Of a DNA stretch of 64,000 bases, positions 1 to 64,000 are shown piece by piece. The DNA comes from Tribonema minus (lineage: Eukaryota > Sar > Xanthophyceae > Tribonematales > Tribonemataceae). A program made the translations under genes and the position numbers. Where the stretch lies: assembly GCA_017506865.1 (NCBI GenBank), contig JAFCMP010000200.1, positions 1 to 64,000 of the forward strand. Direction: 5' to 3'. How positions within the stretch are numbered: the stretch's first letter is position 1; the number at the start of each line of letters is the position of its first letter. The notes beneath the pieces are model-generated. The model was not told the origin of the DNA and ran no database searches. It worked only from the letters and a program-made list of their open reading frames with translations.

Positions 1-617
1 TTGCATGCAACGTATTGTAAGCTGTAAACGTCAGTAATGCTTCACCAGGCACAAGGAGCCCAGTGGGCGCGCTTCACATGAAGCCTTGGCCACCAACAAG
101 AATGTGTTTGCATCACATGGTGCAGACTTATTGATGGCGCACAAACCGACTGTTGCGCAAAGCGCGCAGATGTTACACACTGCAAGCACCATGGGTCAAC
201 AATAATAGTGCACAATTGCTAACCATCACCAGCACGAAGCCTCAATGGTGATCATGAAGAACTGGTTCCGAGGCGCCCTCCGTGCTTCGAACTTGTTCCG
301 CGACAGAAAGCCAGGTTCAACTGGCGCCAATACCCCCAAGCACCTACTCTTTACCGTCAGCAAGAAGTTTACTTTGCTCAGTGCGAACAGCGAGCAACCC
401 ACGACCTGTGTACCAGGAACTCGAACCAGCAGTTAAAATTCTGGTACTAGATTGCTGAGCGCAGCGTGTGTGTGACTAACTTCAACCCTAATAATGCCCT
501 CTCTCACTGAAGTGCACAACAAACAACAAATTTCAGTGGCAGCACGTAAACTATCTGGTGCATGCTCAGTCTAGCCCTAGCCTTACCCTGACCCTAACCT
601 TAAATGTAACCTCAAGC
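1..617. other. non-coding stretch upstream of the tandem array
   Basis: I see no supportable gene. Short open frames here have no recognisable composition or motif. Near 570-605 there are several degenerate CCCTAA-type units, the same telomere-like motif found in introns elsewhere in the window. The 3' end of the minus-strand SH2-TPR gene could lie here, but I could not identify its terminal exon. Confidence 0.5.
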
Positions 618-1400
618 CCAACACCCTCGCGCTGGAGTGTTGCAACGAGTCTCGTTTTGTACTCATGCACTTGTATTCATGAAGAAAGGCCCCAAGGGGG
701 GGCGGGTATCCCGTGTTTCCTTAGGGGTGTGAAGCCCATGCAGCAACCCAGTTTGCAACCCAGTCTGCGCCGCGCACCTAAGGGCTCAGGCACTGGGCCA
801 TCCATTCGCGCTCATTTTGTACTGTGTCCCCAGGATTTGAATTTCAGGCAGCAACGCACTCTGCGCCGCGCCCTAAAAGCTTGAGCACTGAGCCACCCAT
901 TCGTGCTCACCTTGTACTGTGTCCAAAGGGTGTGAATTTCAAGTAGCAACGCAGTGTGCGCCGCGCCCCCCAAGAGTTTGCGCACCAGGCCATTCCTCCG
1001 CTCACCTTGTCAAGCCTCTGCGGTCACCCTAACACCCTCACGCTGAAGTGCCGCAACGAGGCTTGCTTTGTACGCATGCATAAAGAAAGGCCTCAAGGCC
1101 AGGAATCCTGTGTTTCCTAGGGTTTGAAGTCACAGCAGCAACCCCGCCTGCACCGCGCCCCAAGAGCTTAGGCCCTGGGCGTTCGCTCACCTTGTACTGC
1201 CGCTGCGCATCGCCGCACCCCTGACACCCTCACGCCGAAGTGCCGCAACGCGTCACCTTGTACTCATGGACTGGTATTCATAGACAAAGGGTCATGAGGG
1301 AGGCCGGGTGTCCCGTATGTTCCTAGGGTTTGAAGTCCACCGGTCTGCGCTGCGCCCCCAAGAAGGTGGGCACTGGCATTCGCTCACCTTGTACTGCCGC
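618..1400. repeat. degenerate tandem array of an exon-edge/intron unit
   Basis: About five diverged units repeat the region around the 5' splice site that ends exon 3 of the minus-strand SH2-TPR gene (near 1388). Each has a block with the order tttcctagggtttgaagt, then gcagcaac, then ctgcgccgcgcccc, then aagagctt, then a cactgggc-like piece, and ends in cgctcaccttgtactg. On the minus strand that last piece reads CAGTACAAG followed by GTGAGCG, an exon end plus donor. Copies of this edge lie near 810-825, 903-918, 993-1008, 1186-1202 and 1381-1397. A second sub-block (caccctcacgctgaagtgccg) recurs near 628, 1030 and 1220. Only the innermost copy adjoins clear coding sequence. The array is directly visible; duplication followed by decay is inference. 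Confidence 0.75.
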
Positions 1401-4325
1401 TGCGCGTCGCCCAGCTGCCCCAGCAGCTCCACGCACAGCGCGAGCTGGTCAGCAGCAGCGCTCATGTGCTCGCGGTAGCGCGCCCCCCCCTCCCCCCCCC
1501 CCCCCCCCCCGCCATGCTCGCCAGCTTCATGTTGGTGCTCGCCCAGTTGCCCAGCGCGCGCGCCTCCAAAACTTCAACTTCATCCGCGCACGCCGCGCCC
1601 AGGAGGCAGCGCGCCGCGCGCACGGTGCACGCAAACTCGCTGCACGCCGCCTCAAACTTGAGGCGCGCCGCCGCCGGCGGAGCGCTGCCGCCGCCGTGGC
1701 CGCTGCAGTTGAAGTTCGCGGCCTGGTCCAGGTGCACGCCCTCGCGCACGAGGCGGCAGCCCTGCTCCAGCATGCACTGCGGGGGAAGGGGGGGGGGGGG
1801 TGATGCATGAACGGTGCGCAGTTGGCGGCGTGCGGGGTGCCACAGTGCATTCCATCCATGTTGTCATGCGCCGGAATGAGCGAGACGAGAGACCAGGCAT
1901 GACGACAGAGTGCGCGAGCCCCCGCTTTTGCTGCATACCTGTAGGAACTGCGGTGACAAAACCTGTGATAATTCACTTCAACTACTGAAGCCCAGGTTGA
2001 TTGGAGCGTTGCTGTCCGACAAAATACCTCGCTGACTCACGAGAGTGATGAGCACTGCAGCGCCTGTTGAGCGCGGCAGCTAGCAGGGCACATAGAGGCC
2101 ACTCGGCTAAGTGGTGCAACGCAGTACTCGGCACTCATCAGCTGGCAAAAGAGCTGCTTTGGACGCGACAGACTGCCAGAGACTGCTGCTGCATGGCTCG
2201 ACGTATGTACTGCAGTAGCCTCTGCAGCACCCCGCCTTGAGGCAGTCGACGTTTACCTGCTCCTACCCTGAATGAGATGCATACCATGCCTACCCTCAGT
2301 CAAATACATACCCCCGAGGCTGTCAGCGCTCACCCGCTCCTCCTCCTTCGACGCACGCTCCGCTGCCGACGGCCCACCCAAAGACATACCTTCTCTACCT
2401 TGACTACTTGACGCACACACCTTCAGGCTTCCCTACCTCAACTTCTTGAGTCACACGCACCTTGAGGCTGTCGACGTCCACCTGCTCCTCCGCCAGCGCG
2501 GCCGTGAATCCCGCGTCCCCCCGCCAGCGCCGCGCCAGCTCCTGCCGCGGCCGCCGCTCCGCCATCAGCCCCAGCATGTGCGCGTAGTGGTCCAGCGCGT
2601 GCGCGCGGCGGCGGCAGCGCTCAGCCCCCCCCCCCTCCCCCAGCAGGCAGTACGACGCGACCTCGCCGTGCAGGCGCCAGCGCAGGTTGTCGCACTCGCC
2701 GCAGGGCAGGCCGTCGTCGCGCAGGCGCCGCGCGTGCCGCGCCGCAAGCGCGAGCGCGCGGCGGTACGAGCGCAGCGCCGCCTCCGGCTCGTGCGCCAGC
2801 AGCAGCGCTCCCTGCGGGGGGGGGGGAATGGCGTGGGGGGGGTGCGGGGGGGGGTTGAGCGAGGAGGGGAGAGGGGTTGAGGGATGGTGCTGTTGGTGAG
2901 CAAGTTAGCACGCGGCGGTATGTGTGGGGGGGGGGTTGAGTGATGGTGGGAGGGGGGGGGGGCTGAGCAATGGTGCTGTTGGGCGGGGGTGAGCAATGGT
3001 GATGTTGGTAAGCAAGTGAGCAAGCAGCGGGGGGCACCTCCTCAAGAGACAACAGCGCGATGGTGCCTCTGGTACTCAACGGCAAGCAAGCAGCAACGCC
3101 CCATGCCAAGCGGACGGTGGCAGTGATGTCGTCGGCAGCAAGGGCTGCAACGGGTGGACCGCTGGAAGGGCAGGCGCTCTGAGGGCATAGACGTACACGG
3201 ATGCTCAAGTGCCACGCGCACAGGCCTCAGACTCCACTATCAAGTCAGGACAGTAAGTAACCTCCCTACCTCATGCCCCAGCGCCTTGCACATGGTCAGC
3301 GGCTTGACCCTGTCCTCCTCCGCGCGGCCCGGCAGCAGCGCCGCCTCGATCACGCGCTCCAGCAGCTCCAGTGCGCGCGCGCGGTGCTCCTCGCTCACCG
3401 CCGCCGGCAGCTTGGCGTTGAGCGCGAGCGCCGCGGCGTCTTTCGCCTGGTCCAGCAACCGCTCCGAAACGGGCTCCGTGCGCTTGCCGCGCCACATCGG
3501 CGGGTGCGCGGGGAGCTCGCTCAGCGACACCTTTTTGGCGGCGGCCGCACCGCCGCCGCTGCTGCTGCCGCTCGCGCTCGGCTTGAGCGCGGGCGGCGCG
3601 CGCGGGAGGATGTCGCCGTCGTACTTGGGGGCGCTGGGGGGGGAGGGGTGGTACCCGTTGCCGGGGGCGGGGGGGGCAGCAGCAGCAGCGCCGGCGCTCA
3701 GCTCCAGCTCGCGCGCGCAGGCGTCGGCCAGGTGGCTGACGACGGCCTCGTGCAGCAGGTGCTCGTGCCGGTAGTGCTGCACGAAGTGCCGGAGAGTGGG
3801 CCAGGACTCCCGCTGGTCGTGGGGGGTGCGCGGAGCCTCATCGTATGTGTAGCCGGCCGCGCCGAGATTGACTATGAGGTGGTTGCTGATGGTGGAGGCG
3901 CTGCAGCCCGTGGGTATGCGCAGGATGTGGAAGCAGTCGGCTCGCGTGCTGCTGTGCCGCAGCAGAAATGATCCCGGGCGTCCCTCGCTGCTGAGCATCT
4001 GCTCGCAGTGAGAGCGGTCGGCATCAGCGTGAAACCAGGGCACGAGCTGGCCAGTGGGCTCGAAGAGGCTTCCTGTGGCCTTAGTCAACGCCACTGGAAA
4101 CGGACCGTATCGCTTTAGGTACGTCTCGAACTGCCTGAGAGCCAATTTCGACGGAGCGGCGTCCCCCCACATGGCGTATCGCAGCACGCGTTGAGCAGGC
4201 ACTCCATGATGATCGCCTTCGACTTCTGAGTATGCCCGTACGAACGCGTCCCAGGAGCACAGCTCCTCGCCGTGAGGGCACAGAGACCCCCAGAACCTGG
4301 TCGCATCCGCATCAATTGAGGACAT
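1388..4325 (-). CDS. SH2 domain protein with C-terminal TPR-like helices (3' end not found)
   Basis: Exons on the minus strand are 4325-3270, 2811-2461 and 1776-1388; all are joined in phase 0 with GT-AG sites. Exon 1 starts at an ATG giving MSSIDADATRFWGS. An acceptor-like CACAG just upstream means a further 5' exon is possible. After an EF-hand/linker-like helical stretch (LRQFETYLKRYGPF) comes an SH2 domain. It begins WFHADADRSHCEQML, has the phosphotyrosine-pocket strand PGSFLLRHS (the FLVRES position, with its Arg) and ends LRHFVQHYRHEHLLHEAV. A Ser/Gly/Ala linker follows. Helical repeats with TPR-like spacing fill the rest of exon 1 and exons 2 and 3 (for example LRSYRRALALAARHARRL and LALCVELLGQLGDAQRQYK). 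Exon 3 changes frame by one base inside a G-run at about 1489-1511, most likely a homopolymer length error. The likely role is an adaptor that reads phosphotyrosine; the partner is unknown. Confidence 0.75.
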
Positions 4326-4642
4326 CGCCTGTGCGAGGGGGGCTCTTGAGCCAGCTCCACGGTGCCGCCCCCAAGTATTGCTTCTGCTAGATCTCAGGCG
4401 CCATGAGGCCACTTACATAGCAGGCCCAAGTTCTCGAGTGACAAGCAGCAAAAGGAGAGCTCAAAAAATCAAGGCGGGAGTTGAAGTTTGCCCCCCCCTA
4501 CTTCACTTTCTCAATCTTTGTTGCGAGCTAAGGCGCGCTGCTGGCACCACCAGGGAGCATGAGTTCCCTCAGCAATGCAGGCTGTGTTGCGCTAGCGGAG
4601 CAATGCCGAGCCTGGAGGTGTTGAGGACAAGACTGGGAGACG
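4326..4642. promoter_or_regulatory. shared intergenic region of the divergent SH2 and receptor genes
   Basis: The SH2 gene (minus, ATG at 4325) and the receptor gene (plus, ATG at 4643) diverge from this gap of about 320 bp, so it should hold both promoters. I see no clear TATA box. One copy of the window-wide TTGAAGT heptamer lies near 4471. Assignment as a bidirectional promoter is inference from gene arrangement. Confidence 0.45.
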
Positions 4643-7600
4643 ATGACCCGACGCCTGTTTCTTGCGCTGCTGGCGCTTAGCAGCGCACAGGCAGCGCTGC
4701 AGCTGACCTCAGTGCCTGCACGCATCACGAACAGCAGAGTCGCTAGCTTCACCTTCAGCTGCACGCCGCCTGCTGGCTCTGATACATGCTCCGTACGTTA
4801 CTCCCTCGACAAAGATGGAGCAAGCACTATGGCCACCGTGTCGCGCATCGACCTGGCAGGCCTCGCTGATGGCACACATGTGCTGACAGTGGTGGCGGAG
4901 GGCCAGGACCAGGACACCGTCGACTACGAGTGGACCGTCGACACCGAGCCACCCGACACCGTGCTCGACGTAGGACCCACCGCCGCAGACGTACTGGATC
5001 AGGCCCTCAGCTCCGACCCCTTCTCGTTCTTCACGTTCCGCTGCACGGAGCCCAGCTGCTCATTCCGCTACCAGTTCGACGTCAACATAGATCTCTACGG
5101 CTCGCTCCAGCCCGTCGCAGTGGACGGCCGCCCGCACGACTCGCTCATGGACTTGACGGGGCAAGTCTCTGTGACTCAGGTCGACAGCGACCCGCAACAG
5201 GGGCCCGCGACGCAGCAGCTCAGCGTCTTCATCAGCGTGGGCGCGTCGCCCGCGGTGCCGCCGCCGCTGCTACCGAGGACGCTCATGCTCATCAACGAGC
5301 GCCCCGGGCTCTCGCGCGCAGCAGCGCTCGCCACCGCCGTCAACGTCACCCTTGACGACCCCCAGACGGACCCCGCCTCCGGCGCCAGGGTCTGGTCGCT
5401 CAACGCTCAGGCGCGCCTGCAGGTGGCCTTCGACAGCGACATCGTCGCGGAGCTGTGGTCGCGTGGCGGCGGCAGCAGTAGCAGCGGCGGCGCAAGGGCC
5501 GGGGCAGCGGCGGCGAAAGCAACCGCAGCACCGGCGGCGGCGGCGGCGGTGGCAGCGCCGCAGCTCATCGGCACCGCCGCGCTGCGCGAGGCGCGCACCA
5601 CCAAGCCGTGGCTGCGCTCACCGCAGGCGACACAGTCGGGGCGCCACACATTCGGCGTCGCCGCCATCGACAGCGCGGGCAACATGGACCCGTCGCCGGC
5701 GCGCTGGTCGTGGAGCGTCGCCGCGCGCCCCGTCGCGTACTTCAACACCGCGCCGCAGGCGGCGTCGGCCGACGATGCGGCGCGCTTCCTCTTCGACTGC
5801 GCCTACCCCTCCGACGTCGCCTCCGACCCCTGCGCCTTCTGGTACAGGCTGGACGATGGCGACTGGCAACAGTCGACTGAACCGGGCGGCAGCACCGGCG
5901 CAGCAGGCGGCGGCAGCAGCGGCGGCGCGGAGGTGCTGCTGGAGGGACTGAGCGACGGGGAGCATGTGCTGGCGGTGTACGCGTGTGCGAGCGGCGGCAG
6001 CGGCGGCGGCGGCGGCGGCGACTGCGGCGCGGACCCAGCGGCCACGGCGGTGCACAGGTGGACGGTGGACACGCTGCCGCCGCGCGCGGCGATCACGGCG
6101 GTGCCGGACGCGCTGATCCCGTCGCGCTTCGCGTTCGCGGCGTCCAAGCCGCGCTGCACGTTCCGCTGCAGCGTGGACGGCGAGGGGTGGGCGCCGTGCG
6201 CGGCTGACGCGACGTTCCGCCTGCCCGACGGCCTGCACGCGCTCGCGGTGATCGCCGTCGACGGCGCCGGCCGGCGCGACGCGCGCGCCGCGACGCACGT
6301 GTGGTCCGTGAGCACGCTCGACACGGCGGTGGAGTACTGCCCGCGGGGCGCGCTGCAGGCGCGCGCTGCGCGGTTTCGGCTGCAGGCGCTGTTCAACGGC
6401 GCCGCGTGCGACGGCTCCGGCATGGGGTGCGCCGTGTCGTACTCGCTGGTGCGCACGCGCGAGGCGACGGCGGAGGAGTGTGCGGCGTGGGCGGAGGTGG
6501 CGCCGACGGCGCCGCCCACAAGCGCTGCCGCCACCGCAACCAGCAGCGGGCAGCAGGGCAGCGCCAGCGGCGGCGGCAGCGGCGATGGCGGTGAGGGAAG
6601 CGGTGGTGGCAGCGGCGGTGGCGACGGCAGTGGCGAAGGCATCAGCAGCAGCAGCGATGATGACAGCGACAGCAGCGGCGGCGGCAGCAGCGGCGGCGGC
6701 AGCGGCGGCGGCGGCGGCAGTGGCGGCGGCAGCAGCAGCAGCACTGGCGGGGCGGTGGAACAGCCCGGCGTGACACCCCGACAGGGGTCTGCAGAACTCG
6801 GCTTCTTGTCCTGCACGGAGAAGCCCCTGGGGGACAGCCCCGCGGGCATGTGCGTGCAGCGCTCGCTCGTCAAGACGCGCGCGGCGGCGCAGGGCGGCGG
6901 CTGCACAGAGGAGGTCACGCTGCGCGGCGACATGCGCACCGCGAGCGGCCTCGTGGCGCTCGACGCGCTGCAGGGCGGCAGCTACAGGTTCGAGGCGCGC
7001 ACGCGCGACCGCTTTGGCAACCTCGACACGACGCCCGTGGTGTGCGCGTGGACGGTGGAGACGGCAGGCGGCGGCGGCGGCGGCGGCGGCGGCGCTGCCC
7101 ACAGCCGCGCCAGCATCGTGATGCTCGTGCGGCCCGCGAGCCTCATCACGCGCCCCGCCAACGCCACCGCGTACTTCATGTTCAACGTCGCCGGCGGCGG
7201 CGGCAGCGGCGGCGGCAGCGGCGGCGGCGGCGCGCAGCTGCAGTACTTCCTGGAGGGGCCGGGGGCGGCGCCGCAGTGGGTGGACATGCCGCGGCTGAGC
7301 GCTGCTGCCTGGTGGCAGCTCCCCGCGGGCGACGCGCACGCCGCGCACAACATGGTCGTGTCCGCCGCCGGCGCAGCCACGCGCAGCAGCAGCGGCGGCG
7401 GCGCCGGTGACGATGTCTGGGGGCTCAGGGTTCCGGGCGTGGGGGACGGGTACTTCTCGCTGCAGGTGCGCGACGCCGCGAGCAGCCTCGTGGTGTCGGC
7501 GAGCTGGCTGGTGGACACGCGGCGGCCGACGCTGGCGGTGACGGCGCGCCCGCAGTCGCCGAGCCACTCGAGCGCCGCCGCGGTGGAGTTCACGTGCTCG

Positions 7601-10600
7601 GAGGCGTACTGCCGCGCGGCGTACCAGCTCGACGGCGCAGGGCCTTTCGCCGAGGTCAAGCCGCTGCCGCGCGGGTGGGACGCGGCCGCAGCAGCCGGCG
7701 GCAATGGCGGCAGCGGCGGCGGCAGCAGCGGCGACGGCGGCAGCGGCGATAACGATGGCGGCGTGCGCGCGCCGGCGGCGTTTCGGCTGGAGCTGGCGCA
7801 CCTGACGGAGGGAAATCACACGCTGGTGCTAAAGGCGCGCGATATGGGGGCAGCGTACGGCCCGCCCGTCACGCTGCGCTGGGTGGTGGACCTGTCGCGG
7901 CCGGAGACATACGTGACGCTGTCGCCGCCGGCGGTGACGTCCGCGGAGTTCGCCAACTTCACCTTTGCGTGCGCGCTGGGCGCGGGCGGCGCCGCGCCGC
8001 GCGGCGGCTGCGAGTACCAGTACCAGCTCCTGCACGAGCCGCTGCAGGCGCAGGACGACGGCCTGCCGTACCTCTACCCGCCGCCCGGCAGCACGTACCC
8101 GCTGCACGTCGCGCACACGGGCGACAACACCTGGTACCCCACCAAGAACCCCGTCACCATGTACAACATTGTCGAGGGGCACTACGTGCTGCGCGTGCGC
8201 GCGAGCGTGCCGGCAGCGCTCGCGCGCGGCAGCGGCGGCGGCGGCGGCAGTGGCGGCGGCTTCGTCGTCGACGCCGTGCCCGCGACCGTCGAGTGGACGC
8301 GCGACGCGACGCCGCCCACCGTATTCTGGACAAGCACGCCGGAGAGCGTCTCCCACCGCCGCGAGGCGCTCTTCACCTTTGACTGCAGCGATGGCGGCGG
8401 CGGCGGCGACGAGGACGCCACCACGGCGGCGGCGGCGGCGGCAGCGGCGGCGGCGGCGGCGGGCGGCGTGGCGGCGGCGGCGCAGGAGGCGGCGGGCGGG
8501 CAGGACGTGCTGGGGGGGCAGCGCTCCGCGTGCCGGTTCGAGGTGAGCCTGGACGGCGTGGCGTGGGTGGCGTCGCCGCGCTGGGCGCTGTTCGGCGGCG
8601 CACGCCTCGGCGCCGCGCCGCACGTGCTGCGCGTGCGCGCGACGGACGCCGCGGGCAACCGCTCTGCGCCCATCGCGCGCGTGTGGCGCGTCGACGCCGC
8701 GCTGCCGGACACGGCGCTCGTGGCGGCGCCCGCGGCGGTGACGGCGGCGACGTCCGCGCAGTTCGCGCTGCTCGACACGGTCGGCGGCGGCAGTGGCGGC
8801 GGCGGGCACTACGAGTGGCGGCTGGACGAGGCGCAGCACTGGCGCCGTGCCGCGCAGCCGCTGATCGAGGTCAGGGGGCTGAGCGAGGGGAGCCACAGCG
8901 TGACGATACGCGCGGTGCGCGGCGGCGGCGGCGGCGGCGGCGCGGACGCCGTGCCCGTGCGCTACGCGTGGACCGTCGACACGCGCGCGCCGGACACGTC
9001 CATCGTCGTGTACCCGAGCACGGTCACGCACCTGCGCAGCGCGATCCTTGTCTTCAGCGGCTCGGAGCCCGGCGCCACGTTCGAGTACCGCCTCGACGGC
9101 GGCGCGGAGACGGCGCTCAACGTCACCGCGGCGGCGGCGGCGGCAGCGCCTGCGGCAGGAGTGGCGGAGACGTGGCTGGCGCCGCCGGACAACACGAGCG
9201 TGCTGCACCTGTACGATTTGGCGGAGGGCGCGCACGTGCTGCGCGTGCGCGCGGTGGACGCCGCGGGCAACGCGGACGCGTCGCCTGCGGTGCACAAGTG
9301 GATTGTCGACCGCGCGGGGGTGTACGGGCCGCCGTCGATGCCCTCGGACGTGGTGGCGGGGGGCGGGGACCAGGTGAGCCATCCGTGCTGCTTCGTGGGG
9401 TGGTGGTGGCTAAGCACTGATGCCCTGCGACTGTGTTACTTCGTCTCTTAAAGTATAGGTATCTGGGCGAGTGCGGAGTAGCAGCTGCCGAGCGGCGACG
9501 GCGGCAGCGCCGTCAGCAAGATTTTGACGTTTTTCTGTACCATCTGCATGCTTCTCTCACATCTTCGCCATGCCCCTCGAGTGCCAATCACTCCAGACAA
9601 AGCCGAGCGTTAGCACGACCATGCCCTCACACTGTTCTTTCTGGTCACTGCGCGCCGCCAGGTGGCGAGCGTGGAGTGGCGGCCGCCCGGCGACGACGGC
9701 GGCGGCGCCATCAGCAAGTACTTGACACTACCTGTACCCGCAAGCCGCGTGCATTCCTCACATACACAACGCACCGCCATAGTGCCAATCGTACCGCATG
9801 TAACAAGCAACGTGAACGCTCTCGCGGTCTACTGCATGCCGCCAGTTCGCGAGCGTGGAGTGGCAGCGCCCCAGCGACGACGGCGGCGGCGCCATCAGCA
9901 AGTACTTGACATTTTCTGTGCCATCTGCATGCCCTTTGAGTGCCGATCAGTCTACGCAAGTCACGCATCGACACAAGAGCATGCCCTCACGGTGTTCTCT
10001 CTGGTCACCGCGTGCTGCCAGGTGGCGAGCGTGGAGTGGCAGCCGCCCAGCGACGACGGCGGCGGCGCCATCAGCAAGTACGTGGTCGTGGCGTCCACGG
10101 CGTACACGGACGTCAACGTCAACACCATCACCACCGTGTTGCCGAGCAGGCAGGGGCAGCCGCCGCCGACGCACACGGCGGTGTACGGCCTGACGAACGG
10201 CCTCGTGTACACGTTCATTGTCATTGCCGTCAACGCGTTTGGGTCGGGCAAGGCCAGCCTCGCGAGTAATCAGGTAAGTCTTGCGGTTGCAGTCAACAAG
10301 CAGCAGATCTTGAGGTGTCATTGGTGCTTGCGGGGTTGTGCGTGCATGGTTGCTAATACATAGTACAGTGCTGTGTGTGCGGGGAGTGTCAACGCGTTCG
10401 GGTCGGGCAAGGCCAGCCTCGCCGGCAATCAGGCGAGTCACGTTGTTTTCACGCTCACTGAGCAGCTTATTTCACGCTGCCGCTGGTGGTGACGCGCCTG
10501 TGCACGTGCGTGGCTGCTTGCGCCCCTGGTACGGTTCTGTGTGTGGGGGGGGGGGTGTCACCGCGCGCACCCCCACTGTTGAAGTTGACGCCCCCTCTGG

Positions 10601-13600
10601 GTGCTACCCGGACTGTACCCGCGGTGTACGGCCTCACGAACGGCCTCGTGTACACATTCATCGTCGTCGCCGTCAACGTGTTTAGGTCGGGCAAGGCGAG
10701 TCTTGCATGGTTGCAACGCGCAGCGAGCAGCACATCTACTGCGTTGTTACTGGTGCTGGGGCGCCTGTGCACGTGCGTGGTTGCGTCATCTACCTACTAC
10801 TTCTAGTACGATTCTGCATACCTGGGGGGAGGGGGGGGGGGGCGTCACCACGCACCCTTGTTGAGTTGACATACCCTTAGGGCTAGAGCTGGGGTAAGGT
10901 TCAGGATTAGGTTCAAGGGACATAGTCAAGGGTTAGGGTTAAGGGTTGGGGTTAAGATGAGGGTTAGCGACGTTCTCCATGTACCCCGCACATGCAGGTT
11001 CTCATGTACAACCCTACGGACCCCTGCGGCCTGTTGCGCAGCGGTAGGGTTAGTAATAGGATTAGGGCTAGGGTTAGGGTTTAGGGGTTAGGGTTAGGGT
11101 TAAGGGTTAGGATTAAGGTTCGGGTTAGCTTCATTCCATCAGTTTCTGACGCATTGTCGTCGTCTTCGCTCCCACTCTTGCAGGTCCTCATGTATGATCC
11201 CACGGACCCCTGCGGCCTGCTGTCGTGCAGTGGTCATGGCTCCTGCTTCCTGCGTGCGGACGCCATCGGCGAGCTCACGGGCTACTGCCACTGCCGACCG
11301 GGGTACGCCGGGCCCGACTGCTCCATTGAGGTGGCTGCGACGGAGGTGAGCAATCGCTCTTCAAAGTTTATGCCTTTGTGTAAAAACTTCAGCAGTGAAG
11401 TAGCGCTTTCGGTTTGAGATGATGGAGGACAGTTTGGGTTAGGGTTAGGGCTAGGCGTTCATGCTGATGCTTCAAACTCCCTGCCACTGCCGCACGGGGT
11501 ACGCCGGCCCGACTTCTCCATCCAAGTGGCCGCAACGGAGGTGAGCGTTGGGCCCTTTTACAACTTAACATGACGTAGCACTTCAAATGTGAAGTGTACA
11601 CATCACCAACCTCGAAGTGCTGCTGCGTGAGAAACGCTTTGACTTGAACCAGGGTGTGCCGGCCCTGACTGCTCCATCGAGGTGGCTGCGCCGGAGGTGA
11701 GCCCTGGGCATATAGAAACTTGAACATGACGTATCACTTCAACTGTGACGTGTATCATCTGGAGCACTGCTGCTTGAGAACCGGTTTGACTCGGACCGGG
11801 GTGTGCCGGCCCCGGTTGCTTCATTTAGGCGGCCGCGATGGAGATGAGCGATGCGCGTCATACTTCACAAGTGAAGCATCATATTGAGTGAAGTCGTTCT
11901 GCAAGTGAGAGGAAACTCTTTGGCGTTGATGCGCTACCTGAAGCGATTATGCAAGTATGCGGAATCTATCTTAGGGGTAAGGGTTAGGGTTAGGGTTAGG
12001 GTTAGGATGTGGCACCTCAAACAGATTGTCACTGCTGACCGGGGCATGCAGGGCTCAGCTTCTCCATTGAGGCGGCGAGTGGCAGGCACGCCATACTTCA
12101 ACTATGAGATTATGAAGTAACCCAGCAACCCTGTGTCGGATACAGGTTGCTTCTTTGATCAGTCCATATCTCTTTTGACAAGGGCGCAGCGTGACGGCGG
12201 CGGCGGCCAACGCAACGCACCCGCCGGCGAACACCTAACCCTAACCCTAACCCTAACCCTAATCATCTGCTGAGTGTTGTGCACAGCAAAGTCAACGCTC
12301 ATCGCTACAGACCCCCCCCCCCCCCCCTTCCCCCCTGCCCACGTGGCCCTGTTCTTGTTTGCGTAACCCCACTTCGACGGCCATTGCATCGTCTGCATAT
12401 ACAGTCGTACCACTTCCAAATCATACAGTCACTTCAAGAAGTGATCGGCAATGGGCATTGAGACTTTTGAGGCGTTCACAAAGACACATGTAGATTTCTG
12501 GTTGCAAGTCCATGGGCATCCACCATGTGGGCTTTTTCGCGCCCTGAGCGAGAATATATAAAAAGTACATGTTGTCACCGAGTGTGCCACCTGTGCGCCC
12601 CCCCCCCCCCCCTTCACAGGTGGCCCTGTACCCCTTCACGTGGAGGCTCTCTGCATCACTTCCACACACACTACTCCCAAAGCATATCCTTTACTTCAAG
12701 CACACGCCCCCCCCCCATTCCCCCCTTGCAGGTGGCTCTGTACCCCTCCGCGTGGGGCGACTGCAGCATGGAGTGTGGCGGCGGCGTGCGGCGCCGCGCC
12801 ATGGTGTGCGCGGAGTTCCGCCAGGGCGTCGCCGTCGGCAGCGTCGCCAACGCCACGCAGTGCATGCTCGTGCCCAGCGGCGGCAGCAGCGGCGGCGGCA
12901 GCGGCGCTGACGGCAACACCGCCGCCTCCTCCTCCTGGCTCACCACTGCCGCCGACCTCAGCAGCAGCAGCGGCGCCGGCGCCGGCGGCAACGCGAGCCG
13001 CCACAGCAGCGGCTTCGGCAGCAGCAGCAGTAGCAGCGCTCTAAATGATGACGGCGGCACGGACGACGCGGCGCCGCCCGGCGACGTGCAGACACACTCG
13101 GAGCAGGAGGAGGCGTGCCGCGAGGTGCCGTGCCTGAGCTCGTTCCTGCAGGTGTCGCTGACGCTCAGCGCGTTCTACGGCGACGCGTGCTTCACGGCGG
13201 ACGCGCAGCGCGCCTTTCTGAGCGGCCTCGCGCTGGAGATCGTGCAGGCGCTGCACATCACGCTTTCGCGCATTCGCGACATGAACGCCGCGCCCGCCGC
13301 GCGCCCGGACGAGATGGTGGTGAGCTTCATCGTCGCGCCGCCGTCGGGGCCCGCGGACCAGCCGATACGCGTGCTGCAGGAGCAGCTGAAGTTGCAGGTG
13401 AAGTTTGAGGTCACGTGTTTGAGGTCACGTACTTGGTGTAGGTGAGGGCGTCTGAGGTCATGCAGTACTTGATGTAGATGTGCGTGCCCATAAGAGAGCC
13501 GCAGGAGCAGTTAAAGTTGCAGGTGAGGTCGTGTGCTTGAGGTCACGTACTTGATGTAAATGTGTATGCCGATGCACGTGCTGCGGGGCAGCTGAAGGTG

Positions 13601-15939
13601 CCGGCGAAGTTTGACGATAATTTGATCTGCACTACAGAAACAAATTTTAGTATTTCATCTCAAGCATCTGCTAGACCTGTAGCAGGATCGACAGCAGTAC
13701 ATGTACTACATGTACACATGTGCGTGTGGATGTGTAGGTTGGCATCAAGTAGGTGATGACCAGCTGCGCAGGCAGAGCAGAGCACTTCCAGCAGATGTTG
13801 GAGTTTTGAAGCCAGTATCACTAGAGTTGATGCTTATTGTAGTCTTGGTTTTCGGGTACGTCATTACCGGTCGCCTATTTGTATGCATCGCCTCCTGCGG
13901 CGCAGACGCACACCTTCCCCATTTCGCTGTGCTGTTGCCGACAAATGCAGGCGAGCAGCGTCAGGTCTACCGCTACCCCTCAGCCATACATACCCCTCGT
14001 GGTTGTTGTCAGATCGGCATTGTAGGCGCGCCGTTGCTTCTGTCAGCAACTGATGCACACGCCTCACTGCCCCAGTCTGCTGCGCCGCCGCTGCTGCCAA
14101 ACCCTGAACCTCAGGTTCAGCAGGGTCCTACACGTACTTGCCTCATAGGCGGCACCGTCTTTGACAGCTTCTGATTCTGTTAAGAAACATTTCCCCTTAT
14201 CGCCCTGATCTGCTGTGCGGTTGCATCCAAATGCAGGCGAGCGGTGCCAACCCTAACCCTACCCCTACCCCTCACGTCACCCAGATGACATTCTGAGCAT
14301 TATTTCCTCTGCTCGCTTCTGATTCTGTGAAGACACATTGCTGATCGTTGCTGCTGCCGCCCACAGGTCAGCAGCGCCAACAGCAGCCTGCGCTCGCGCG
14401 GCACGTGGGCGCGCCTTGTTGTGCCCAGCTCCATAAGGGAGCAAGCCTCCGTCTACTTGCCGCAGAACCTACAGGTGAAATGAAATCGTTGTCTATAGAA
14501 GTATAATTTTGAACTTCGCCCTGGACCCATCCTGGTCCTAGGGCAAGAGCCTGGCAGGGCGAGCTGGATTAGGCGTGCATAACACACATGCAAAGTTCAG
14601 TGTCGAACAGGTAGGGCATCTGGCCCCCTTTCTCAAGAGCACTTCGCAGTGAATCCGTGCAGCGTCACCACCTTCTGTTGTTGAAGTTTTGTCTGCCCAA
14701 GTATTAACGTATGTACTCATAGACCGCTGCCCCCGGCCAGGTCCCCTTTGTGGCCCACAGAGGCATCACCCAGCTCCTTGTTGTCGACAGTTCATGCGTG
14801 TTTAGGGCTAGGGCTAGCGTTGAGCGCTGCCTACCGTGCTTTGTCGCTGCAGTTCGCTTCCTGACCTATGACGGCATCATCCTGCTCGCTGTGGTGGTCA
14901 GCGCGTGCGCGTCTGCGTGGAGGGACAGGCAGCAGCGTTGCTTGCAGGGTCAGCGTTAGGGTCGCCTGCTGTGCTGAGCAATGTTGCGGTGTCGCGTATC
15001 ATCAGGGTAAGGGGCGAGGGGGGTGATCACCCGAAGACTTGTGCACACAAATGGCTTCAATACCAACACCAGCGCCTGCTAGACCAATAGCGGCTAAACC
15101 TGCGCCGAACAAGTCTTACTGCCATCAGCATGATCACCACTTCCTCGACGGTTTACAGAGCCGTGCTCATCGCCGGTGCTGCCGCGCGCGCGCGCCGGCA
15201 GGTCCGCTTCCTGACTTCTGTCACGGTATAATCCTGCTCGCTATCGCGGGCAGCGCGCGCCTACTTGGTGTTGTTCAAACAATAGCCAGCCTTGTGATCA
15301 GGCGGGGGGAAGGGGGGGGGGTCAGAGTTGCCTACTGTACTGAGCCATGCCCATCGCCGCTACTGCCATACGCTCGCAGGTCCGCTTCCTGGCGTACGAC
15401 GTGATCATCCTGCTGGTGGTCGTCGGCAGCGCGTGCCTGCTGTGCGCGGGCTGGGGCGCGTGGACCTCGTCGCGGCGCCGTCGCGGCAAGCTGCTGCCCG
15501 GCTACTGCGACGTGGAAGACGCCGCCTCCGCCGCCGACGCTGACGCCGCCGCAGACGATGACGCCAGCAGCACCGCTCGGCAGGCGCAGCGCTGCGCCTC
15601 CGGCGTGCGCGGCGATAACTGCGACGCCAGCAGCAGCGACAGCAGCAGCGACGACGGCTCCGCGTCGGACGACGAATTGTATCGGTGGGGAGGGGATGAG
15701 GGGGGCGGCGGCGCGGCGCGGCGGCGCTGGTGCTGGCGGCTGCCCGTGGACTGGGAGCTGACGGCGCGGCTGCGCAGCGCGGACGCGCAGTCGTCGCGCG
15801 GCGGCGGCGGCGGCGACGGCGGCGGCGGCGCCGCTGCCGCCGGCGCCGACGGCTGTAGCGCGTCCATGGACGGCAGGCCGCATGAGAGCAGCGGCGGCAG
15901 CGGCGGTGCGGATCGTGATGGACCTGCTGCCGCCGCCGC

Positions 15940-15980
<41 letters not shown>

Positions 15981-16234
15981 GCGCTGGCGGCGCTGGCGGC
16001 GGCAGCGGTCAGGGGGAAGGGCGCGGGTTCACGCCGGGTGTGCGCGCCGCGGCGGCGGGGGAGCACCTGTCGCTCGGCAGAGACGGCGTGCACCGGCGGA
16101 GGCTGCTGGCGCAGTGGCTGGGCAGGGCGGTCGCGCCGCGGGGGGGCGGGGGGGGAGACGGGGGGGCAGCAGGGGGGGGGGCGGTGGAGCTGTCTGCACA
16201 TCAGAGCGGCGCGCTTAGGCAGGCCTATGTGTAG
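4643..16234 (+). CDS. large type I membrane receptor/adhesin: Ig-like repeats, FN3, EGF, TSP1, TM, acidic tail
   Basis: Exons read as 4643-9373, 10022-10273, 11184-11345, 12732-13397, 14367-14474, about 14741-14790 (its 5' splice site is uncertain) and 15380-16234, all phase 0; about 2,280 residues. Exon 1 encodes a signal peptide (MTRRLFLALLALSSAQA) and about 11 repeats of 100-150 residues, each closing with a motif like YEWTVDTEPPDT. The repeats contain paired Cys, LDG and G-HVL-V-A-D-AGN patterns, typical of Ig-like extracellular repeats, and (Gly)n-Ser linkers. Exon 1 plus exon 2 form one fibronectin type III domain (SVEWQPPSDDGGGAISKY, then YGLTNGLVYTFIVIAVNAFG). Exon 3 is a six-Cys EGF module (CHCRPGYAGPDC). 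Exon 4 has a TSP1 module (WGDCSMECGGGVRRR), then an unknown alpha/beta region. The last exon has one TM helix (VIILLVVVGSACLLC), the stop-transfer run SSRRRR and a roughly 260-residue acidic, Ser/Gly/Ala-rich tail with three Tyr (GYCDVED, DELYRW, AYV at the C terminus). Confidence 0.75.
9420..10085 (+). repeat. four tandem copies of the FN3 exon 3'-splice edge (unit about 180 bp)
   Basis: The acceptor and first 50-60 bases of receptor exon 2 occur at about 9468-9521, 9660-9722, 9843-9907 and 10020-10085. The piece gcgagcgtggagtgg starts at 9665, 9849 and 10025, and a more decayed version precedes them. The intron part upstream of each (catgccctcac, ctgttctttctggtcac) is also repeated. Only the last copy runs into the full FN3 coding sequence. 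The second and third copies keep an AG at the acceptor position. Confidence 0.85.
10220..10720 (+). repeat. tandem copies of the FN3 exon 5'-splice edge
   Basis: The end of the FN3 exon (GCVNAFGSGKASLA-like, then CAG and the gtaagt donor at 10274) is repeated at about 10386-10445. There the donor has become gcgagt. A longer repeat at 10621-10705 also carries the preceding strand (vYGLTNGLVYTFIV-like). The neighbouring intronic text (ttgcggttgcagtcaacaagcag, cacgctcactgagcag, gcaacgcgcagcgagcag) is related as well. Confidence 0.75.
10870..11130 (+). repeat. interstitial TTAGGG-type array with an embedded EGF-exon acceptor copy
   Basis: Degenerate and perfect TTAGGG units fill most of 10870-10975 and 11040-11130. 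Between them, at about 10995-11045, lies a decayed copy of the start of the EGF exon (caggttctcatgtacaaccc versus the real edge at 11181). This telomere-like filler in an intron beside an exon-edge copy recurs in the NFU1 gene. Confidence 0.8.
11290..12085 (+). repeat. five tandem, decaying copies of the EGF exon 5'-splice edge
   Basis: The EGF exon end (tgccactgccgaccggggtac, then gcccgactgctccattgaggt, then gacggag and the gtgagc donor at 11346) recurs at about 11480-11545, 11652-11706, 11800-11855 and 12020-12085. The copies at 11535-11545 and 11692-11702 still carry GAG followed by gtgagc, so they are potential alternative donors. TTAGGG runs lie between copies, notably 11971-12007. Confidence 0.85.
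11971..12263. repeat. pair of oppositely oriented short telomeric tracts
   Basis: GGTTAGGGTTAGGG-type repeats at 11971-12007 and CCCTAACCCTAA-type repeats at 12234-12263 face each other about 230 bp apart inside one intron of the receptor gene. Each has about five perfect units. The inverted arrangement could fold into a stem in RNA or DNA. Confidence 0.85.
12430..12569 (+). mobile_element. 3' end of the LINE-like element (solo tail)
   Basis: Aligns with the tails at 16.8-19.1 kb, in the opposite orientation. It shares gacacatgtagatt, a gatgccaatcatctgggc-like stretch, the stem-loop ctttttcgcgccctgagcgag and the end aaaaagtaca. It lies in a receptor intron and is heavily 5'-truncated. A tail only, with no coding capacity. 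Confidence 0.7.
12600..12765 (+). repeat. duplicated TSP1-exon acceptor
   Basis: The true exon edge (cccccttgcag, then gtggctctgtacccc at 12732) has a decayed copy at about 12600-12645 (cccccttcacag, then gtggccctgtacccc). Both copies have a poly-C tract directly before the AG. A still weaker relative may sit near 12320-12350. Confidence 0.75.
13371..13615 (+). repeat. three copies of the exon 4 5'-splice edge of the receptor
   Basis: The exon end (gtgctgcaggagcagctgaag, then ttgcag and gtgaag at 13398) is repeated at about 13497-13533 (ccgcaggagcagttaaagttgcag, then gtgagg) and about 13577-13612 (more decayed). Intronic text between them (gaggtcacgtacttgatgta) is also repeated. The second copy has a better donor consensus than the first. 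Confidence 0.8.
13934..14385 (+). repeat. three copies of the exon 5 acceptor region
   Basis: The real acceptor (cccacag, then gtcagcagcgccaac at 14367) is preceded by copies at about 13934-13960 and 14222-14250 (aaatgcag, then gcgagcagcg or gcgagcggtgccaac). The upstream intronic block cttctgattctgt is also duplicated (about 14168 and 14325). Confidence 0.7.
14845..15445 (+). repeat. three copies of the transmembrane-exon acceptor
   Basis: The start of the last receptor exon (gcag, then gtccgcttcctggcgtacga at 15380) has copies at about 14848-14925 (gcag, then ttcgcttcctgacctatga) and 15198-15262 (caggtccgcttcctgacttc). Each encodes a version of the TM start (RFL-YD-IILL). Each keeps an AG at the acceptor position, so alternative TM segments are conceivable. 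Confidence 0.8.
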
Positions 16235-16818
16235 CCGTGTGGTACATGCGTATGGGGTGGTTGTTGTGTGTGTTGTGTGGCGCGCGCGCGCGCTTGTACA
16301 GGCTGGGCGGTGTACACTTTATTTCTCCGGGGTACTGTAGAAGGCATCAGACAACGGCGGGCTAGCAGCCCGCGGCGCCGCGGCGGGTGTTTCGACCTGC
16401 AGCACAATCCGCATAGAGGGAGCACACGGTAATTAATTTTCCAGTTTTGACAATCAGGGCAGTGCTGTTACGAACTTTGCCTGCTCTTTCAATTTTTTGC
16501 GCAGTGTGTGCGTCTGTCGGCAACATGCCATGCAATCTAGATCTGGCCATGTCATGCTACCGAGCCGTGCGATGGGCCAGGTCTTGCTGCATCAGGTAGG
16601 CTCGCATGACTCAGGCGCCAACAGTGACACGTTTGGGTGGCAACTGCGGTGACCCACGGGCGTCACTTGATCATTGTCTTGAAGGCTGCGCTGTGTAGGG
16701 CCTGCACCTGTGGTGCAATTGTTGCATGTTTCAAGCAGGGGCTGTTGGTCAAAATTGGCAGCAGTTCTGCAGATTTTCAGTTGCGTCTCTGAAGTGCGCT
16801 TGAAAGGAGCACGGAGGA
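16235..16818. other. downstream intergenic region of the receptor gene
   Basis: No gene recognised. A short GC alternation lies at about 16279-16292, and 16425-16500 is AT-richer and may include the receptor 3' UTR. No clear polyadenylation signal could be assigned. Confidence 0.5.
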
Positions 16819-17062
16819 TGTACTTTTTATTAATTCTCGCTCAGGGCGCGAAAAAGCCCAGAGGATTGGCATCTAGCTGCACGGAATCTACATGTCGTAT
16901 GACAGTCTGAAAGTGTCGTAATGACAAACCACTCAAACGCGGCCGCCGCCAAATGGCATCTCAGGATCCTCCCCTACGTCCTCCTCCATGTGCCCCCCCC
17001 CCTTGTACTTTTATTAATTTCGCTTCGCAAGGGGCGCGAAAAGCCCTTGTACTTTTTATTAA

Positions 17063-17083
17063 TTCTCGCTCAGGGCGCGAAAA
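17063..17083 (-). other. conserved stem-loop in LINE 3' tail
   Basis: On the element strand the tail holds TTTTCGC, a loop GCCCTGA, then GCGAGAA, a seven-pair stem with one G-U pair. The stem is intact in the copies near 16850, 12540, 18970 and 34755. The loop varies (GCTCTCA near 34755). In the short copy at 17010-17040 the G-U pair has become A-U with a longer loop. Several LINE families use such 3' hairpins for recognition by their own reverse transcriptase. Confidence 0.65.
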
Positions 17084-17160
17084 AGCCCAGATGATTGGCA
17101 TCTAGCTGTAAGGAATCTACATGTCGTATGACAGTCTGAAAGTGTCGCAACGACAACCAC

Positions 17161-18938
17161 TCAAACGCCGCCGCCGCCAAATGGCATCTCGGGGTCCTCC
17201 CCTACGTCCTCCTCCATGTGCCCCCCCCCCCTGGATTCTGCCATGTGTGTCATGACACGGCCAGAGTACGCCATGTGGAGCGCTGCCGACAGTGCCGAGC
17301 GTAAGCGCGCCAGGGCGATGCCCTTGAGAGCTTTAGGGCGCGCTCCTCCGGGCACTGACATCCTGCTGGCATACTCCGTCGCCACAGCCTCCAGCAGCTT
17401 CCGCCCCTGCTCCCCGATGCTGCCAAATGACCCTATTGCCAATGTGGCAAGTTTGTAGCAATTCTGATCATAATGACCAGAATAGTGGGTAGTCTTGGCG
17501 GCCTCTTGGTCGCGGCAGCATCGCTCGGGGTCTGCTGCAGTCTTCGCCGCCCGCGACGCCACCTGTGCCTCGAAGCAGGTAACGTCCACCATGAGCGGTA
17601 GGTGGCGTGTCGGGTCGTCGTAGCCGGTCACCGGGAAGGCGTCGGCAGGCAGCACGATGTCCATCCTGCGACTCCCCGGCGGCCCGGCGGACCCCAGAAA
17701 CGGCGTGTAGTCCTCGTCCACCAGTCCCGTTTTGAGGTATTGCCGCAGGAGGCGCTGCGTGGCCCTCTTGACGCTATTGTGGACAATGGTGTCGTGCGCC
17801 TTGACGCGTGGCGCTTGACACAGCCGTGCATGCAGGGTGCCGCCCGGCGACTTCCCGCACAGCTTGCAGCCTGCCGTCTGCTCCTCTACTCCGATGGCGC
17901 GTTTGACGGCCAGCTGCCAGGATAGGCCATCGAACGAAGCCGTTGTGGAGTACATGCGCTCGTTGAGGAATGCCATGCCGATCGAGTGCATGTGGCGCTG
18001 CGACCGGAATCGAGCAAGTGCTTGCGTGCGTTGCGTGCCCTGCGGCAGCTGTTGCAGGTCCGCCTCCACCTTATCTGCAAGCTCGGTAGCGACGGCATCT
18101 GCAAGCGCACTCTGATTGGGGCGCTTCAGGCTACACTGCAACTGCAGAGCACTGGCGTCAAGTACGCAAGCAGCATCCGCACCAGTGCCACCACCTGCTG
18201 TCGGCCGCAGCGGCGGCTGCTGCGTAGGTGGTTGCTGCTGCAGTGGCGTTAGCGCTGGTGGCAGTATATGTTCCAGCTTGTCACCTGTTGCTGCACGTAG
18301 AGATGTGGCAGCTGTGGCGATCGTCCGCATGAGGGGCAGGCGCGCCACCTCTGCTGCTGCTGCGCCTTGTAGCATTGCTGGTGTGGAACGCGCAGCGCCT
18401 GCATTGACGGCTGCCGCTGCTGCGTGCGCTGGTGCTGCAGCTGTGCCGCCTGCCGTTGCTGCTGCTGCCAGTGGTGTTGCTGCTGCCGCAGGTGTTGGTG
18501 CAGCACCTGCCGCATTGGCCGCTGCCACCGCCATTGCCGCTGTCGCAGCCGGCACGGTTGCGGCGCCGCCTGCCGACGCTGCTCCTGTTGCAGGTGCTGC
18601 AGCAGCCCTTAGGCTAGTAGGGCCTGTAGCAGCTGTGTTGCCTATGCCCGCAGCCGCTGCTGTTGATGCTGCAGTTAGTGATGCCGCCGAGGCCACTTGA
18701 GGTGCAACATGTGCTGCCGCTGCTGCAGCAGCCTCTGATGCTGGAGCAGCTGCTGCTGCCGCCGCTGCTGCTGCCGCCGGAGTAGTTGCGCCGTGCGCCG
18801 CCGCTGCTGCTGCTGCCGCTGGTGCCGCCTGTGCTGCCGCCGCGGCCCCTGATCCAGCGGCAGCTGCGTCGTGTGTTGCCGGAATGGCTGCGCCATAAGC
18901 GCGGCCAGCCGCTGATGCAGTTGCCGCTGCCGGAGCGG
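17161..18938 (-). pseudogene. LINE-like retrotransposon ORF, C-terminal zinc knuckle and restriction-like endonuclease domain
   Basis: Open minus-strand frame running to a stop at 17161. The first 250 or so residues are Ala-rich low complexity. The reverse-transcriptase core is absent, so the copy is 5'-truncated. The conserved part has a CCHC-type knuckle (CKLCGKSPGGTLHARLC, about 17827-17877), the pattern HDTIVHNSVKRATQRLL, then RRMDIVLPADAF and PLMVDVTCFEA (about 17570-17675). The two Asp-bearing strands match the PD-(D/E)XK-like endonuclease at the C terminus of LINEs of the R2/NeSL kind and of related algal elements. The end is EDVGEDPEMPFGGGGV. The apparent N terminus (MPIIWAFSRPERE) is the translated tail of the neighbouring copy, so it is not a real start. 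Confidence 0.75.
18340..18935. repeat. GCT/GCC trinucleotide-rich low-complexity tract
   Basis: Imperfect gctgctgccgctgct repeats extend over about 600 bases and encode the poly-Ala region of the LINE frame. They also explain the many open frames on both strands here, which I leave out as shadows. Confidence 0.7.
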
Positions 18939-19086
18939 TTGTACTTTTTAATTTTTCTCGCTCAGGGCGCGAAAAAGCCCAGATGATTGGCATCTAGCTG
19001 TAAGGAATCTACATGTCGTATGACAGTCTGAAAGTGTCGCAACGACAACCACTCAAACGCCGCCGCCGCCAAATGGCATCTTGGGG

Positions 19087-19950
19087 TACATGTTTAGGCA
19101 GTTGCAAGGAAGAGCGGGTTGTACCGGCACTTAGGGTTAGGGTTAGTGCACATCACAGCAGCACTCTTTGGCCCTGTGTAGCTGACCCATAAACAACTTT
19201 TGCAACAGGGACCAGACAGCAGCGTTCAATCTGCTCTTCAAACAGGCTTTAACAGGTCACACTAGCACGAGTTTGCCATCACACACGTGCGTTTGGGGTC
19301 GCAACAGGGGCCAGAATGGCAACAGACAACATGCACCTGTTGCATAGCACACAAGTGCAGTGCACAATGGCAAGGCAACATGCAACAGCATGTGCTGCTC
19401 TGCAACATGCTTTGCTGTTGGGCATGGTGACATAGTCGAACACTTGCCATCCTAAACTCAAAAAGACAATGCATGGATGGCGTTGAAATGATTACCACGC
19501 GTTGATACTGCAGTATTGCCAATCATCATTTCTCATCCGCCATAATTGCTGGCCACTCAAAGCTCTGTAGTGTAATCAGCAGCAAGCTCTGCATACTGCA
19601 ACAAACAACATAGGCCCTGGGATGGACACGCAATGCATTAAACACCCAGAGGGCGTGGAAAACACATGCGTCATAACACTTCCGGAGAACTTGCGAAAAT
19701 GTATGCATGTGTTATTTTTGTCCGTGTGAGCCATAGCCAGTGCAGACCCGCCTCTGTGGCACCAACTGCCACAACTTGGTTCCAGTCACGTTGAAATTCA
19801 CATGCGCACCGAAATGATTTCCCCCCTAAGAGTGGCAGCTAGAAGTTGATAGTTTGCTGTGTGTGGCCTGCCGCTTTTTGTCTCTGTCCCTGAATAACAC
19901 CACTTCAAGGCACGGCCTGTAAGTGAGTGATTCGCTTGCATACGATGCTG
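19087..19950. other. intergenic region, no gene seen
   Basis: Contains a short TTAGGG pair at about 19131-19147 and repeated tgcaacatgc/gcaacaggg pieces at 19200-19420, but no supportable coding sequence. The 3' UTR of the minus-strand TraB-family gene 1 probably lies in 19820-19950. Confidence 0.45.
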
Positions 19951-22795
19951 CTACTGCTGCGACGCCGCGGTTACCGGCTCCGCATCCCTGACGGTCTCCA
20001 CTGGACTCTCCGCGGAGTCCACGTCTCTGACTGCTGTCATGGTGTACCCGAGCTTCTGCACGAGGTGCTGCTGGACGTACGGCTGGCGCCCAGCATTGAT
20101 GTACAAATAGGCGCTTTCTCTCTGACACTCCTTCATGTAGTGCACCAGGGAGTCCACGGCGTACTCTGCCGGCTCCACGGTGGCGGCCGCATGGAGCTGA
20201 GCGTTGCCATGCTGCTGCGAGCTGTGGTGACGCTCGTCCGCTGCCACGCGATCGAATGCGGGCTTGCGCGGCCCTTCCTCCAGCTCTAGGCACGCCCTGA
20301 GCACGTTGTAGCTGCTGCCGAACGCGCCGGCGTTTATGGCGTCCGCCATGCGCAGCAGCGTCACGTGCAGGGGCCTGCCGACGTGCAGCACCGAAACGCC
20401 GTTACGGTGCGCCTCTTCAGCAAGAGGCTTAATAAGATCGTGCGGGAGGTGCGCTTCGCGCGGCCAGCACGTGCCGAACCCGTGCTTCCCCACCAGAATC
20501 CCTATGGCGGTGAGACTGTTCAGTAGGGGGGGCATGCCTTTCACGCCGTCTTTGTGCGGAACCGGCACCAGTCTCGGCACCGTACGCGATAGCTCCAAGA
20601 CGGCTCTCGCGTCCTCTTCACCCAGTGGCGACGGGTGGTTCACCATCTTTAGCAGCCGCGACACGTACTCTGCCTGGATGCTCCACGTGTTTGCATCCTC
20701 GGGCGTCGCCTTTGGTGCACTTCTGTCCGTGTCTTCCGCCTCAGGCTGAGGCGTCTGTGGTGACGGCTCACTGCCTGGTGCTGTCAGGATTCTGTAGTGG
20801 CCATTGACAATGGGTGTCTTGGGATCTTTGTCAACGGACCATTCGTGGTCAAAGGCCACCACCGCCGTCTGCACAACACGTGTACACCAGAGGCAGGGCT
20901 TCAGTAAATGTGTTGCCGATGTATGCGCCGTGTGTCACGCAAAGCGACCGTGCCAAAGGCAGCACAGAGCGCCTGCTGTACACATCACATAAAATGCACT
21001 TCCTCAAAGTATTTTGCGTTAATGTCACCGGACCACTCGTAATTAAAGGCCACCACCGCCGTCTGCGCAGCACACCAGGTGCGAGAGGCAGGGCTTCAGT
21101 GAGAGTGTTGCCGTTGGATGCGCTTGGTGTTACGCAAAGCAACCGTGCCAGAGGCAGCACAAAACGACTGCTGTACAGATCACATAGAAGTAGAATGTAC
21201 TTCAAAATGTACTTTGAATGCGGACGCACATAGCCATGTACTTGCTTGAGGTTGAAAAACTCATCTATCAACGCATACAAAGTTGTCACGACTTGTCATG
21301 ACTTGAAGTGCATTGCTGAAGGATGCATAGCATACTTCAACTCGACATATCATCTACCACGGCGCCAACTCCACTGTAGTTTGGTCAATCACCAGCGCCC
21401 GGCCACAACACAGGCAAGGCAAGCCGCCAATGTAACTTTTGCAAAGGAAATACTGGTGTGTTCATGATCCACAGCGAAGTCAAGCACTTGATGAAGACAA
21501 GCGATTTGTGCTGCAGGTTGCCCGCCAAAGTGCCTTTTTGCATGCAAGTCTGGACTGTTGCTACAGGTACTAACGTTAGGGAGGCACTTGTGTGTTTGTT
21601 GCTCGCTGCATACACTCAAAAGTCTGCAGGCCGGCTGAGTGCATTAGCTCAATGTGTTGCTGCGGCATGGGCGACTAGATGGTACTGCGTCAAAATAGCA
21701 GTGGAGGAGGTACAGTTATGTGACATTGGCAGCCGTTGTTGCTGATGCCTGAGCTACACAACTGCCGTACTTCAACAAGCTACACAACTGCCGTACTTCA
21801 ACAAGTGTGAAGCCTCCAGATACGTACCTTGTGGCTGTTGCCGTGCTCGTGAAGCTCCTGTGCCAACTTCAACCTGGCACCCTCACTGCAGGAACGCATC
21901 ACCAAAGCGCAGAGTGAGAGACAACATGGGCAAGCAAGCTTCCACGGAGAAATGTGATGGCAGCGTCGAAATCAGCGCATTTGACACGGGTGAAGAGTGC
22001 ACACCAGACACAAGCTTCAGTGCTGCTTTGTCACAACGCATGACACTACAATGCATGCTGCAGTGTTGCCGCAAAAACACTGCATGTCTTGCGCACGCCC
22101 CGTAAAACGCATCGATGTGAACGCATGTGTCCTCAGGCTGGGCTTGCGTTGCGGATGCTGTGAGACAGGCCATGCGTACATGCAGCAGAATACCTGTCCG
22201 AGCCGATGGTGACCACGTCGATGGTGTGGTTGCTGTTGGTGAAACGCAGCACTGGAGTTGCTCCGCCATTGGACCTGCGTAATAGTCACAACATCACCGG
22301 CAGCAGTGAGGCGCAGTCGTCGGCCTCGGGGATGCTGGTCGCTGGCACATTCTTCATGCGCCGCATTTTACAGCAAGAGGTATGCCGAGGAAGCGTGTAT
22401 GAGTATGCCTTTGATTGGCTGACACGCCGGAGCCCAGCTAACACGGAGCACACAAAACAACCCAGCCCGTGGCGCGAGCGTGAGCAATTGATGCAACGGT
22501 GGTGCCTCACTTACCCTGTCGCCCGTTTGACCCTGGCAGCTTCCGGGGCAGCGTGACACTTCGGCGCAGCGTGCGTTGCGTCCAGCAGACCCCCTGCTGT
22601 GCAAATTCCAGCAGTAGCGACCGCAGCAGGCCACAGGCGCGGGGACACCTGATGCTCTCGTGTCAAATTTGAAAGAGACGCCCGTGTCGGCGGCCGACCA
22701 AGTCCACGGATTGTAGAGCAGCTAGCAGTGAGTTGCATCGGCCTTTTAACGATCGCCGTGCGCTGCGCGCAGCATAGCAGGCGTGTCGACAGCAT
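19951..22795 (-). CDS. TraB-family protein, paralogue 1 (organelle-targeted, membrane-anchored)
   Basis: Four exons fit in phase: 22795-22515, 22274-22194, 21885-21828 and 20868-19951 (511 residues plus stop). Exon 1 gives a presequence free of acidic residues (MLSTRLLCCAQRTAIVKRPM) followed by a short Ala/Gly membrane segment (WPAAVATAGICTAGGLL). Exon 2 holds HTIDVVTIGSD, at the position of the TraB GTxHxS strand, which is poorly kept. Exons 3-4 read LAQELHEHGNSHK then TAVVAFDHEWSVD, matching the family's I..V.PD.V..E segment. The last exon continues with LIKPLAEEAHRNGVSVLHVGRP (residues aligned with paralogue 2 F-AAL-TARQANIPVLLGVRP) and a C-terminal EYAVDSLVHYMKE block. Family function is poorly known, with mitochondrial outer membrane or chloroplast roles reported for some members. 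Catalytic His and Glu positions look altered. Confidence 0.6.
20830..21207 (-). repeat. tandem duplication of the exon 4 acceptor of TraB gene 1
   Basis: Two copies of about 180 bp (20830-21009 and 21024-21207) contain the first 38-45 bases of exon 4, its acceptor and about 130 bases of intron. The shared text includes aaaggccaccaccgccgtctg, gaggcagggcttcagt and ctgctgtaca. The copy nearer the exon body (20830) is used, since only it continues into coding sequence. Confidence 0.85.
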
Positions 22796-23496
22796 GCTGA
22801 GCGTGTTGTCGACAGTTCACCAAGACACCCTACCAAAACAGGCCAGAAAGTTGCCGTTCCAGAATTAGCTGAAGTAGTTTTTGGGCAGACTTAAATTTCG
22901 GCAAATGTGATAGGCTATAAATACTCACTGAAACATGCTTGCGGATATGCGACTCGGGAATCAAGCGTCAGTTGAGCTTCATGTTGCGGGACAAAGTGCC
23001 AGCCCAGACTTGATGTAGCTTGGAGTTGAAGATGTGCAACGAGCAACATACAGCAGCTCAATGGAAAAGACATGCTCCCACTCACCAACGTCAAGTCGAA
23101 CATGCAGCAGCTGATGCAGAAGGTGCCCTTTGCATGACAAGCAATGATCCCCTTTTGTTGATTTCTTGAAAGCAGATTAAATGACACATCTAGCAACATT
23201 GCTGCTTCAGTGGTGCAATGCCCGATAACATGACTGCAGCGTCAACATTTACTCAACACCTGTCATTATATATACCTCAGACGTATACAACGGGTACCAA
23301 TGAGTCGTGGCTGACGGAAGCGATACACGCCTCTAGATTTGCTCTTGCCTGAGCAAAATATATGATGCCTGATCTCCAATGATGAGCGCTCTCAGAGTGC
23401 TGATGATTTTGCTCTGTAACGTCCGTGTTTTGTGTTGCTGTTTAACGACATTAAAAGCACACTACGGCTTATATAGCATAAGTCTTCTTGCAAGCC
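22796..23496. other. intergenic region between TraB gene 1 promoter and FBPase 3' end
   Basis: Both flanking genes are on the minus strand, so this stretch should contain the FBPase 3' UTR and the TraB gene 1 promoter. At 23463-23519 an imperfect direct duplication (atagcataagtcttcttgc and atagcgtaagtcttgttgc) overlaps the last codons of FBPase. No other gene is seen. Confidence 0.5.
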
Positions 23497-25420
23497 TTAA
23501 ATAGCGTAAGTCTTGTTGCCCAGCTGCTGCACCCCCCCGTGCTCCCTGCCGTAGCTCTCCAGCTCTTCAATGTCACCAGCGCTGCCGAGAAAGGTGGGAA
23601 TTCGCTGGTGCACATCTTGTGGCACTTCCTCCAGTATGGGTCCTACGCCGGTACTGGCCTTCCCCCCTGCCTGCGCGTCAGTTTCAAGTACACCACGACA
23701 GCGATGATCAGCAAAGTCAACAGGCGCTGCATGCGTCAGGTGGTGGAAGCTCGTACTCTGCACTGCCTCCGCATGCCATGCCCGCATGAGCTGAAGTCAC
23801 TGAGCATGCAGCTGTGATCAGCAGTGATGGCATTGCGTTGTGCGGCCACAGAGTGCACCTCAACCGTGCCATTCCTTCGCTTGGCCATTCTGCACTCAAC
23901 CATGAAAGTAATGAAGTAGCACCAGCAATGTCCAATCACGAAATCCGCAACGCGTACCATGAGCACGTACTCAGGTGAAACCATCCTGCACTCAACGCTG
24001 TGAGTACCACGTGCAATTCAAATCACCAGCGCAATCTGCAACGCTAATCGCGGGTGCCCTGTTTGCCGCCTGCACCGTCCGATGCCCACTGACAACTTTC
24101 AACACAGACCTCACTTCAACACAACCACAACAACTTCACTTCAACAAATCCAACTTCACTCCCACCTGCTCCACGACGAACCCCATGGGGTTCCCCTCGT
24201 ACACGAGCCGCAGGTGGCTGCGCGGGTTGCTGGCGAGGCCCCCATGCAGCATCACGTGATGCACATCCGCCACGAGGCTGCAGATGTACACTAACTCATA
24301 GCGCTCCCCCGTCGCGCCGCGCCCGCGCTTCACGTCCCCTATGTAGCGCCGCAGGCCCGGCGGCCAGTCGCCCTCACGCGCCTCGTTGAGAGAGTACGAG
24401 CGCCCCCGCGGCGGAATTCTGATGCTCGCGCGCGTCAGCACAAACTCGCCGCACGTCGCGTCCAGCGTGAACATGTGCGTCCCCGCGCCGAGGCTCACCA
24501 CCATGACGGTGCTTGCGCCGTACAGGACGTAGCCGCCCGCCACGAGCTGCGACCCCGCCTGCAGCGCGTCGGCAGCGGCAGCGGCAGCGTCGGCAGCAGC
24601 GGCTCCGGCGGCAGCGCCGGTGCGGGTCCTGTAGATGCCGAAGATGGTGCCGGTGGGGATGCTGGCGTCGACGTTGGAGGACCCGTCCAGGGGGTCGAAG
24701 ACGGCCACGTACGGCGCGCCGGCGGTGCCCACGACGGGCGCGCCCTCCTCCTCGCTCGCGATGACGCCGACCTTGCCGCAGCGCAGCAGCGCGCTCACGA
24801 GTACGTCGTTGCTGACGACGTCGAGTTTTTTCTGTCTGTCGCCGCTGATGTTGACGCCGCCAGTGCCGCTGCTGGTGCCGATCTCTGCCAGCCCCGTCGC
24901 CTTGTGTATGGCTGCGAGCCGCACCCTGTGGGCAATGACCTTGCAGGCTTTCTGAGGAGCGGATGGAGTGAAATGCAATAGTGGAACACTACGTATCAGC
25001 AGGCGTTGAGCGCACGAGTGTTTGCCAGTGGTGAATGACAGGCTGTTGTCGTGCTGCAGTAGGTGGGCCTTGCTGTACAATGCGGTAGTGCATTCAGCAG
25101 CCCATGCACGTGCAGGACTGTTCGCATGCACGTCTCATTTGCAGCTTGGCAGGGCAACAACACACAACTTGGTCTAGCGCTGCTGATCCTTGGCTCAATA
25201 GTATACGCAAACGCGCTGAATTTTTGAACTGATACACAACAAGCCCCCTAGAAGATCAAAAGGGTATCGTCACCTGTAGAGCCCCGAACAGAATCACCAT
25301 GTCGTCGTCAACCTCCCCCGGTCGCTGAGCTGCCTGCTCGCTCACATGCTCCAACAGCGATGGCTGCTCCACGAACGCATGCGGTTTAAGTGGTGAAGCT
25401 GAGTTGCGGACTGGCAGCAT
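23497..25420 (-). CDS. FBP: fructose-1,6-bisphosphatase
   Basis: Exons 25420-25274, 24951-24166 and 23670-23497 join in phase 0 to give 368 residues, the usual size. The enzyme hydrolyses fructose 1,6-bisphosphate to fructose 6-phosphate in gluconeogenesis or the Calvin cycle. Diagnostic motifs are GVIASEEEGAP, the metal and active-site strand VFDPLDGSSNVDASIPTG, FGIYRTR, LVAGGYVLYGASTVMV, the substrate-binding NPRSHLRLVYEGNPMGFVVEQ region and the C-terminal HQRIPTFLGSAGDIEEL. The loop after FGIY carries an Ala-rich insert but no cysteine, so the redox-regulatory loop of classical chloroplast FBPase is absent. I see no clear transit peptide. A cytosolic-type enzyme is likely. The start (MLPVRNSASPLKPHAF) is the ATG nearest the conserved N terminus. 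Confidence 0.9.
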
Positions 25421-25777
25421 CAGGAACCCGTATGCACAACAACATCGTAACAGCAACAGCCAGGTTGCACAGGAGGCGTGCATGTGTTCCCACGGATGGC
25501 ACGCAGTTCAGTATTCTTGTACTTTCAACGCAACATCGTCAGGTCCGGGCGATCATCCACCAAAGCCACGGTCGCGGCCCCCGCTGCTGCCTGCCCTAGC
25601 TGCTACACCTGCGTATACACACCGAGTTCAAATGGAGGATGTCACCCGAAAAGCACTTGCAGTTTGCAACTTCCTGTTTTTTCCTGAACTGGTAAAGCGG
25701 CCACTGCAGGAGTGAAAGCAAACTCACAGCAGTTGATCCCTCCCACTTGTGCCTGATACAGCTGCGGAGCAACGAAC
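25421..25777. promoter_or_regulatory. shared promoter region of divergent FBPase and NFU1 genes
   Basis: A gap of about 357 bp separates the ATG codons of the minus-strand FBPase gene and the plus-strand NFU1 gene. No TATA-like element is obvious. The bidirectional promoter is inferred from orientation alone. Confidence 0.4.
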
Positions 25778-26446
25778 ATGGCCTGCCGTGCTATTCGTTT
25801 GGTCCGACGATCTGGCGTGGACAGGCTAGGACACTGCTTTGCGGGAGCGGCATCGGCGCAAGCTGGAGTGTCGCAGTACCACAGCCTAGCTAGTCAGCGA
25901 CAGCCTGGCGCGATCGGAGCAGCGGGTGGCACCAGACGACGACCCTCAAATGCAGGCTGGTCACTGCAGCAGCAGCAGCGGAGAAGCCTGTTCATCCAGA
26001 CAGAGGACACACCCAACCCAAACAGCATCAAATTTCACCCCGGCCGGACCGTTCTGCCTGAGGATTACGGCACTGGCTTCTTCTGCACGAAGGGCGACGC
26101 GGATTCCAAGAGGAGCCCACTTGCTCGCAAGGTATTCGCGGAGATTGAGTACGTGAATGGCGTGTTTCTGGGCCGGGATTTCATCACCCTCACCAAGACC
26201 GACGAAATGAGCTGGAAGCTGGTGAGGCCCATGGCTCTGAGCGTGATCATGGACTTCTTTGCGGAGAACAAGCCGGTGATCACGGAGGCTCCCGTGGCGT
26301 CCGACACGGCGGCGCACGAGGACGATGACGAGGTTGTGGCCATGATCAAGGAGCTCATCGAGGAGCGCATCAGGTGTGACCTTTTTAGGGTTAGAGATAT
26401 AGGGTTTAAGGGTAGGGTCAGGGTTACGCATCCCACAGACCTTTTG

Positions 26447-26485
<39 letters not shown>

Positions 26486-27802
26486 GTTGACATGACGACG
26501 AGGTGGTGGCCATGATCAAGGAGCTCATCGAGGAGCGCATCAGGTGAGGCTCTTCCCGCAGACCTCTTTAGGGTTAGGGTTACATAGAGGTTAGAGGTAG
26601 CGTTAGGGTTAGGTTGACATGACGACGAGGTGGTGGCTATCATCAAGGAGCTCATTGAGGAGCGCATCAGGCGAGGCTTCTTGCAGACCTTCAGGGTTAG
26701 GGTTAGGGTTGAAAGTTAGGGTTATGTTGAGGAATGTAGCTCATGTTGAAGTGATAGTCAGCAGTCGAGACAGTTCAAGCGTGTGCGCTGTGGCCGCAGC
26801 TCTAGGTGGCAGTGCTTTCGCGCCCAGGCATCGAGACAGGTTGGCCGCGAGTTTGGTGCTGCCCACCTGCTGCATGAGCTGTTGGTGCCGTTCAAGCGCG
26901 TGCGCTATTGCTGCGGCTTTGGGAGGCAGTGCTATTACGCCAAAGTATCTTGAGTCCTGCCAGGTCGACATGCTGTTGGCAGTCTGCTTCGTCTGATTGT
27001 ATTTATGTTTTGAAGTGAACTTATGCGTGTTGGAGCTCTGTGTATGCTGCTCGAACACAACTGTTGAGGTCACGGTCGCTGTCGCCCTTTCATACTGTCG
27101 GCTCTCAACAGGCACTATTTTTCAAAGGCATGTGCGGCAGCAATTATTTCTATTTTATGCAGTAAGCGACCCTGTTCGATGAGCAGTTGTTTGCGGAAAT
27201 TGACACGCCTCCGAGAGCGCTGTCGTGGCCAGCTGCACTGGTGTACGGAGAGCACACCCCAGACTTGCGGCGTTGCAGAAGTAGGCAGGCCGGTACACAC
27301 TGCAAACGTCATTAATAGCCTGTGTTTGGTATACCCTGCATGCAATGGCAGCTCACGGACTCTGTCTCTGTCCTAATGAAAGGAAGAGTCAATCCTGGGA
27401 ACTACAGTCATTTTTGCACCCATGCTCGAATCGGGAGGGACTGCTGCAGCCCTGCACCGCGGTTTCATGGCGTATGCAATACTGATGTGAGAGCTGTCAT
27501 GCACCTACCTACCTACCTTTGTCCGCAGGCCGTCTGTGCAAGACGATGGCGGCGACATCTTCTTCAAGGGCTTCGACAGGGACCTGGGTCTCGTCAAGCT
27601 GCAGCTGGCGGGCTCCTGCAAGGGCTGCCCCAGCAGCAGCGTGACGCTCAAGCAGGGCGTGGAGGCCATGCTGATGCACTACGTGCCGGAGGTGCAGGGC
27701 ATTCAGGAGATCGTCGACGACGAGCTGCAGGAGCTCAATCAGAAGGAGGCCACGTCGCTCGAGGCGAAGCTCGCCAAGGCGGGCATACCGTACGCCGACT
27801 GA
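25778..27802 (+). CDS. NFU1: NFU1-type iron-sulfur cluster scaffold, mitochondrial
   Basis: Exons 25778-26373 and 27529-27802 join across a split Arg codon ([12 protein letters not shown]) to give 289 residues. The Arg/Ser/Gln-rich N terminus ([18 protein letters not shown]) looks like a mitochondrial presequence. The Nfu N-domain follows, with [22 protein letters not shown]-like [13 protein letters not shown] and [18 protein letters not shown]. The C-domain in exon 2 carries [12 protein letters not shown] and the cluster-binding CxxC in [18 protein letters not shown]. The protein would assemble or transfer Fe-S clusters to mitochondrial apoproteins such as lipoate synthase and respiratory complexes; this is family knowledge. 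The intron after exon 1 holds two extra copies of the exon end. Confidence 0.92.
26313..26730 (+). repeat. NFU1: triplicated NFU1 exon 1 end with TTAGGG spacers
   Basis: The last 50-60 bases of exon 1 plus donor (26316-26380) recur at about 26490-26552 and 26614-26680. All read gacgacgaggtggtggc-like, then atcaaggagctcat, then gaggagcgcatcag. Donors are gtgtga, gtgagg and gcgagg respectively. Each copy is followed by a stretch of TTAGGG repeats (26380-26487, 26563-26612, 26694-26722). The second copy has the best donor consensus. Splicing from it would leave the frame to be resolved through repeat sequence. Confidence 0.9.
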
Positions 27803-28520
27803 GGGGCGCTGATGTATACATACATACCCTATACGCGCTACGCGCTGGCTGAGCGCTGATGACACGCGCTGCAGACTGAGCATTGTGGCGCGCGTCGTCG
27901 TAGGTATGCTGTTCCCAGTTTAAGTTGTGGCGGTGTCATGACCACGCTGTAATATCCACGCTGCAGACATCAGTGGTATTTCGTCCTGTGGCTTTGCCTC
28001 GGTGCTGTGTTGTGTTGGCTGGTGAGCTGAGCCCGGTAAGAACCTGTTTTTCTGCATCTGATTCTGCATATGATGCTGACGTCTGTCTTCACGTGTGGCA
28101 GCACCCAGTTCATAGTCCACTGCGTTTGTTTACGGGCATAGGCAGCTGTTTGTGTTCGCTTGTTGGCTTGTTCGTGTTTTGTTTGCTATTACATGTTTGA
28201 AGGTGCATCCATTGCCTGATCGAGAAGCCATTGAAGATCACCAACGAGTCGATGGCTCTCGCAAGCTTGATGTCATCATGAGACTTTGAAGTTGCGCTTC
28301 ACAGCTGCAAAAACTTTACCTCCGGAATAAATGACGCTCACTGTTGAAGTTAAATGGATCTTTGAAGGCGAACGCTCTGGACTGGCCATGCGGACGAGAA
28401 CGGTGGCTAGTCAGCTTTTATGTTTACTGACGTCGGATGCATCACAAGGCAACGACTAGCGTCTGGTTAGTGGGTTAATCTGCTTCCACTACTTCACAAT
28501 ATCACACCAGCTGAGGGAGG
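27803..28520. other. intergenic region NFU1 to NPC1-like gene
   Basis: Both flanking genes are on the plus strand. The stretch should carry the NFU1 3' UTR and the promoter of the next gene. TTGAAGT heptamers lie at about 28288 and 28344. No gene is seen. Confidence 0.5.
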
Positions 28521-31500
28521 ATGCTGAGGGAGTGGCTACGCCGGCATGGCCGGAACGTCGCATCGCGGCCCAGGGCAACCATAGCATGCTGTGTGTCGCT
28601 CTGCGTGCTGGCGCTGCCGGGGCTACTGCTGGTGAAAGTGGTCACGAATCCAGAGCAGGTACATGAAATCAATAGTTGAATAGGGACACGCTGTGTGCAG
28701 CTTGTATGATGTCATGAGCTGATGGTGCACGAACATGGCAAAGTGCCTTGGTGCCTGTGGTCTTGAAGTGCTGCAAGATCTCTCAGGCACATGTAACGCG
28801 CAGAATGCATGTCCATGTTGTGAATTTTGCACCAGCACCAACCAACAATTGTTGACATCACAGAGCTCCTTCATGCATTGGCAAGCCGCGACCTTCCTCA
28901 ACTTCGTCCTACACTTATACGACGTCAGTCCCACACTCAATATTTCCGCATCGTGCAACCTGTTGCAGGTGTGGATCCCAGCTAATAGCAAGGTGTCCAA
29001 TCAGAAGCGCTTCTTTGATGCCGCTTTCACGCCCTTTTTCCGCATCAACCAGGTAAGGCGGCAGACCGCAGCCACTGGCACTCTCCATCCTCATGCGTAG
29101 CCTGCAGCTGTGTAAACTGCGTCACATTTCTGCATGATGGCTGCAAAGAAGTGGACAGGTGTCTTCTCAGATAGTGATGGCTGAAGTGCCCATGTGTGAC
29201 TGTTGTCAATAGGCGTCGCATGACTCGCGCTGCTTCTGCGGCTGACAAGAATCGCCATTGGCAGCAACATCTGCCTTTCCCGCCCTGCACCACTGTGTGC
29301 TATTCTCTACGCCGCCGAGCTACTGCCCTGCACCACTGCGAGCTATTCTCTATGCCGCTGAGCTACCGGCACTGAGCTACCGGCACGGCACCAGTCACGC
29401 AATGCTGCCGCCTCCCCCAGCGGCAACTGTACTTGAATATGCGTACCCAGCCCACTGCTGCGCGACGCGACTCTGCGCCAGCTCACACAACGCACCACTC
29501 AGCTCGCGCGCGCACTGTATTTCCTTTTGCCACTCGTCGCCTGCAGGCCATCTTCACCGCTGTCGAAGCGCCCGGCGCCGACTCCCCCACCGACCTCATC
29601 ACCCACCGGCACCTCCAGAAACTCATGGACGTGCAGCGCGCCATCACAACCGGCTCCGTCGCAGTGCCGCTCGATGCGTTGCCGCCGAGTGCGCCGCCAC
29701 CTGGCTTCTCTCACAGCATGCTACCTGGCGCCCCTCACAGCAAGCCACCTGGCACCCCTCACAGCGCGCCACGTGGCGCCCCCCACAGCGCACCCGCCGC
29801 CGCCGCCGCCGCCGCAAAAGTGACGCTGGACGACCTGTGCTTCAAGCCCATCGACGGCGCCGGCTGCCTCATCGAGAGCCCCGCGCAGTACTGGCTCTCC
29901 GACCCCGTGCTGCTGGCCACGGACCCCGCGCCCGCGCTCACGGCGGCGTGCCAGAGCGCGCAGCCGGCGCTGCGCACGCGCCTGCCGTGCTTCGACGCGA
30001 TCGGCACGCCCGTGCTGCGCGACGTCGTCTTCGGAGGGCTCGGCGCGAGCGCCGCGGCGGCGTCGCCGGACCCCTGCGGCGCCGTCGCGCCGTCCGCGCG
30101 CGCGCTCATCATCACCGTCCTCCTCAACAATTTTCAGGACGACGACGCATATCAGAAACGCGCCGCGGCGTGGGAGCGCGGCGTCTTCGAGGCCGCCGTC
30201 GCCGCCGCGGACGCGCGACTGCGTAACGACGTACATACCCCCATGCGCGTGAGCGCTGTCGCAGGGCGCAGTGTGCAGGACTCTCTGGCCGCGGAGGCGC
30301 GCCAGAACGCGTGGGTCGTCGCCGCGAGCTACGCGGCCATGTTCGTCTACGTGGCGGCGGCGCTCGGCGGCGGCAGCAGCGCGCAGCACAAGCGGCGGCG
30401 CGGCGCGCGCTGCGCCCTCGCCGCGACGGGCCTCGTCATCGTGGCGGCGTCGTTTGCGGCGGCGATAGCAGTGCTCAGCGCGTGCGGCCTCGCCACGACG
30501 CTCATCGTGTGGGAGGTGGTGCCGTTCCTCGCGCTGGCCATCGGCGTCGACAACGAGTTCCTGGTCGCGCGCGAGTTCGACAGGCTGCTGCTGCGCCGTG
30601 CCGCCGCCGCTGCTGCCGCGGATGACACCGATGAAACTGGCGGCGGCGGCGGCGGCGGCGGCGCGTACGCGTTGCTGAGCGACGCTGCGGCGGACGGCGA
30701 CGGCGCTGCGGTGGAGGTCACGCAGCGCGGCGTTGACGGCGGCGGCGGCGCCGACAGCAGCAGCAGCGATGGCGGCGGCGGCGGCTCAGATTTGTCGCCG
30801 CGAGAGTCAGCAGCAACGGCGCATTGGGGGATGTGGGGGGCTTGCGGGCGGTTACAGCGGAGCGCTGCTGCTTGTGCTGGGCGCTGCTGTCAGGAGGCAG
30901 CTGTGGATGCTGCGGTGGCGGAAGTTATGGGCGAGGCGCTGGCAAATGTGGGGCCCGGGATACTGGCGGCGGGGGCCTGCGAAGTCATCACCTTCGCAGT
31001 AGGTGAGCGCTGCTGCGCGGTTGCTGAGCGCTGCTGTAGTGTGCTGGGAGGAAACATGAAAGAAACATGCGTTTACAAATGCTGGGTCAGAGAGGCTTAG
31101 ATGCCCTATATACCCTACGGTTTTCTTCCCACCTTCTCAAGGTACGCTATCTTGAGTGTGGCACTTAGATTGCAAGATCCTCCAAGCTAAAATTGTGCTT
31201 CAATTGTGTCCCGTCAAGGATTCCTCCCGACTGCGCATGCGCATTGAGTTGGATGTAGGCCTAGGATTTGAGTGCTGCACTGCTGAGCCGTGCCACACAT
31301 GCTGCACACGCTGGAGGCCAAATGCAAACTGATCTTTCGCCCCTCTGATGCCCCTTCCCCCCCGTCCCCCCCCCTCTCCCCCTCCCCCCTGCCCCTTTCC
31401 CTGGGGTATGTACCGGCACGCAGGCGCACTGACCAACATCCCCGCCCTCACGCAGTTCTGCCTGGTCGCCGCCGCGACAGTGCTCATCAACCTCCTGCTG

Positions 31501-34248
31501 CAGCTCACGTGGTTCGTGGCAGCGCTCGCCCTGGACGCCGCGCACACACACAACAGCAGCAGCAATCCGCACCCCCCCTCCCCCTCCCCCCGTGCACCAC
31601 CCCCTGGCCGCCCAGCCCCCCCCCCACCGCACGCCTCCGCAAGCGGGCGGTTTCGGCACTTACGGTTTCATGGAGCGCTGGTACCTGCCCGCGCTGCTGT
31701 CCCGCGGCGGCAAGGCGGTGACTCTCCTTGCAGCGGCGGCGCTGGTGGCGTGCGGCGGCGTCGGCGCGCGGCGCATGCCGCTGGGGCTGGAGCCGCAGCT
31801 GGCGGCGCCACTGGACTCGCCGCTGCAGGCGTACTACCGCGACCAGTTCGCGCTGGGGGAGGCGGGGCCGCCGGCGTACATTGTGAGTGCTGTGTCGTTG
31901 TGAGCGTCGCCAACCCTTTCTCCTTGAAGCAGAATTTTCAAGATGTGTTCAGGCAGCATTAGCTCGTTGATATTCGTTGAATCCTTGTTTCAGAACAGCC
32001 ATTGTGAGTGAGGCGTACCACCGCGATCAGTTCGTGCTGGAAGAGGCGGGGCCCCCGACGTACATTGTGAGTGTCGCCAACACCTTTTTTCTTGAAGAAG
32101 TTTCTTGTCTGAAAAAAGATGCATGCTGGCAGCATCTGCTCGTGAGCCTTTGCTACAGAAGATCCCCACTGCGAGCGAGGCAGACTGCTGCGGCCATACA
32201 TACATCAGGGTGGGACGTCTGCAGGCGTGGTCTCATGGTGGGGAGGCACACGCGACCACAGTTCCTAGAAGCCATTTCCCCAACGCAGCCGCCCCCTTTA
32301 CCCCCCCCCGTATTCCCCCCCCCCCCCCCCCCCCCCCCCGGCCCCTTCTCAACCTCCAGGTGCTGACGGACATCCACTACTTCCAGGTGCTGGTGAACGC
32401 CACGCGCGGCGGGCGCAGGTCAACGACCTCTATATATATACTCCACTCCACATAGGCTATAGCACACACGACCACAGCTCCTGCAAGTCATTTACTTCTA
32501 TCAAGCGCAGCAGCCCCCCCCTCCCCCCCCCCCCCTCCCCCCCACTTCGCACCTGCCCCCCCCCCCCAACCTCCAGGTGCTGACGGACATCGACTTCTTC
32601 CAGGTGCTGGTGAACGCCACGCACACACAACCACAGCTCGCTCCCGAAGTCACTTGTCAATCCTCGAACCCTTACCCCCCCCCTACCCCCCTTTCCCTTT
32701 TTAACTCCCCCCCCCAACCTCCAGGTGCTGACGGACATCGACTACTTCCAGGTGCTGGTGAACGTGACGCGGCGCGCGCAGGTCAACGACCTTGTCACCG
32801 CCGTCTCCCAGCTCACCCCCTACGTGCAGCCGCCCATCTACAGCTGGCTCGACGCGATGACGGCATGGATAGCGCAGCGCGACGCCCTCTCTGGCAGCGA
32901 CTGCCCGCCGCAGATCGACATTGCGACGCGCGAAGACTTTTCCGCGATGCTCGGAACGTTCCTCGCGATCCCCATCACGAGCCAGTGCTGCCAGAGCCAC
33001 GGGATCTGCGGCGCGCAGTTCAAGTCTGATGTTGAAGTTGACGCCGCCGCAGGTGAAGTCCGCGCGAGCCGGATGCGCTTCAACATGCGCCCGCTGCGCT
33101 CGCAGCGCGACTTTGTCAACAGCTTCTGGTACCTGCAGCGGGCGGTGAGCGCTGCTGCGGATGGCATTGAGGAGGCGTACCCGGGGCAGCGGCGCGCGGG
33201 GGGCGCGGGGAATCTGGCCTTCCCGTACTCCATCTACATGGTGTACTACGAGCAGTACGCGTACATTCAGGCGGTGGCGGTGCAGGCGAGTGCGTTGATG
33301 GTGTTGTGTGTGTTGAAGCATCAATGGCTGTGTATATGGCGACTTGGAACCTGGTTTGCTCAGTGGCTATTGCAACTTGGAAATTGGTTTGCTGCATGCC
33401 TATGCCCCCCCCCCCTTCCCCACCCCTCACCTGCAGCACATGTCCACCATGATGCACGTACTTCAAGGTAGCTTATCTGACACGGCGGCAACACCATCCG
33501 TAACATCATGTCATGTCACCACAATTGCCTGCTCAACTCTAGCGCGATGGATGCTAGGTCAAAAAGCATTATGGCAGTCGCCGCTCACACCACCAATGCA
33601 CAATACACCGTGACTGACCTTCAACCAACGCGAGCCTAACAATTTCCTTGTTTGTTTGCCCTGTTGCTGCAGGGCGTGCTTCTGTCATTAGCGGTCGTCT
33701 TCCTCATAGTCCTCGCGCTACTGGGCCCCTATACAGCGGCCATTGTGACCCTGCTGGAGCTGGCCATGGTCACCAGCATCGTGGGGGTCCTCTGGCTGTG
33801 GGGCGCGATAGACACGCGCGCCCCCTTCCCCGTCAGCGTCAACGCCGTCAGCGTCTGCAACCTCATCATGGCGGTAGGTCTCAGCGTCGAGTTCCTGCTG
33901 CACGTGGCGCACGCCTTCGCGCACGCGCGCGGAACTCGCGAAGAACGCGCCGCGCGCGCGCTCCGCGGAACGGGCCGCAGCGTGTTCTTCGGCATCACGC
34001 TGACCAAGCTCGTGGGGGTCTTTGTGCTGGCGTTCGCGCCCTCGCAGCTGTTCCGCCTGTACTACTTCCGCCAGTACATGAGCATAGTGGCGGTGGGGGC
34101 GTTCGTGGGCCTCGCGGTTCTGCCTGTGGTGCTCTCGTTGATAGGCCCCGCTGAAGGCGGCGGCGGTGGCGGCGATGAAGGGGGCGATGGGGGGGTCAAG
34201 CAGCCGCTGCTGTTTGAGGAGCCAGAGGCAGAGCGGCAATCCCTGTAG
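28521..34248 (+). CDS. NPC1-like sterol-sensing-domain transporter of the RND superfamily
   Basis: Exons 28521-28658, 28969-29052, 29547-31002, 31424-31882, 32725-33285 and 33673-34248 give about 1,090 residues. Exon 1 starts with TM1 (MLREWLRRHGRNVASRPRAT). NPC1 signatures follow in order: FFDAAFTPFFRINQ, VTLDDLCFKPI, CLIESPAQYW, LIITVLLNNF, the sterol-sensing domain with VVPFLALAIGVDNEFLV, EALANVGPGILAAGACEVITF, LPLGLEP-like second lumenal start, IYSWLDAMTAWI, FPYSIYMVYYEQYAYI, NAVSVCNLIMAVGLSVEFLLH, and TLTKLVGVFVLAFAPSQLF. The N-terminal cholesterol-binding domain of animal NPC1 is absent. A Gly/Ala-rich insert of about 100 residues lies inside the sterol-sensing region. In exon 4 the frame changes by one base within a C-run at about 31560-31625, probably a homopolymer length error. 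The last intron has a GC donor. It probably moves sterol or lipid at an internal membrane. Confidence 0.85.
31840..32075 (+). repeat. duplicated NPC1-like exon 4 donor edge
   Basis: The exon end at about 31838-31890 (taccgcgaccagttcgcgctg, then ggcggggccgccggcgtacatt and gtgagtg) has a second copy at about 32018-32073 with the same donor gtgagtg. Intronic text (cgccaaccctttctccttgaag versus cgccaacaccttttttcttgaag) is duplicated too. Confidence 0.85.
32316..32790 (+). repeat. three tandem NPC1-like exon 5 acceptors with poly-C tracts
   Basis: The exon edge caacctccag, then gtgctgacggacatcga and cttccaggtgctggtgaac, occurs at about 32354-32430, 32568-32625 and 32716-32780. A long C-run precedes each (about 24 C near 32316-32340, then 32513-32567, then 32708-32715). 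The text after copy 1 (gcgcaggtcaacgacctc) matches the true exon. Only the third copy continues into full coding sequence. Confidence 0.9.
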
Positions 34249-34689
34249 CAAAACTCATGCAGTGCTACTGCCAAGTCCACTAACTGTTGTACATAGGGGG
34301 TGGTATTCAGGCCTGTTGTGCATACTTACCTACTGTGTCTTGGTCACGGCACATACATGTATACATAATTGTGATTGATCATTCGTGCCCTTTACTTGCT
34401 CTCATAGAATCTGTCCCCCTTTTGGTTGGGTCAACATTGTCATAGTTCAGGTGAGGCACGCTGCCATGATGCCTGACACTCAGTAGCGCAATTTTCATTG
34501 GGCGCGCAGGCTTGCGCTACTGCATCTGCATGCGTACACCTTTGTGCCCTTTTCTGTAACCGCATACGGTCATCAAGCCTCAAAGGCTGTGCGCACCAAC
34601 AGTTGCAAAAGCGATTTACACCTGGTTTCAACACTTCGAACAAACAGTTAAGATGGCACATGACATCTGTTGTCAGTGATTATCAGTGC

Positions 34690-34791
34690 ACATTTCGACA
34701 CTCACTCCATCATAACTTCATGTAGACGCTGCTTGGCATGAAAGCCACTGAGGCTTTTTCGCGCTCTCAGCGAGAATCGATGAAACGGACA
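34690..34791 (+). mobile_element. diverged 3' tail of the LINE-like element
   Basis: Shares tttcgacactcactccatca-like sequence, cttcatgtagac, the hairpin ctttttcgcgctctcagcgag and a terminal ggacatg with the tails at 16.8-19.1 kb. The loop and the AT-rich end are more diverged than in the other copies, so this looks like an older insertion. Confidence 0.55.
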
Positions 34792-34920
34792 TGCTGCCCT
34801 GCAGCATCCACACTGAAACTGGATGCTCCAGACCGCCAACCACTAGTGTCACTAGTAGTGTGCCTCGAGCAGGTCTGACTGCAACAATGCTGCCAGCACT
34901 TGTCAAGGCATAATGACGTA

Positions 34921-35153
34921 GGGTTGCCAAAACGGTATTGTTGAAGAAATACGGTCAACGGTATTTGTAGCGTAAATCATGCTGATCTTGACCACAGCTT
35001 CGGGTGCCCTGAGGTTTATCTTCGGGCTTACTGTGCCAGACGCAAAAATGGTATCGAAGTTCTCCAAAACCTCAATAGGCAGGAGTTTACGGTCAAATTA
35101 CGGTACGATTTACGGAGTATATATTTGTAAAAAAGGTACGGTTTTGGCAACCC
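34921..35153. mobile_element. MITE-like non-autonomous DNA transposon with TA target duplication
   Basis: Terminal inverted repeats gggttgccaaaacggta (34921-34937) and tacggttttggcaaccc (35137-35153) match at 16 of 17 positions. Each end is flanked by TA (34919-34920 and 35154-35155), as expected for Tc1/mariner-type insertion. The interior (about 200 bp) is AT-rich, carries repeated acggt/accgt subterminal motifs and has no coding capacity. Confidence 0.7.
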
Positions 35154-36208
35154 TAATAACGAGTATACCCGCAAGGCATGATGAGTATACTGGAAGGGGA
35201 CATGTCCCTGAGTCCACTCCCTCTGGAAACGCATCACAAAGGCCTGTGTCATAAATCAGTGATAATGCACTAGGACAACGCTGTACTACATGCATACCAG
35301 GCAGTGGTGGCCGCAGTCAAACTACATAAACGCAGGTACAGAGATGCGGTATTCGATACAACATTGCAATCACGGTGAACGCAACAACATGTGCGCAGCA
35401 GTCATCATGCGCGACCATGACACAGGTGCAGCATCTTTGTCCAGCACACACACAACAACAACAACAGATAAGACACGCCAAACCATCAGAGGGCCAGGCC
35501 AAACGACCTGCAACGTAAATATTTTGAAAAAGCGAGAGTGTTACACAGAGATCCGCGCTTCGCGCAGGTGCTTTTGTACATGCATGAAGTCCTGCCAAAA
35601 GAGTGAGCTGCCTCTCCGTATGTGCACTCAAAGCATGTGCTGCTCCAAAGCTGCATGCACTTTTACACACACAATGGGCACTGGATTGCAAACTCAGGCA
35701 TCGTGCTGATGGTCTCTGTGGCCGGCGGAGTCGTGTTGCGCCTGCTGCAGCCGCCACGTCATCGATTACATCAGCGCTGCTACCGCCGATGCCGCCACAG
35801 CTGCGGGAAAGACCAGCCGTGGCTGATAGCAGCCGGCGTGTTGTTGCCCCCCCACCCCCCCCTCACCAACCCCTAGCCCTCTAGTAACATCAAGGGGTGG
35901 CGCATCTCATCCACAGTCCAGTCCAGGACATACTGTTGTGAAGTGAGGCCTAGGTTGCGCACCACATATGCTGTCGGCCTATGGTTGACGCGACGGCAAA
36001 GGCACAGCGGCAGCGGTGGCGGGAGGCAAAGCGCAGCAGCGGCACCTGCTGCTGCGGCTGCAGCTGAAGCAGCGCAACAACGCCTTTCAGCGCAGCACGC
36101 AAGCGCGATGCATGCCGCGGCAGCGCGCAGCAGCTGCTGCACTTCACAATCAGGAAAAACACTGCCTGTTGAAGTACGCAAAGCACCACTTGTTGAAGTA
36201 GCCGCCAA

Positions 36209-37884
36209 TCATGCCACGTCGAGCACCCCCGTCGGCAGCGGCGCGCCGCGCGCCCCCTGCTGCTGCCGCCGCTGCTGCTGCTGCTGCGGCGGCGGCGGCG
36301 GCGCGTCCGACCGCCGAATCGACGCGCGACAGTTGGGACATGTCGCGCTGATAGCGAGCCACGAGTCCAGACACGCGCGGTGCAGCGCATGCGCGCACGG
36401 CAGCTGCCGCAGCTCATCCCCCACCGCATAGTCATTCAGACAGATGGGACACGCGGTTTCGAGCGCTGCGCCGGTTGGCAGCGCCCCCGCCGCCGCCGCC
36501 GCTGCTGCTGCTGCTGCCGCGGCGCCGCCGCCTGCGGCAGCGCTCGTGTCGCCATATTTAACGATGGGCAGCGCGTCGATTGCGCATTGTGAGGCGCCGC
36601 GGCCGGCCATGGGGTCGTGGAAGTAGGAGAGGACGCGCACGACGCACGGGAGGCAGAAGCAGAGCACTGCGGAGGGGGGGAGGGGGGGTGGAGTTGCCGA
36701 TTGAAGGTGCGTCAGAAACTGAAGGTGGTGAGGGCGGAAGCGCACTATGATCATCAGCTGCAGCATGTTCAGTATTTGGAGGTGATGCATGTGCGGCTGT
36801 AAGCTGCAATGCACGCATCATGAACATGACAGGAAGTCGTCACTGACTTGATCGGTTCTCAGCTATGCAAGCTTACGTCGTTGCAGACGACAGCATCAAC
36901 GGTCTACGCTGTTCGAGTCAGCCCTGCTCGGGCCCCTCCCTAACCCTCGGAGGGGAGCGCCGCTTGAAAAAATTGACTCATGAGCATGTCGACGACTGCT
37001 GTCCTGTGAATCACAATGCAACGTCTTCCTAGACACAACCGGATGGTGGCCAATGCACGCATTTGAGAGTACAAGACACTTCTATGTGGCACCATTGCAA
37101 TCTGCATTGATGTAGAGAAAATCCCTAAACGCCACCATTCTAAACTCTGATTCCAGGGTTCCAGGACGCGAGACACAACGTCAAGTTGCAGCCAGAAGGT
37201 ATTGACAAGGAGGACCGTTGACACCCTCAACAACCCCCAACAAGGACTTTGTTTCTTTTGGGGCTGGTGCAAAATGAAGCGCATGCGAAGATATTCTGGT
37301 ATATAGCAACCTGCACCGGCGCTTTCGAACGATGACCCCTCCTAAATCACCGGTGCATGAATCGTCCACAGCAGACTACATTCACTGAAGAAGCACACAG
37401 GCACTCAATGTAATCGCCATGGTCACACACACGAGAGCTGCCACTCCAACTTCAACATCAGCTTCAACTTCAACACCCCACTCACCGGGCACCATGAGCA
37501 CCGCCAGCAGGCACGGCAGGCAGATCTGCACGTACAGGACGACGATGAGCACGAGGCAGAGCTGATAAATAGCACTGCTGCTCGCGTCCTGGCACCCCTC
37601 GTCCTGCCCCCCGAACAGCCACAGGTTCCCCGCGACGAACCAGATCAGGCCCAGCGCCTCGAGCGCGTTCTTGGCGGTGGCGAGCGCGTGCGAGACGTCC
37701 GCGCGCGCCTCGCCCGCGCGCCACGTCGCGGCGCGTATCGCCGTGTGCCCCGCGATGATGGCGAGCTCCAGGACGCTCCAGACGCGCCAGCGCGCGCGGT
37801 GCTCCGCGTCGCACGCGGCGTCGTCGCGCCAGTGCGCCGCCAGCACGAACGCGCCGCCAATGATTTGAGGGATGTTCACGATGG
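36209..37884 (-). CDS. multi-pass membrane RING-H2 E3 ubiquitin ligase
   Basis: Exons 37884-37486 and 36666-36209 join in phase. The 5' end is uncertain: an acceptor-like gacag sits at 37885, so an upstream exon may exist. Exon 1 encodes about four hydrophobic segments (IIGGAFVLAAHW, VLELAIIAGHTAI, ALGLIWFVAGNLWLF, LCLVLIVVLYVQICLPCLLAVLMV). Exon 2 continues LCFCLPCVVRVLSYF, then GASQCAIDALPIVKYG and a poly-Ala stretch. The RING-H2 finger follows: CPIC, C-A-H-A-L-H-R-A-C, then CPNCRASI. The order (membrane segments, a GAs..I..LP..k motif, C-terminal RING-H2) matches a plant family of membrane RING ligases. It would ubiquitinate targets at an internal membrane; the substrate is unknown. The Gln-rich tail after the RING is low complexity. 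Confidence 0.8.
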
Positions 37885-39493
37885 CTGTCGCATGTGCGTG
37901 CGCGCGAGGGGCGAGTGGCGGCGGAGCGTCGCAATCAGTTGAAGTTGAAAGTCACGTCTCGAATGATCACTGTTGCCGATGATTGGCACAGCACAGGCTG
38001 TGCTGCATTGCTGAGTGCGCGTGCGGAGGCGGCGGCGATACATTGATGGTGGCTGCACGTCTAGCAGCGCATCCGCTTAGCCGCTTAGATTCAGCACAGA
38101 TGCGCGCGCGTCAGCAGGCCTTAAAGTGCTCGTTGAAGTACGTGACTGCGCTGAGCAGGTGGTGAAACCTGATGTTAGGGCCAGGCCCTTGTGGGCGGAT
38201 GTTTGCCTTTCTTCCGTGAGGCCGGCGCAGCGGTGTCGGCGGCGGTCTGAAAGAAATTCAGGTGCTACCTACCCCTAACCCTAAATCTGCACGCGACAGG
38301 CCATCAGCGCAGACTTCGTTCTAGCACAAACGCTGCACTCATAAACCCCGCGACGCATGAAAGCCCTAGCGCCCTTTCTTACGACGCGTCATGATGGGTT
38401 GCGCGCACAGCGCAGGTACGCTCGACACACTTGTATGTAAAGGTGCCATACTGCCATACACGCTCGACGTATTGCAATGTGTCTAGTCTCGAACATGTTG
38501 AGACCAGAGGAGAGAACTGTTGACCTGCTCACAGCAGTGAGCATGACTATGTCCGAGGGCATAGCAGGACAGCTGCTTGTACAGCCACGGCTGCGCCACA
38601 CAGTCGGCTTAGTCATGACATCGCCATCTGGGGGAGATGTACTATAGACATCCCCGACTACCTACTGCGTACAGCTCGGACGAGAGTTTCAGGTGCAGTC
38701 AAGTTGTGCGTCAGAGTGTGTAAGCGACATGTATTTATAGACAAGAAGTGCGCAGACGCTGTAAAGAAAATAAAGGCAGGACAGCTCAGAGTCGGCGATG
38801 CACTGCTGTCGGAACATGCTACAGCGTGGCTACTGTTTCAGGGTGCAACCTCAGAGTGTAGATCAGCATACAGCCAGAGCCGCGCACCACTCGTTGATAC
38901 ATTTACTGGCGACCGAGCTGCTTTGCAACACTTGACGCAGACTTGAAGTATGGCACGTGGCGGCGACCAAGGCGCACCTGTTAGTATCATGAGATACCGA
39001 GTGGTTGTGATCCCTTGCACGCCCTCTCCCAGGATGTTAATTTCGACCTGCCTCGCAACTGCTGCATTGCCGCCGCCAGCGCCGCCTTGCGGCAGAGGTT
39101 GCCGTGCCGTTCCATCGCCGAGCTCAACATCGCCAGTGCCCGCTGGCGGCACTGCGACCGGTACGAGCCTAGCACCCCGCGAAGCAGTGGGTATGAGAAG
39201 CGGAGTGCTGGCGTCCATGCTCCGCCAGGGCTTGTCCAGCACCCTCAGCTGAGAGTGCGCCTGCTCACAACAGTCAGATTTGAGATATATTAGTGTGCCG
39301 ATCCGCCAAAAGCCTGCTTTGACGGCCGATGCTGGTACAGCTGCAATCTCCGGATGAACAGCAGCTCAAGTGCAGGGTCCTCTGAGGGAGCACCTGCCTC
39401 GCTCCTCTGTGTATTCTGTTGCCGCTTTTGCTGATCAGCCGAGGCTGAGCACTGGGCATCGTCATAGTAAAACAGAGATCCATTCAAAGTTAC
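37885..39493. other. intergenic region, no confident gene
   Basis: Divergent promoters of the RING gene (minus) and the endonuclease-family gene (plus) should lie here. A 135-residue minus-strand open frame at 38838-39242 has plausible composition but no motif, so I do not call it. A degenerate CCCTAA tract is near 38271-38285. Confidence 0.4.
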
Positions 39494-40774
39494 ATGGTGA
39501 AGGCGACCAGGGTGCTGCTCTCAGTCGCAGTGGGCACGTCAAGAACATTGGCATCGCAGCTGCTAAGGCAGGACCGGAGCTTAGCAGTCAGCGCAGCTTT
39601 CGCAACATCTACGAGGAGCACAGCAACTTCACTTCTTAGGCAGAGCTCAATACAACGCAGCTGCAGAGCGCACAGCACAATGTCATCCTCCGAGCCATCG
39701 TCGAATTTCAGGGTCATCACGTACAACCTGCTCAGCAGCTCCCTGGACGATGCCAAAAGCCACATCATGTGCGACAGGGACAACCTCAACAGCGCCCGTC
39801 GACTGCAGCGTATCCAGAGCAAGCTAGCGGCAGAGTGCGCCGCCGGCTCCGTCCTCTGCCTGCAGGAGGTGTCGCTGCTGTGGGTGGGCCAGCTGCACGT
39901 GTGGCTGCAGCAGCACGGCTACACCATGGTCACCGCCAACTACGGCAACCGCTTCAACGGCCACATGGGGGTGGCCATCGCCTGGCCGCAGCAGACCTAC
40001 GAAGCCGTGGACGTCTGCATAGACAACATCGCGGACACCAAGCGCTGGGGCTGGGCCCCGCGCACCACCAGCATAGTCACCACCTTCTCCATCCTCTCCA
40101 CCGCAGCGCGGTCCCTGATGAAGCTCCTCCCCTGGGCCTCCACTCCCCCCCCGTCATCGCAAATAGGCGGCGGCAACGCCGCGGACCCGTGGGCCGACGC
40201 GCAGCGCCGCCACAATCAGATGGTGTTCGTGCGGCTGCGGCGGCGCGCGGGCGGCGGCGGCGGCGGAGCGCGCCCCGTGTGCGTCGCGACGTACCACATG
40301 CCGTGCGCCTTCAGGGTGCCGCCGATGATGACGATCCACGCGGCGCTCGCGGCGCAGCACGTGGCGCGCCTCGCGCGCGGCGACGCGCACGTCTTCGCCG
40401 GCGACTTCAACTTCACGCCGGACTCGCCGCAGTACGCGCTCGTCACGCGCGGCGCCCTCAACAGCTCAGACCCCGCTTACCCCGTGCCGCCGCCGTGGGA
40501 GGCGCCCATCGACTGGCAGCCGCAGCTCGCGGCGCCGCTGCGCAGCGCGTACAGGGAGGTGCAGGGGCGCGAGCCGGAGCTCACCAACTGGAGCTGCATC
40601 GGGGACAACGGGGAGTTCTCGGGGTGTCTCGATTACGTGTTCTATGGCGGCGAGCTGTCGCCTACGGAGGTGATACCGCTGCGCGATGCGGCGGCGTTGC
40701 GGGGGCAGGGGCCGTTTCCCACGGCCGCGGAGCCGTCGGACCACGTCATGCTCGGAGCGACGTTCAAGCTGTAG
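39494..40774 (+). CDS. endonuclease/exonuclease/phosphatase-family protein, intronless
   Basis: A single uninterrupted frame of 426 residues starts at an ATG. The first 60-odd residues are Arg/Ser/Ala-rich (MVKATRVLLSVAVGTSRTLA) and resemble an organelle presequence. A second ATG (MSSSEPSS) precedes the domain. Family motifs in order are FRVITYNLLSSS, VLCLQEVSLLW (metal-binding Glu), NGHMGVAIAW, VCVATYHMPCAF, VFAGDFNFTPDSPQY (catalytic Asp and Asn), LTNWSCIGDNGEFSGCLDYVFY and PSDHVMLGATFKL (catalytic Asp-His). All the core residues of the EEP fold are present, so the enzyme should be active, but the substrate (nucleic acid, nucleotide or phospholipid) cannot be told. The domain is closest in feel to CCR4/Angel-type and PDE12-like deadenylases. 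It is the only long gene here without introns. Confidence 0.85.
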   Translation: MVKATRVLLSVAVGTSRTLASQLLRQDRSLAVSAAFATSTRSTATSLLRQSSIQRSCRAHSTMSSSEPSSNFRVITYNLLSSSLDDAKSHIMCDRDNLNSARRLQRIQSKLAAECAAGSVLCLQEVSLLWVGQLHVWLQQHGYTMVTANYGNRFNGHMGVAIAWPQQTYEAVDVCIDNIADTKRWGWAPRTTSIVTTFSILSTAARSLMKLLPWASTPPPSSQIGGGNAADPWADAQRRHNQMVFVRLRRRAGGGGGGARPVCVATYHMPCAFRVPPMMTIHAALAAQHVARLARGDAHVFAGDFNFTPDSPQYALVTRGALNSSDPAYPVPPPWEAPIDWQPQLAAPLRSAYREVQGREPELTNWSCIGDNGEFSGCLDYVFYGGELSPTEVIPLRDAAALRGQGPFPTAAEPSDHVMLGATFKL

Positions 40775-42012
40775 GCAGGGTGGCCGTAGCGTCGACTATA
40801 GATGGGGGCGTACGCAGCATTCGTTATACCTCGGGGGGGGGAGCTGTGGTGCTGGATCTGGTGGAGGGTAGGCAAGGGCGCTTGTGCCGAATGCGTGCTG
40901 TTGTGAGCTTGACTCTGCGTTACACAAATACAGCAACACCATCACAGCAGAGCACGAGCAAGTACGGTCATTGCCTGTGTTGCGTATGCATTGCGTGCTG
41001 CGGTGATGATATGCTTATTTTTGTTTGTGTCACCGATGTTGACCCAGGCTTGCTAACAGCAGCTATGCCTTCTCAACACTGCGCGATAGGCGTCCGTGGT
41101 GCGCACACACCTGGTAAGTGCTGCTTTTACCATGCTGATGCAGCAACATGTCGGCATCAGCGAAACAGGGAAAGCACCGCCTCATGTGTGATGGTGACTG
41201 ACCGAGCACTGGGCCTGCATCAGCTATGCGCTGCTGCGCACACCACCAGCCATCACCCCATGAGCTCAAGTATCCGGTGACATGTGCACAGTTCTCCTGC
41301 CGCTGTTACAGAAACTGTTTGCTTGATCCAAGCTCATTGGCGCCGTGGAACGGAACTCCTGGTCCTCTTGTACATCTTGTTGACACCATTATAGTTCCTG
41401 CTCATCATTACCCAGCGGGGGCCAGGTTGATACGCAGCCAGTCAACACAGATTACACAAGTACTGACACGTTGCGGGCCAGCTGCTTCACCCCAGAAAAC
41501 AGTCCTTTGACACATGATATTTCTGGCGGCACACGAAGTCATTGCTACTACGGGCCTTCAAGTTGATGGCAACATACACTGGCCAGCTCTCAGCGACGCC
41601 GGTCACAGCAGCAACAGTGAGGTACACGCCTTTGAACTGCAATTGTTCTGCTGCTATTCCCACATTATCATGATTCCAATGCAAATCCTTGCGGGGTGAC
41701 GGACTTCCACATCTGCTGACATATGTCTAGTTGCCATGGACAAAGTCACTGCCAAGCACGCTTTTGCTGCACAAGTGGTAGGACATGATCGTAAGAGCAA
41801 TGCAGCGGCAGCACAAACAGGCAGCATGAGGCAGGCAGGTTGCACAACGACGTGAAGAGAATTTCTGTAGGCTCAACAGTTCCATATTCACATCTTCTTG
41901 CCATAGTGCCAGCGCCATTCCTACTCTGATGCATACACTTGTCGACTTGTGCAACCCTGCGCACGACTACACGACCGATGTCAAGTGCCCTTAGTCACAG
42001 TGCCGTGGCGCT
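40775..42012. other. intergenic region between convergent genes
   Basis: Lies between the 3' ends of the endonuclease-family gene (plus) and TraB gene 2 (minus). I see no gene, RNA gene or repeat that I can support. Confidence 0.45.
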
Positions 42013-43957
42013 CTACATGAATGCCAGGTGTTCCAAGGCATCCACATTTATAGGCACACACTCATCCCGCACAGCCGACTTGGGCAGCACTATATGGCCA
42101 GATACCAGTGTGAAGCCATGCTTCTCCCGCAGATAGCCGACAATGCCTGGCAGGTGCGCCGCCCCGACTACCATGACAGTGCTCTTACTGTTACGCTGCT
42201 CCAGGCAGTGCGCAGTACAGTCCGCCATATATGCATCTCGCTCATCAACGGTGACAGAGAAGCAGCGTGGGGTCATCCACCTTTCCATCACGTTGCTCCT
42301 CCAGATATAAAGCTTGCGTAGTGTGCTGGCATACTCCTGCACAAGCTCTTCCTGACTGAGATCTGCTGATTCCTCATCCAGTAAACTCGCACTGTCCTTA
42401 ATGCCATGGGCCTCAAGCGCCTGTGCAGCACGCACAAGTGTCTCACGCCAAGGCCGGACACCGAGAAGCACTGGTATGTTGGCCTGGCGCGCTGTGTCAA
42501 GTGCAGCACTGAACTCGCCTGGAGTTATCTCTGGGTCTATCTTGTAATAGAACAACGACATGAAGAGGTCTGCCCCACATGCAATCAGCAGTGTCCGCAT
42601 GGTGGGTTCATCCTGCAGCTTATGCGCCGCGTACAATGCATCGCCCATATAGACCTGCTCGTAGATCCAATCTGCAATGTTTTGCTCCTTGGGCTGTGTG
42701 TCATGACCCTCAACAGCTGCCACGGAAGAACTGGGGCCCTTGCTGCTGGAAGCATTGCCATCATGCGGGGTCATGACTGTGTAGTGGCCAGCTTTTGGGG
42801 GGGTGTCGTAGTCCACTCTGGTGATGTGTTGTTCTATCATCACTAGGTCAGCCTGTGGATTTGACAGCAAATGATCAGCAGCTCAGCACATGTACGTCAG
42901 GTGCCTTGGTGTCAGTCAGGCATGTACTACACATTATTCAATGGCATAAATTCAAAGTATGCAGCACCGCGTGACCCGCGCCGGCCTATCTACGTCACAT
43001 CAGGTAATATACATGTGACCAGCTGCGAGCATACGCCAGTTGACCAACCTCTTGAGGTATTCGAGGTCTAGATGTAGTACACGGGTATCAATATCTATAC
43101 ACACACCACCATGAGCACTTCACAAGCCTCTGTGGTCCAAACACATGTACATGCCGGGGCGACTTTGAAGTACTTCAATGCAGCCACTGTGGCAGAAAAT
43201 CAGAATGTCGGCAATGCTAAAAAAATCCAGTGCAGCTGAAGTGCCCGACTCATGTCCTTTTCATAAACTTGCGAGTTTTAGCATGTGCAAGGCTCTGAGT
43301 GCGGCCAAAGCAGGCATCGTACTGCAACAAACAGTTGTCACATGCGTAGTCATACTACTAGTATATTAGTAGTATGGCATCTTTGTGGTGGCAGCCCAAG
43401 GTGTCATAGCGGGTCAGACTCCTTCCAATGACTAAACAACTTGCACCAACAGCATGTTTGCTCTCATATACTCAATTACTGCATCGTGGTTCGCCTCCAT
43501 GCAATAAACAGCACGAATGATCAGAGGCTTACCTGGACGTAGGGGATCAGTGCAGCAACAATCTTCGAGCTGTTTGGCCTGGGTGAAGGCGGAGCGACAT
43601 CAGCCAGTGTTAGTGCTAGGTACCAAAGGCAAACGCTTAGCGGACGTGCAGCAGCCACCAGTGCGGTAACATTGAGGCTGTCTGGCTTGCGGTACTTATG
43701 ATGATGTGCAGTATTTGGTCCCCTTTCTCAGGACTCATGGTGATGTCATCAGCAGTGAAGAAGCCGTGCTTCCGCGCCAGGGCGCCTGCAGCAGCTGCCA
43801 GCACTGCCCCTCCTGCCAATGCTGTATGAGAAGATGATGCACCAGCTTTCGCAGGTCGGGGAGTCGATCCGATCGCTCGACACACACCTTTGCCAACCGC
43901 TGCAGTCGCTCGCGCGTGGGATGGGATGACGCGGGCTAGCAGCCTGGTGCGGAGCAT
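42013..43957 (-). CDS. TraB-family protein, paralogue 2 (best conserved of three)
   Basis: Exons 43957-43659, 43578-43533 and 42852-42013 join in phase (394 residues). Exon 1: presequence (MLRTRLLARVIPSHARATAA), then a membrane segment (TALAGGAVLAAAAGAL), then KGDQILHIIISTASQTAS at the GTxHxS position. Exon 2 to 3 reads SSKIVAALIPYVQ-ADLVMIEQH, the family's S..V...I..V.PD.V..E core. The long last exon has PGEFSAALDTARQANIPVLLGVRP (two halves), then VTVDERDAYMADCTAHCLE and VMVVGAAHLPGIVGYLREKHG. That last segment is the typical TraB C-terminal VVGAAHL.GI. The gene diverges from paralogue 3 (start 44192). The role is not known; family members act at mitochondrial or plastid membranes. Confidence 0.75.
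43351..43376. repeat. short perfect inverted repeat
   Basis: CATACTACTA (43351-43360) and TAGTAGTATG (43367-43376) form a 10-bp stem around a 6-base loop. It lies in an intron of TraB gene 2 and has no assigned function. Confidence 0.7.
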
Positions 43958-44191
43958 GGTGCGTTGTGCACGGTCAGCGTGTCAGCAGCCCGGCAGAGAG
44001 TGTGTCTGCTGCGAGAGATGTCAACCAGCGAGCCGGAACGGTCGGAGAGCAGAGCAGGCGTTAGGCGCGAACAGCAACTTCAACTAGGTTTGACTTGATG
44101 TGTGATGTGTGATTTGCAGGCATTACCTACCACCACCACCAGCAGCAGCAGCAGCAGCAGCAGGACGACGTTCCGTCTCTCCTCGCTGACT
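43958..44191. promoter_or_regulatory. bidirectional region between head-to-head TraB paralogues 2 and 3
   Basis: Only 234 bp separate the two ATG codons. It holds an ACTTCAA heptamer near 44073 and a CAG/CCA-repeat (44126-44163) next to the start of paralogue 3, which could be 5' UTR or an N-terminal Ser-rich extension from an upstream ATG at 44102. Head-to-head paralogues suggest an inverted duplication. Confidence 0.45.
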
Positions 44192-47100
44192 ATGATGCTG
44201 GCTCAGCTGGCGCGCTGCGCTCGCCGCTCAGCGCTCGGAAGTGTGCACTGCGCAGCTTCTCGGCTGTCGTGCAGGCTGCTGTCAGCTGATACTCACGCTC
44301 CCCAAATGGCTGAAAGCATTATGCGCTCGAGCAGAATGCCAGGCACCAAGTGGGCAGCAGCGTCTGTACTTGCTGCTGGCGCTGCCGGCACCTTATACGC
44401 CAGCCTGAGCGCAGAGCCTGAATCCAGCACCGTCGCAGAGTAAGTACATGCTAAGAAGCGTGGACGTGCACTTCAGATGCATGACAACAACGTTTGGCAA
44501 CCGATATTAGAGTGTTTTAAAGGGTGGTAAAGGGACTTTGCTGCGGCCCGCCTTGCACTGACGTGACCATGCTGATTGCATTGCAGGCCACCCGCGTCCA
44601 GCACATCAAGATTCGTTGTTGACGGCATGACCATTGATGTGATGGGAACGGTTCAAGACATGTGAGTGTGCTGGTTTGATAAATTATTACCTATTCGCCA
44701 CAATGCTGTATCATATGAAAGCATCGGTGAAGAGTGGTGCTTGTGAGTCAACTCATGACTGCTCACATCTTTGAATTTGACACGTGCAGAAGTGGTTCAC
44801 GCACATCTCAACGACATGGCACCTCAGGCCATCTCTTCTCCTACTGACCGCAGGCCCCGTCTATCACACCTGCAAGTGGTGACATGTGTGCCCCAAAGCC
44901 CCACACCCTGTTCGTTGTTGCCCACTTGCTCAGTAGTCTCGTCCCTCGCTATAGCCAGTTGGGACTGATGTGTCCTTGTGATGTTGTGATCTTGTCCTCC
45001 TGTAGCCTCCCCAATGTAGGGCCCGGGCCCCGGGGTAGGACCATGTGCAACAAGCGGATGATGGGTCTTAGTGGCTCAGCGTTGCAGGCTCTTGCCAATA
45101 CAATAGAAGGCAGATATCCTCTCTTGCCGACTCTAGAGATTGCGCGCACGCAACCATGCACGGCACCCAGAAGCGCGCTGCTGCACCTTTCTGTGCCACC
45201 GGCTTGTGTGATGTGCGCGTGTTGGGAAGGTCCAGCAGACTTCTTGCAGCCTCAGCTGAGTATACTATGGTGTTGTGCAGCAGCGGCCACCAGTGCACAC
45301 GTATACCTGCAGCAAAGGAGTCTGACTCAGAAGGCTGCCGACATAGGCCTGCCAGGTAGCAAAGCAGCAAGCGTATTCTGGCATACATACACACCGTGTG
45401 ACATATACACACGTACACACATAAACGCGCGCTCGCACGCGCGCACGCGCACACACACACACACACAAACTCTAGCAAATCACCGCCATCTACAAGGGCC
45501 ACAATTGTTTATTGACAACTTGATCAGGTTAAACACTGCAGCCATGGACCATCTGTTTTCAAATAGCTCTTTCTAGTAGGCCATGACCAGGCATGTCCAA
45601 TTGTGTGCAATTGAGTGAGCCTAGGTTGTGTGTGGCAGAGCTACTGTGATGTACATACGCCAGCTAGCTGCAGTCATGGCAGTGCCTGACCCATTCTTGA
45701 CATATGATGGCGTGTGAGTACTGTAAACGCCTCATGTCACATACAATTAACGGATGCCCTTTGATGCGCAATCCGCAGCAACACGTGAAATACGATGGAG
45801 ACGATGGAGCAACGCATTGTGAAGTTGCAGGTGAGCACTGTGACCGTTTGCGAAGGTATGACGTGCTGACACAAGTACTAACCTATCTATGCCCGCACTG
45901 CTGCACATTAGTATTACATGCACTTTCAAAACAGTCCCGGCTGGCGTGGCCCCGAGAGTTGATCTCACAATCAAGGTATCAAAGCAAGGAGTCAGGCAAG
46001 GGCTACATCATTGGATGTCCTGCCATCTCTGTGACAGATTCTGCGTACGGCTGCCACTACATCAACCTCAATGTCATACAAGTTGATGTACACGCAGTGG
46101 CTCCTGGTAGCACACATGGCGAGCGATGCCTTCAAGTTAGGTCCTGGCTTGACCCTGACAATGTGACCCTAAGACGGGCTCAGGCTGGTCCCTGATGACC
46201 AACACATTACATGCCATACTTTGGGATGGGTAACTATTGAGATATTAGTGTACGGCAATATGGGCCGTGGATACAACACACTGCAGCTGGCAAACGATAA
46301 TCAGTGAGCACACTGAAGGTATGCCGCTCTTCAACGGCATTTAGCACCTTCATAGGAAACAATCTAGTCTCTTGTCGCTTGCAGTACAATTCTCTGCTCT
46401 TTCAAACTGGAACTAAAAAAAATGTACTATTTAGAGCTGAAGAAGCCAACTTTGCCATAGCGCACTTGTGTGCGTATATATGTTGTGATCTTCAGGAGCT
46501 GAGTGACCGTGGCAAGCACTGCAATGTACTGGTGTGTCCTTTAGGCAAAAGGACCAGTGCCTGGCCTTTATCACTGTATTGGTAGACTTAGTCTTGCACC
46601 CACCCACCCCAGGTATCAGTATACTTCTATGAATGATTGCTGAAAGATGGCCCAAGCTTCTTCGCATCTCACACAGAGATCTTAACTGCACCTGGCAATT
46701 AGTACTCACTTAGGCACCTGAATTCAGCGTTGTCATTGTGTTGCAGCGTCTTTCCGAACTAAGTAGTACTATTCTAGTAGAAAACTAAAGTAGAAGTATC
46801 ATGTATATTTCTGAGTGATATTTCAAATGCGCGACTCCAGAAGGGTATGTGTTGTCATCCGCTCACACTAAAGTATAGTGTACTTGCAAGCATACATAAG
46901 TGCGCTGCCAAAATCTCATGTGTTGTTTGCCATCAACTTGAATGTTGCTGTCTGGCAGCCCGGTGTTGTGGCATGCGACGTTGACTGGGCAGCGCCGGTC
47001 TACAAGCGGCAGCAGCCATGTCGCTACATGGTACTGCGTACCGACAAGCCAGGCGGCGGTGCAAGCGAGGAGGAGTTCCCGAAGAGCAGTGTGGCAGACG

Positions 47101-47891
47101 CTGCAGTCGTTACTTGCATAGCGCAAACTACAGACGCGGATATCGCTTGGCGGTACACTACGTGCGTGCACTTGAACGCCTTGATCGACTTGGCGGAGGC
47201 GCGGGCGCACAGTGATGCCAGTAAGACCAGCTTTAACGACGTGCAAATTCAGCTGGTCTGGCTGCTGTCTCCATGCTCTGCTTCCGAGTCGGAAGATTCT
47301 CGGGGCAAAGGTTTTCCACCTCTGCTGACCACGCTACTTGCCGTTGGACTAGTTATCAGCAAGCACGCATTCGCATCCTACTGAGATGCCAGCACTACCA
47401 ACTGCCCAGGTCCCCTGGCTCCCATGACAGCGATCTGTGCCAGACAAGCGGCAGAGGAGCTGGGTGTGCCAGTGGTATTGGCATGCCGCCCACTTGACAT
47501 AATTGCACTGCGTATGGGTGAAGCCATTGCGGCATCTACCAGCAACCCGGTGGTGATGCTCAAGGCCTGCTTGGGCCATGCCCTTGCCAGCAGCGCACAA
47601 GTATGGGGCGATCCAATCGAGCTGCCAGAGCAGCATGCCACGGATCACGACAAGTATTACGAAGCGCTCGCAAAGACCAACCCGCAGCTGTACAAGGCGT
47701 TTGTTACAGAGCATGCAGCGTACACAGTTGAGGGTCTTCTGCACTACATGCAGACAACAGGCACCAAGCGGGGGTGCTTATTGGTGGGCATGAGGCACAA
47801 GAGGGCGGTAGACCAGTACCTCAAAGAGAAGCACGAGGCTCAGGAGGTTGTACTGTCGGCTGATGATGTAGCAGCGCTGGTGCAGGATTAG
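44192..47891 (+). pseudogene. TraB-family paralogue 3 with an in-frame TGA (host gene, possibly inactive)
   Basis: Exon 1 (ATG 44192 to 44439) encodes a presequence (MMLAQLARCARRSALGS) and an Ala/Gly membrane segment (WAAASVLAAGAAGTLYA). Exon 2 (44587-44661) reads SRFVVDGMTIDVMGTVQD, alignable with paralogue 1 LRFTNSNHTIDVVTIGSD. A short third exon was not resolved. The last exon (46959-47891) starts PGVVACDVDWAAP, like TAVVAFDHEWSVD of paralogue 1, and ends GLLHYMQTTGTKRGCLLVG and a KEKHEAQEVV block. The last exon is almost the same length as in paralogue 1 and stays open except for TGA at 47382-47384, aligned with Trp in paralogue 1 (GFGTCW versus AFASY-stop). Either a recent nonsense change, a sequence error, or recoding; I favour loss of function. 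Confidence 0.55.
45395..45470 (+). repeat. CA/CG-rich microsatellite
   Basis: Runs of cacaca with interspersed gcgcgc and acgt units lie in the long intron of TraB gene 3. Nothing else recognisable. Confidence 0.8.
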
Positions 47892-50800
47892 CTGACAGTG
47901 TGTATTGCACCGCATTTGGCAGCGCTCCGCACCCGCATGCTCAGACAGATGATTTTTGTAATTACTTAACATGAGGAGCAACTGGCCGTGCAGATTTACG
48001 TCGGCGAGAAGGCCGTCACGCTACTGCCAGTTGTGATATTTGCAGGTCTGCTTTTCTTATGAATGCATGCATTGGCAGTATACATTTATTCAATCAGTGA
48101 ATGATGGATTGAGGATTGTTGTTGACACCTGGATCATGAGGCTTGTGCTGTCTGCGTTGCCGTCTGCCACTGGCATGCTCCATATGTCCAATACTTCTAT
48201 GACATTGAGTCCAAGTCGGCATGCGGTGATCAGTCAGAACAATGAAAACATGTTTTCATTTTGCGGAGAGACTTCAAACAGGCCACATTGCACTTGAACT
48301 TGCAGCTGGCCACCATGACGTGTCTTGCGCATGAGCGAGTGGACCAGCATAAGGAAGGTACTTTGATTCCAATTACTATAGTACTAGTAATAGGGCGAGG
48401 TGTTTCTGACTTTGCTCACCATTCCACAGCAGAAGACAACCAAAAGATGCAGAGTAATTACAGGAAAGCTGCAGTCAATCCAACAAGGTTGTGCTGGCAA
48501 AAGTGCTAAATCTGACGATTACCGTATTGCAAGTTGTGAGCGAAGTTCACCACAAGCACCCAAGGGTCTGCCAATCTCAGCAGCGCTGCGCAGTCAAGGT
48601 GCAGCAGTGCCTGACGGGCTGAGCATGTACTGACTGTATACAGTAGTAGTACTTGCAGAAAGCGCAATTTGATGCAAGTGCGGCAGTGGCGGCGGCGGCA
48701 GCAGGACTGCAAGCCCGAGACACGCGATAGTGCTATAGCATTCAGCAGCATGGCGTTTGACTCGAAACCTCTAATGCACAAGTGACCCTTGCCAGTGGCA
48801 CACGCTGCGGCACTGCGCCCGTGCTCCGTCAGGTTGCTGGTACATGGGGACGGTCTGGTTGCGGGGCGATGAAGAATTCACTAGCACTGTTGCAGGTACT
48901 CCGGCGTACATCTTTTCAAATGACGCCCTTTTGTCCTATCTGAAGCGCCAGCGCCACCGCCGAAAGGGCAGGTAGCACTGCATGTGTCCAGTGGCACGTG
49001 GAATCACTCAGAATAATATGTGTATAATGGCATGTGGGATCACTCAGAACAATTAAAACATGTCTGCAATTTGTGGAGAAATCAAGCCAGCCCACATTGC
49101 TCTTGGAGTTGAACCTGCTCGCCATGACTGTGGCTGGCGCACAGCACATGAAACATCGCAGGGAGCTAGCATTCTAACCACGCTCCCCATGTCACCAGCC
49201 AGAAGACAATGTCATGCAAGAGATGCCACATAAAGACAAGTAAGCCACAGTCTGTGAGAACTTCAACAAAGCTTTACCACAGGCGCCTGCCGATTGCAGC
49301 AGTGCTACGCAGTCATGGTGCAGCAGTGGCTGATGGGCATGTGCTGACTGTGTAGTACTGGCAGCACAATCGCACTGTCACAGTGGGCAATCGCAGAGTT
49401 CACTTTTTCTGAGCGCTGCTGCAGAGCGATGTCATTGAGCACGCCATCCACTGGCACCACGCCTGTGTGCAGCTGCCGTCGCTGCTGCACTGTCGTAGCT
49501 GCATCATGATGTCGGTGCCCGCTGTTGTTGGCAACACTCGAGGACATATCGCAAATGATTTGAGCACTGGACTACGGTTACTGCCAGGCCAACCAGCTCA
49601 GGGCCAATGGAGAGGTCTGGCAGGTGCTGCTCTTAGCTCATTTTATTACAGTTGCCGCACTCGACCTTTTTTTTGTCACGGCTTGTCACCACTGACAGGC
49701 TAGGGCGCTCATGAGCTGCAGCCAGGCTCTGCGTCCCCCCCTCCACCTCTGGATCAGTTGTTGACTGATCAGTGGACTCATGGGTTCATTTGCACTACCA
49801 AGCCAAGATCATTAGCACAATTCGTTGTTGCCGTAGCTGCCACACCACTGCAGCGTCCTGTTCGTGTCGAGTTTGATGTCGCCCCATGACAGCCACGCGC
49901 ATTGGAGCGCACTCCTCTCCGCAATGCTGCAGCAGCAGCTGCTCAGGCTGTTGCAGCTCACTTAGATACTAAGTAAGTAGGCAGCTGCAGCTGCTGCCGC
50001 TGCTGGCAGTGCCGCAGCAGCGCTGCTGAAGCTGAAGGCCGGCAGACCAACTCGAACCCTGCAGTGAATCCACACCTTTACACGAAGAACCACAATATAC
50101 TCATGACTGAATGGTGAATGATGACATAATACTACATATTATGACCTGCCTCAGGGAGTTGAAACTGCTGGCACCACATGCGCACACAACTGTGTCGACG
50201 GCTGGTGCCTTGCGCAGCAGCCGCTGTAGCAGTGGTCGTGGAGCTCCTCTGAGCCTCAACATGACGTCAAGGCAGACCGCATCACCCCACTTCAGGCAAC
50301 TGATCATCACCACCACCTACGACTCAATCACGGTGAGCTGCTGTACAACGTTGTGACCGCCGGCGGCGCACCAACGCGGTGATGCATGAGCGCCGCCTCT
50401 GCTGTGATGCCGCGGCCATAACAGTGCGAAGGCGGCACATGTGCTTGCCTTGAGATCTGCGCTGCTGCTGCAACGGGTACCGCCGCCAGCAGTGCCGGCA
50501 GCCACTGCCACTGCTCCGCAATCATTATGGCTCAAGTGAAAACTATATGCACGCTGAGCCTCCTTGACTTGGCGTCTTCGACAAAGCAAAGTTGACGGAC
50601 GGCCCAAGAGTGATGGACGGCATATAGCAGCAGCAGTGCCTGCCTGTGGATCACAAGCAACTGCCCAACTGGAAGCTGCAGCAGCGCCAGCGGCGTGGGG
50701 GTCTGGGTATCAGGGCAGCGCATGTATACCCCCTGTCAAATGACAGCATCACATGATGGCACTGCCAGTGTATTGAGTGCTGGTGCCCCAGGGCTCAGGC

Positions 50801-53800
50801 TGCGCAGCGGCAATGGCGGCAGGGGCGGGCTTCTGTTGAGTCTGGTGCTGCATGGCGTGCCAGAGGCAGGAGCTGTCAACGGTAGTACATCAAGTGATGG
50901 CAGAGTTGAGGGCAGTTGGCCAGGCAGACGGAGCGCTGTCATGTTGAGCTGACAGCGCCGCTGCTGTCAGCTGCTACTGCTGCGCGAAACAGCGCTGCTG
51001 CTGTTGCTGGTGCTGCTGGTGTTGCACATATGTACCGCTGTTCACTAGACAGCGATGCTCAGCCTGGCAAAACACGCCCTTTGTCATTGACTGTCTCTTG
51101 AGTTTTGTTGCTGCGGCACTGTACTGTAAATGCTTGTGAAAAGTAATCACCCTGCTTGGCGCATGTGTGCCTGTGCCATGACTTGCCACCAGAATAGCTG
51201 GTAGTACTATGTTTCTAGGAGCAGCACGCCCATTGCCTGACGTGCGCAGTGCAAGCCAAGATTGGCACAGTGCTCCAGGACCTGCCGCTGCTCCACGGTG
51301 ATGCAGCGCCGCTGCCGCTGCGGCAGCTGCAGCTGCCGCAACCATTTTATCAAATGTGTGTCGCGACTGCTGCACGCCAGTTCTTGGCAGCCAGAGGTGT
51401 CTAGCGGATCTACAGAGCTTCAAGTTGGCGCCACAAGTTCTGTACAAGTTTGAAAGTGGGCGGGTGGCCCTGCGTACGTCATGCGATGGCGCCCTTCAAG
51501 TTTGTCCCATCTCAAAGTTCAGCGCCGCTGCCAACAGGGCAGCATTGATAGTAATAACAAGTTCTTCCAGCACCGGGCAGCCTTTTGAAAGTTGACCAGC
51601 GAGTGCACGGCGCAGCCATGGTCCGAGTTGCCACTGCAGCAGCTGTCACCGCTGCTGCGGTGTGTATGAGAACGGTGCTGCCCCTTCTGAAGCATACAAG
51701 TGATCACGTGGTGTCAGCGCCAGAAGCACATGCAGCGGACTGCTGCTGCAGTGGCTGCTGTGCTGCTGCGCCGCCGCAGCGGCTGCGGTCCGCAGCATCA
51801 TGATTGCCGCACAGCTGCCGCCGCTTTGATGACGCTATCGCTGCTACTGTTGCCGCTGCTGCGGCAGCCACTGCCACCACCGCTGGCGGGAAAGGTGGAA
51901 GTTTCGCACGCCAGCGCAGTGCGTAATGAGGTTAATTTCATGCATGCATTAACTAACGTCACTAGATCATAGGTCATAAGCTTGAAGTTCTTGGGGCGTA
52001 CCTCCCAGCTTCAAGCTTGTAAAACTATAACTTCAATTTACGTCCCAGATTTGAAACCTGTAATTTCAATATACATCCCCAAGATTTGGAGCTGTACCTT
52101 CAAATTGAATTTGGCACTTGTATACTAGTGGCCGGAATGTGATACCGGTTACCAACATTATGGGCGGTTACTTGGCTGCCCTTGTAATCATTGACCACCG
52201 TTCCGCGTCTCACATGCGCCATGATGTTCTGGGTCGACCACGTTACAAGTACTTAAGAGCCTGGGGCTTCAAACACCAGGCCCTGTGGTCCAATTGTAGA
52301 ACCGTCGTTTTACAATTAAAGCCTCTCGAGGTTCGCATTAGTACACGTGTTACACGTACACACGTCAGACGCCGGCCCAATTGCTTAAGCATTGCGCATC
52401 AGTCTTGCGCTGTAGTAGCGGCTGTACATTCTGCAGTGCGTCGTATGATCATTCACTCTAGCCAAGTCTACAATACCATTTGGAGTCTTGTGAAGCACAG
52501 AGCGACGCGCCGGCGCATATGATAGGTCCGTAGGAGGATCTGGTGCTATCTGTGGTTGCCTCTGAGAATCGCTTGCGCCAGGTGCTGCTCACGCGCATTG
52601 TGCTATCGCCGGCGGCTCCGCTGCAACGTCTATCGCCGTGGATTCTCTATCAAGTCTTGTTGCTGATACCGCATCGGGCACCAGCTCTGCCACAGCAGCA
52701 TGCTGCTTCAAGTTGTTGCTGCGGCCCAAATGGCATCTACACGTGAGGACAGCCAGTTTGTCTCACTTTGGCACGCTGCACGCCCGGCAGCAGTTGCTGC
52801 ATGCTCGTCTGCATCTGCATCTGCTGCAGCTGTGCGGGTGGCAGCTGCGCCATATCGTGGACGCCGCTGTTGTCTGAGATGTTGATGTTTCAAGTTGGTG
52901 GTGCAGCTGCGCTGGATGCAGCGGTTGGCATGTCCATCACATGCCCACCAATGCTTAGCGACAGAGACACCGGTGCTTCAACGCACTGCATGCCATCCGC
53001 AGTTACTGCGCTTTCACATTGCCTTGTGTACTGCGAATACTACATGTTTGTAGCTGACACTGTGACAGTATGTCAGGCAGCTATGCACTGGAGGCACTGC
53101 AACAATGATTATCCCACTGTTGGTGTAAAATCTGATCATCTATGATAGAACTCCTTCAAGCACAATAATGAATGCCAAGTCACCGCAGCTGTTGATGCCA
53201 TGCATCCGTGCCCCCACATAGTACTACGCAGACTGCTACTGCTGGCCCTGCAGCACCCGAAATGACTGTCATGTGGCGGATGCAGCACAGCGGGCGACCA
53301 CATATGCAGTGGACGATGACAGCACATCCCTGTGGCCTGCCACTGGCAGTGCGCGTCAATCAGGAGGCGATGAGAGCATGCACACGGCAGCGCACGTCAG
53401 ATGTCAAATATGTGCTGCCAGCTGCTCACATGCAGCCATGGATTGTGGCATTACAATGGAAAAGGTGTAATTGACTTCACGGGATGGCCCCGGTTGCCAA
53501 TGGCTCTTGGTGGACCAGGCTGCTACTGACAGTGTGACACAATGAAGCACAAGTCACAGTAATTGCTTCTAGTCAATGACAGTTCATCAAACTTTAAGGT
53601 CACACTGCAGCACGCCACTGATTGCATCAGCAATGTGCCCTGCGTGTTTTGGCGTCTTGAAGTTGTTGTCAACAATTGTCACAGTTCCTGTATGCCCTTG
53701 GACCTGCTCTACGACTAGGGCATCAGATTCTGTCAGGTTGCGGGTGCCCCCTATATGCCGTTTGAATTGGAGCTCATGAGGGTTGCAACTTGTTGTTGAA

Positions 53801-54528
53801 CATAAACTCTTTGTGAGTGCAACTCAAGTTGTTATTGAACCTAAACTTACCAAGTAGTAAACTATCATGAGTGCAAATCTTAGAACTCAGTTATCAAAAT
53901 TCTACAAAAATAGCTTGTGGCTGCTTGCTCATGCATGTGTTTGCTGCTTGTGGTTGTGATGCTTGCGCATTGGCTATCACTTTAAGTTGCTGCAGCATGC
54001 ACGCACTGCAAATATGCCAGTGACACACCAGTGGGGATGGGTCTAAGGGAGGTGCGTCGCCGTCAAAGGAGCAGGGGTAAAACAGATGCGGTCCTTCTGA
54101 TCACGCATGCAGATGGAACCAACTTGAAGCCTTTGCAGTTTCTGGTCTGCCAGCGTTATGCGCAGGATCAGTCACATGACGTGGTCGTTGTTGATGCCAC
54201 AGTGTGTGCAAACTGTTCGACAATTCCTTCTGACTTCGTAACTGGTATTGGCCACCGGCGCACCTGCAGTCCTAACTACACAAGCTTTTGAGAGATCCTG
54301 TTTGGATAAATATTGTCTGCAAGCAGCAGCAAAATCGTGCCTAAACACTAGTAGCTGCAAAGGATTCGAGGTAAGGTGCCACTGCTGCCGATAAGTGTTG
54401 CAAAAGCAAAAGAGTGGTGTGCATGACAACAGCTTGACAATGCGTGGCACTGGCAGCAGCATGAACTTGGCCAACAACCTGAGGTCCATTCAAAACCTGA
54501 CAGCGGTGTTGCTCAACTTAAAGGCAGC
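47892..54528. other. 6.6 kb of decayed, repeat-rich DNA without a confident gene
   Basis: No open frame here has a convincing motif. The stretch is rich in gctgctgccgctgc-like trinucleotides (49.9-52.9 kb) and in short pieces that recur at different places, for example the block gcgcccttcaagtttgtcccat near 51490 and its relative gacgcccttttgtcctatct near 48925. It looks like a graveyard of an old mobile-element family that I cannot name. An open frame at 52118-52522 (134 residues) is unrecognised. Confidence 0.45.
48227..49385 (+). repeat. two diverged direct copies of a 350-450 bp unit
   Basis: Copy 1 (48227-48680) and copy 2 (49032-49385) share, in order, gatcagtcagaacaatgaaaa-like sequence, a tgcggagaaatcaaacagcc-like block, cgccatgac, cagaagacaa and gcagcagtgctgcgcagtcan-like text ending at ctgactgt. 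Both contain the remains of the same short reading frame, so an ancestral coding unit is likely. The family is unknown. Confidence 0.65.
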
Positions 54529-57500
54529 TTAGATATACCAGCCTGCCAGTCTGAGCAATGCCATCAAGTATGCTTGCTGCTGCTTCTGGTGTGTGTACTG
54601 GGCATCATTACTCGAAGATGCCCGTATGAGCGCCTCATATTCCTTCAAGTTGCCATCATAGGTTACGGCATGCACCTCCACTCTGTCCAGGAGAATCTGT
54701 AGTTCTCCAACATCAGCCCTGACAACAGACACGAGTTCGAACGCCTCCAGTGCCGCAGGAGGCACCACGTAGAGCAGTGAGTACTTCCTGGCACGGGGCA
54801 GTGCTTCCAGTACTTTGGCTAGTGTAGGGCACTCCAACTTCTTGTTGTCCTCAATGTCAGAGAACTGCAACAACTCAATCTCTTCGAGCTCATCTGTCAC
54901 TGATGCTGGGCGGGGAGGAAGGATGATTGCGTCAACTGTTGGGAGAGTGTATTTGTTGGGGACCAGTATTGTGCAGCCTTGCCAGCCCTCCCCCTGACTC
55001 CAACATGCGCACAGGTCGTCTGCAAAGTTGCTCGGTGAGGTGCAGGTGAGCTCAAGTGCCTTGCCAGGCTGAACGCTAACCTGGCCGTTTGGAGTCGGAG
55101 TCAAGTCACCGGGAGCGGCATTTTGGGTGCCGAGTTTTAAGTGCAGGAAGGAGCTCCGCCTGAAAAGAAGCGCCTGGCCTGCTGTCATGGCATCTATCAT
55201 GATTGGCTCCAGAAGTTGCGCGCTCAGAGCTGCGGTGTCTGGCAACTGCTGGAGCATGTTGAACGCCTGCCCATGGGCGGCTGCTGGCAGGCCTTTCACC
55301 CTAAGTGCAGTCAACAGCAGGCGAACCGCCTTCTGGGATGCCAACTGCAGCCGATACATTGTGTAGTCGTCAGATGTGGGATGGATGTACAGGACCTGGA
55401 GGTAGCCAGATGGCAACTTGAAGGCAGTAAATCCCAGGTTCAAGTTGCAGAGAATCTGTCCACAATGCAGCATGTCACAGAAGCAAAGCATGGAGGAAGC
55501 ACTTGAGCATTTATCGCGAAGGTGTAACAGCCAGTAATGCAAAAACGGTGACAGGCATTTATGGACCAGCGTGCAATGCCACGCTAAGCATAGGTTGATG
55601 CTGCAAAACTGTCAGGCTGCAGGAACAGGGTATGATATAATATAGTCGCTAGTTTGTCCGAGAGTCTGACTTTGGTCACCCCTTGGGTGCATGTAGTCGC
55701 GTATCGTCGGTTCATAGCCGAAGGTGGCTGATATATAGCCGACTACAACCAGCTGTATCGGCTCATTTGATCAGGCTGGCCCTGCAGAGCCCCTGCAGAA
55801 TCCAAATGACCCGTCATTTAACAAAGCCTTGAGGATCAAGGAGTGCCTTTTGCACATCCGCAGCTACCACTACATAACGTTAAACTCAGTCTGCTGGTCA
55901 TGTGTTCACTCCAGGCGAGCGGCATGGATCGCCACTAGCTGCTGTTGCTGATGCTGCTGGCACAGGGTGAGCGACGAAACATTGAGGTTGCGTACCACCT
56001 CAGGTTCCGCCCTTTAGTTCCGGCAGTTCCGGCGCCAAAGGCGTTGGCACGGGGTGCCGGAACTGCCGGAACTCAAATACACATGAAATAACCATTTATG
56101 TGGCTGTTAGCACTAGTTGCAGCCCTGTAGCATATCGGATTCTTATCTGATCATGTTTGCAGAGGTATTACTGCTTCTTCAGGCTCTAGACTAATTGTCA
56201 CATATTGGTGACCTGACCGGCTGGTGCCCTTAGGTTAGGGCGAGGGTTAGGGCCCCCCCCGGGGGGGGGGGAGGGGGGGAGGGGCGGGGGGGGGGAATGA
56301 GGTGCGATGACTCTTGACAGCAATAATCAAACTGCCGTCATAGCAGTTTGAAGCGTAATGTGCCACAGTGTGCAAATACGCGTCTGCCATGCACAGAACG
56401 ACGTCAAACACCCTCATGGGGCCCTGTTTCCGCAAAGTGAGTTCTGCCGGTTCCGGCGAGTTCTGGCGGTTCCGGCTCAGATACTTTACCAATACCGGTT
56501 TCGGCACAGGCCGAATCGGTTTTGGCGCGCAGCCTGTGCTGGCAGCAGTCAACACAGACTGTTTGTGAGGCAAGCTACCAGCCTGAGTGGTACATACCGT
56601 AGACCCACTAGCGAATGAGGCGCGTGAGAGGCCTGCATGGGCTGGGCGATAGCACAGCGGCAGCCAAGGTTGCCGCCATCACGCACTCTGACCACCATGT
56701 TTCAGTTGAACTCAACGCCAAGGGGTACCACCGGGAAGGTCATACGTGCAGAGCTCTCAACAAGCTCACCAGGTGCGACGCTTCGAGTGAGGCAAAGCAT
56801 CTCAAGCCAGATCCTAGGCAACTTCAAATCACTCTGCAGCTCACAACTGTTGCAGTTCAAGGCGCCAGGCTGCGAGAACAAGTGCAACAGAAAGAGCTTG
56901 TCAATCCTGACAATCTGAATGTTTAAGCACATCCATCGGAGGTGGTGCCCATCCTTACGCCACTGTACTGATGTGAACGCCTACCCCCTGCCCTAACTAA
57001 TAGTATGCCGTGCAGTATCTCTGTGACATCAAACATAGCCGAACAGGTTAACAGCAATGCTGTCAGTAGCCACGTTATACTGTACACATATTGAGGTTTG
57101 ATAAGTATTGTTTTAGGCAAGCAGCAAACCTGGTGGAAAACCAGATACATGTTCACGCATGCAGCCGAATGTCCAGTGGAGCCCCAACTCCAACATTTAA
57201 AATCACCAGTCTAGAAAGCGGCCTTCAGTATGGGTTGTGCACTCCGAATTGGTACAATCATTGGGAGCATCCAAATTTGAAGCGATGTTCCTAGCTGGTT
57301 TTTGTTTTTACTAGGTGTATTTAGTTTAGGAGATTCTGTTTTATCTGCTGAGTCAGCAGTGTGAGATGGCAATCCTCAGCTTGCTGTACCGCGCTTCAAT
57401 TTAATTTAAGAGATCATCAATGATTCTGTTGTTTCTGCTGAGTCAGCAGTGTGAGATGGCAACCCTCAGCGTGCTGAACCAGCATTATTGGTAATCACCG

Positions 57501-60500
57501 TCTTTATCCAATGCATGCTGCAAAGGTCCTCTTTCTCTGCCCTGCCATTTCTTGCGCTCGCTCTGCCTGTGTGTGGTGGACTGTCAGAGGATGTGGATGA
57601 TCCAGTATCAACCAGACTCTCGGAATGCTACAGCGCGTCATCGTCTGATTTGCTAGCGCGTCATCACTCAACAACAAGAAGGTTCACCTGCTCCGGAGAA
57701 GTGATGATGGCGGCCATGGTCTCTTTGAGTAGTTCTCATCCGCTTGCGCCAGCTCTTCAGCGGTGGGTGATTGGCCCAAAAAAAACCAGCTGGGTATGGT
57801 TAGCACTCGCTACGGAACCCCGCCGAAGTAGTCTAAGAGTGTGCTGACGCGCTGTTCGGTCATCAATGGACACAGCTGCGGAGGGTAGACCATCTGCCAG
57901 CACAGACGAATCTCCTCCCATGTCCAGAGCGGCATGTAGCGCCTCACAGCGCCGCCATCCAGGAAATCCTGCACAAGAAGAAGCAGATGAAACAACACTC
58001 TTTACTCATGCAAGATTTTCAGATGCGTCAAGGCAAGCATTAAGCATGCAGTGCCAGCCAAACATCGGAGCGCACACATTGTGGAGACCAACTGCATCTA
58101 TCATGGCAGCAGCTACGCAGGAAATCATGAAGCCAAGACCAGTCGCGCACCAGCAGTGCATGCACTGCAACGAGGATTGCCGCAGACATGCAGTTCATAT
58201 TTGCACATTCGTGTCAGGCAGTCCGCGATCGCACCTTGGTAACTTTCGGGTTTGGGGAGGTTACAACAACGATGCGGGCTTCGGTGAAGCCAACTCCAAG
58301 AGGCGCTACCCCATCCAGCACATACCTGAGTCAGAAGGAAAGAGGGTAACACAGTAGAAAATGTAAAATGCACGTTGAGCGGAAAAGAGAAAGAAAGTGC
58401 AATGCCGGATTGAGTGCGGCCACATAGCATGTCGCGCAAGCAAGCTGCAAAGGCGCAAGTGTCACGGGTATGCCACATCAGTGGTACTCATACGCAGACA
58501 GAAGAGCTCTGAATAAATGTTGCTGAATGCTTCATGATGCAAGTACATGGCGACGTACCAAGAGTAATCGTAATGCTTAAGAAATGTCAGGTGTCTTTTA
58601 CTACGCGTGCAAGCTTATTCTAGTACTACATCATATTTGAAATGCGAAGGCATGTTTCTACTATCAAACACGATTGTAATTGCACAGTTGGCAAAACTCA
58701 CCATGCATTGGGGTCTTGCAGGTAGCTAGCGAAAGTACCCGGCGGGCCGCTAAGCACCCGACCATTCCTTTGAAAGAGCAGGTCCTCCTTGGGCAAGTGC
58801 ACATACCGATACAGGACAGCTGACACCTCCGGCGTTCCTGCTGGCAACCCCAGTCCTTTCAGAAGGCAAGCCATGAACCACAGCGCGAACCAGGACTTGC
58901 CCACGCCCGGCGTCCCAGTCACTGTGGCATGAGAAAACAACGTTGCCAGATGAACAAGAGCAGTTTCACCACACAGCCGCTTTTTATAGGCGCCTCACGT
59001 GCAGGAAAATGTGTTGCTATGCAGCCTTTGTCTCCCTTATAACAAGAAGCGCACTTGCTCACAGCATTGCCAGAAATCTTGCCGTCGAATCAGTCAGCCA
59101 ACAATCATTTGCGCAGTAAGTAGCTGGTAGAGCCCAACATATACAAGGTTGGCGCACCATATCGTCCTTGTGCACTGTTGCCATTTGCTTCTGTACTTCA
59201 CTCTTGTGTAAGTTCAGCCAAAGATCTCAGTGCAGCCATAATCCCTGCTAACAGCGCTGGCAAAGATGGCGTTCAAATGTCTTGCACGAATGCTGCAACC
59301 CAGAATGAGAATGATCAAAATGGTCACCATAAGCTGCAGGCTGCAATTGGCGCCACATTGCAACAGCCCGTGTGCCCGCACTAATCTCTTGCCCAAACCC
59401 ACTTCACACGTGGTGGTGGTAACGACAGTCACATTGCGGTCGATGCCAATGACAGTGCCTGATGCTGAAGTGCAAGCACAGCTCACAATGCCGCTATTGC
59501 AGCAGATGTAACCATGAAGCCGTGCGCCCCCGCGCATGAATATGCTGCTGTTGCATGCAGTTTGGACACAGTGTTTGCTCCTGTGCTGTGCACTGTCCCT
59601 CACTCTAAAGCCTGTCCATGATGCAAACATTTGACATGGTGAATGGTCACCCGCGACTCCGTCTTCAGTTATGAAAGGGTTGAGCATTGCAAACAGGTGG
59701 CCTTGAGACCAGCTGGACACCGAGCTGGACACATGGTCCGTCCGTGCCTTATTTGTACACCAACTGCACTGCAGTGAACTAAAATACTCTTACATGACAA
59801 TCACAAGAGCCATGACACTGTCAGAATGGCAGGAAAATGGGTGCCAAGCTATTGACCATTCCACGCTCTCTGGCAAACCTAAACTATCTTGATACATCTC
59901 ATGGCCTGCACAAAGTGTACCAGATGCCACAGACGACGATGTACCTCACCTAGAATGTCTGGCTGGTACGGCCTCGCCGCCAAGATGTGATCTCGAAATG
60001 GTAGCCAGCACTCCCTGATCAGGTACCCTGTATTACCAAGTCCCTTAATCATTTTGAACCTCGGATCGGGAACGAACACACTCTCTGGCATATCCACCAC
60101 TCCTGGCGTGTCCAACGGGCTATTGATGAGGTGGCGGAAGAAGGAAGTAAAATGCAAATGCTCCGATACTGCCCCTGTGTCAGCAGTAGGAGGGTACGGC
60201 ACAAAAATGAGAGTTGTTGTGCTGCAAACACTGTTGGCAACGCGGCTGCACAGGCAGCTATCTTACATGCATTGTTAACCGATACCATTGCTGCAAAAGC
60301 GCAACATGTCAGCAGCTGCAGCTAGGTGAGCATGGCTCTGATACCCTGCCAGTCAGCATTTGTGAATGGTTGACATCTCAACGCTGAACTGTATGCCCTT
60401 CCTTGCAGCAGCACCAGCGCCTGAAGCTCTGTGCAACAGTCTGAATGTTGTGGGCAGTGGCAAATAGGGCACTGTCAAATGTGCTAGTGGTACATGCAGT

Positions 60501-61744
60501 GATGATACATGTAAGCTCCCTTGCACCTGACCAGGTGTCAGGCACCCTGACCTCGATTGCATTGAAAACTTGGAAAAAAATACTTGCGTCTGCTTGAGTG
60601 AAATATGTTTGGTGCAGTTTCTCTTGAAAACCCATATTAATGCAACCCACACCTACGGATCAGCGGGGTTGAGCCTATGATGCCTGCGGCAATGACTACC
60701 ATGCCGGCAAAAAAATTACCAAAATTACTGCTACAGTTGGCAGGCAGTTGAGAGCATCTATAACTCACCGTCCTTGACGCTCTGCCAGTATAGAACATGG
60801 GCACACAGTGACATACTTAGCACCACCAACACACACCTGATGATCACAGCTAAGGAGGAACTCACGCACATTTAAGGTGCACCACCGACGCGCACCTGAT
60901 GACAACAGTTAAGGGGGAAACTCGCGCCAAGTGGTCCTCTACACTAGAGTGTACAACGCAAGTCTGCAATCTAATACTGGCATATGTAGCACCAGTGACT
61001 ACATTTATCGCCAAAACAAGGTTGAAAACGACTTGCAATCTCTGGTGCAACCGACTGGCATGGCAGCGTATTTGTCGACCAAACACTGCACTGCCAAGCA
61101 CGCCATGAAACTCACTGTGCTGAAACCACATCTCGTCCCGCAGCTGGCGTCGCAGCTGGAGCTCCTCCTTGCGCAGCAAGTTCTCGAGCAGGCTTTCCAG
61201 GTAGCCTAGCAGTTTCTGCTCGTTCACCACATCGTCAATCTCAGTCTCCACTTCCCCAATCTTGACCTGTAGGCTCGTCGTCGGTAGGCTCGTCGACGCG
61301 CCACCACCGCCGTTGGCGGAAGCGGCAGCTGGTCGGTCGCCACCGCCATCGCCTTTGCCACTTGCAGCCAAAACAGCCACCGGAAGCACACCATCTGAAG
61401 GCACTGCAGCAGGCCGCCCAAGGGTGCTTGATGAGCGTTCTCGATCTGGTATACCATATATATATATATAAATCTCGACTGAACACCGTGACGGTTACTC
61501 GAACACTATTTGTCACAGCTACTCAATCGGATCACACTGAGCGCGTGTGCATTCTGATGCGGTCATCGCAGAATTCACGCACCTTTGACAACAGGTGTCA
61601 CCCATGAGTGTGTGTGTGCGCCGCGGATGGGGGTCTTCGTCTTCAGGCCGGGCTTCACAACCAACGCCACGCAATTCCGCATTGTCACCGTCAACATAAC
61701 CGACGATACCTCCCACCACCTCGTCGCCTTCATCTTCCTATCCT
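54529..61744 (-). CDS. Crinkler/RHS-type NTPase-nuclease gene (multi-exon, middle part unresolved)
   Basis: Exons that fit by splice sites and phase: 61403-61116, 60174-59950, 58921-58702, 58325-58235, 57968 to about 57813, and the last exon 55455-54529. A candidate upstream exon is 61744-61583. The first gives a coiled coil (IGEVETEIDDVV, LLENLLRKEELQLRRQL), typical before the NTPase. Then come GYLIRECWLPFRDHIL, Walker A in VTGTPGVGKSWFALWF, a Walker-B-like WYVLDG, ARIVVVTSPNPK, and YMPLWTWEEIRLCWQMVYP with DYFGG. The last exon resembles the C-terminal part of Crinkler-RHS proteins, with KYTLPTVDAIILPP and SLLYVVPPAALEAF. These proteins, best known as secreted effectors of oomycetes and fungi, couple an NTPase to a nuclease-like domain. 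The gene looks largely whole; at most one break is suspected. The middle exons could not be placed. Confidence 0.65.
56016..56073. repeat. perfect 18-bp inverted repeat, GTTCCGGC-based hairpin
   Basis: Arms agttccggcagttccggc (56016-56033) and its exact reverse complement (56056-56073) enclose a 22-base loop containing a smaller gccaa/ttggc stem. Related gttccggc and gttctggc units recur at 56447-56488. It lies in an unresolved part of the Crinkler/RHS gene region. Confidence 0.85.
56228..56297. repeat. C8-G10 palindromic homopolymer block beside telomeric units
   Basis: A short ttaggg tract (56231-56250) runs into about nine C, then long G-runs to 56297. Assembly across this block may be unreliable, and the G-runs could form quadruplexes. 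Confidence 0.6.
57330..57490. repeat. tandem duplication carrying two TGCTGAGTCAGCA palindromes
   Basis: Two copies of about 70 bp with a 90-bp period (57330-57400 and 57421-57490) share gattctgtt, tctgctgagtcagcagtgtg and agatggcaa. Each has the 13-bp palindrome TGCTGAGTCAGCA at 57346-57358 and 57436-57448. This equals the animal Maf/AP-1 T-MARE consensus, a bZIP site. Confidence 0.8.
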
Positions 61745-64000
61745 CTGCAACTAGAGTTGTGAGCCGATGCCTCTCTGTCGGCTTTTATGTCAACGGAGTT
61801 CCAGCGTATGCGTATGAGTCGGCTTTCCACCGGCTTCTGGTCGGTTTCTGGACCAGCTGTGAACGTTACAGTGTCGGCAGTGGTGTTGTTGTTGGTAGCT
61901 TCGTGGTTCAGGAATAAAAGTGAGCAAACTCTGCACTTGAAGTGTGAAGGCGATTGCCCCTCGGTTCCTCAACAAGCCTCGATTTCCACTACTTTGGCGC
62001 TCATTTAGAACACTGTAAACCTGATGCAGTACCGGGCGCTGCTCAGGCACCCACCTCAGCTCGCTCGCCGTAGCTTCGGTTCATTCTGAGTTGAAGTTTG
62101 GCAGCAGGCTGCGTCCTCGGCATCATCTCTGCGCGTCCCTGGTCTGTTTGTTGGGTGAGTCGGAAGCTGGTAACGAGGCAGCATCCGTAGTGAGGCTGCA
62201 TGGTCCGTTGCATCTGTAAGGCACTTGATTACCTCCGTTGGATGCCTTCACTGCAGCAGCTCTTGCTTATAACTAGTATACTCCTTGGCTGCGTTGCGCA
62301 TTCTTCAAAACAGCCGACAAAAGCCGTATCGATCAGCTCGGGTACGGCTATACCGGCTAGCCGAAGGTTTAGCCGGTGGTCGGCTGACAACTCTATCTGC
62401 AACAAACCCATGCTCCTCTCTCCCCCGCCGCACGCGCATCTAATGAAAGCGGAACCCACCAGGCTTCCGTCATCAGCTGAGATGTGCTGCCGCACCCAAA
62501 GCGGCACTTTTTTTGTGCCCAAGCAAAGCGCCTACTTAGTGGCATAGGACATCAATCACCCCAGCAGGCGGCCATCATGATGATCATGCCGGGCGAACGG
62601 CGTGATGCCTACGGAGCTGCATGGATGTGCTGCCACTTGCTGCAGCTCTCCAGGTAAGGGCGCCATGCACGTGCACCCTCAAGCATCGTGCCCTGGGACT
62701 CTCCCGCTACATACCCCCCTATATATAGGGACTAAATAGGGGGACTCCGGAAGGGGAGGGGCCCAGACCCGGGCGACAACCTAGGCCTACTGCTAGAAGT
62801 TGTTGACTCAGAGCGCTCTGAGTCAAGCTGATTGCGACAACTTTGTCCCTTGGACTCCCCCTCAATATACCCCCTAAAAGGTCTAAATAGGGGGAAAGGG
62901 AAGGGCCCAGGGGGCAACTTGAAGCGCCAACCGTCATGCTGCCGCTTGCATGCTGTAGCGTCACACTGTGCTCACTGTGGCACGGTTGGATAGTATATCG
63001 TAGTAGTACATGTAGCCAGTCAAGCTTACAGCAGCACGCCTGCTGCCACGTGACATGCGCCGCAAGTGCTTGTCAGCCTGCCTCGACACATGCAATTCAG
63101 TTAGCTACACGGACGTCTTGGCCTCGTGTACATGATGTGTTACACAGTATATTCAACTGAAGTTCATGCATTCAAGTTGCTGATGCTTGTGCCCTCTGGA
63201 CACTCTCAGACTGTCTGCTTCAGCAGCAGCCGCTTTTTGATGCGTAACACATGTTGCTTTCTGCTGCTTGCAGGTCGGTGGAGCTGAGAATGAACAAGTT
63301 TTGTAGCTGTCAGTGACGAAAGGGAAGGTTTTGATCATGATGAATGCAAATATGCTGAGAACCTCAATTGCAAACTTACAGGGCATGTCTCTCTTGCACA
63401 ATGTCACTTGATCATGATGCTGGCGTTGGAGCGCTCCGGTTGCTGAGCGCTGCTGCACACATGGCGCTTGGAAGCATTGTGGGCTGCATAGTCTTTCTTA
63501 TTGGTAATGAAAGGTGACTGCAACATGCTGACTTGCCTGGAATTAATAAGAGTTGGTGCATAGAAAAGGCAGGGCACCTGCTCGACTCCTGATGTGGGGA
63601 TCATGAAAGCTAGGCTAGGCGTTCAGAAGTTGCTTGTGCCGCGCGACGTTAGGGTATCAATTATGACCAACTGCCCAAATCACTCGTGTACTTTGTTCAC
63701 AGCCACTTGTACATGTGGCACTTTTGTATCTTCCTATCAGCAGGAAGATATACTTGAAGCGACTTTTGTTTATGTAGGCCATTAGCCCTAGAGGAAGATA
63801 CTAAATTTTGAAGCCTACATACTGCAAGCAGGAACTTGAAGCTCTGCCAAGGACCAGTGTGCGCTCATGTGCAGTGCATGCATGCACATGTGGCGCCCTC
63901 AGCTTGCAGCCGTACCAGTTTCTCGTTTTGTGTGTGTGCATACCAATCGTTACCATCAGATTCTGAAGAAGCGGCTATTGCATTCAGGCCACTCTGACCA
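61745..64000. other. non-coding end of the window with fold-back repeats
   Basis: No gene supported. It should hold the 5' region of the Crinkler/RHS gene. A plus-strand open frame at 61585-61917 has no motif and overlaps the candidate first exon. Small inverted repeats occur at 63725-63750 (atcttcct, then aggaagat). Confidence 0.45.
62690..62915. repeat. fold-back element: duplicated arm around a 24-bp perfect palindrome
   Basis: Blocks 62690-62768 and 62846-62912 are direct copies (order: ggactc, ccccct, taaatagggg, ggggcccag). Each block is itself nearly self-complementary (ccccct and aggggg), so the arms also pair. Between them, 62803-62826 is a perfect palindrome with half-site TTGACTCAGAGC, flanked by aagttgt and acaactt. 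Confidence 0.75.

Follow-up and report, generated by a model that had tools for sequence, protein, structure and literature searches.

The 64,000-bp stretch of DNA analyzed here (the window: positions 1-64000 of contig C200, from a eukaryotic genome of 158 Mb and 554 contigs) raises a question about how introns grow. Next to many of its exons, the edge of the exon, its splice site and part of the intron recur in tandem within the intron, and an initial annotation read from the letters alone proposed that a genome-wide process targets splice junctions in this way. We asked whether these arrays are real and general, and whether their position at splice junctions points to a process directed at them. 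Our results confirm that the arrays are real and frequent, and identify them as a known kind of event, tandem genomic duplication within genes, here taking a genome-wide form with multiple copies. The explanation we favor, with a probability of about 0.55, is recurrent local tandem duplication in genes combined with purifying selection.

Exon-edge arrays in the window

Comparison of the window with itself yielded 51 local pairs of similar segments less than 3 kb apart, and 45 of these 51 pairs are direct repeats. The 13 splice sites named in the initial annotation all fall within direct local repeats; two of these sites, the acceptors of the TSP1 exon and of exon 5, are weak. Exon frames and splice sites of the named junctions were checked by reading the sequence and through domain searches, which bore out the labels SH2, NPC1/sterol-sensing, Nfu_N, fn3 and TSP1. 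The label TraB-1 was not upheld, as the open reading frame that carried it (19954-20874) has no Pfam match; a Pfam search matched TraB to the open reading frame at 42016-42882.

On the reverse strand, self-matches define a donor-side array in the SH2-domain gene (617..1411), with the functional donor near 1387 and the exon end copied together with its GTGAGC at about 1190, 1010, 905 and 810. The SH2 match lies in the exon upstream of this array, and the junction was both read from the sequence and predicted by a gene finder. The same strand holds a donor-side copy absent from the initial list (2231..2500), where the edge of the exon at 2457-2811 recurs in the intron at a distance of 225 bp, with 33 exon bases and a score of 45.

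A receptor-like gene on the forward strand carries arrays at several of its junctions. Its FN3 exon is preceded by an acceptor-side array supported by self-matches (9466..10084, functional acceptor 10021/10022), with three extra copies that take in about 63 bp of exon at steps of about 180-200 bp; a domain search places the start of the FN3 domain within the last copy. The same exon is followed by a donor-side array (10178..10706, functional donor 10273/10274), identified through self-matches and edge-copy tests, with two copies 159 and 443 bp further on. The next exon, labelled EGF in the initial annotation and here considered putative, presents an acceptor-side duplication (10985..11222, functional acceptor 11183/11184; 39 exon bases aligned at 85%) and a donor-side array of four extra copies recovered as self-matches (11285..12076, functional donor 11345/11346). 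The exon containing the TSP1 domain (exon 4 of the initial annotation) has a donor-side array (13361..13614, functional donor 13397/13398) and, by self-comparison, a weak acceptor-side duplication (12596..12755, functional acceptor 12731/12732) whose two copies take in a C run; no copy of this acceptor reaches a score of 40 when the exon edge is compared with its own intron. Also weak is the array at the exon 5 acceptor (13926..14380), which precedes an exon that begins at 14367: the pair detected by self-comparison joins two intronic copies rather than the exon and a copy, and the edge-versus-own-intron test finds no copy at score 40. A further acceptor-side array precedes the exon labelled TM (14852..15441, functional acceptor 15379/15380).

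The putative TraB-1 gene, on the reverse strand, has an acceptor-side duplication with a 195-bp step (20829..21189) and an acceptor, read by eye, at about 20870. On the forward strand, the NFU1-like gene, which yields an Nfu_N match, carries a donor-side array (26324..26722, functional donor 26373/26374) whose two extra copies lie 170 and 297 bp away, and self-comparison reveals in the same gene an intron-internal tandem duplication away from the junction (26773..26949, 117-bp step). The NPC1-like gene, also on the forward strand, combines a donor-side duplication seen in self-matches and edge-copy tests (31827..32073, functional donor 31882/31883), downstream of an exon with NPC1/sterol-sensing domains, with an acceptor-side array of two extra copies (32246..32800, functional acceptor 32724/32725). 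Positions 34000-64000 of the window contain fewer local repeats than the first half and have a lower G+C content. Two segments there (48218-48640 and 49029-49354) are repeated about 720-810 bp apart, with their order kept and an identity of 75-78%, and seem to stem from a larger and older duplication.

The initial annotation also remarked that the functional copy comes last in acceptor-side arrays and first in donor-side arrays. The pattern holds, but it reflects no special rule: when a duplicated unit spans an exon edge, the intron side is the only place where extra copies can be left.

Frequency and locus specificity across the genome

To determine how common the arrays are, we compared 75 bp of exon edge with its own intron, requiring a local score of at least 40. 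The test was applied to 40 introns outside the window whose borders were defined by homology to kinesin and CCT proteins; one kinesin exon was also compared with PDB, solely as a look at its homology. These introns were picked by hand for good scores, and poorer introns and gaps were dropped before counting. An edge copy was found at 12 of the 80 junctions in this homology set and at 9 of the 18 junctions of nine introns in the window, whereas exon edges compared with introns of other genes matched in 1 of 588 trials.

A third set, obtained with a self-trained gene finder, comprises 173 junctions whose predicted exons are 150 bp or longer; 92 of these junctions lie in gene-family loci, 48 in ten arbitrary 10-kb regions and 33 in the window. 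The gene finder reproduced 33/40 donors and 35/40 acceptors of the homology set exactly, the same set having seeded its splice models. Edge copies lie no more than 900 bp away at 34 of the 173 junctions, and 31 of these 34 copies abut the splice site. Samples totaling about 261 kb, window included, support the occurrence of such arrays throughout the genome, and the observation that the arrays occur in unrelated genes was right. The clearest case is a CCT chaperonin gene (L033), in which seven copies of the edge of the preceding exon can be detected within a 941-bp intron, most of them with the donor site, in agreement with the proposal that the arrays lengthen introns; the predicted donor at this locus is 5 bp off, making exon-part lengths there about 5 bp too long. 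An assembly artifact would be an unlikely source of the arrays, because the copies match the exon at 76-100% (mean 88%, 36 pairs) and the spacers between copies differ.

The presence of repeats in many introns might suggest introner-like mobile elements inserted at exon edges. As in introners (as outlined in PMC9860276), many introns of one genome have repeat-like content, but introners are dispersed copies of one element, whereas each array here is specific to its own junction. When three array units were searched against the whole 158-Mb genome, the FN3 acceptor unit (9466..10084) matched a single place, the putative EGF exon donor unit (11285..12076) was specific to its locus, and so was the NPC1-like acceptor unit (32246..32800) except for its C-rich stretch. 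Own-locus matches rule out a mobile or introner family for these three units, and neither they nor the foreign-intron trials, with their single match, reveal a similar element in many unrelated introns. Overall, we consider a mobile origin of the arrays extremely improbable.

The window does hold a dispersed repeat (16816-17233 and 18937-19087), but it is of another nature: a young element, here in tandem, with 45 matches listed across the genome (417 first-look candidates, 40 scored), most of those listed being identical. Fragments that by eye resemble the end of this repeat occur in a receptor intron (12532-12556) and in intergenic DNA (34757-34785).

Two short motifs were also recorded. Interstitial TTAGGG is found in the window at 26376-26720, 10880-11130, 11975-12006 and 12234-12262, as well as at many sampled loci. 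Runs of at least two exact units number 41 in 261,364 bp, with 36 in predicted introns, 5 in intergenic DNA and none in predicted exons. Telomere-linked break repair was considered in this context and rejected, since 9 of the 36 intronic runs fall in arrays, which cover 20% of intron bases, indicating no link. The 7-mer TTGAAGT/ACTTCAA occurs 246 times on both strands of the window and loci L001-L033, against 21 expected from dinucleotide composition (11.7-fold); its density per kb is 1.33 in introns, 0.58 in intergenic DNA and 0.29 in exons, with no strong strand bias. The genome also gave 92 matches to chlorophyll a/b-binding exons, which, together with splice signals resembling those of Chlamydomonas, were a tentative hint of a flagellated green alga.

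Placement of the duplications and divergence of the copies

The arrays could arise from a process aimed at, or strongly favored at, exon-intron junctions, such as breaks or pausing during transcription. In the homology set, copies are seen in 11/78 exon-edge windows, 25/149 windows within 150 bp of an intron end, 31/273 mid-intron windows and 0/78 windows of exon bases 75-150 bp from the junction. The near/mid ratio of 1.55 (bootstrap interval 0.74-3.8; the edge/mid bootstrap is undefined) represents no significant excess and argues against targeting. The predicted set, with one intron per junction, gives 28/143 at the exon edge, about 7.2% of 774 in mid-intron and 2/138 for exon bases 75-150 bp from the junction. 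The resulting ratios, 2.7 for edge/mid (1.2-4.5) and 2.3 for the first 150 bp of intron over mid-intron (1.2-3.8), speak for targeting, although near-exon rates may be inflated by exon-like copies that the gene finder mistook for exons. The junction excess is consequently modest at most, and these rates do not establish the targeting put forward in the initial annotation.

Several non-crossing arrays sit close to a junction, as a targeted process would lead us to expect. Against it, there are clear intron-internal arrays, and step size does not change away from junctions (medians of 186 and 188 bp at junctions and elsewhere, KS p 0.32); steps to the first copy range from 91 to 291 bp, with a median of about 173 bp and one outlier of 710. 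In a simulation with uniform placement, in which wholly exonic events are lost, exons are constrained and detection follows that of the real data, 1011 of 2080 detected duplications (49%) cross a junction; among real arrays, 14 of about 21, counted by hand, do so. The simulated proportion and the similarity of steps together indicate that most of the pattern can be attributed to geometry and selection.

Two observations are only partly explained by the duplication and selection model, and both lend weight to targeting. The duplicated unit takes in little exon sequence (median 60 bp, quartiles 46-70 bp, 31 abutting copies): its exon part exceeds 75 bp in 7 of the 31 copies, compared to 54% in the simulation; either longer exon copies were purged as better splicing competitors or the initiating lesions are intronic. 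Repeat coverage is about 3.2-fold (2.0-9.4) higher in introns than in predicted intergenic DNA, and 2.8-fold, with a lower bound of 1.2, in the ten arbitrary regions, although gene-finder errors could inflate this excess. A uniform neutral process would yield neither feature, and they count against the favored explanation together with the 2.3-2.7-fold enrichment that predicted genes show at exon edges and in the adjoining 150 bp of intron. On balance, we regard a junction-targeted process as a rather doubtful alternative. Similarly doubtful is a wave of duplication with a true preference for junctions that built a sizeable share of the introns from their own exon edges, leaving arrays at roughly one junction in five with an exon part of roughly 40-70 bp.

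A different process, local template switching or gene conversion, would copy pieces of exon edge into the intron, or refresh them from the exon, while the spacers diverge. Exon parts are indeed more similar than spacers, with mean identities of 0.880 versus 0.744 in 36 exon-copy pairs and 0.806 versus 0.725 in 25 copy-copy pairs, given a baseline of 0.68 for unrelated spacers. The gap is wider than in neutral simulation (0.892/0.842 for exon-copy and 0.876/0.860 for copy-copy pairs), which counts against simple tandem duplication, and the exon part is the more similar one in 33/36 and 21/25 pairs, where simulated fractions are 0.80 and 0.59. At loci L025 and L026, pairs have exon parts that are 0.93-0.95 alike between flanks that look unrelated; one copy end at L025 shares GTGCGC, and the copies at L033 show mosaic serine codons. 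Seeding the search from the intron side, however, reverses the bias: 21 junctions then give mean identities of 0.71 for exon and 0.77 for intron, as opposed to 0.86 and 0.66 at the 32 junctions of the exon-seeded search, and in ten pairs recognized from both sides the gap is small. It follows that part of the gap stems from the choice of seed. The regular steps also favor tandem duplication, so that template switching or conversion as the source of the arrays appears unlikely, even if a contribution from either is possible.

The divergence of the copies bears on whether they are retained for a function, as decoy or alternative splice sites or as poison exons. Differences between exon and copy fall at codon positions 1, 2 and 3 in 51, 61 and 124 instances (43 copies), and all 15 indels in the copies are frameshifting; the L033 copies show no third-position excess. 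The bias towards position 3 and the frameshifts are what one would expect of copies that drift freely and of exons that change mainly at third positions. Coding constraint on the copies was accordingly rejected, as 15/15 indels shift the frame and substitutions affect all codon positions, so they do not behave as functional alternative exons; the 43 copies show evidence neither of coding function nor of purging. As the initial annotation noted, many copies keep their splice dinucleotide: GT in 17 of 26 donor copies and AG in 14 of 17 acceptor copies, with some copies at L026 having AG before and GT after. This retention (31/43) might speak for function, but it is about what drift alone leaves. 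Copy number and spacing vary freely and neither reading frame nor codons are constrained, which makes retention for function very unlikely.

The notion that copies decay with distance holds in part. At L027, to the contrary, a copy at a distance of 487 bp agrees with the exon at 45/45 aligned bases, and copies closer by are less similar. Identity among non-exonic pairs is most often 70-80%, and of those pairs that span at least 60 bp only 4/93 reach at least 90%; on this account most events look old, and array-making does not look ongoing. Microhomology at duplication ends was set aside as a signature, with five clean young duplications among 229 pairs (end overlaps of 0, 1, 2 and 5 bp and one 9-bp gap) being too few.

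Origin of the arrays and relation to known duplications

Recurrent tandem duplication under purifying selection would account for the directly observed arrays, step sizes, copy drift and, for three units, locus specificity in the following way. Short local tandem duplications, possibly produced by repair or replication slippage, would recur within gene bodies. Those falling wholly inside an exon would be removed by purifying selection, and those inside an intron or across one exon edge would be tolerated. When the unit crosses an edge, the outer copy would preserve the exon and its splice site, and the surplus would fall in the intron and drift as non-coding DNA. Repeated rounds, together with exchange between repeats, could then generate arrays of two to seven copies and longer introns. 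The modest excess at junctions may reflect a mutational bias, or mostly old events dating from a time of shorter introns, when more duplications would have crossed or neighbored a junction, producing an excess in the absence of targeting.

Tandem duplication within genes has precedents. In the potato RdRp gene, one tandem duplication across an intron-exon boundary is described as the origin of a new intron (PMC4974935). The arrays appear to resemble the first step of that case: they are direct repeats, head-to-tail copies of a local segment; the duplication crosses the boundary, as seen in the abutting edge copies at 31/173 junctions; the exonic sequence of the upstream copy ends inside the intron; and the parent boundary supplies the splice signals. 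The potato case, as described, concerns a new intron formed by a single event in a single gene, whereas in Tribonema many junctions are involved on both donor and acceptor sides, with arrays that reach seven copies and enlarge existing introns. A review that reports duplication within genes as prevalent also outlines the AGGT tandem genomic duplication model of intron gain (PMC3443670, citing Hellsten 2011 and Gao and Lynch 2009). Duplicated segments provide GT and AG sites in that model as they do here, but the model turns a duplicated exonic AGGT segment into an intron, while the unit described here crosses an existing junction. A limited look at the literature found no genome-wide account of junction-crossing arrays, which is weak evidence of absence.

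For genome annotation, the arrays are a warning, since several of the copies lying in introns were taken for exons by the gene finder. Two questions lend themselves to testing: why the exon part is so short, and why introns are richer in repeats than intergenic DNA. If the pattern is genome-wide, the introns of this organism would constitute a record of local duplications and a datable natural experiment on intron growth, one that would show how splicing copes with several near-identical sites in series and with what frequency duplications across a junction could give rise to new introns.
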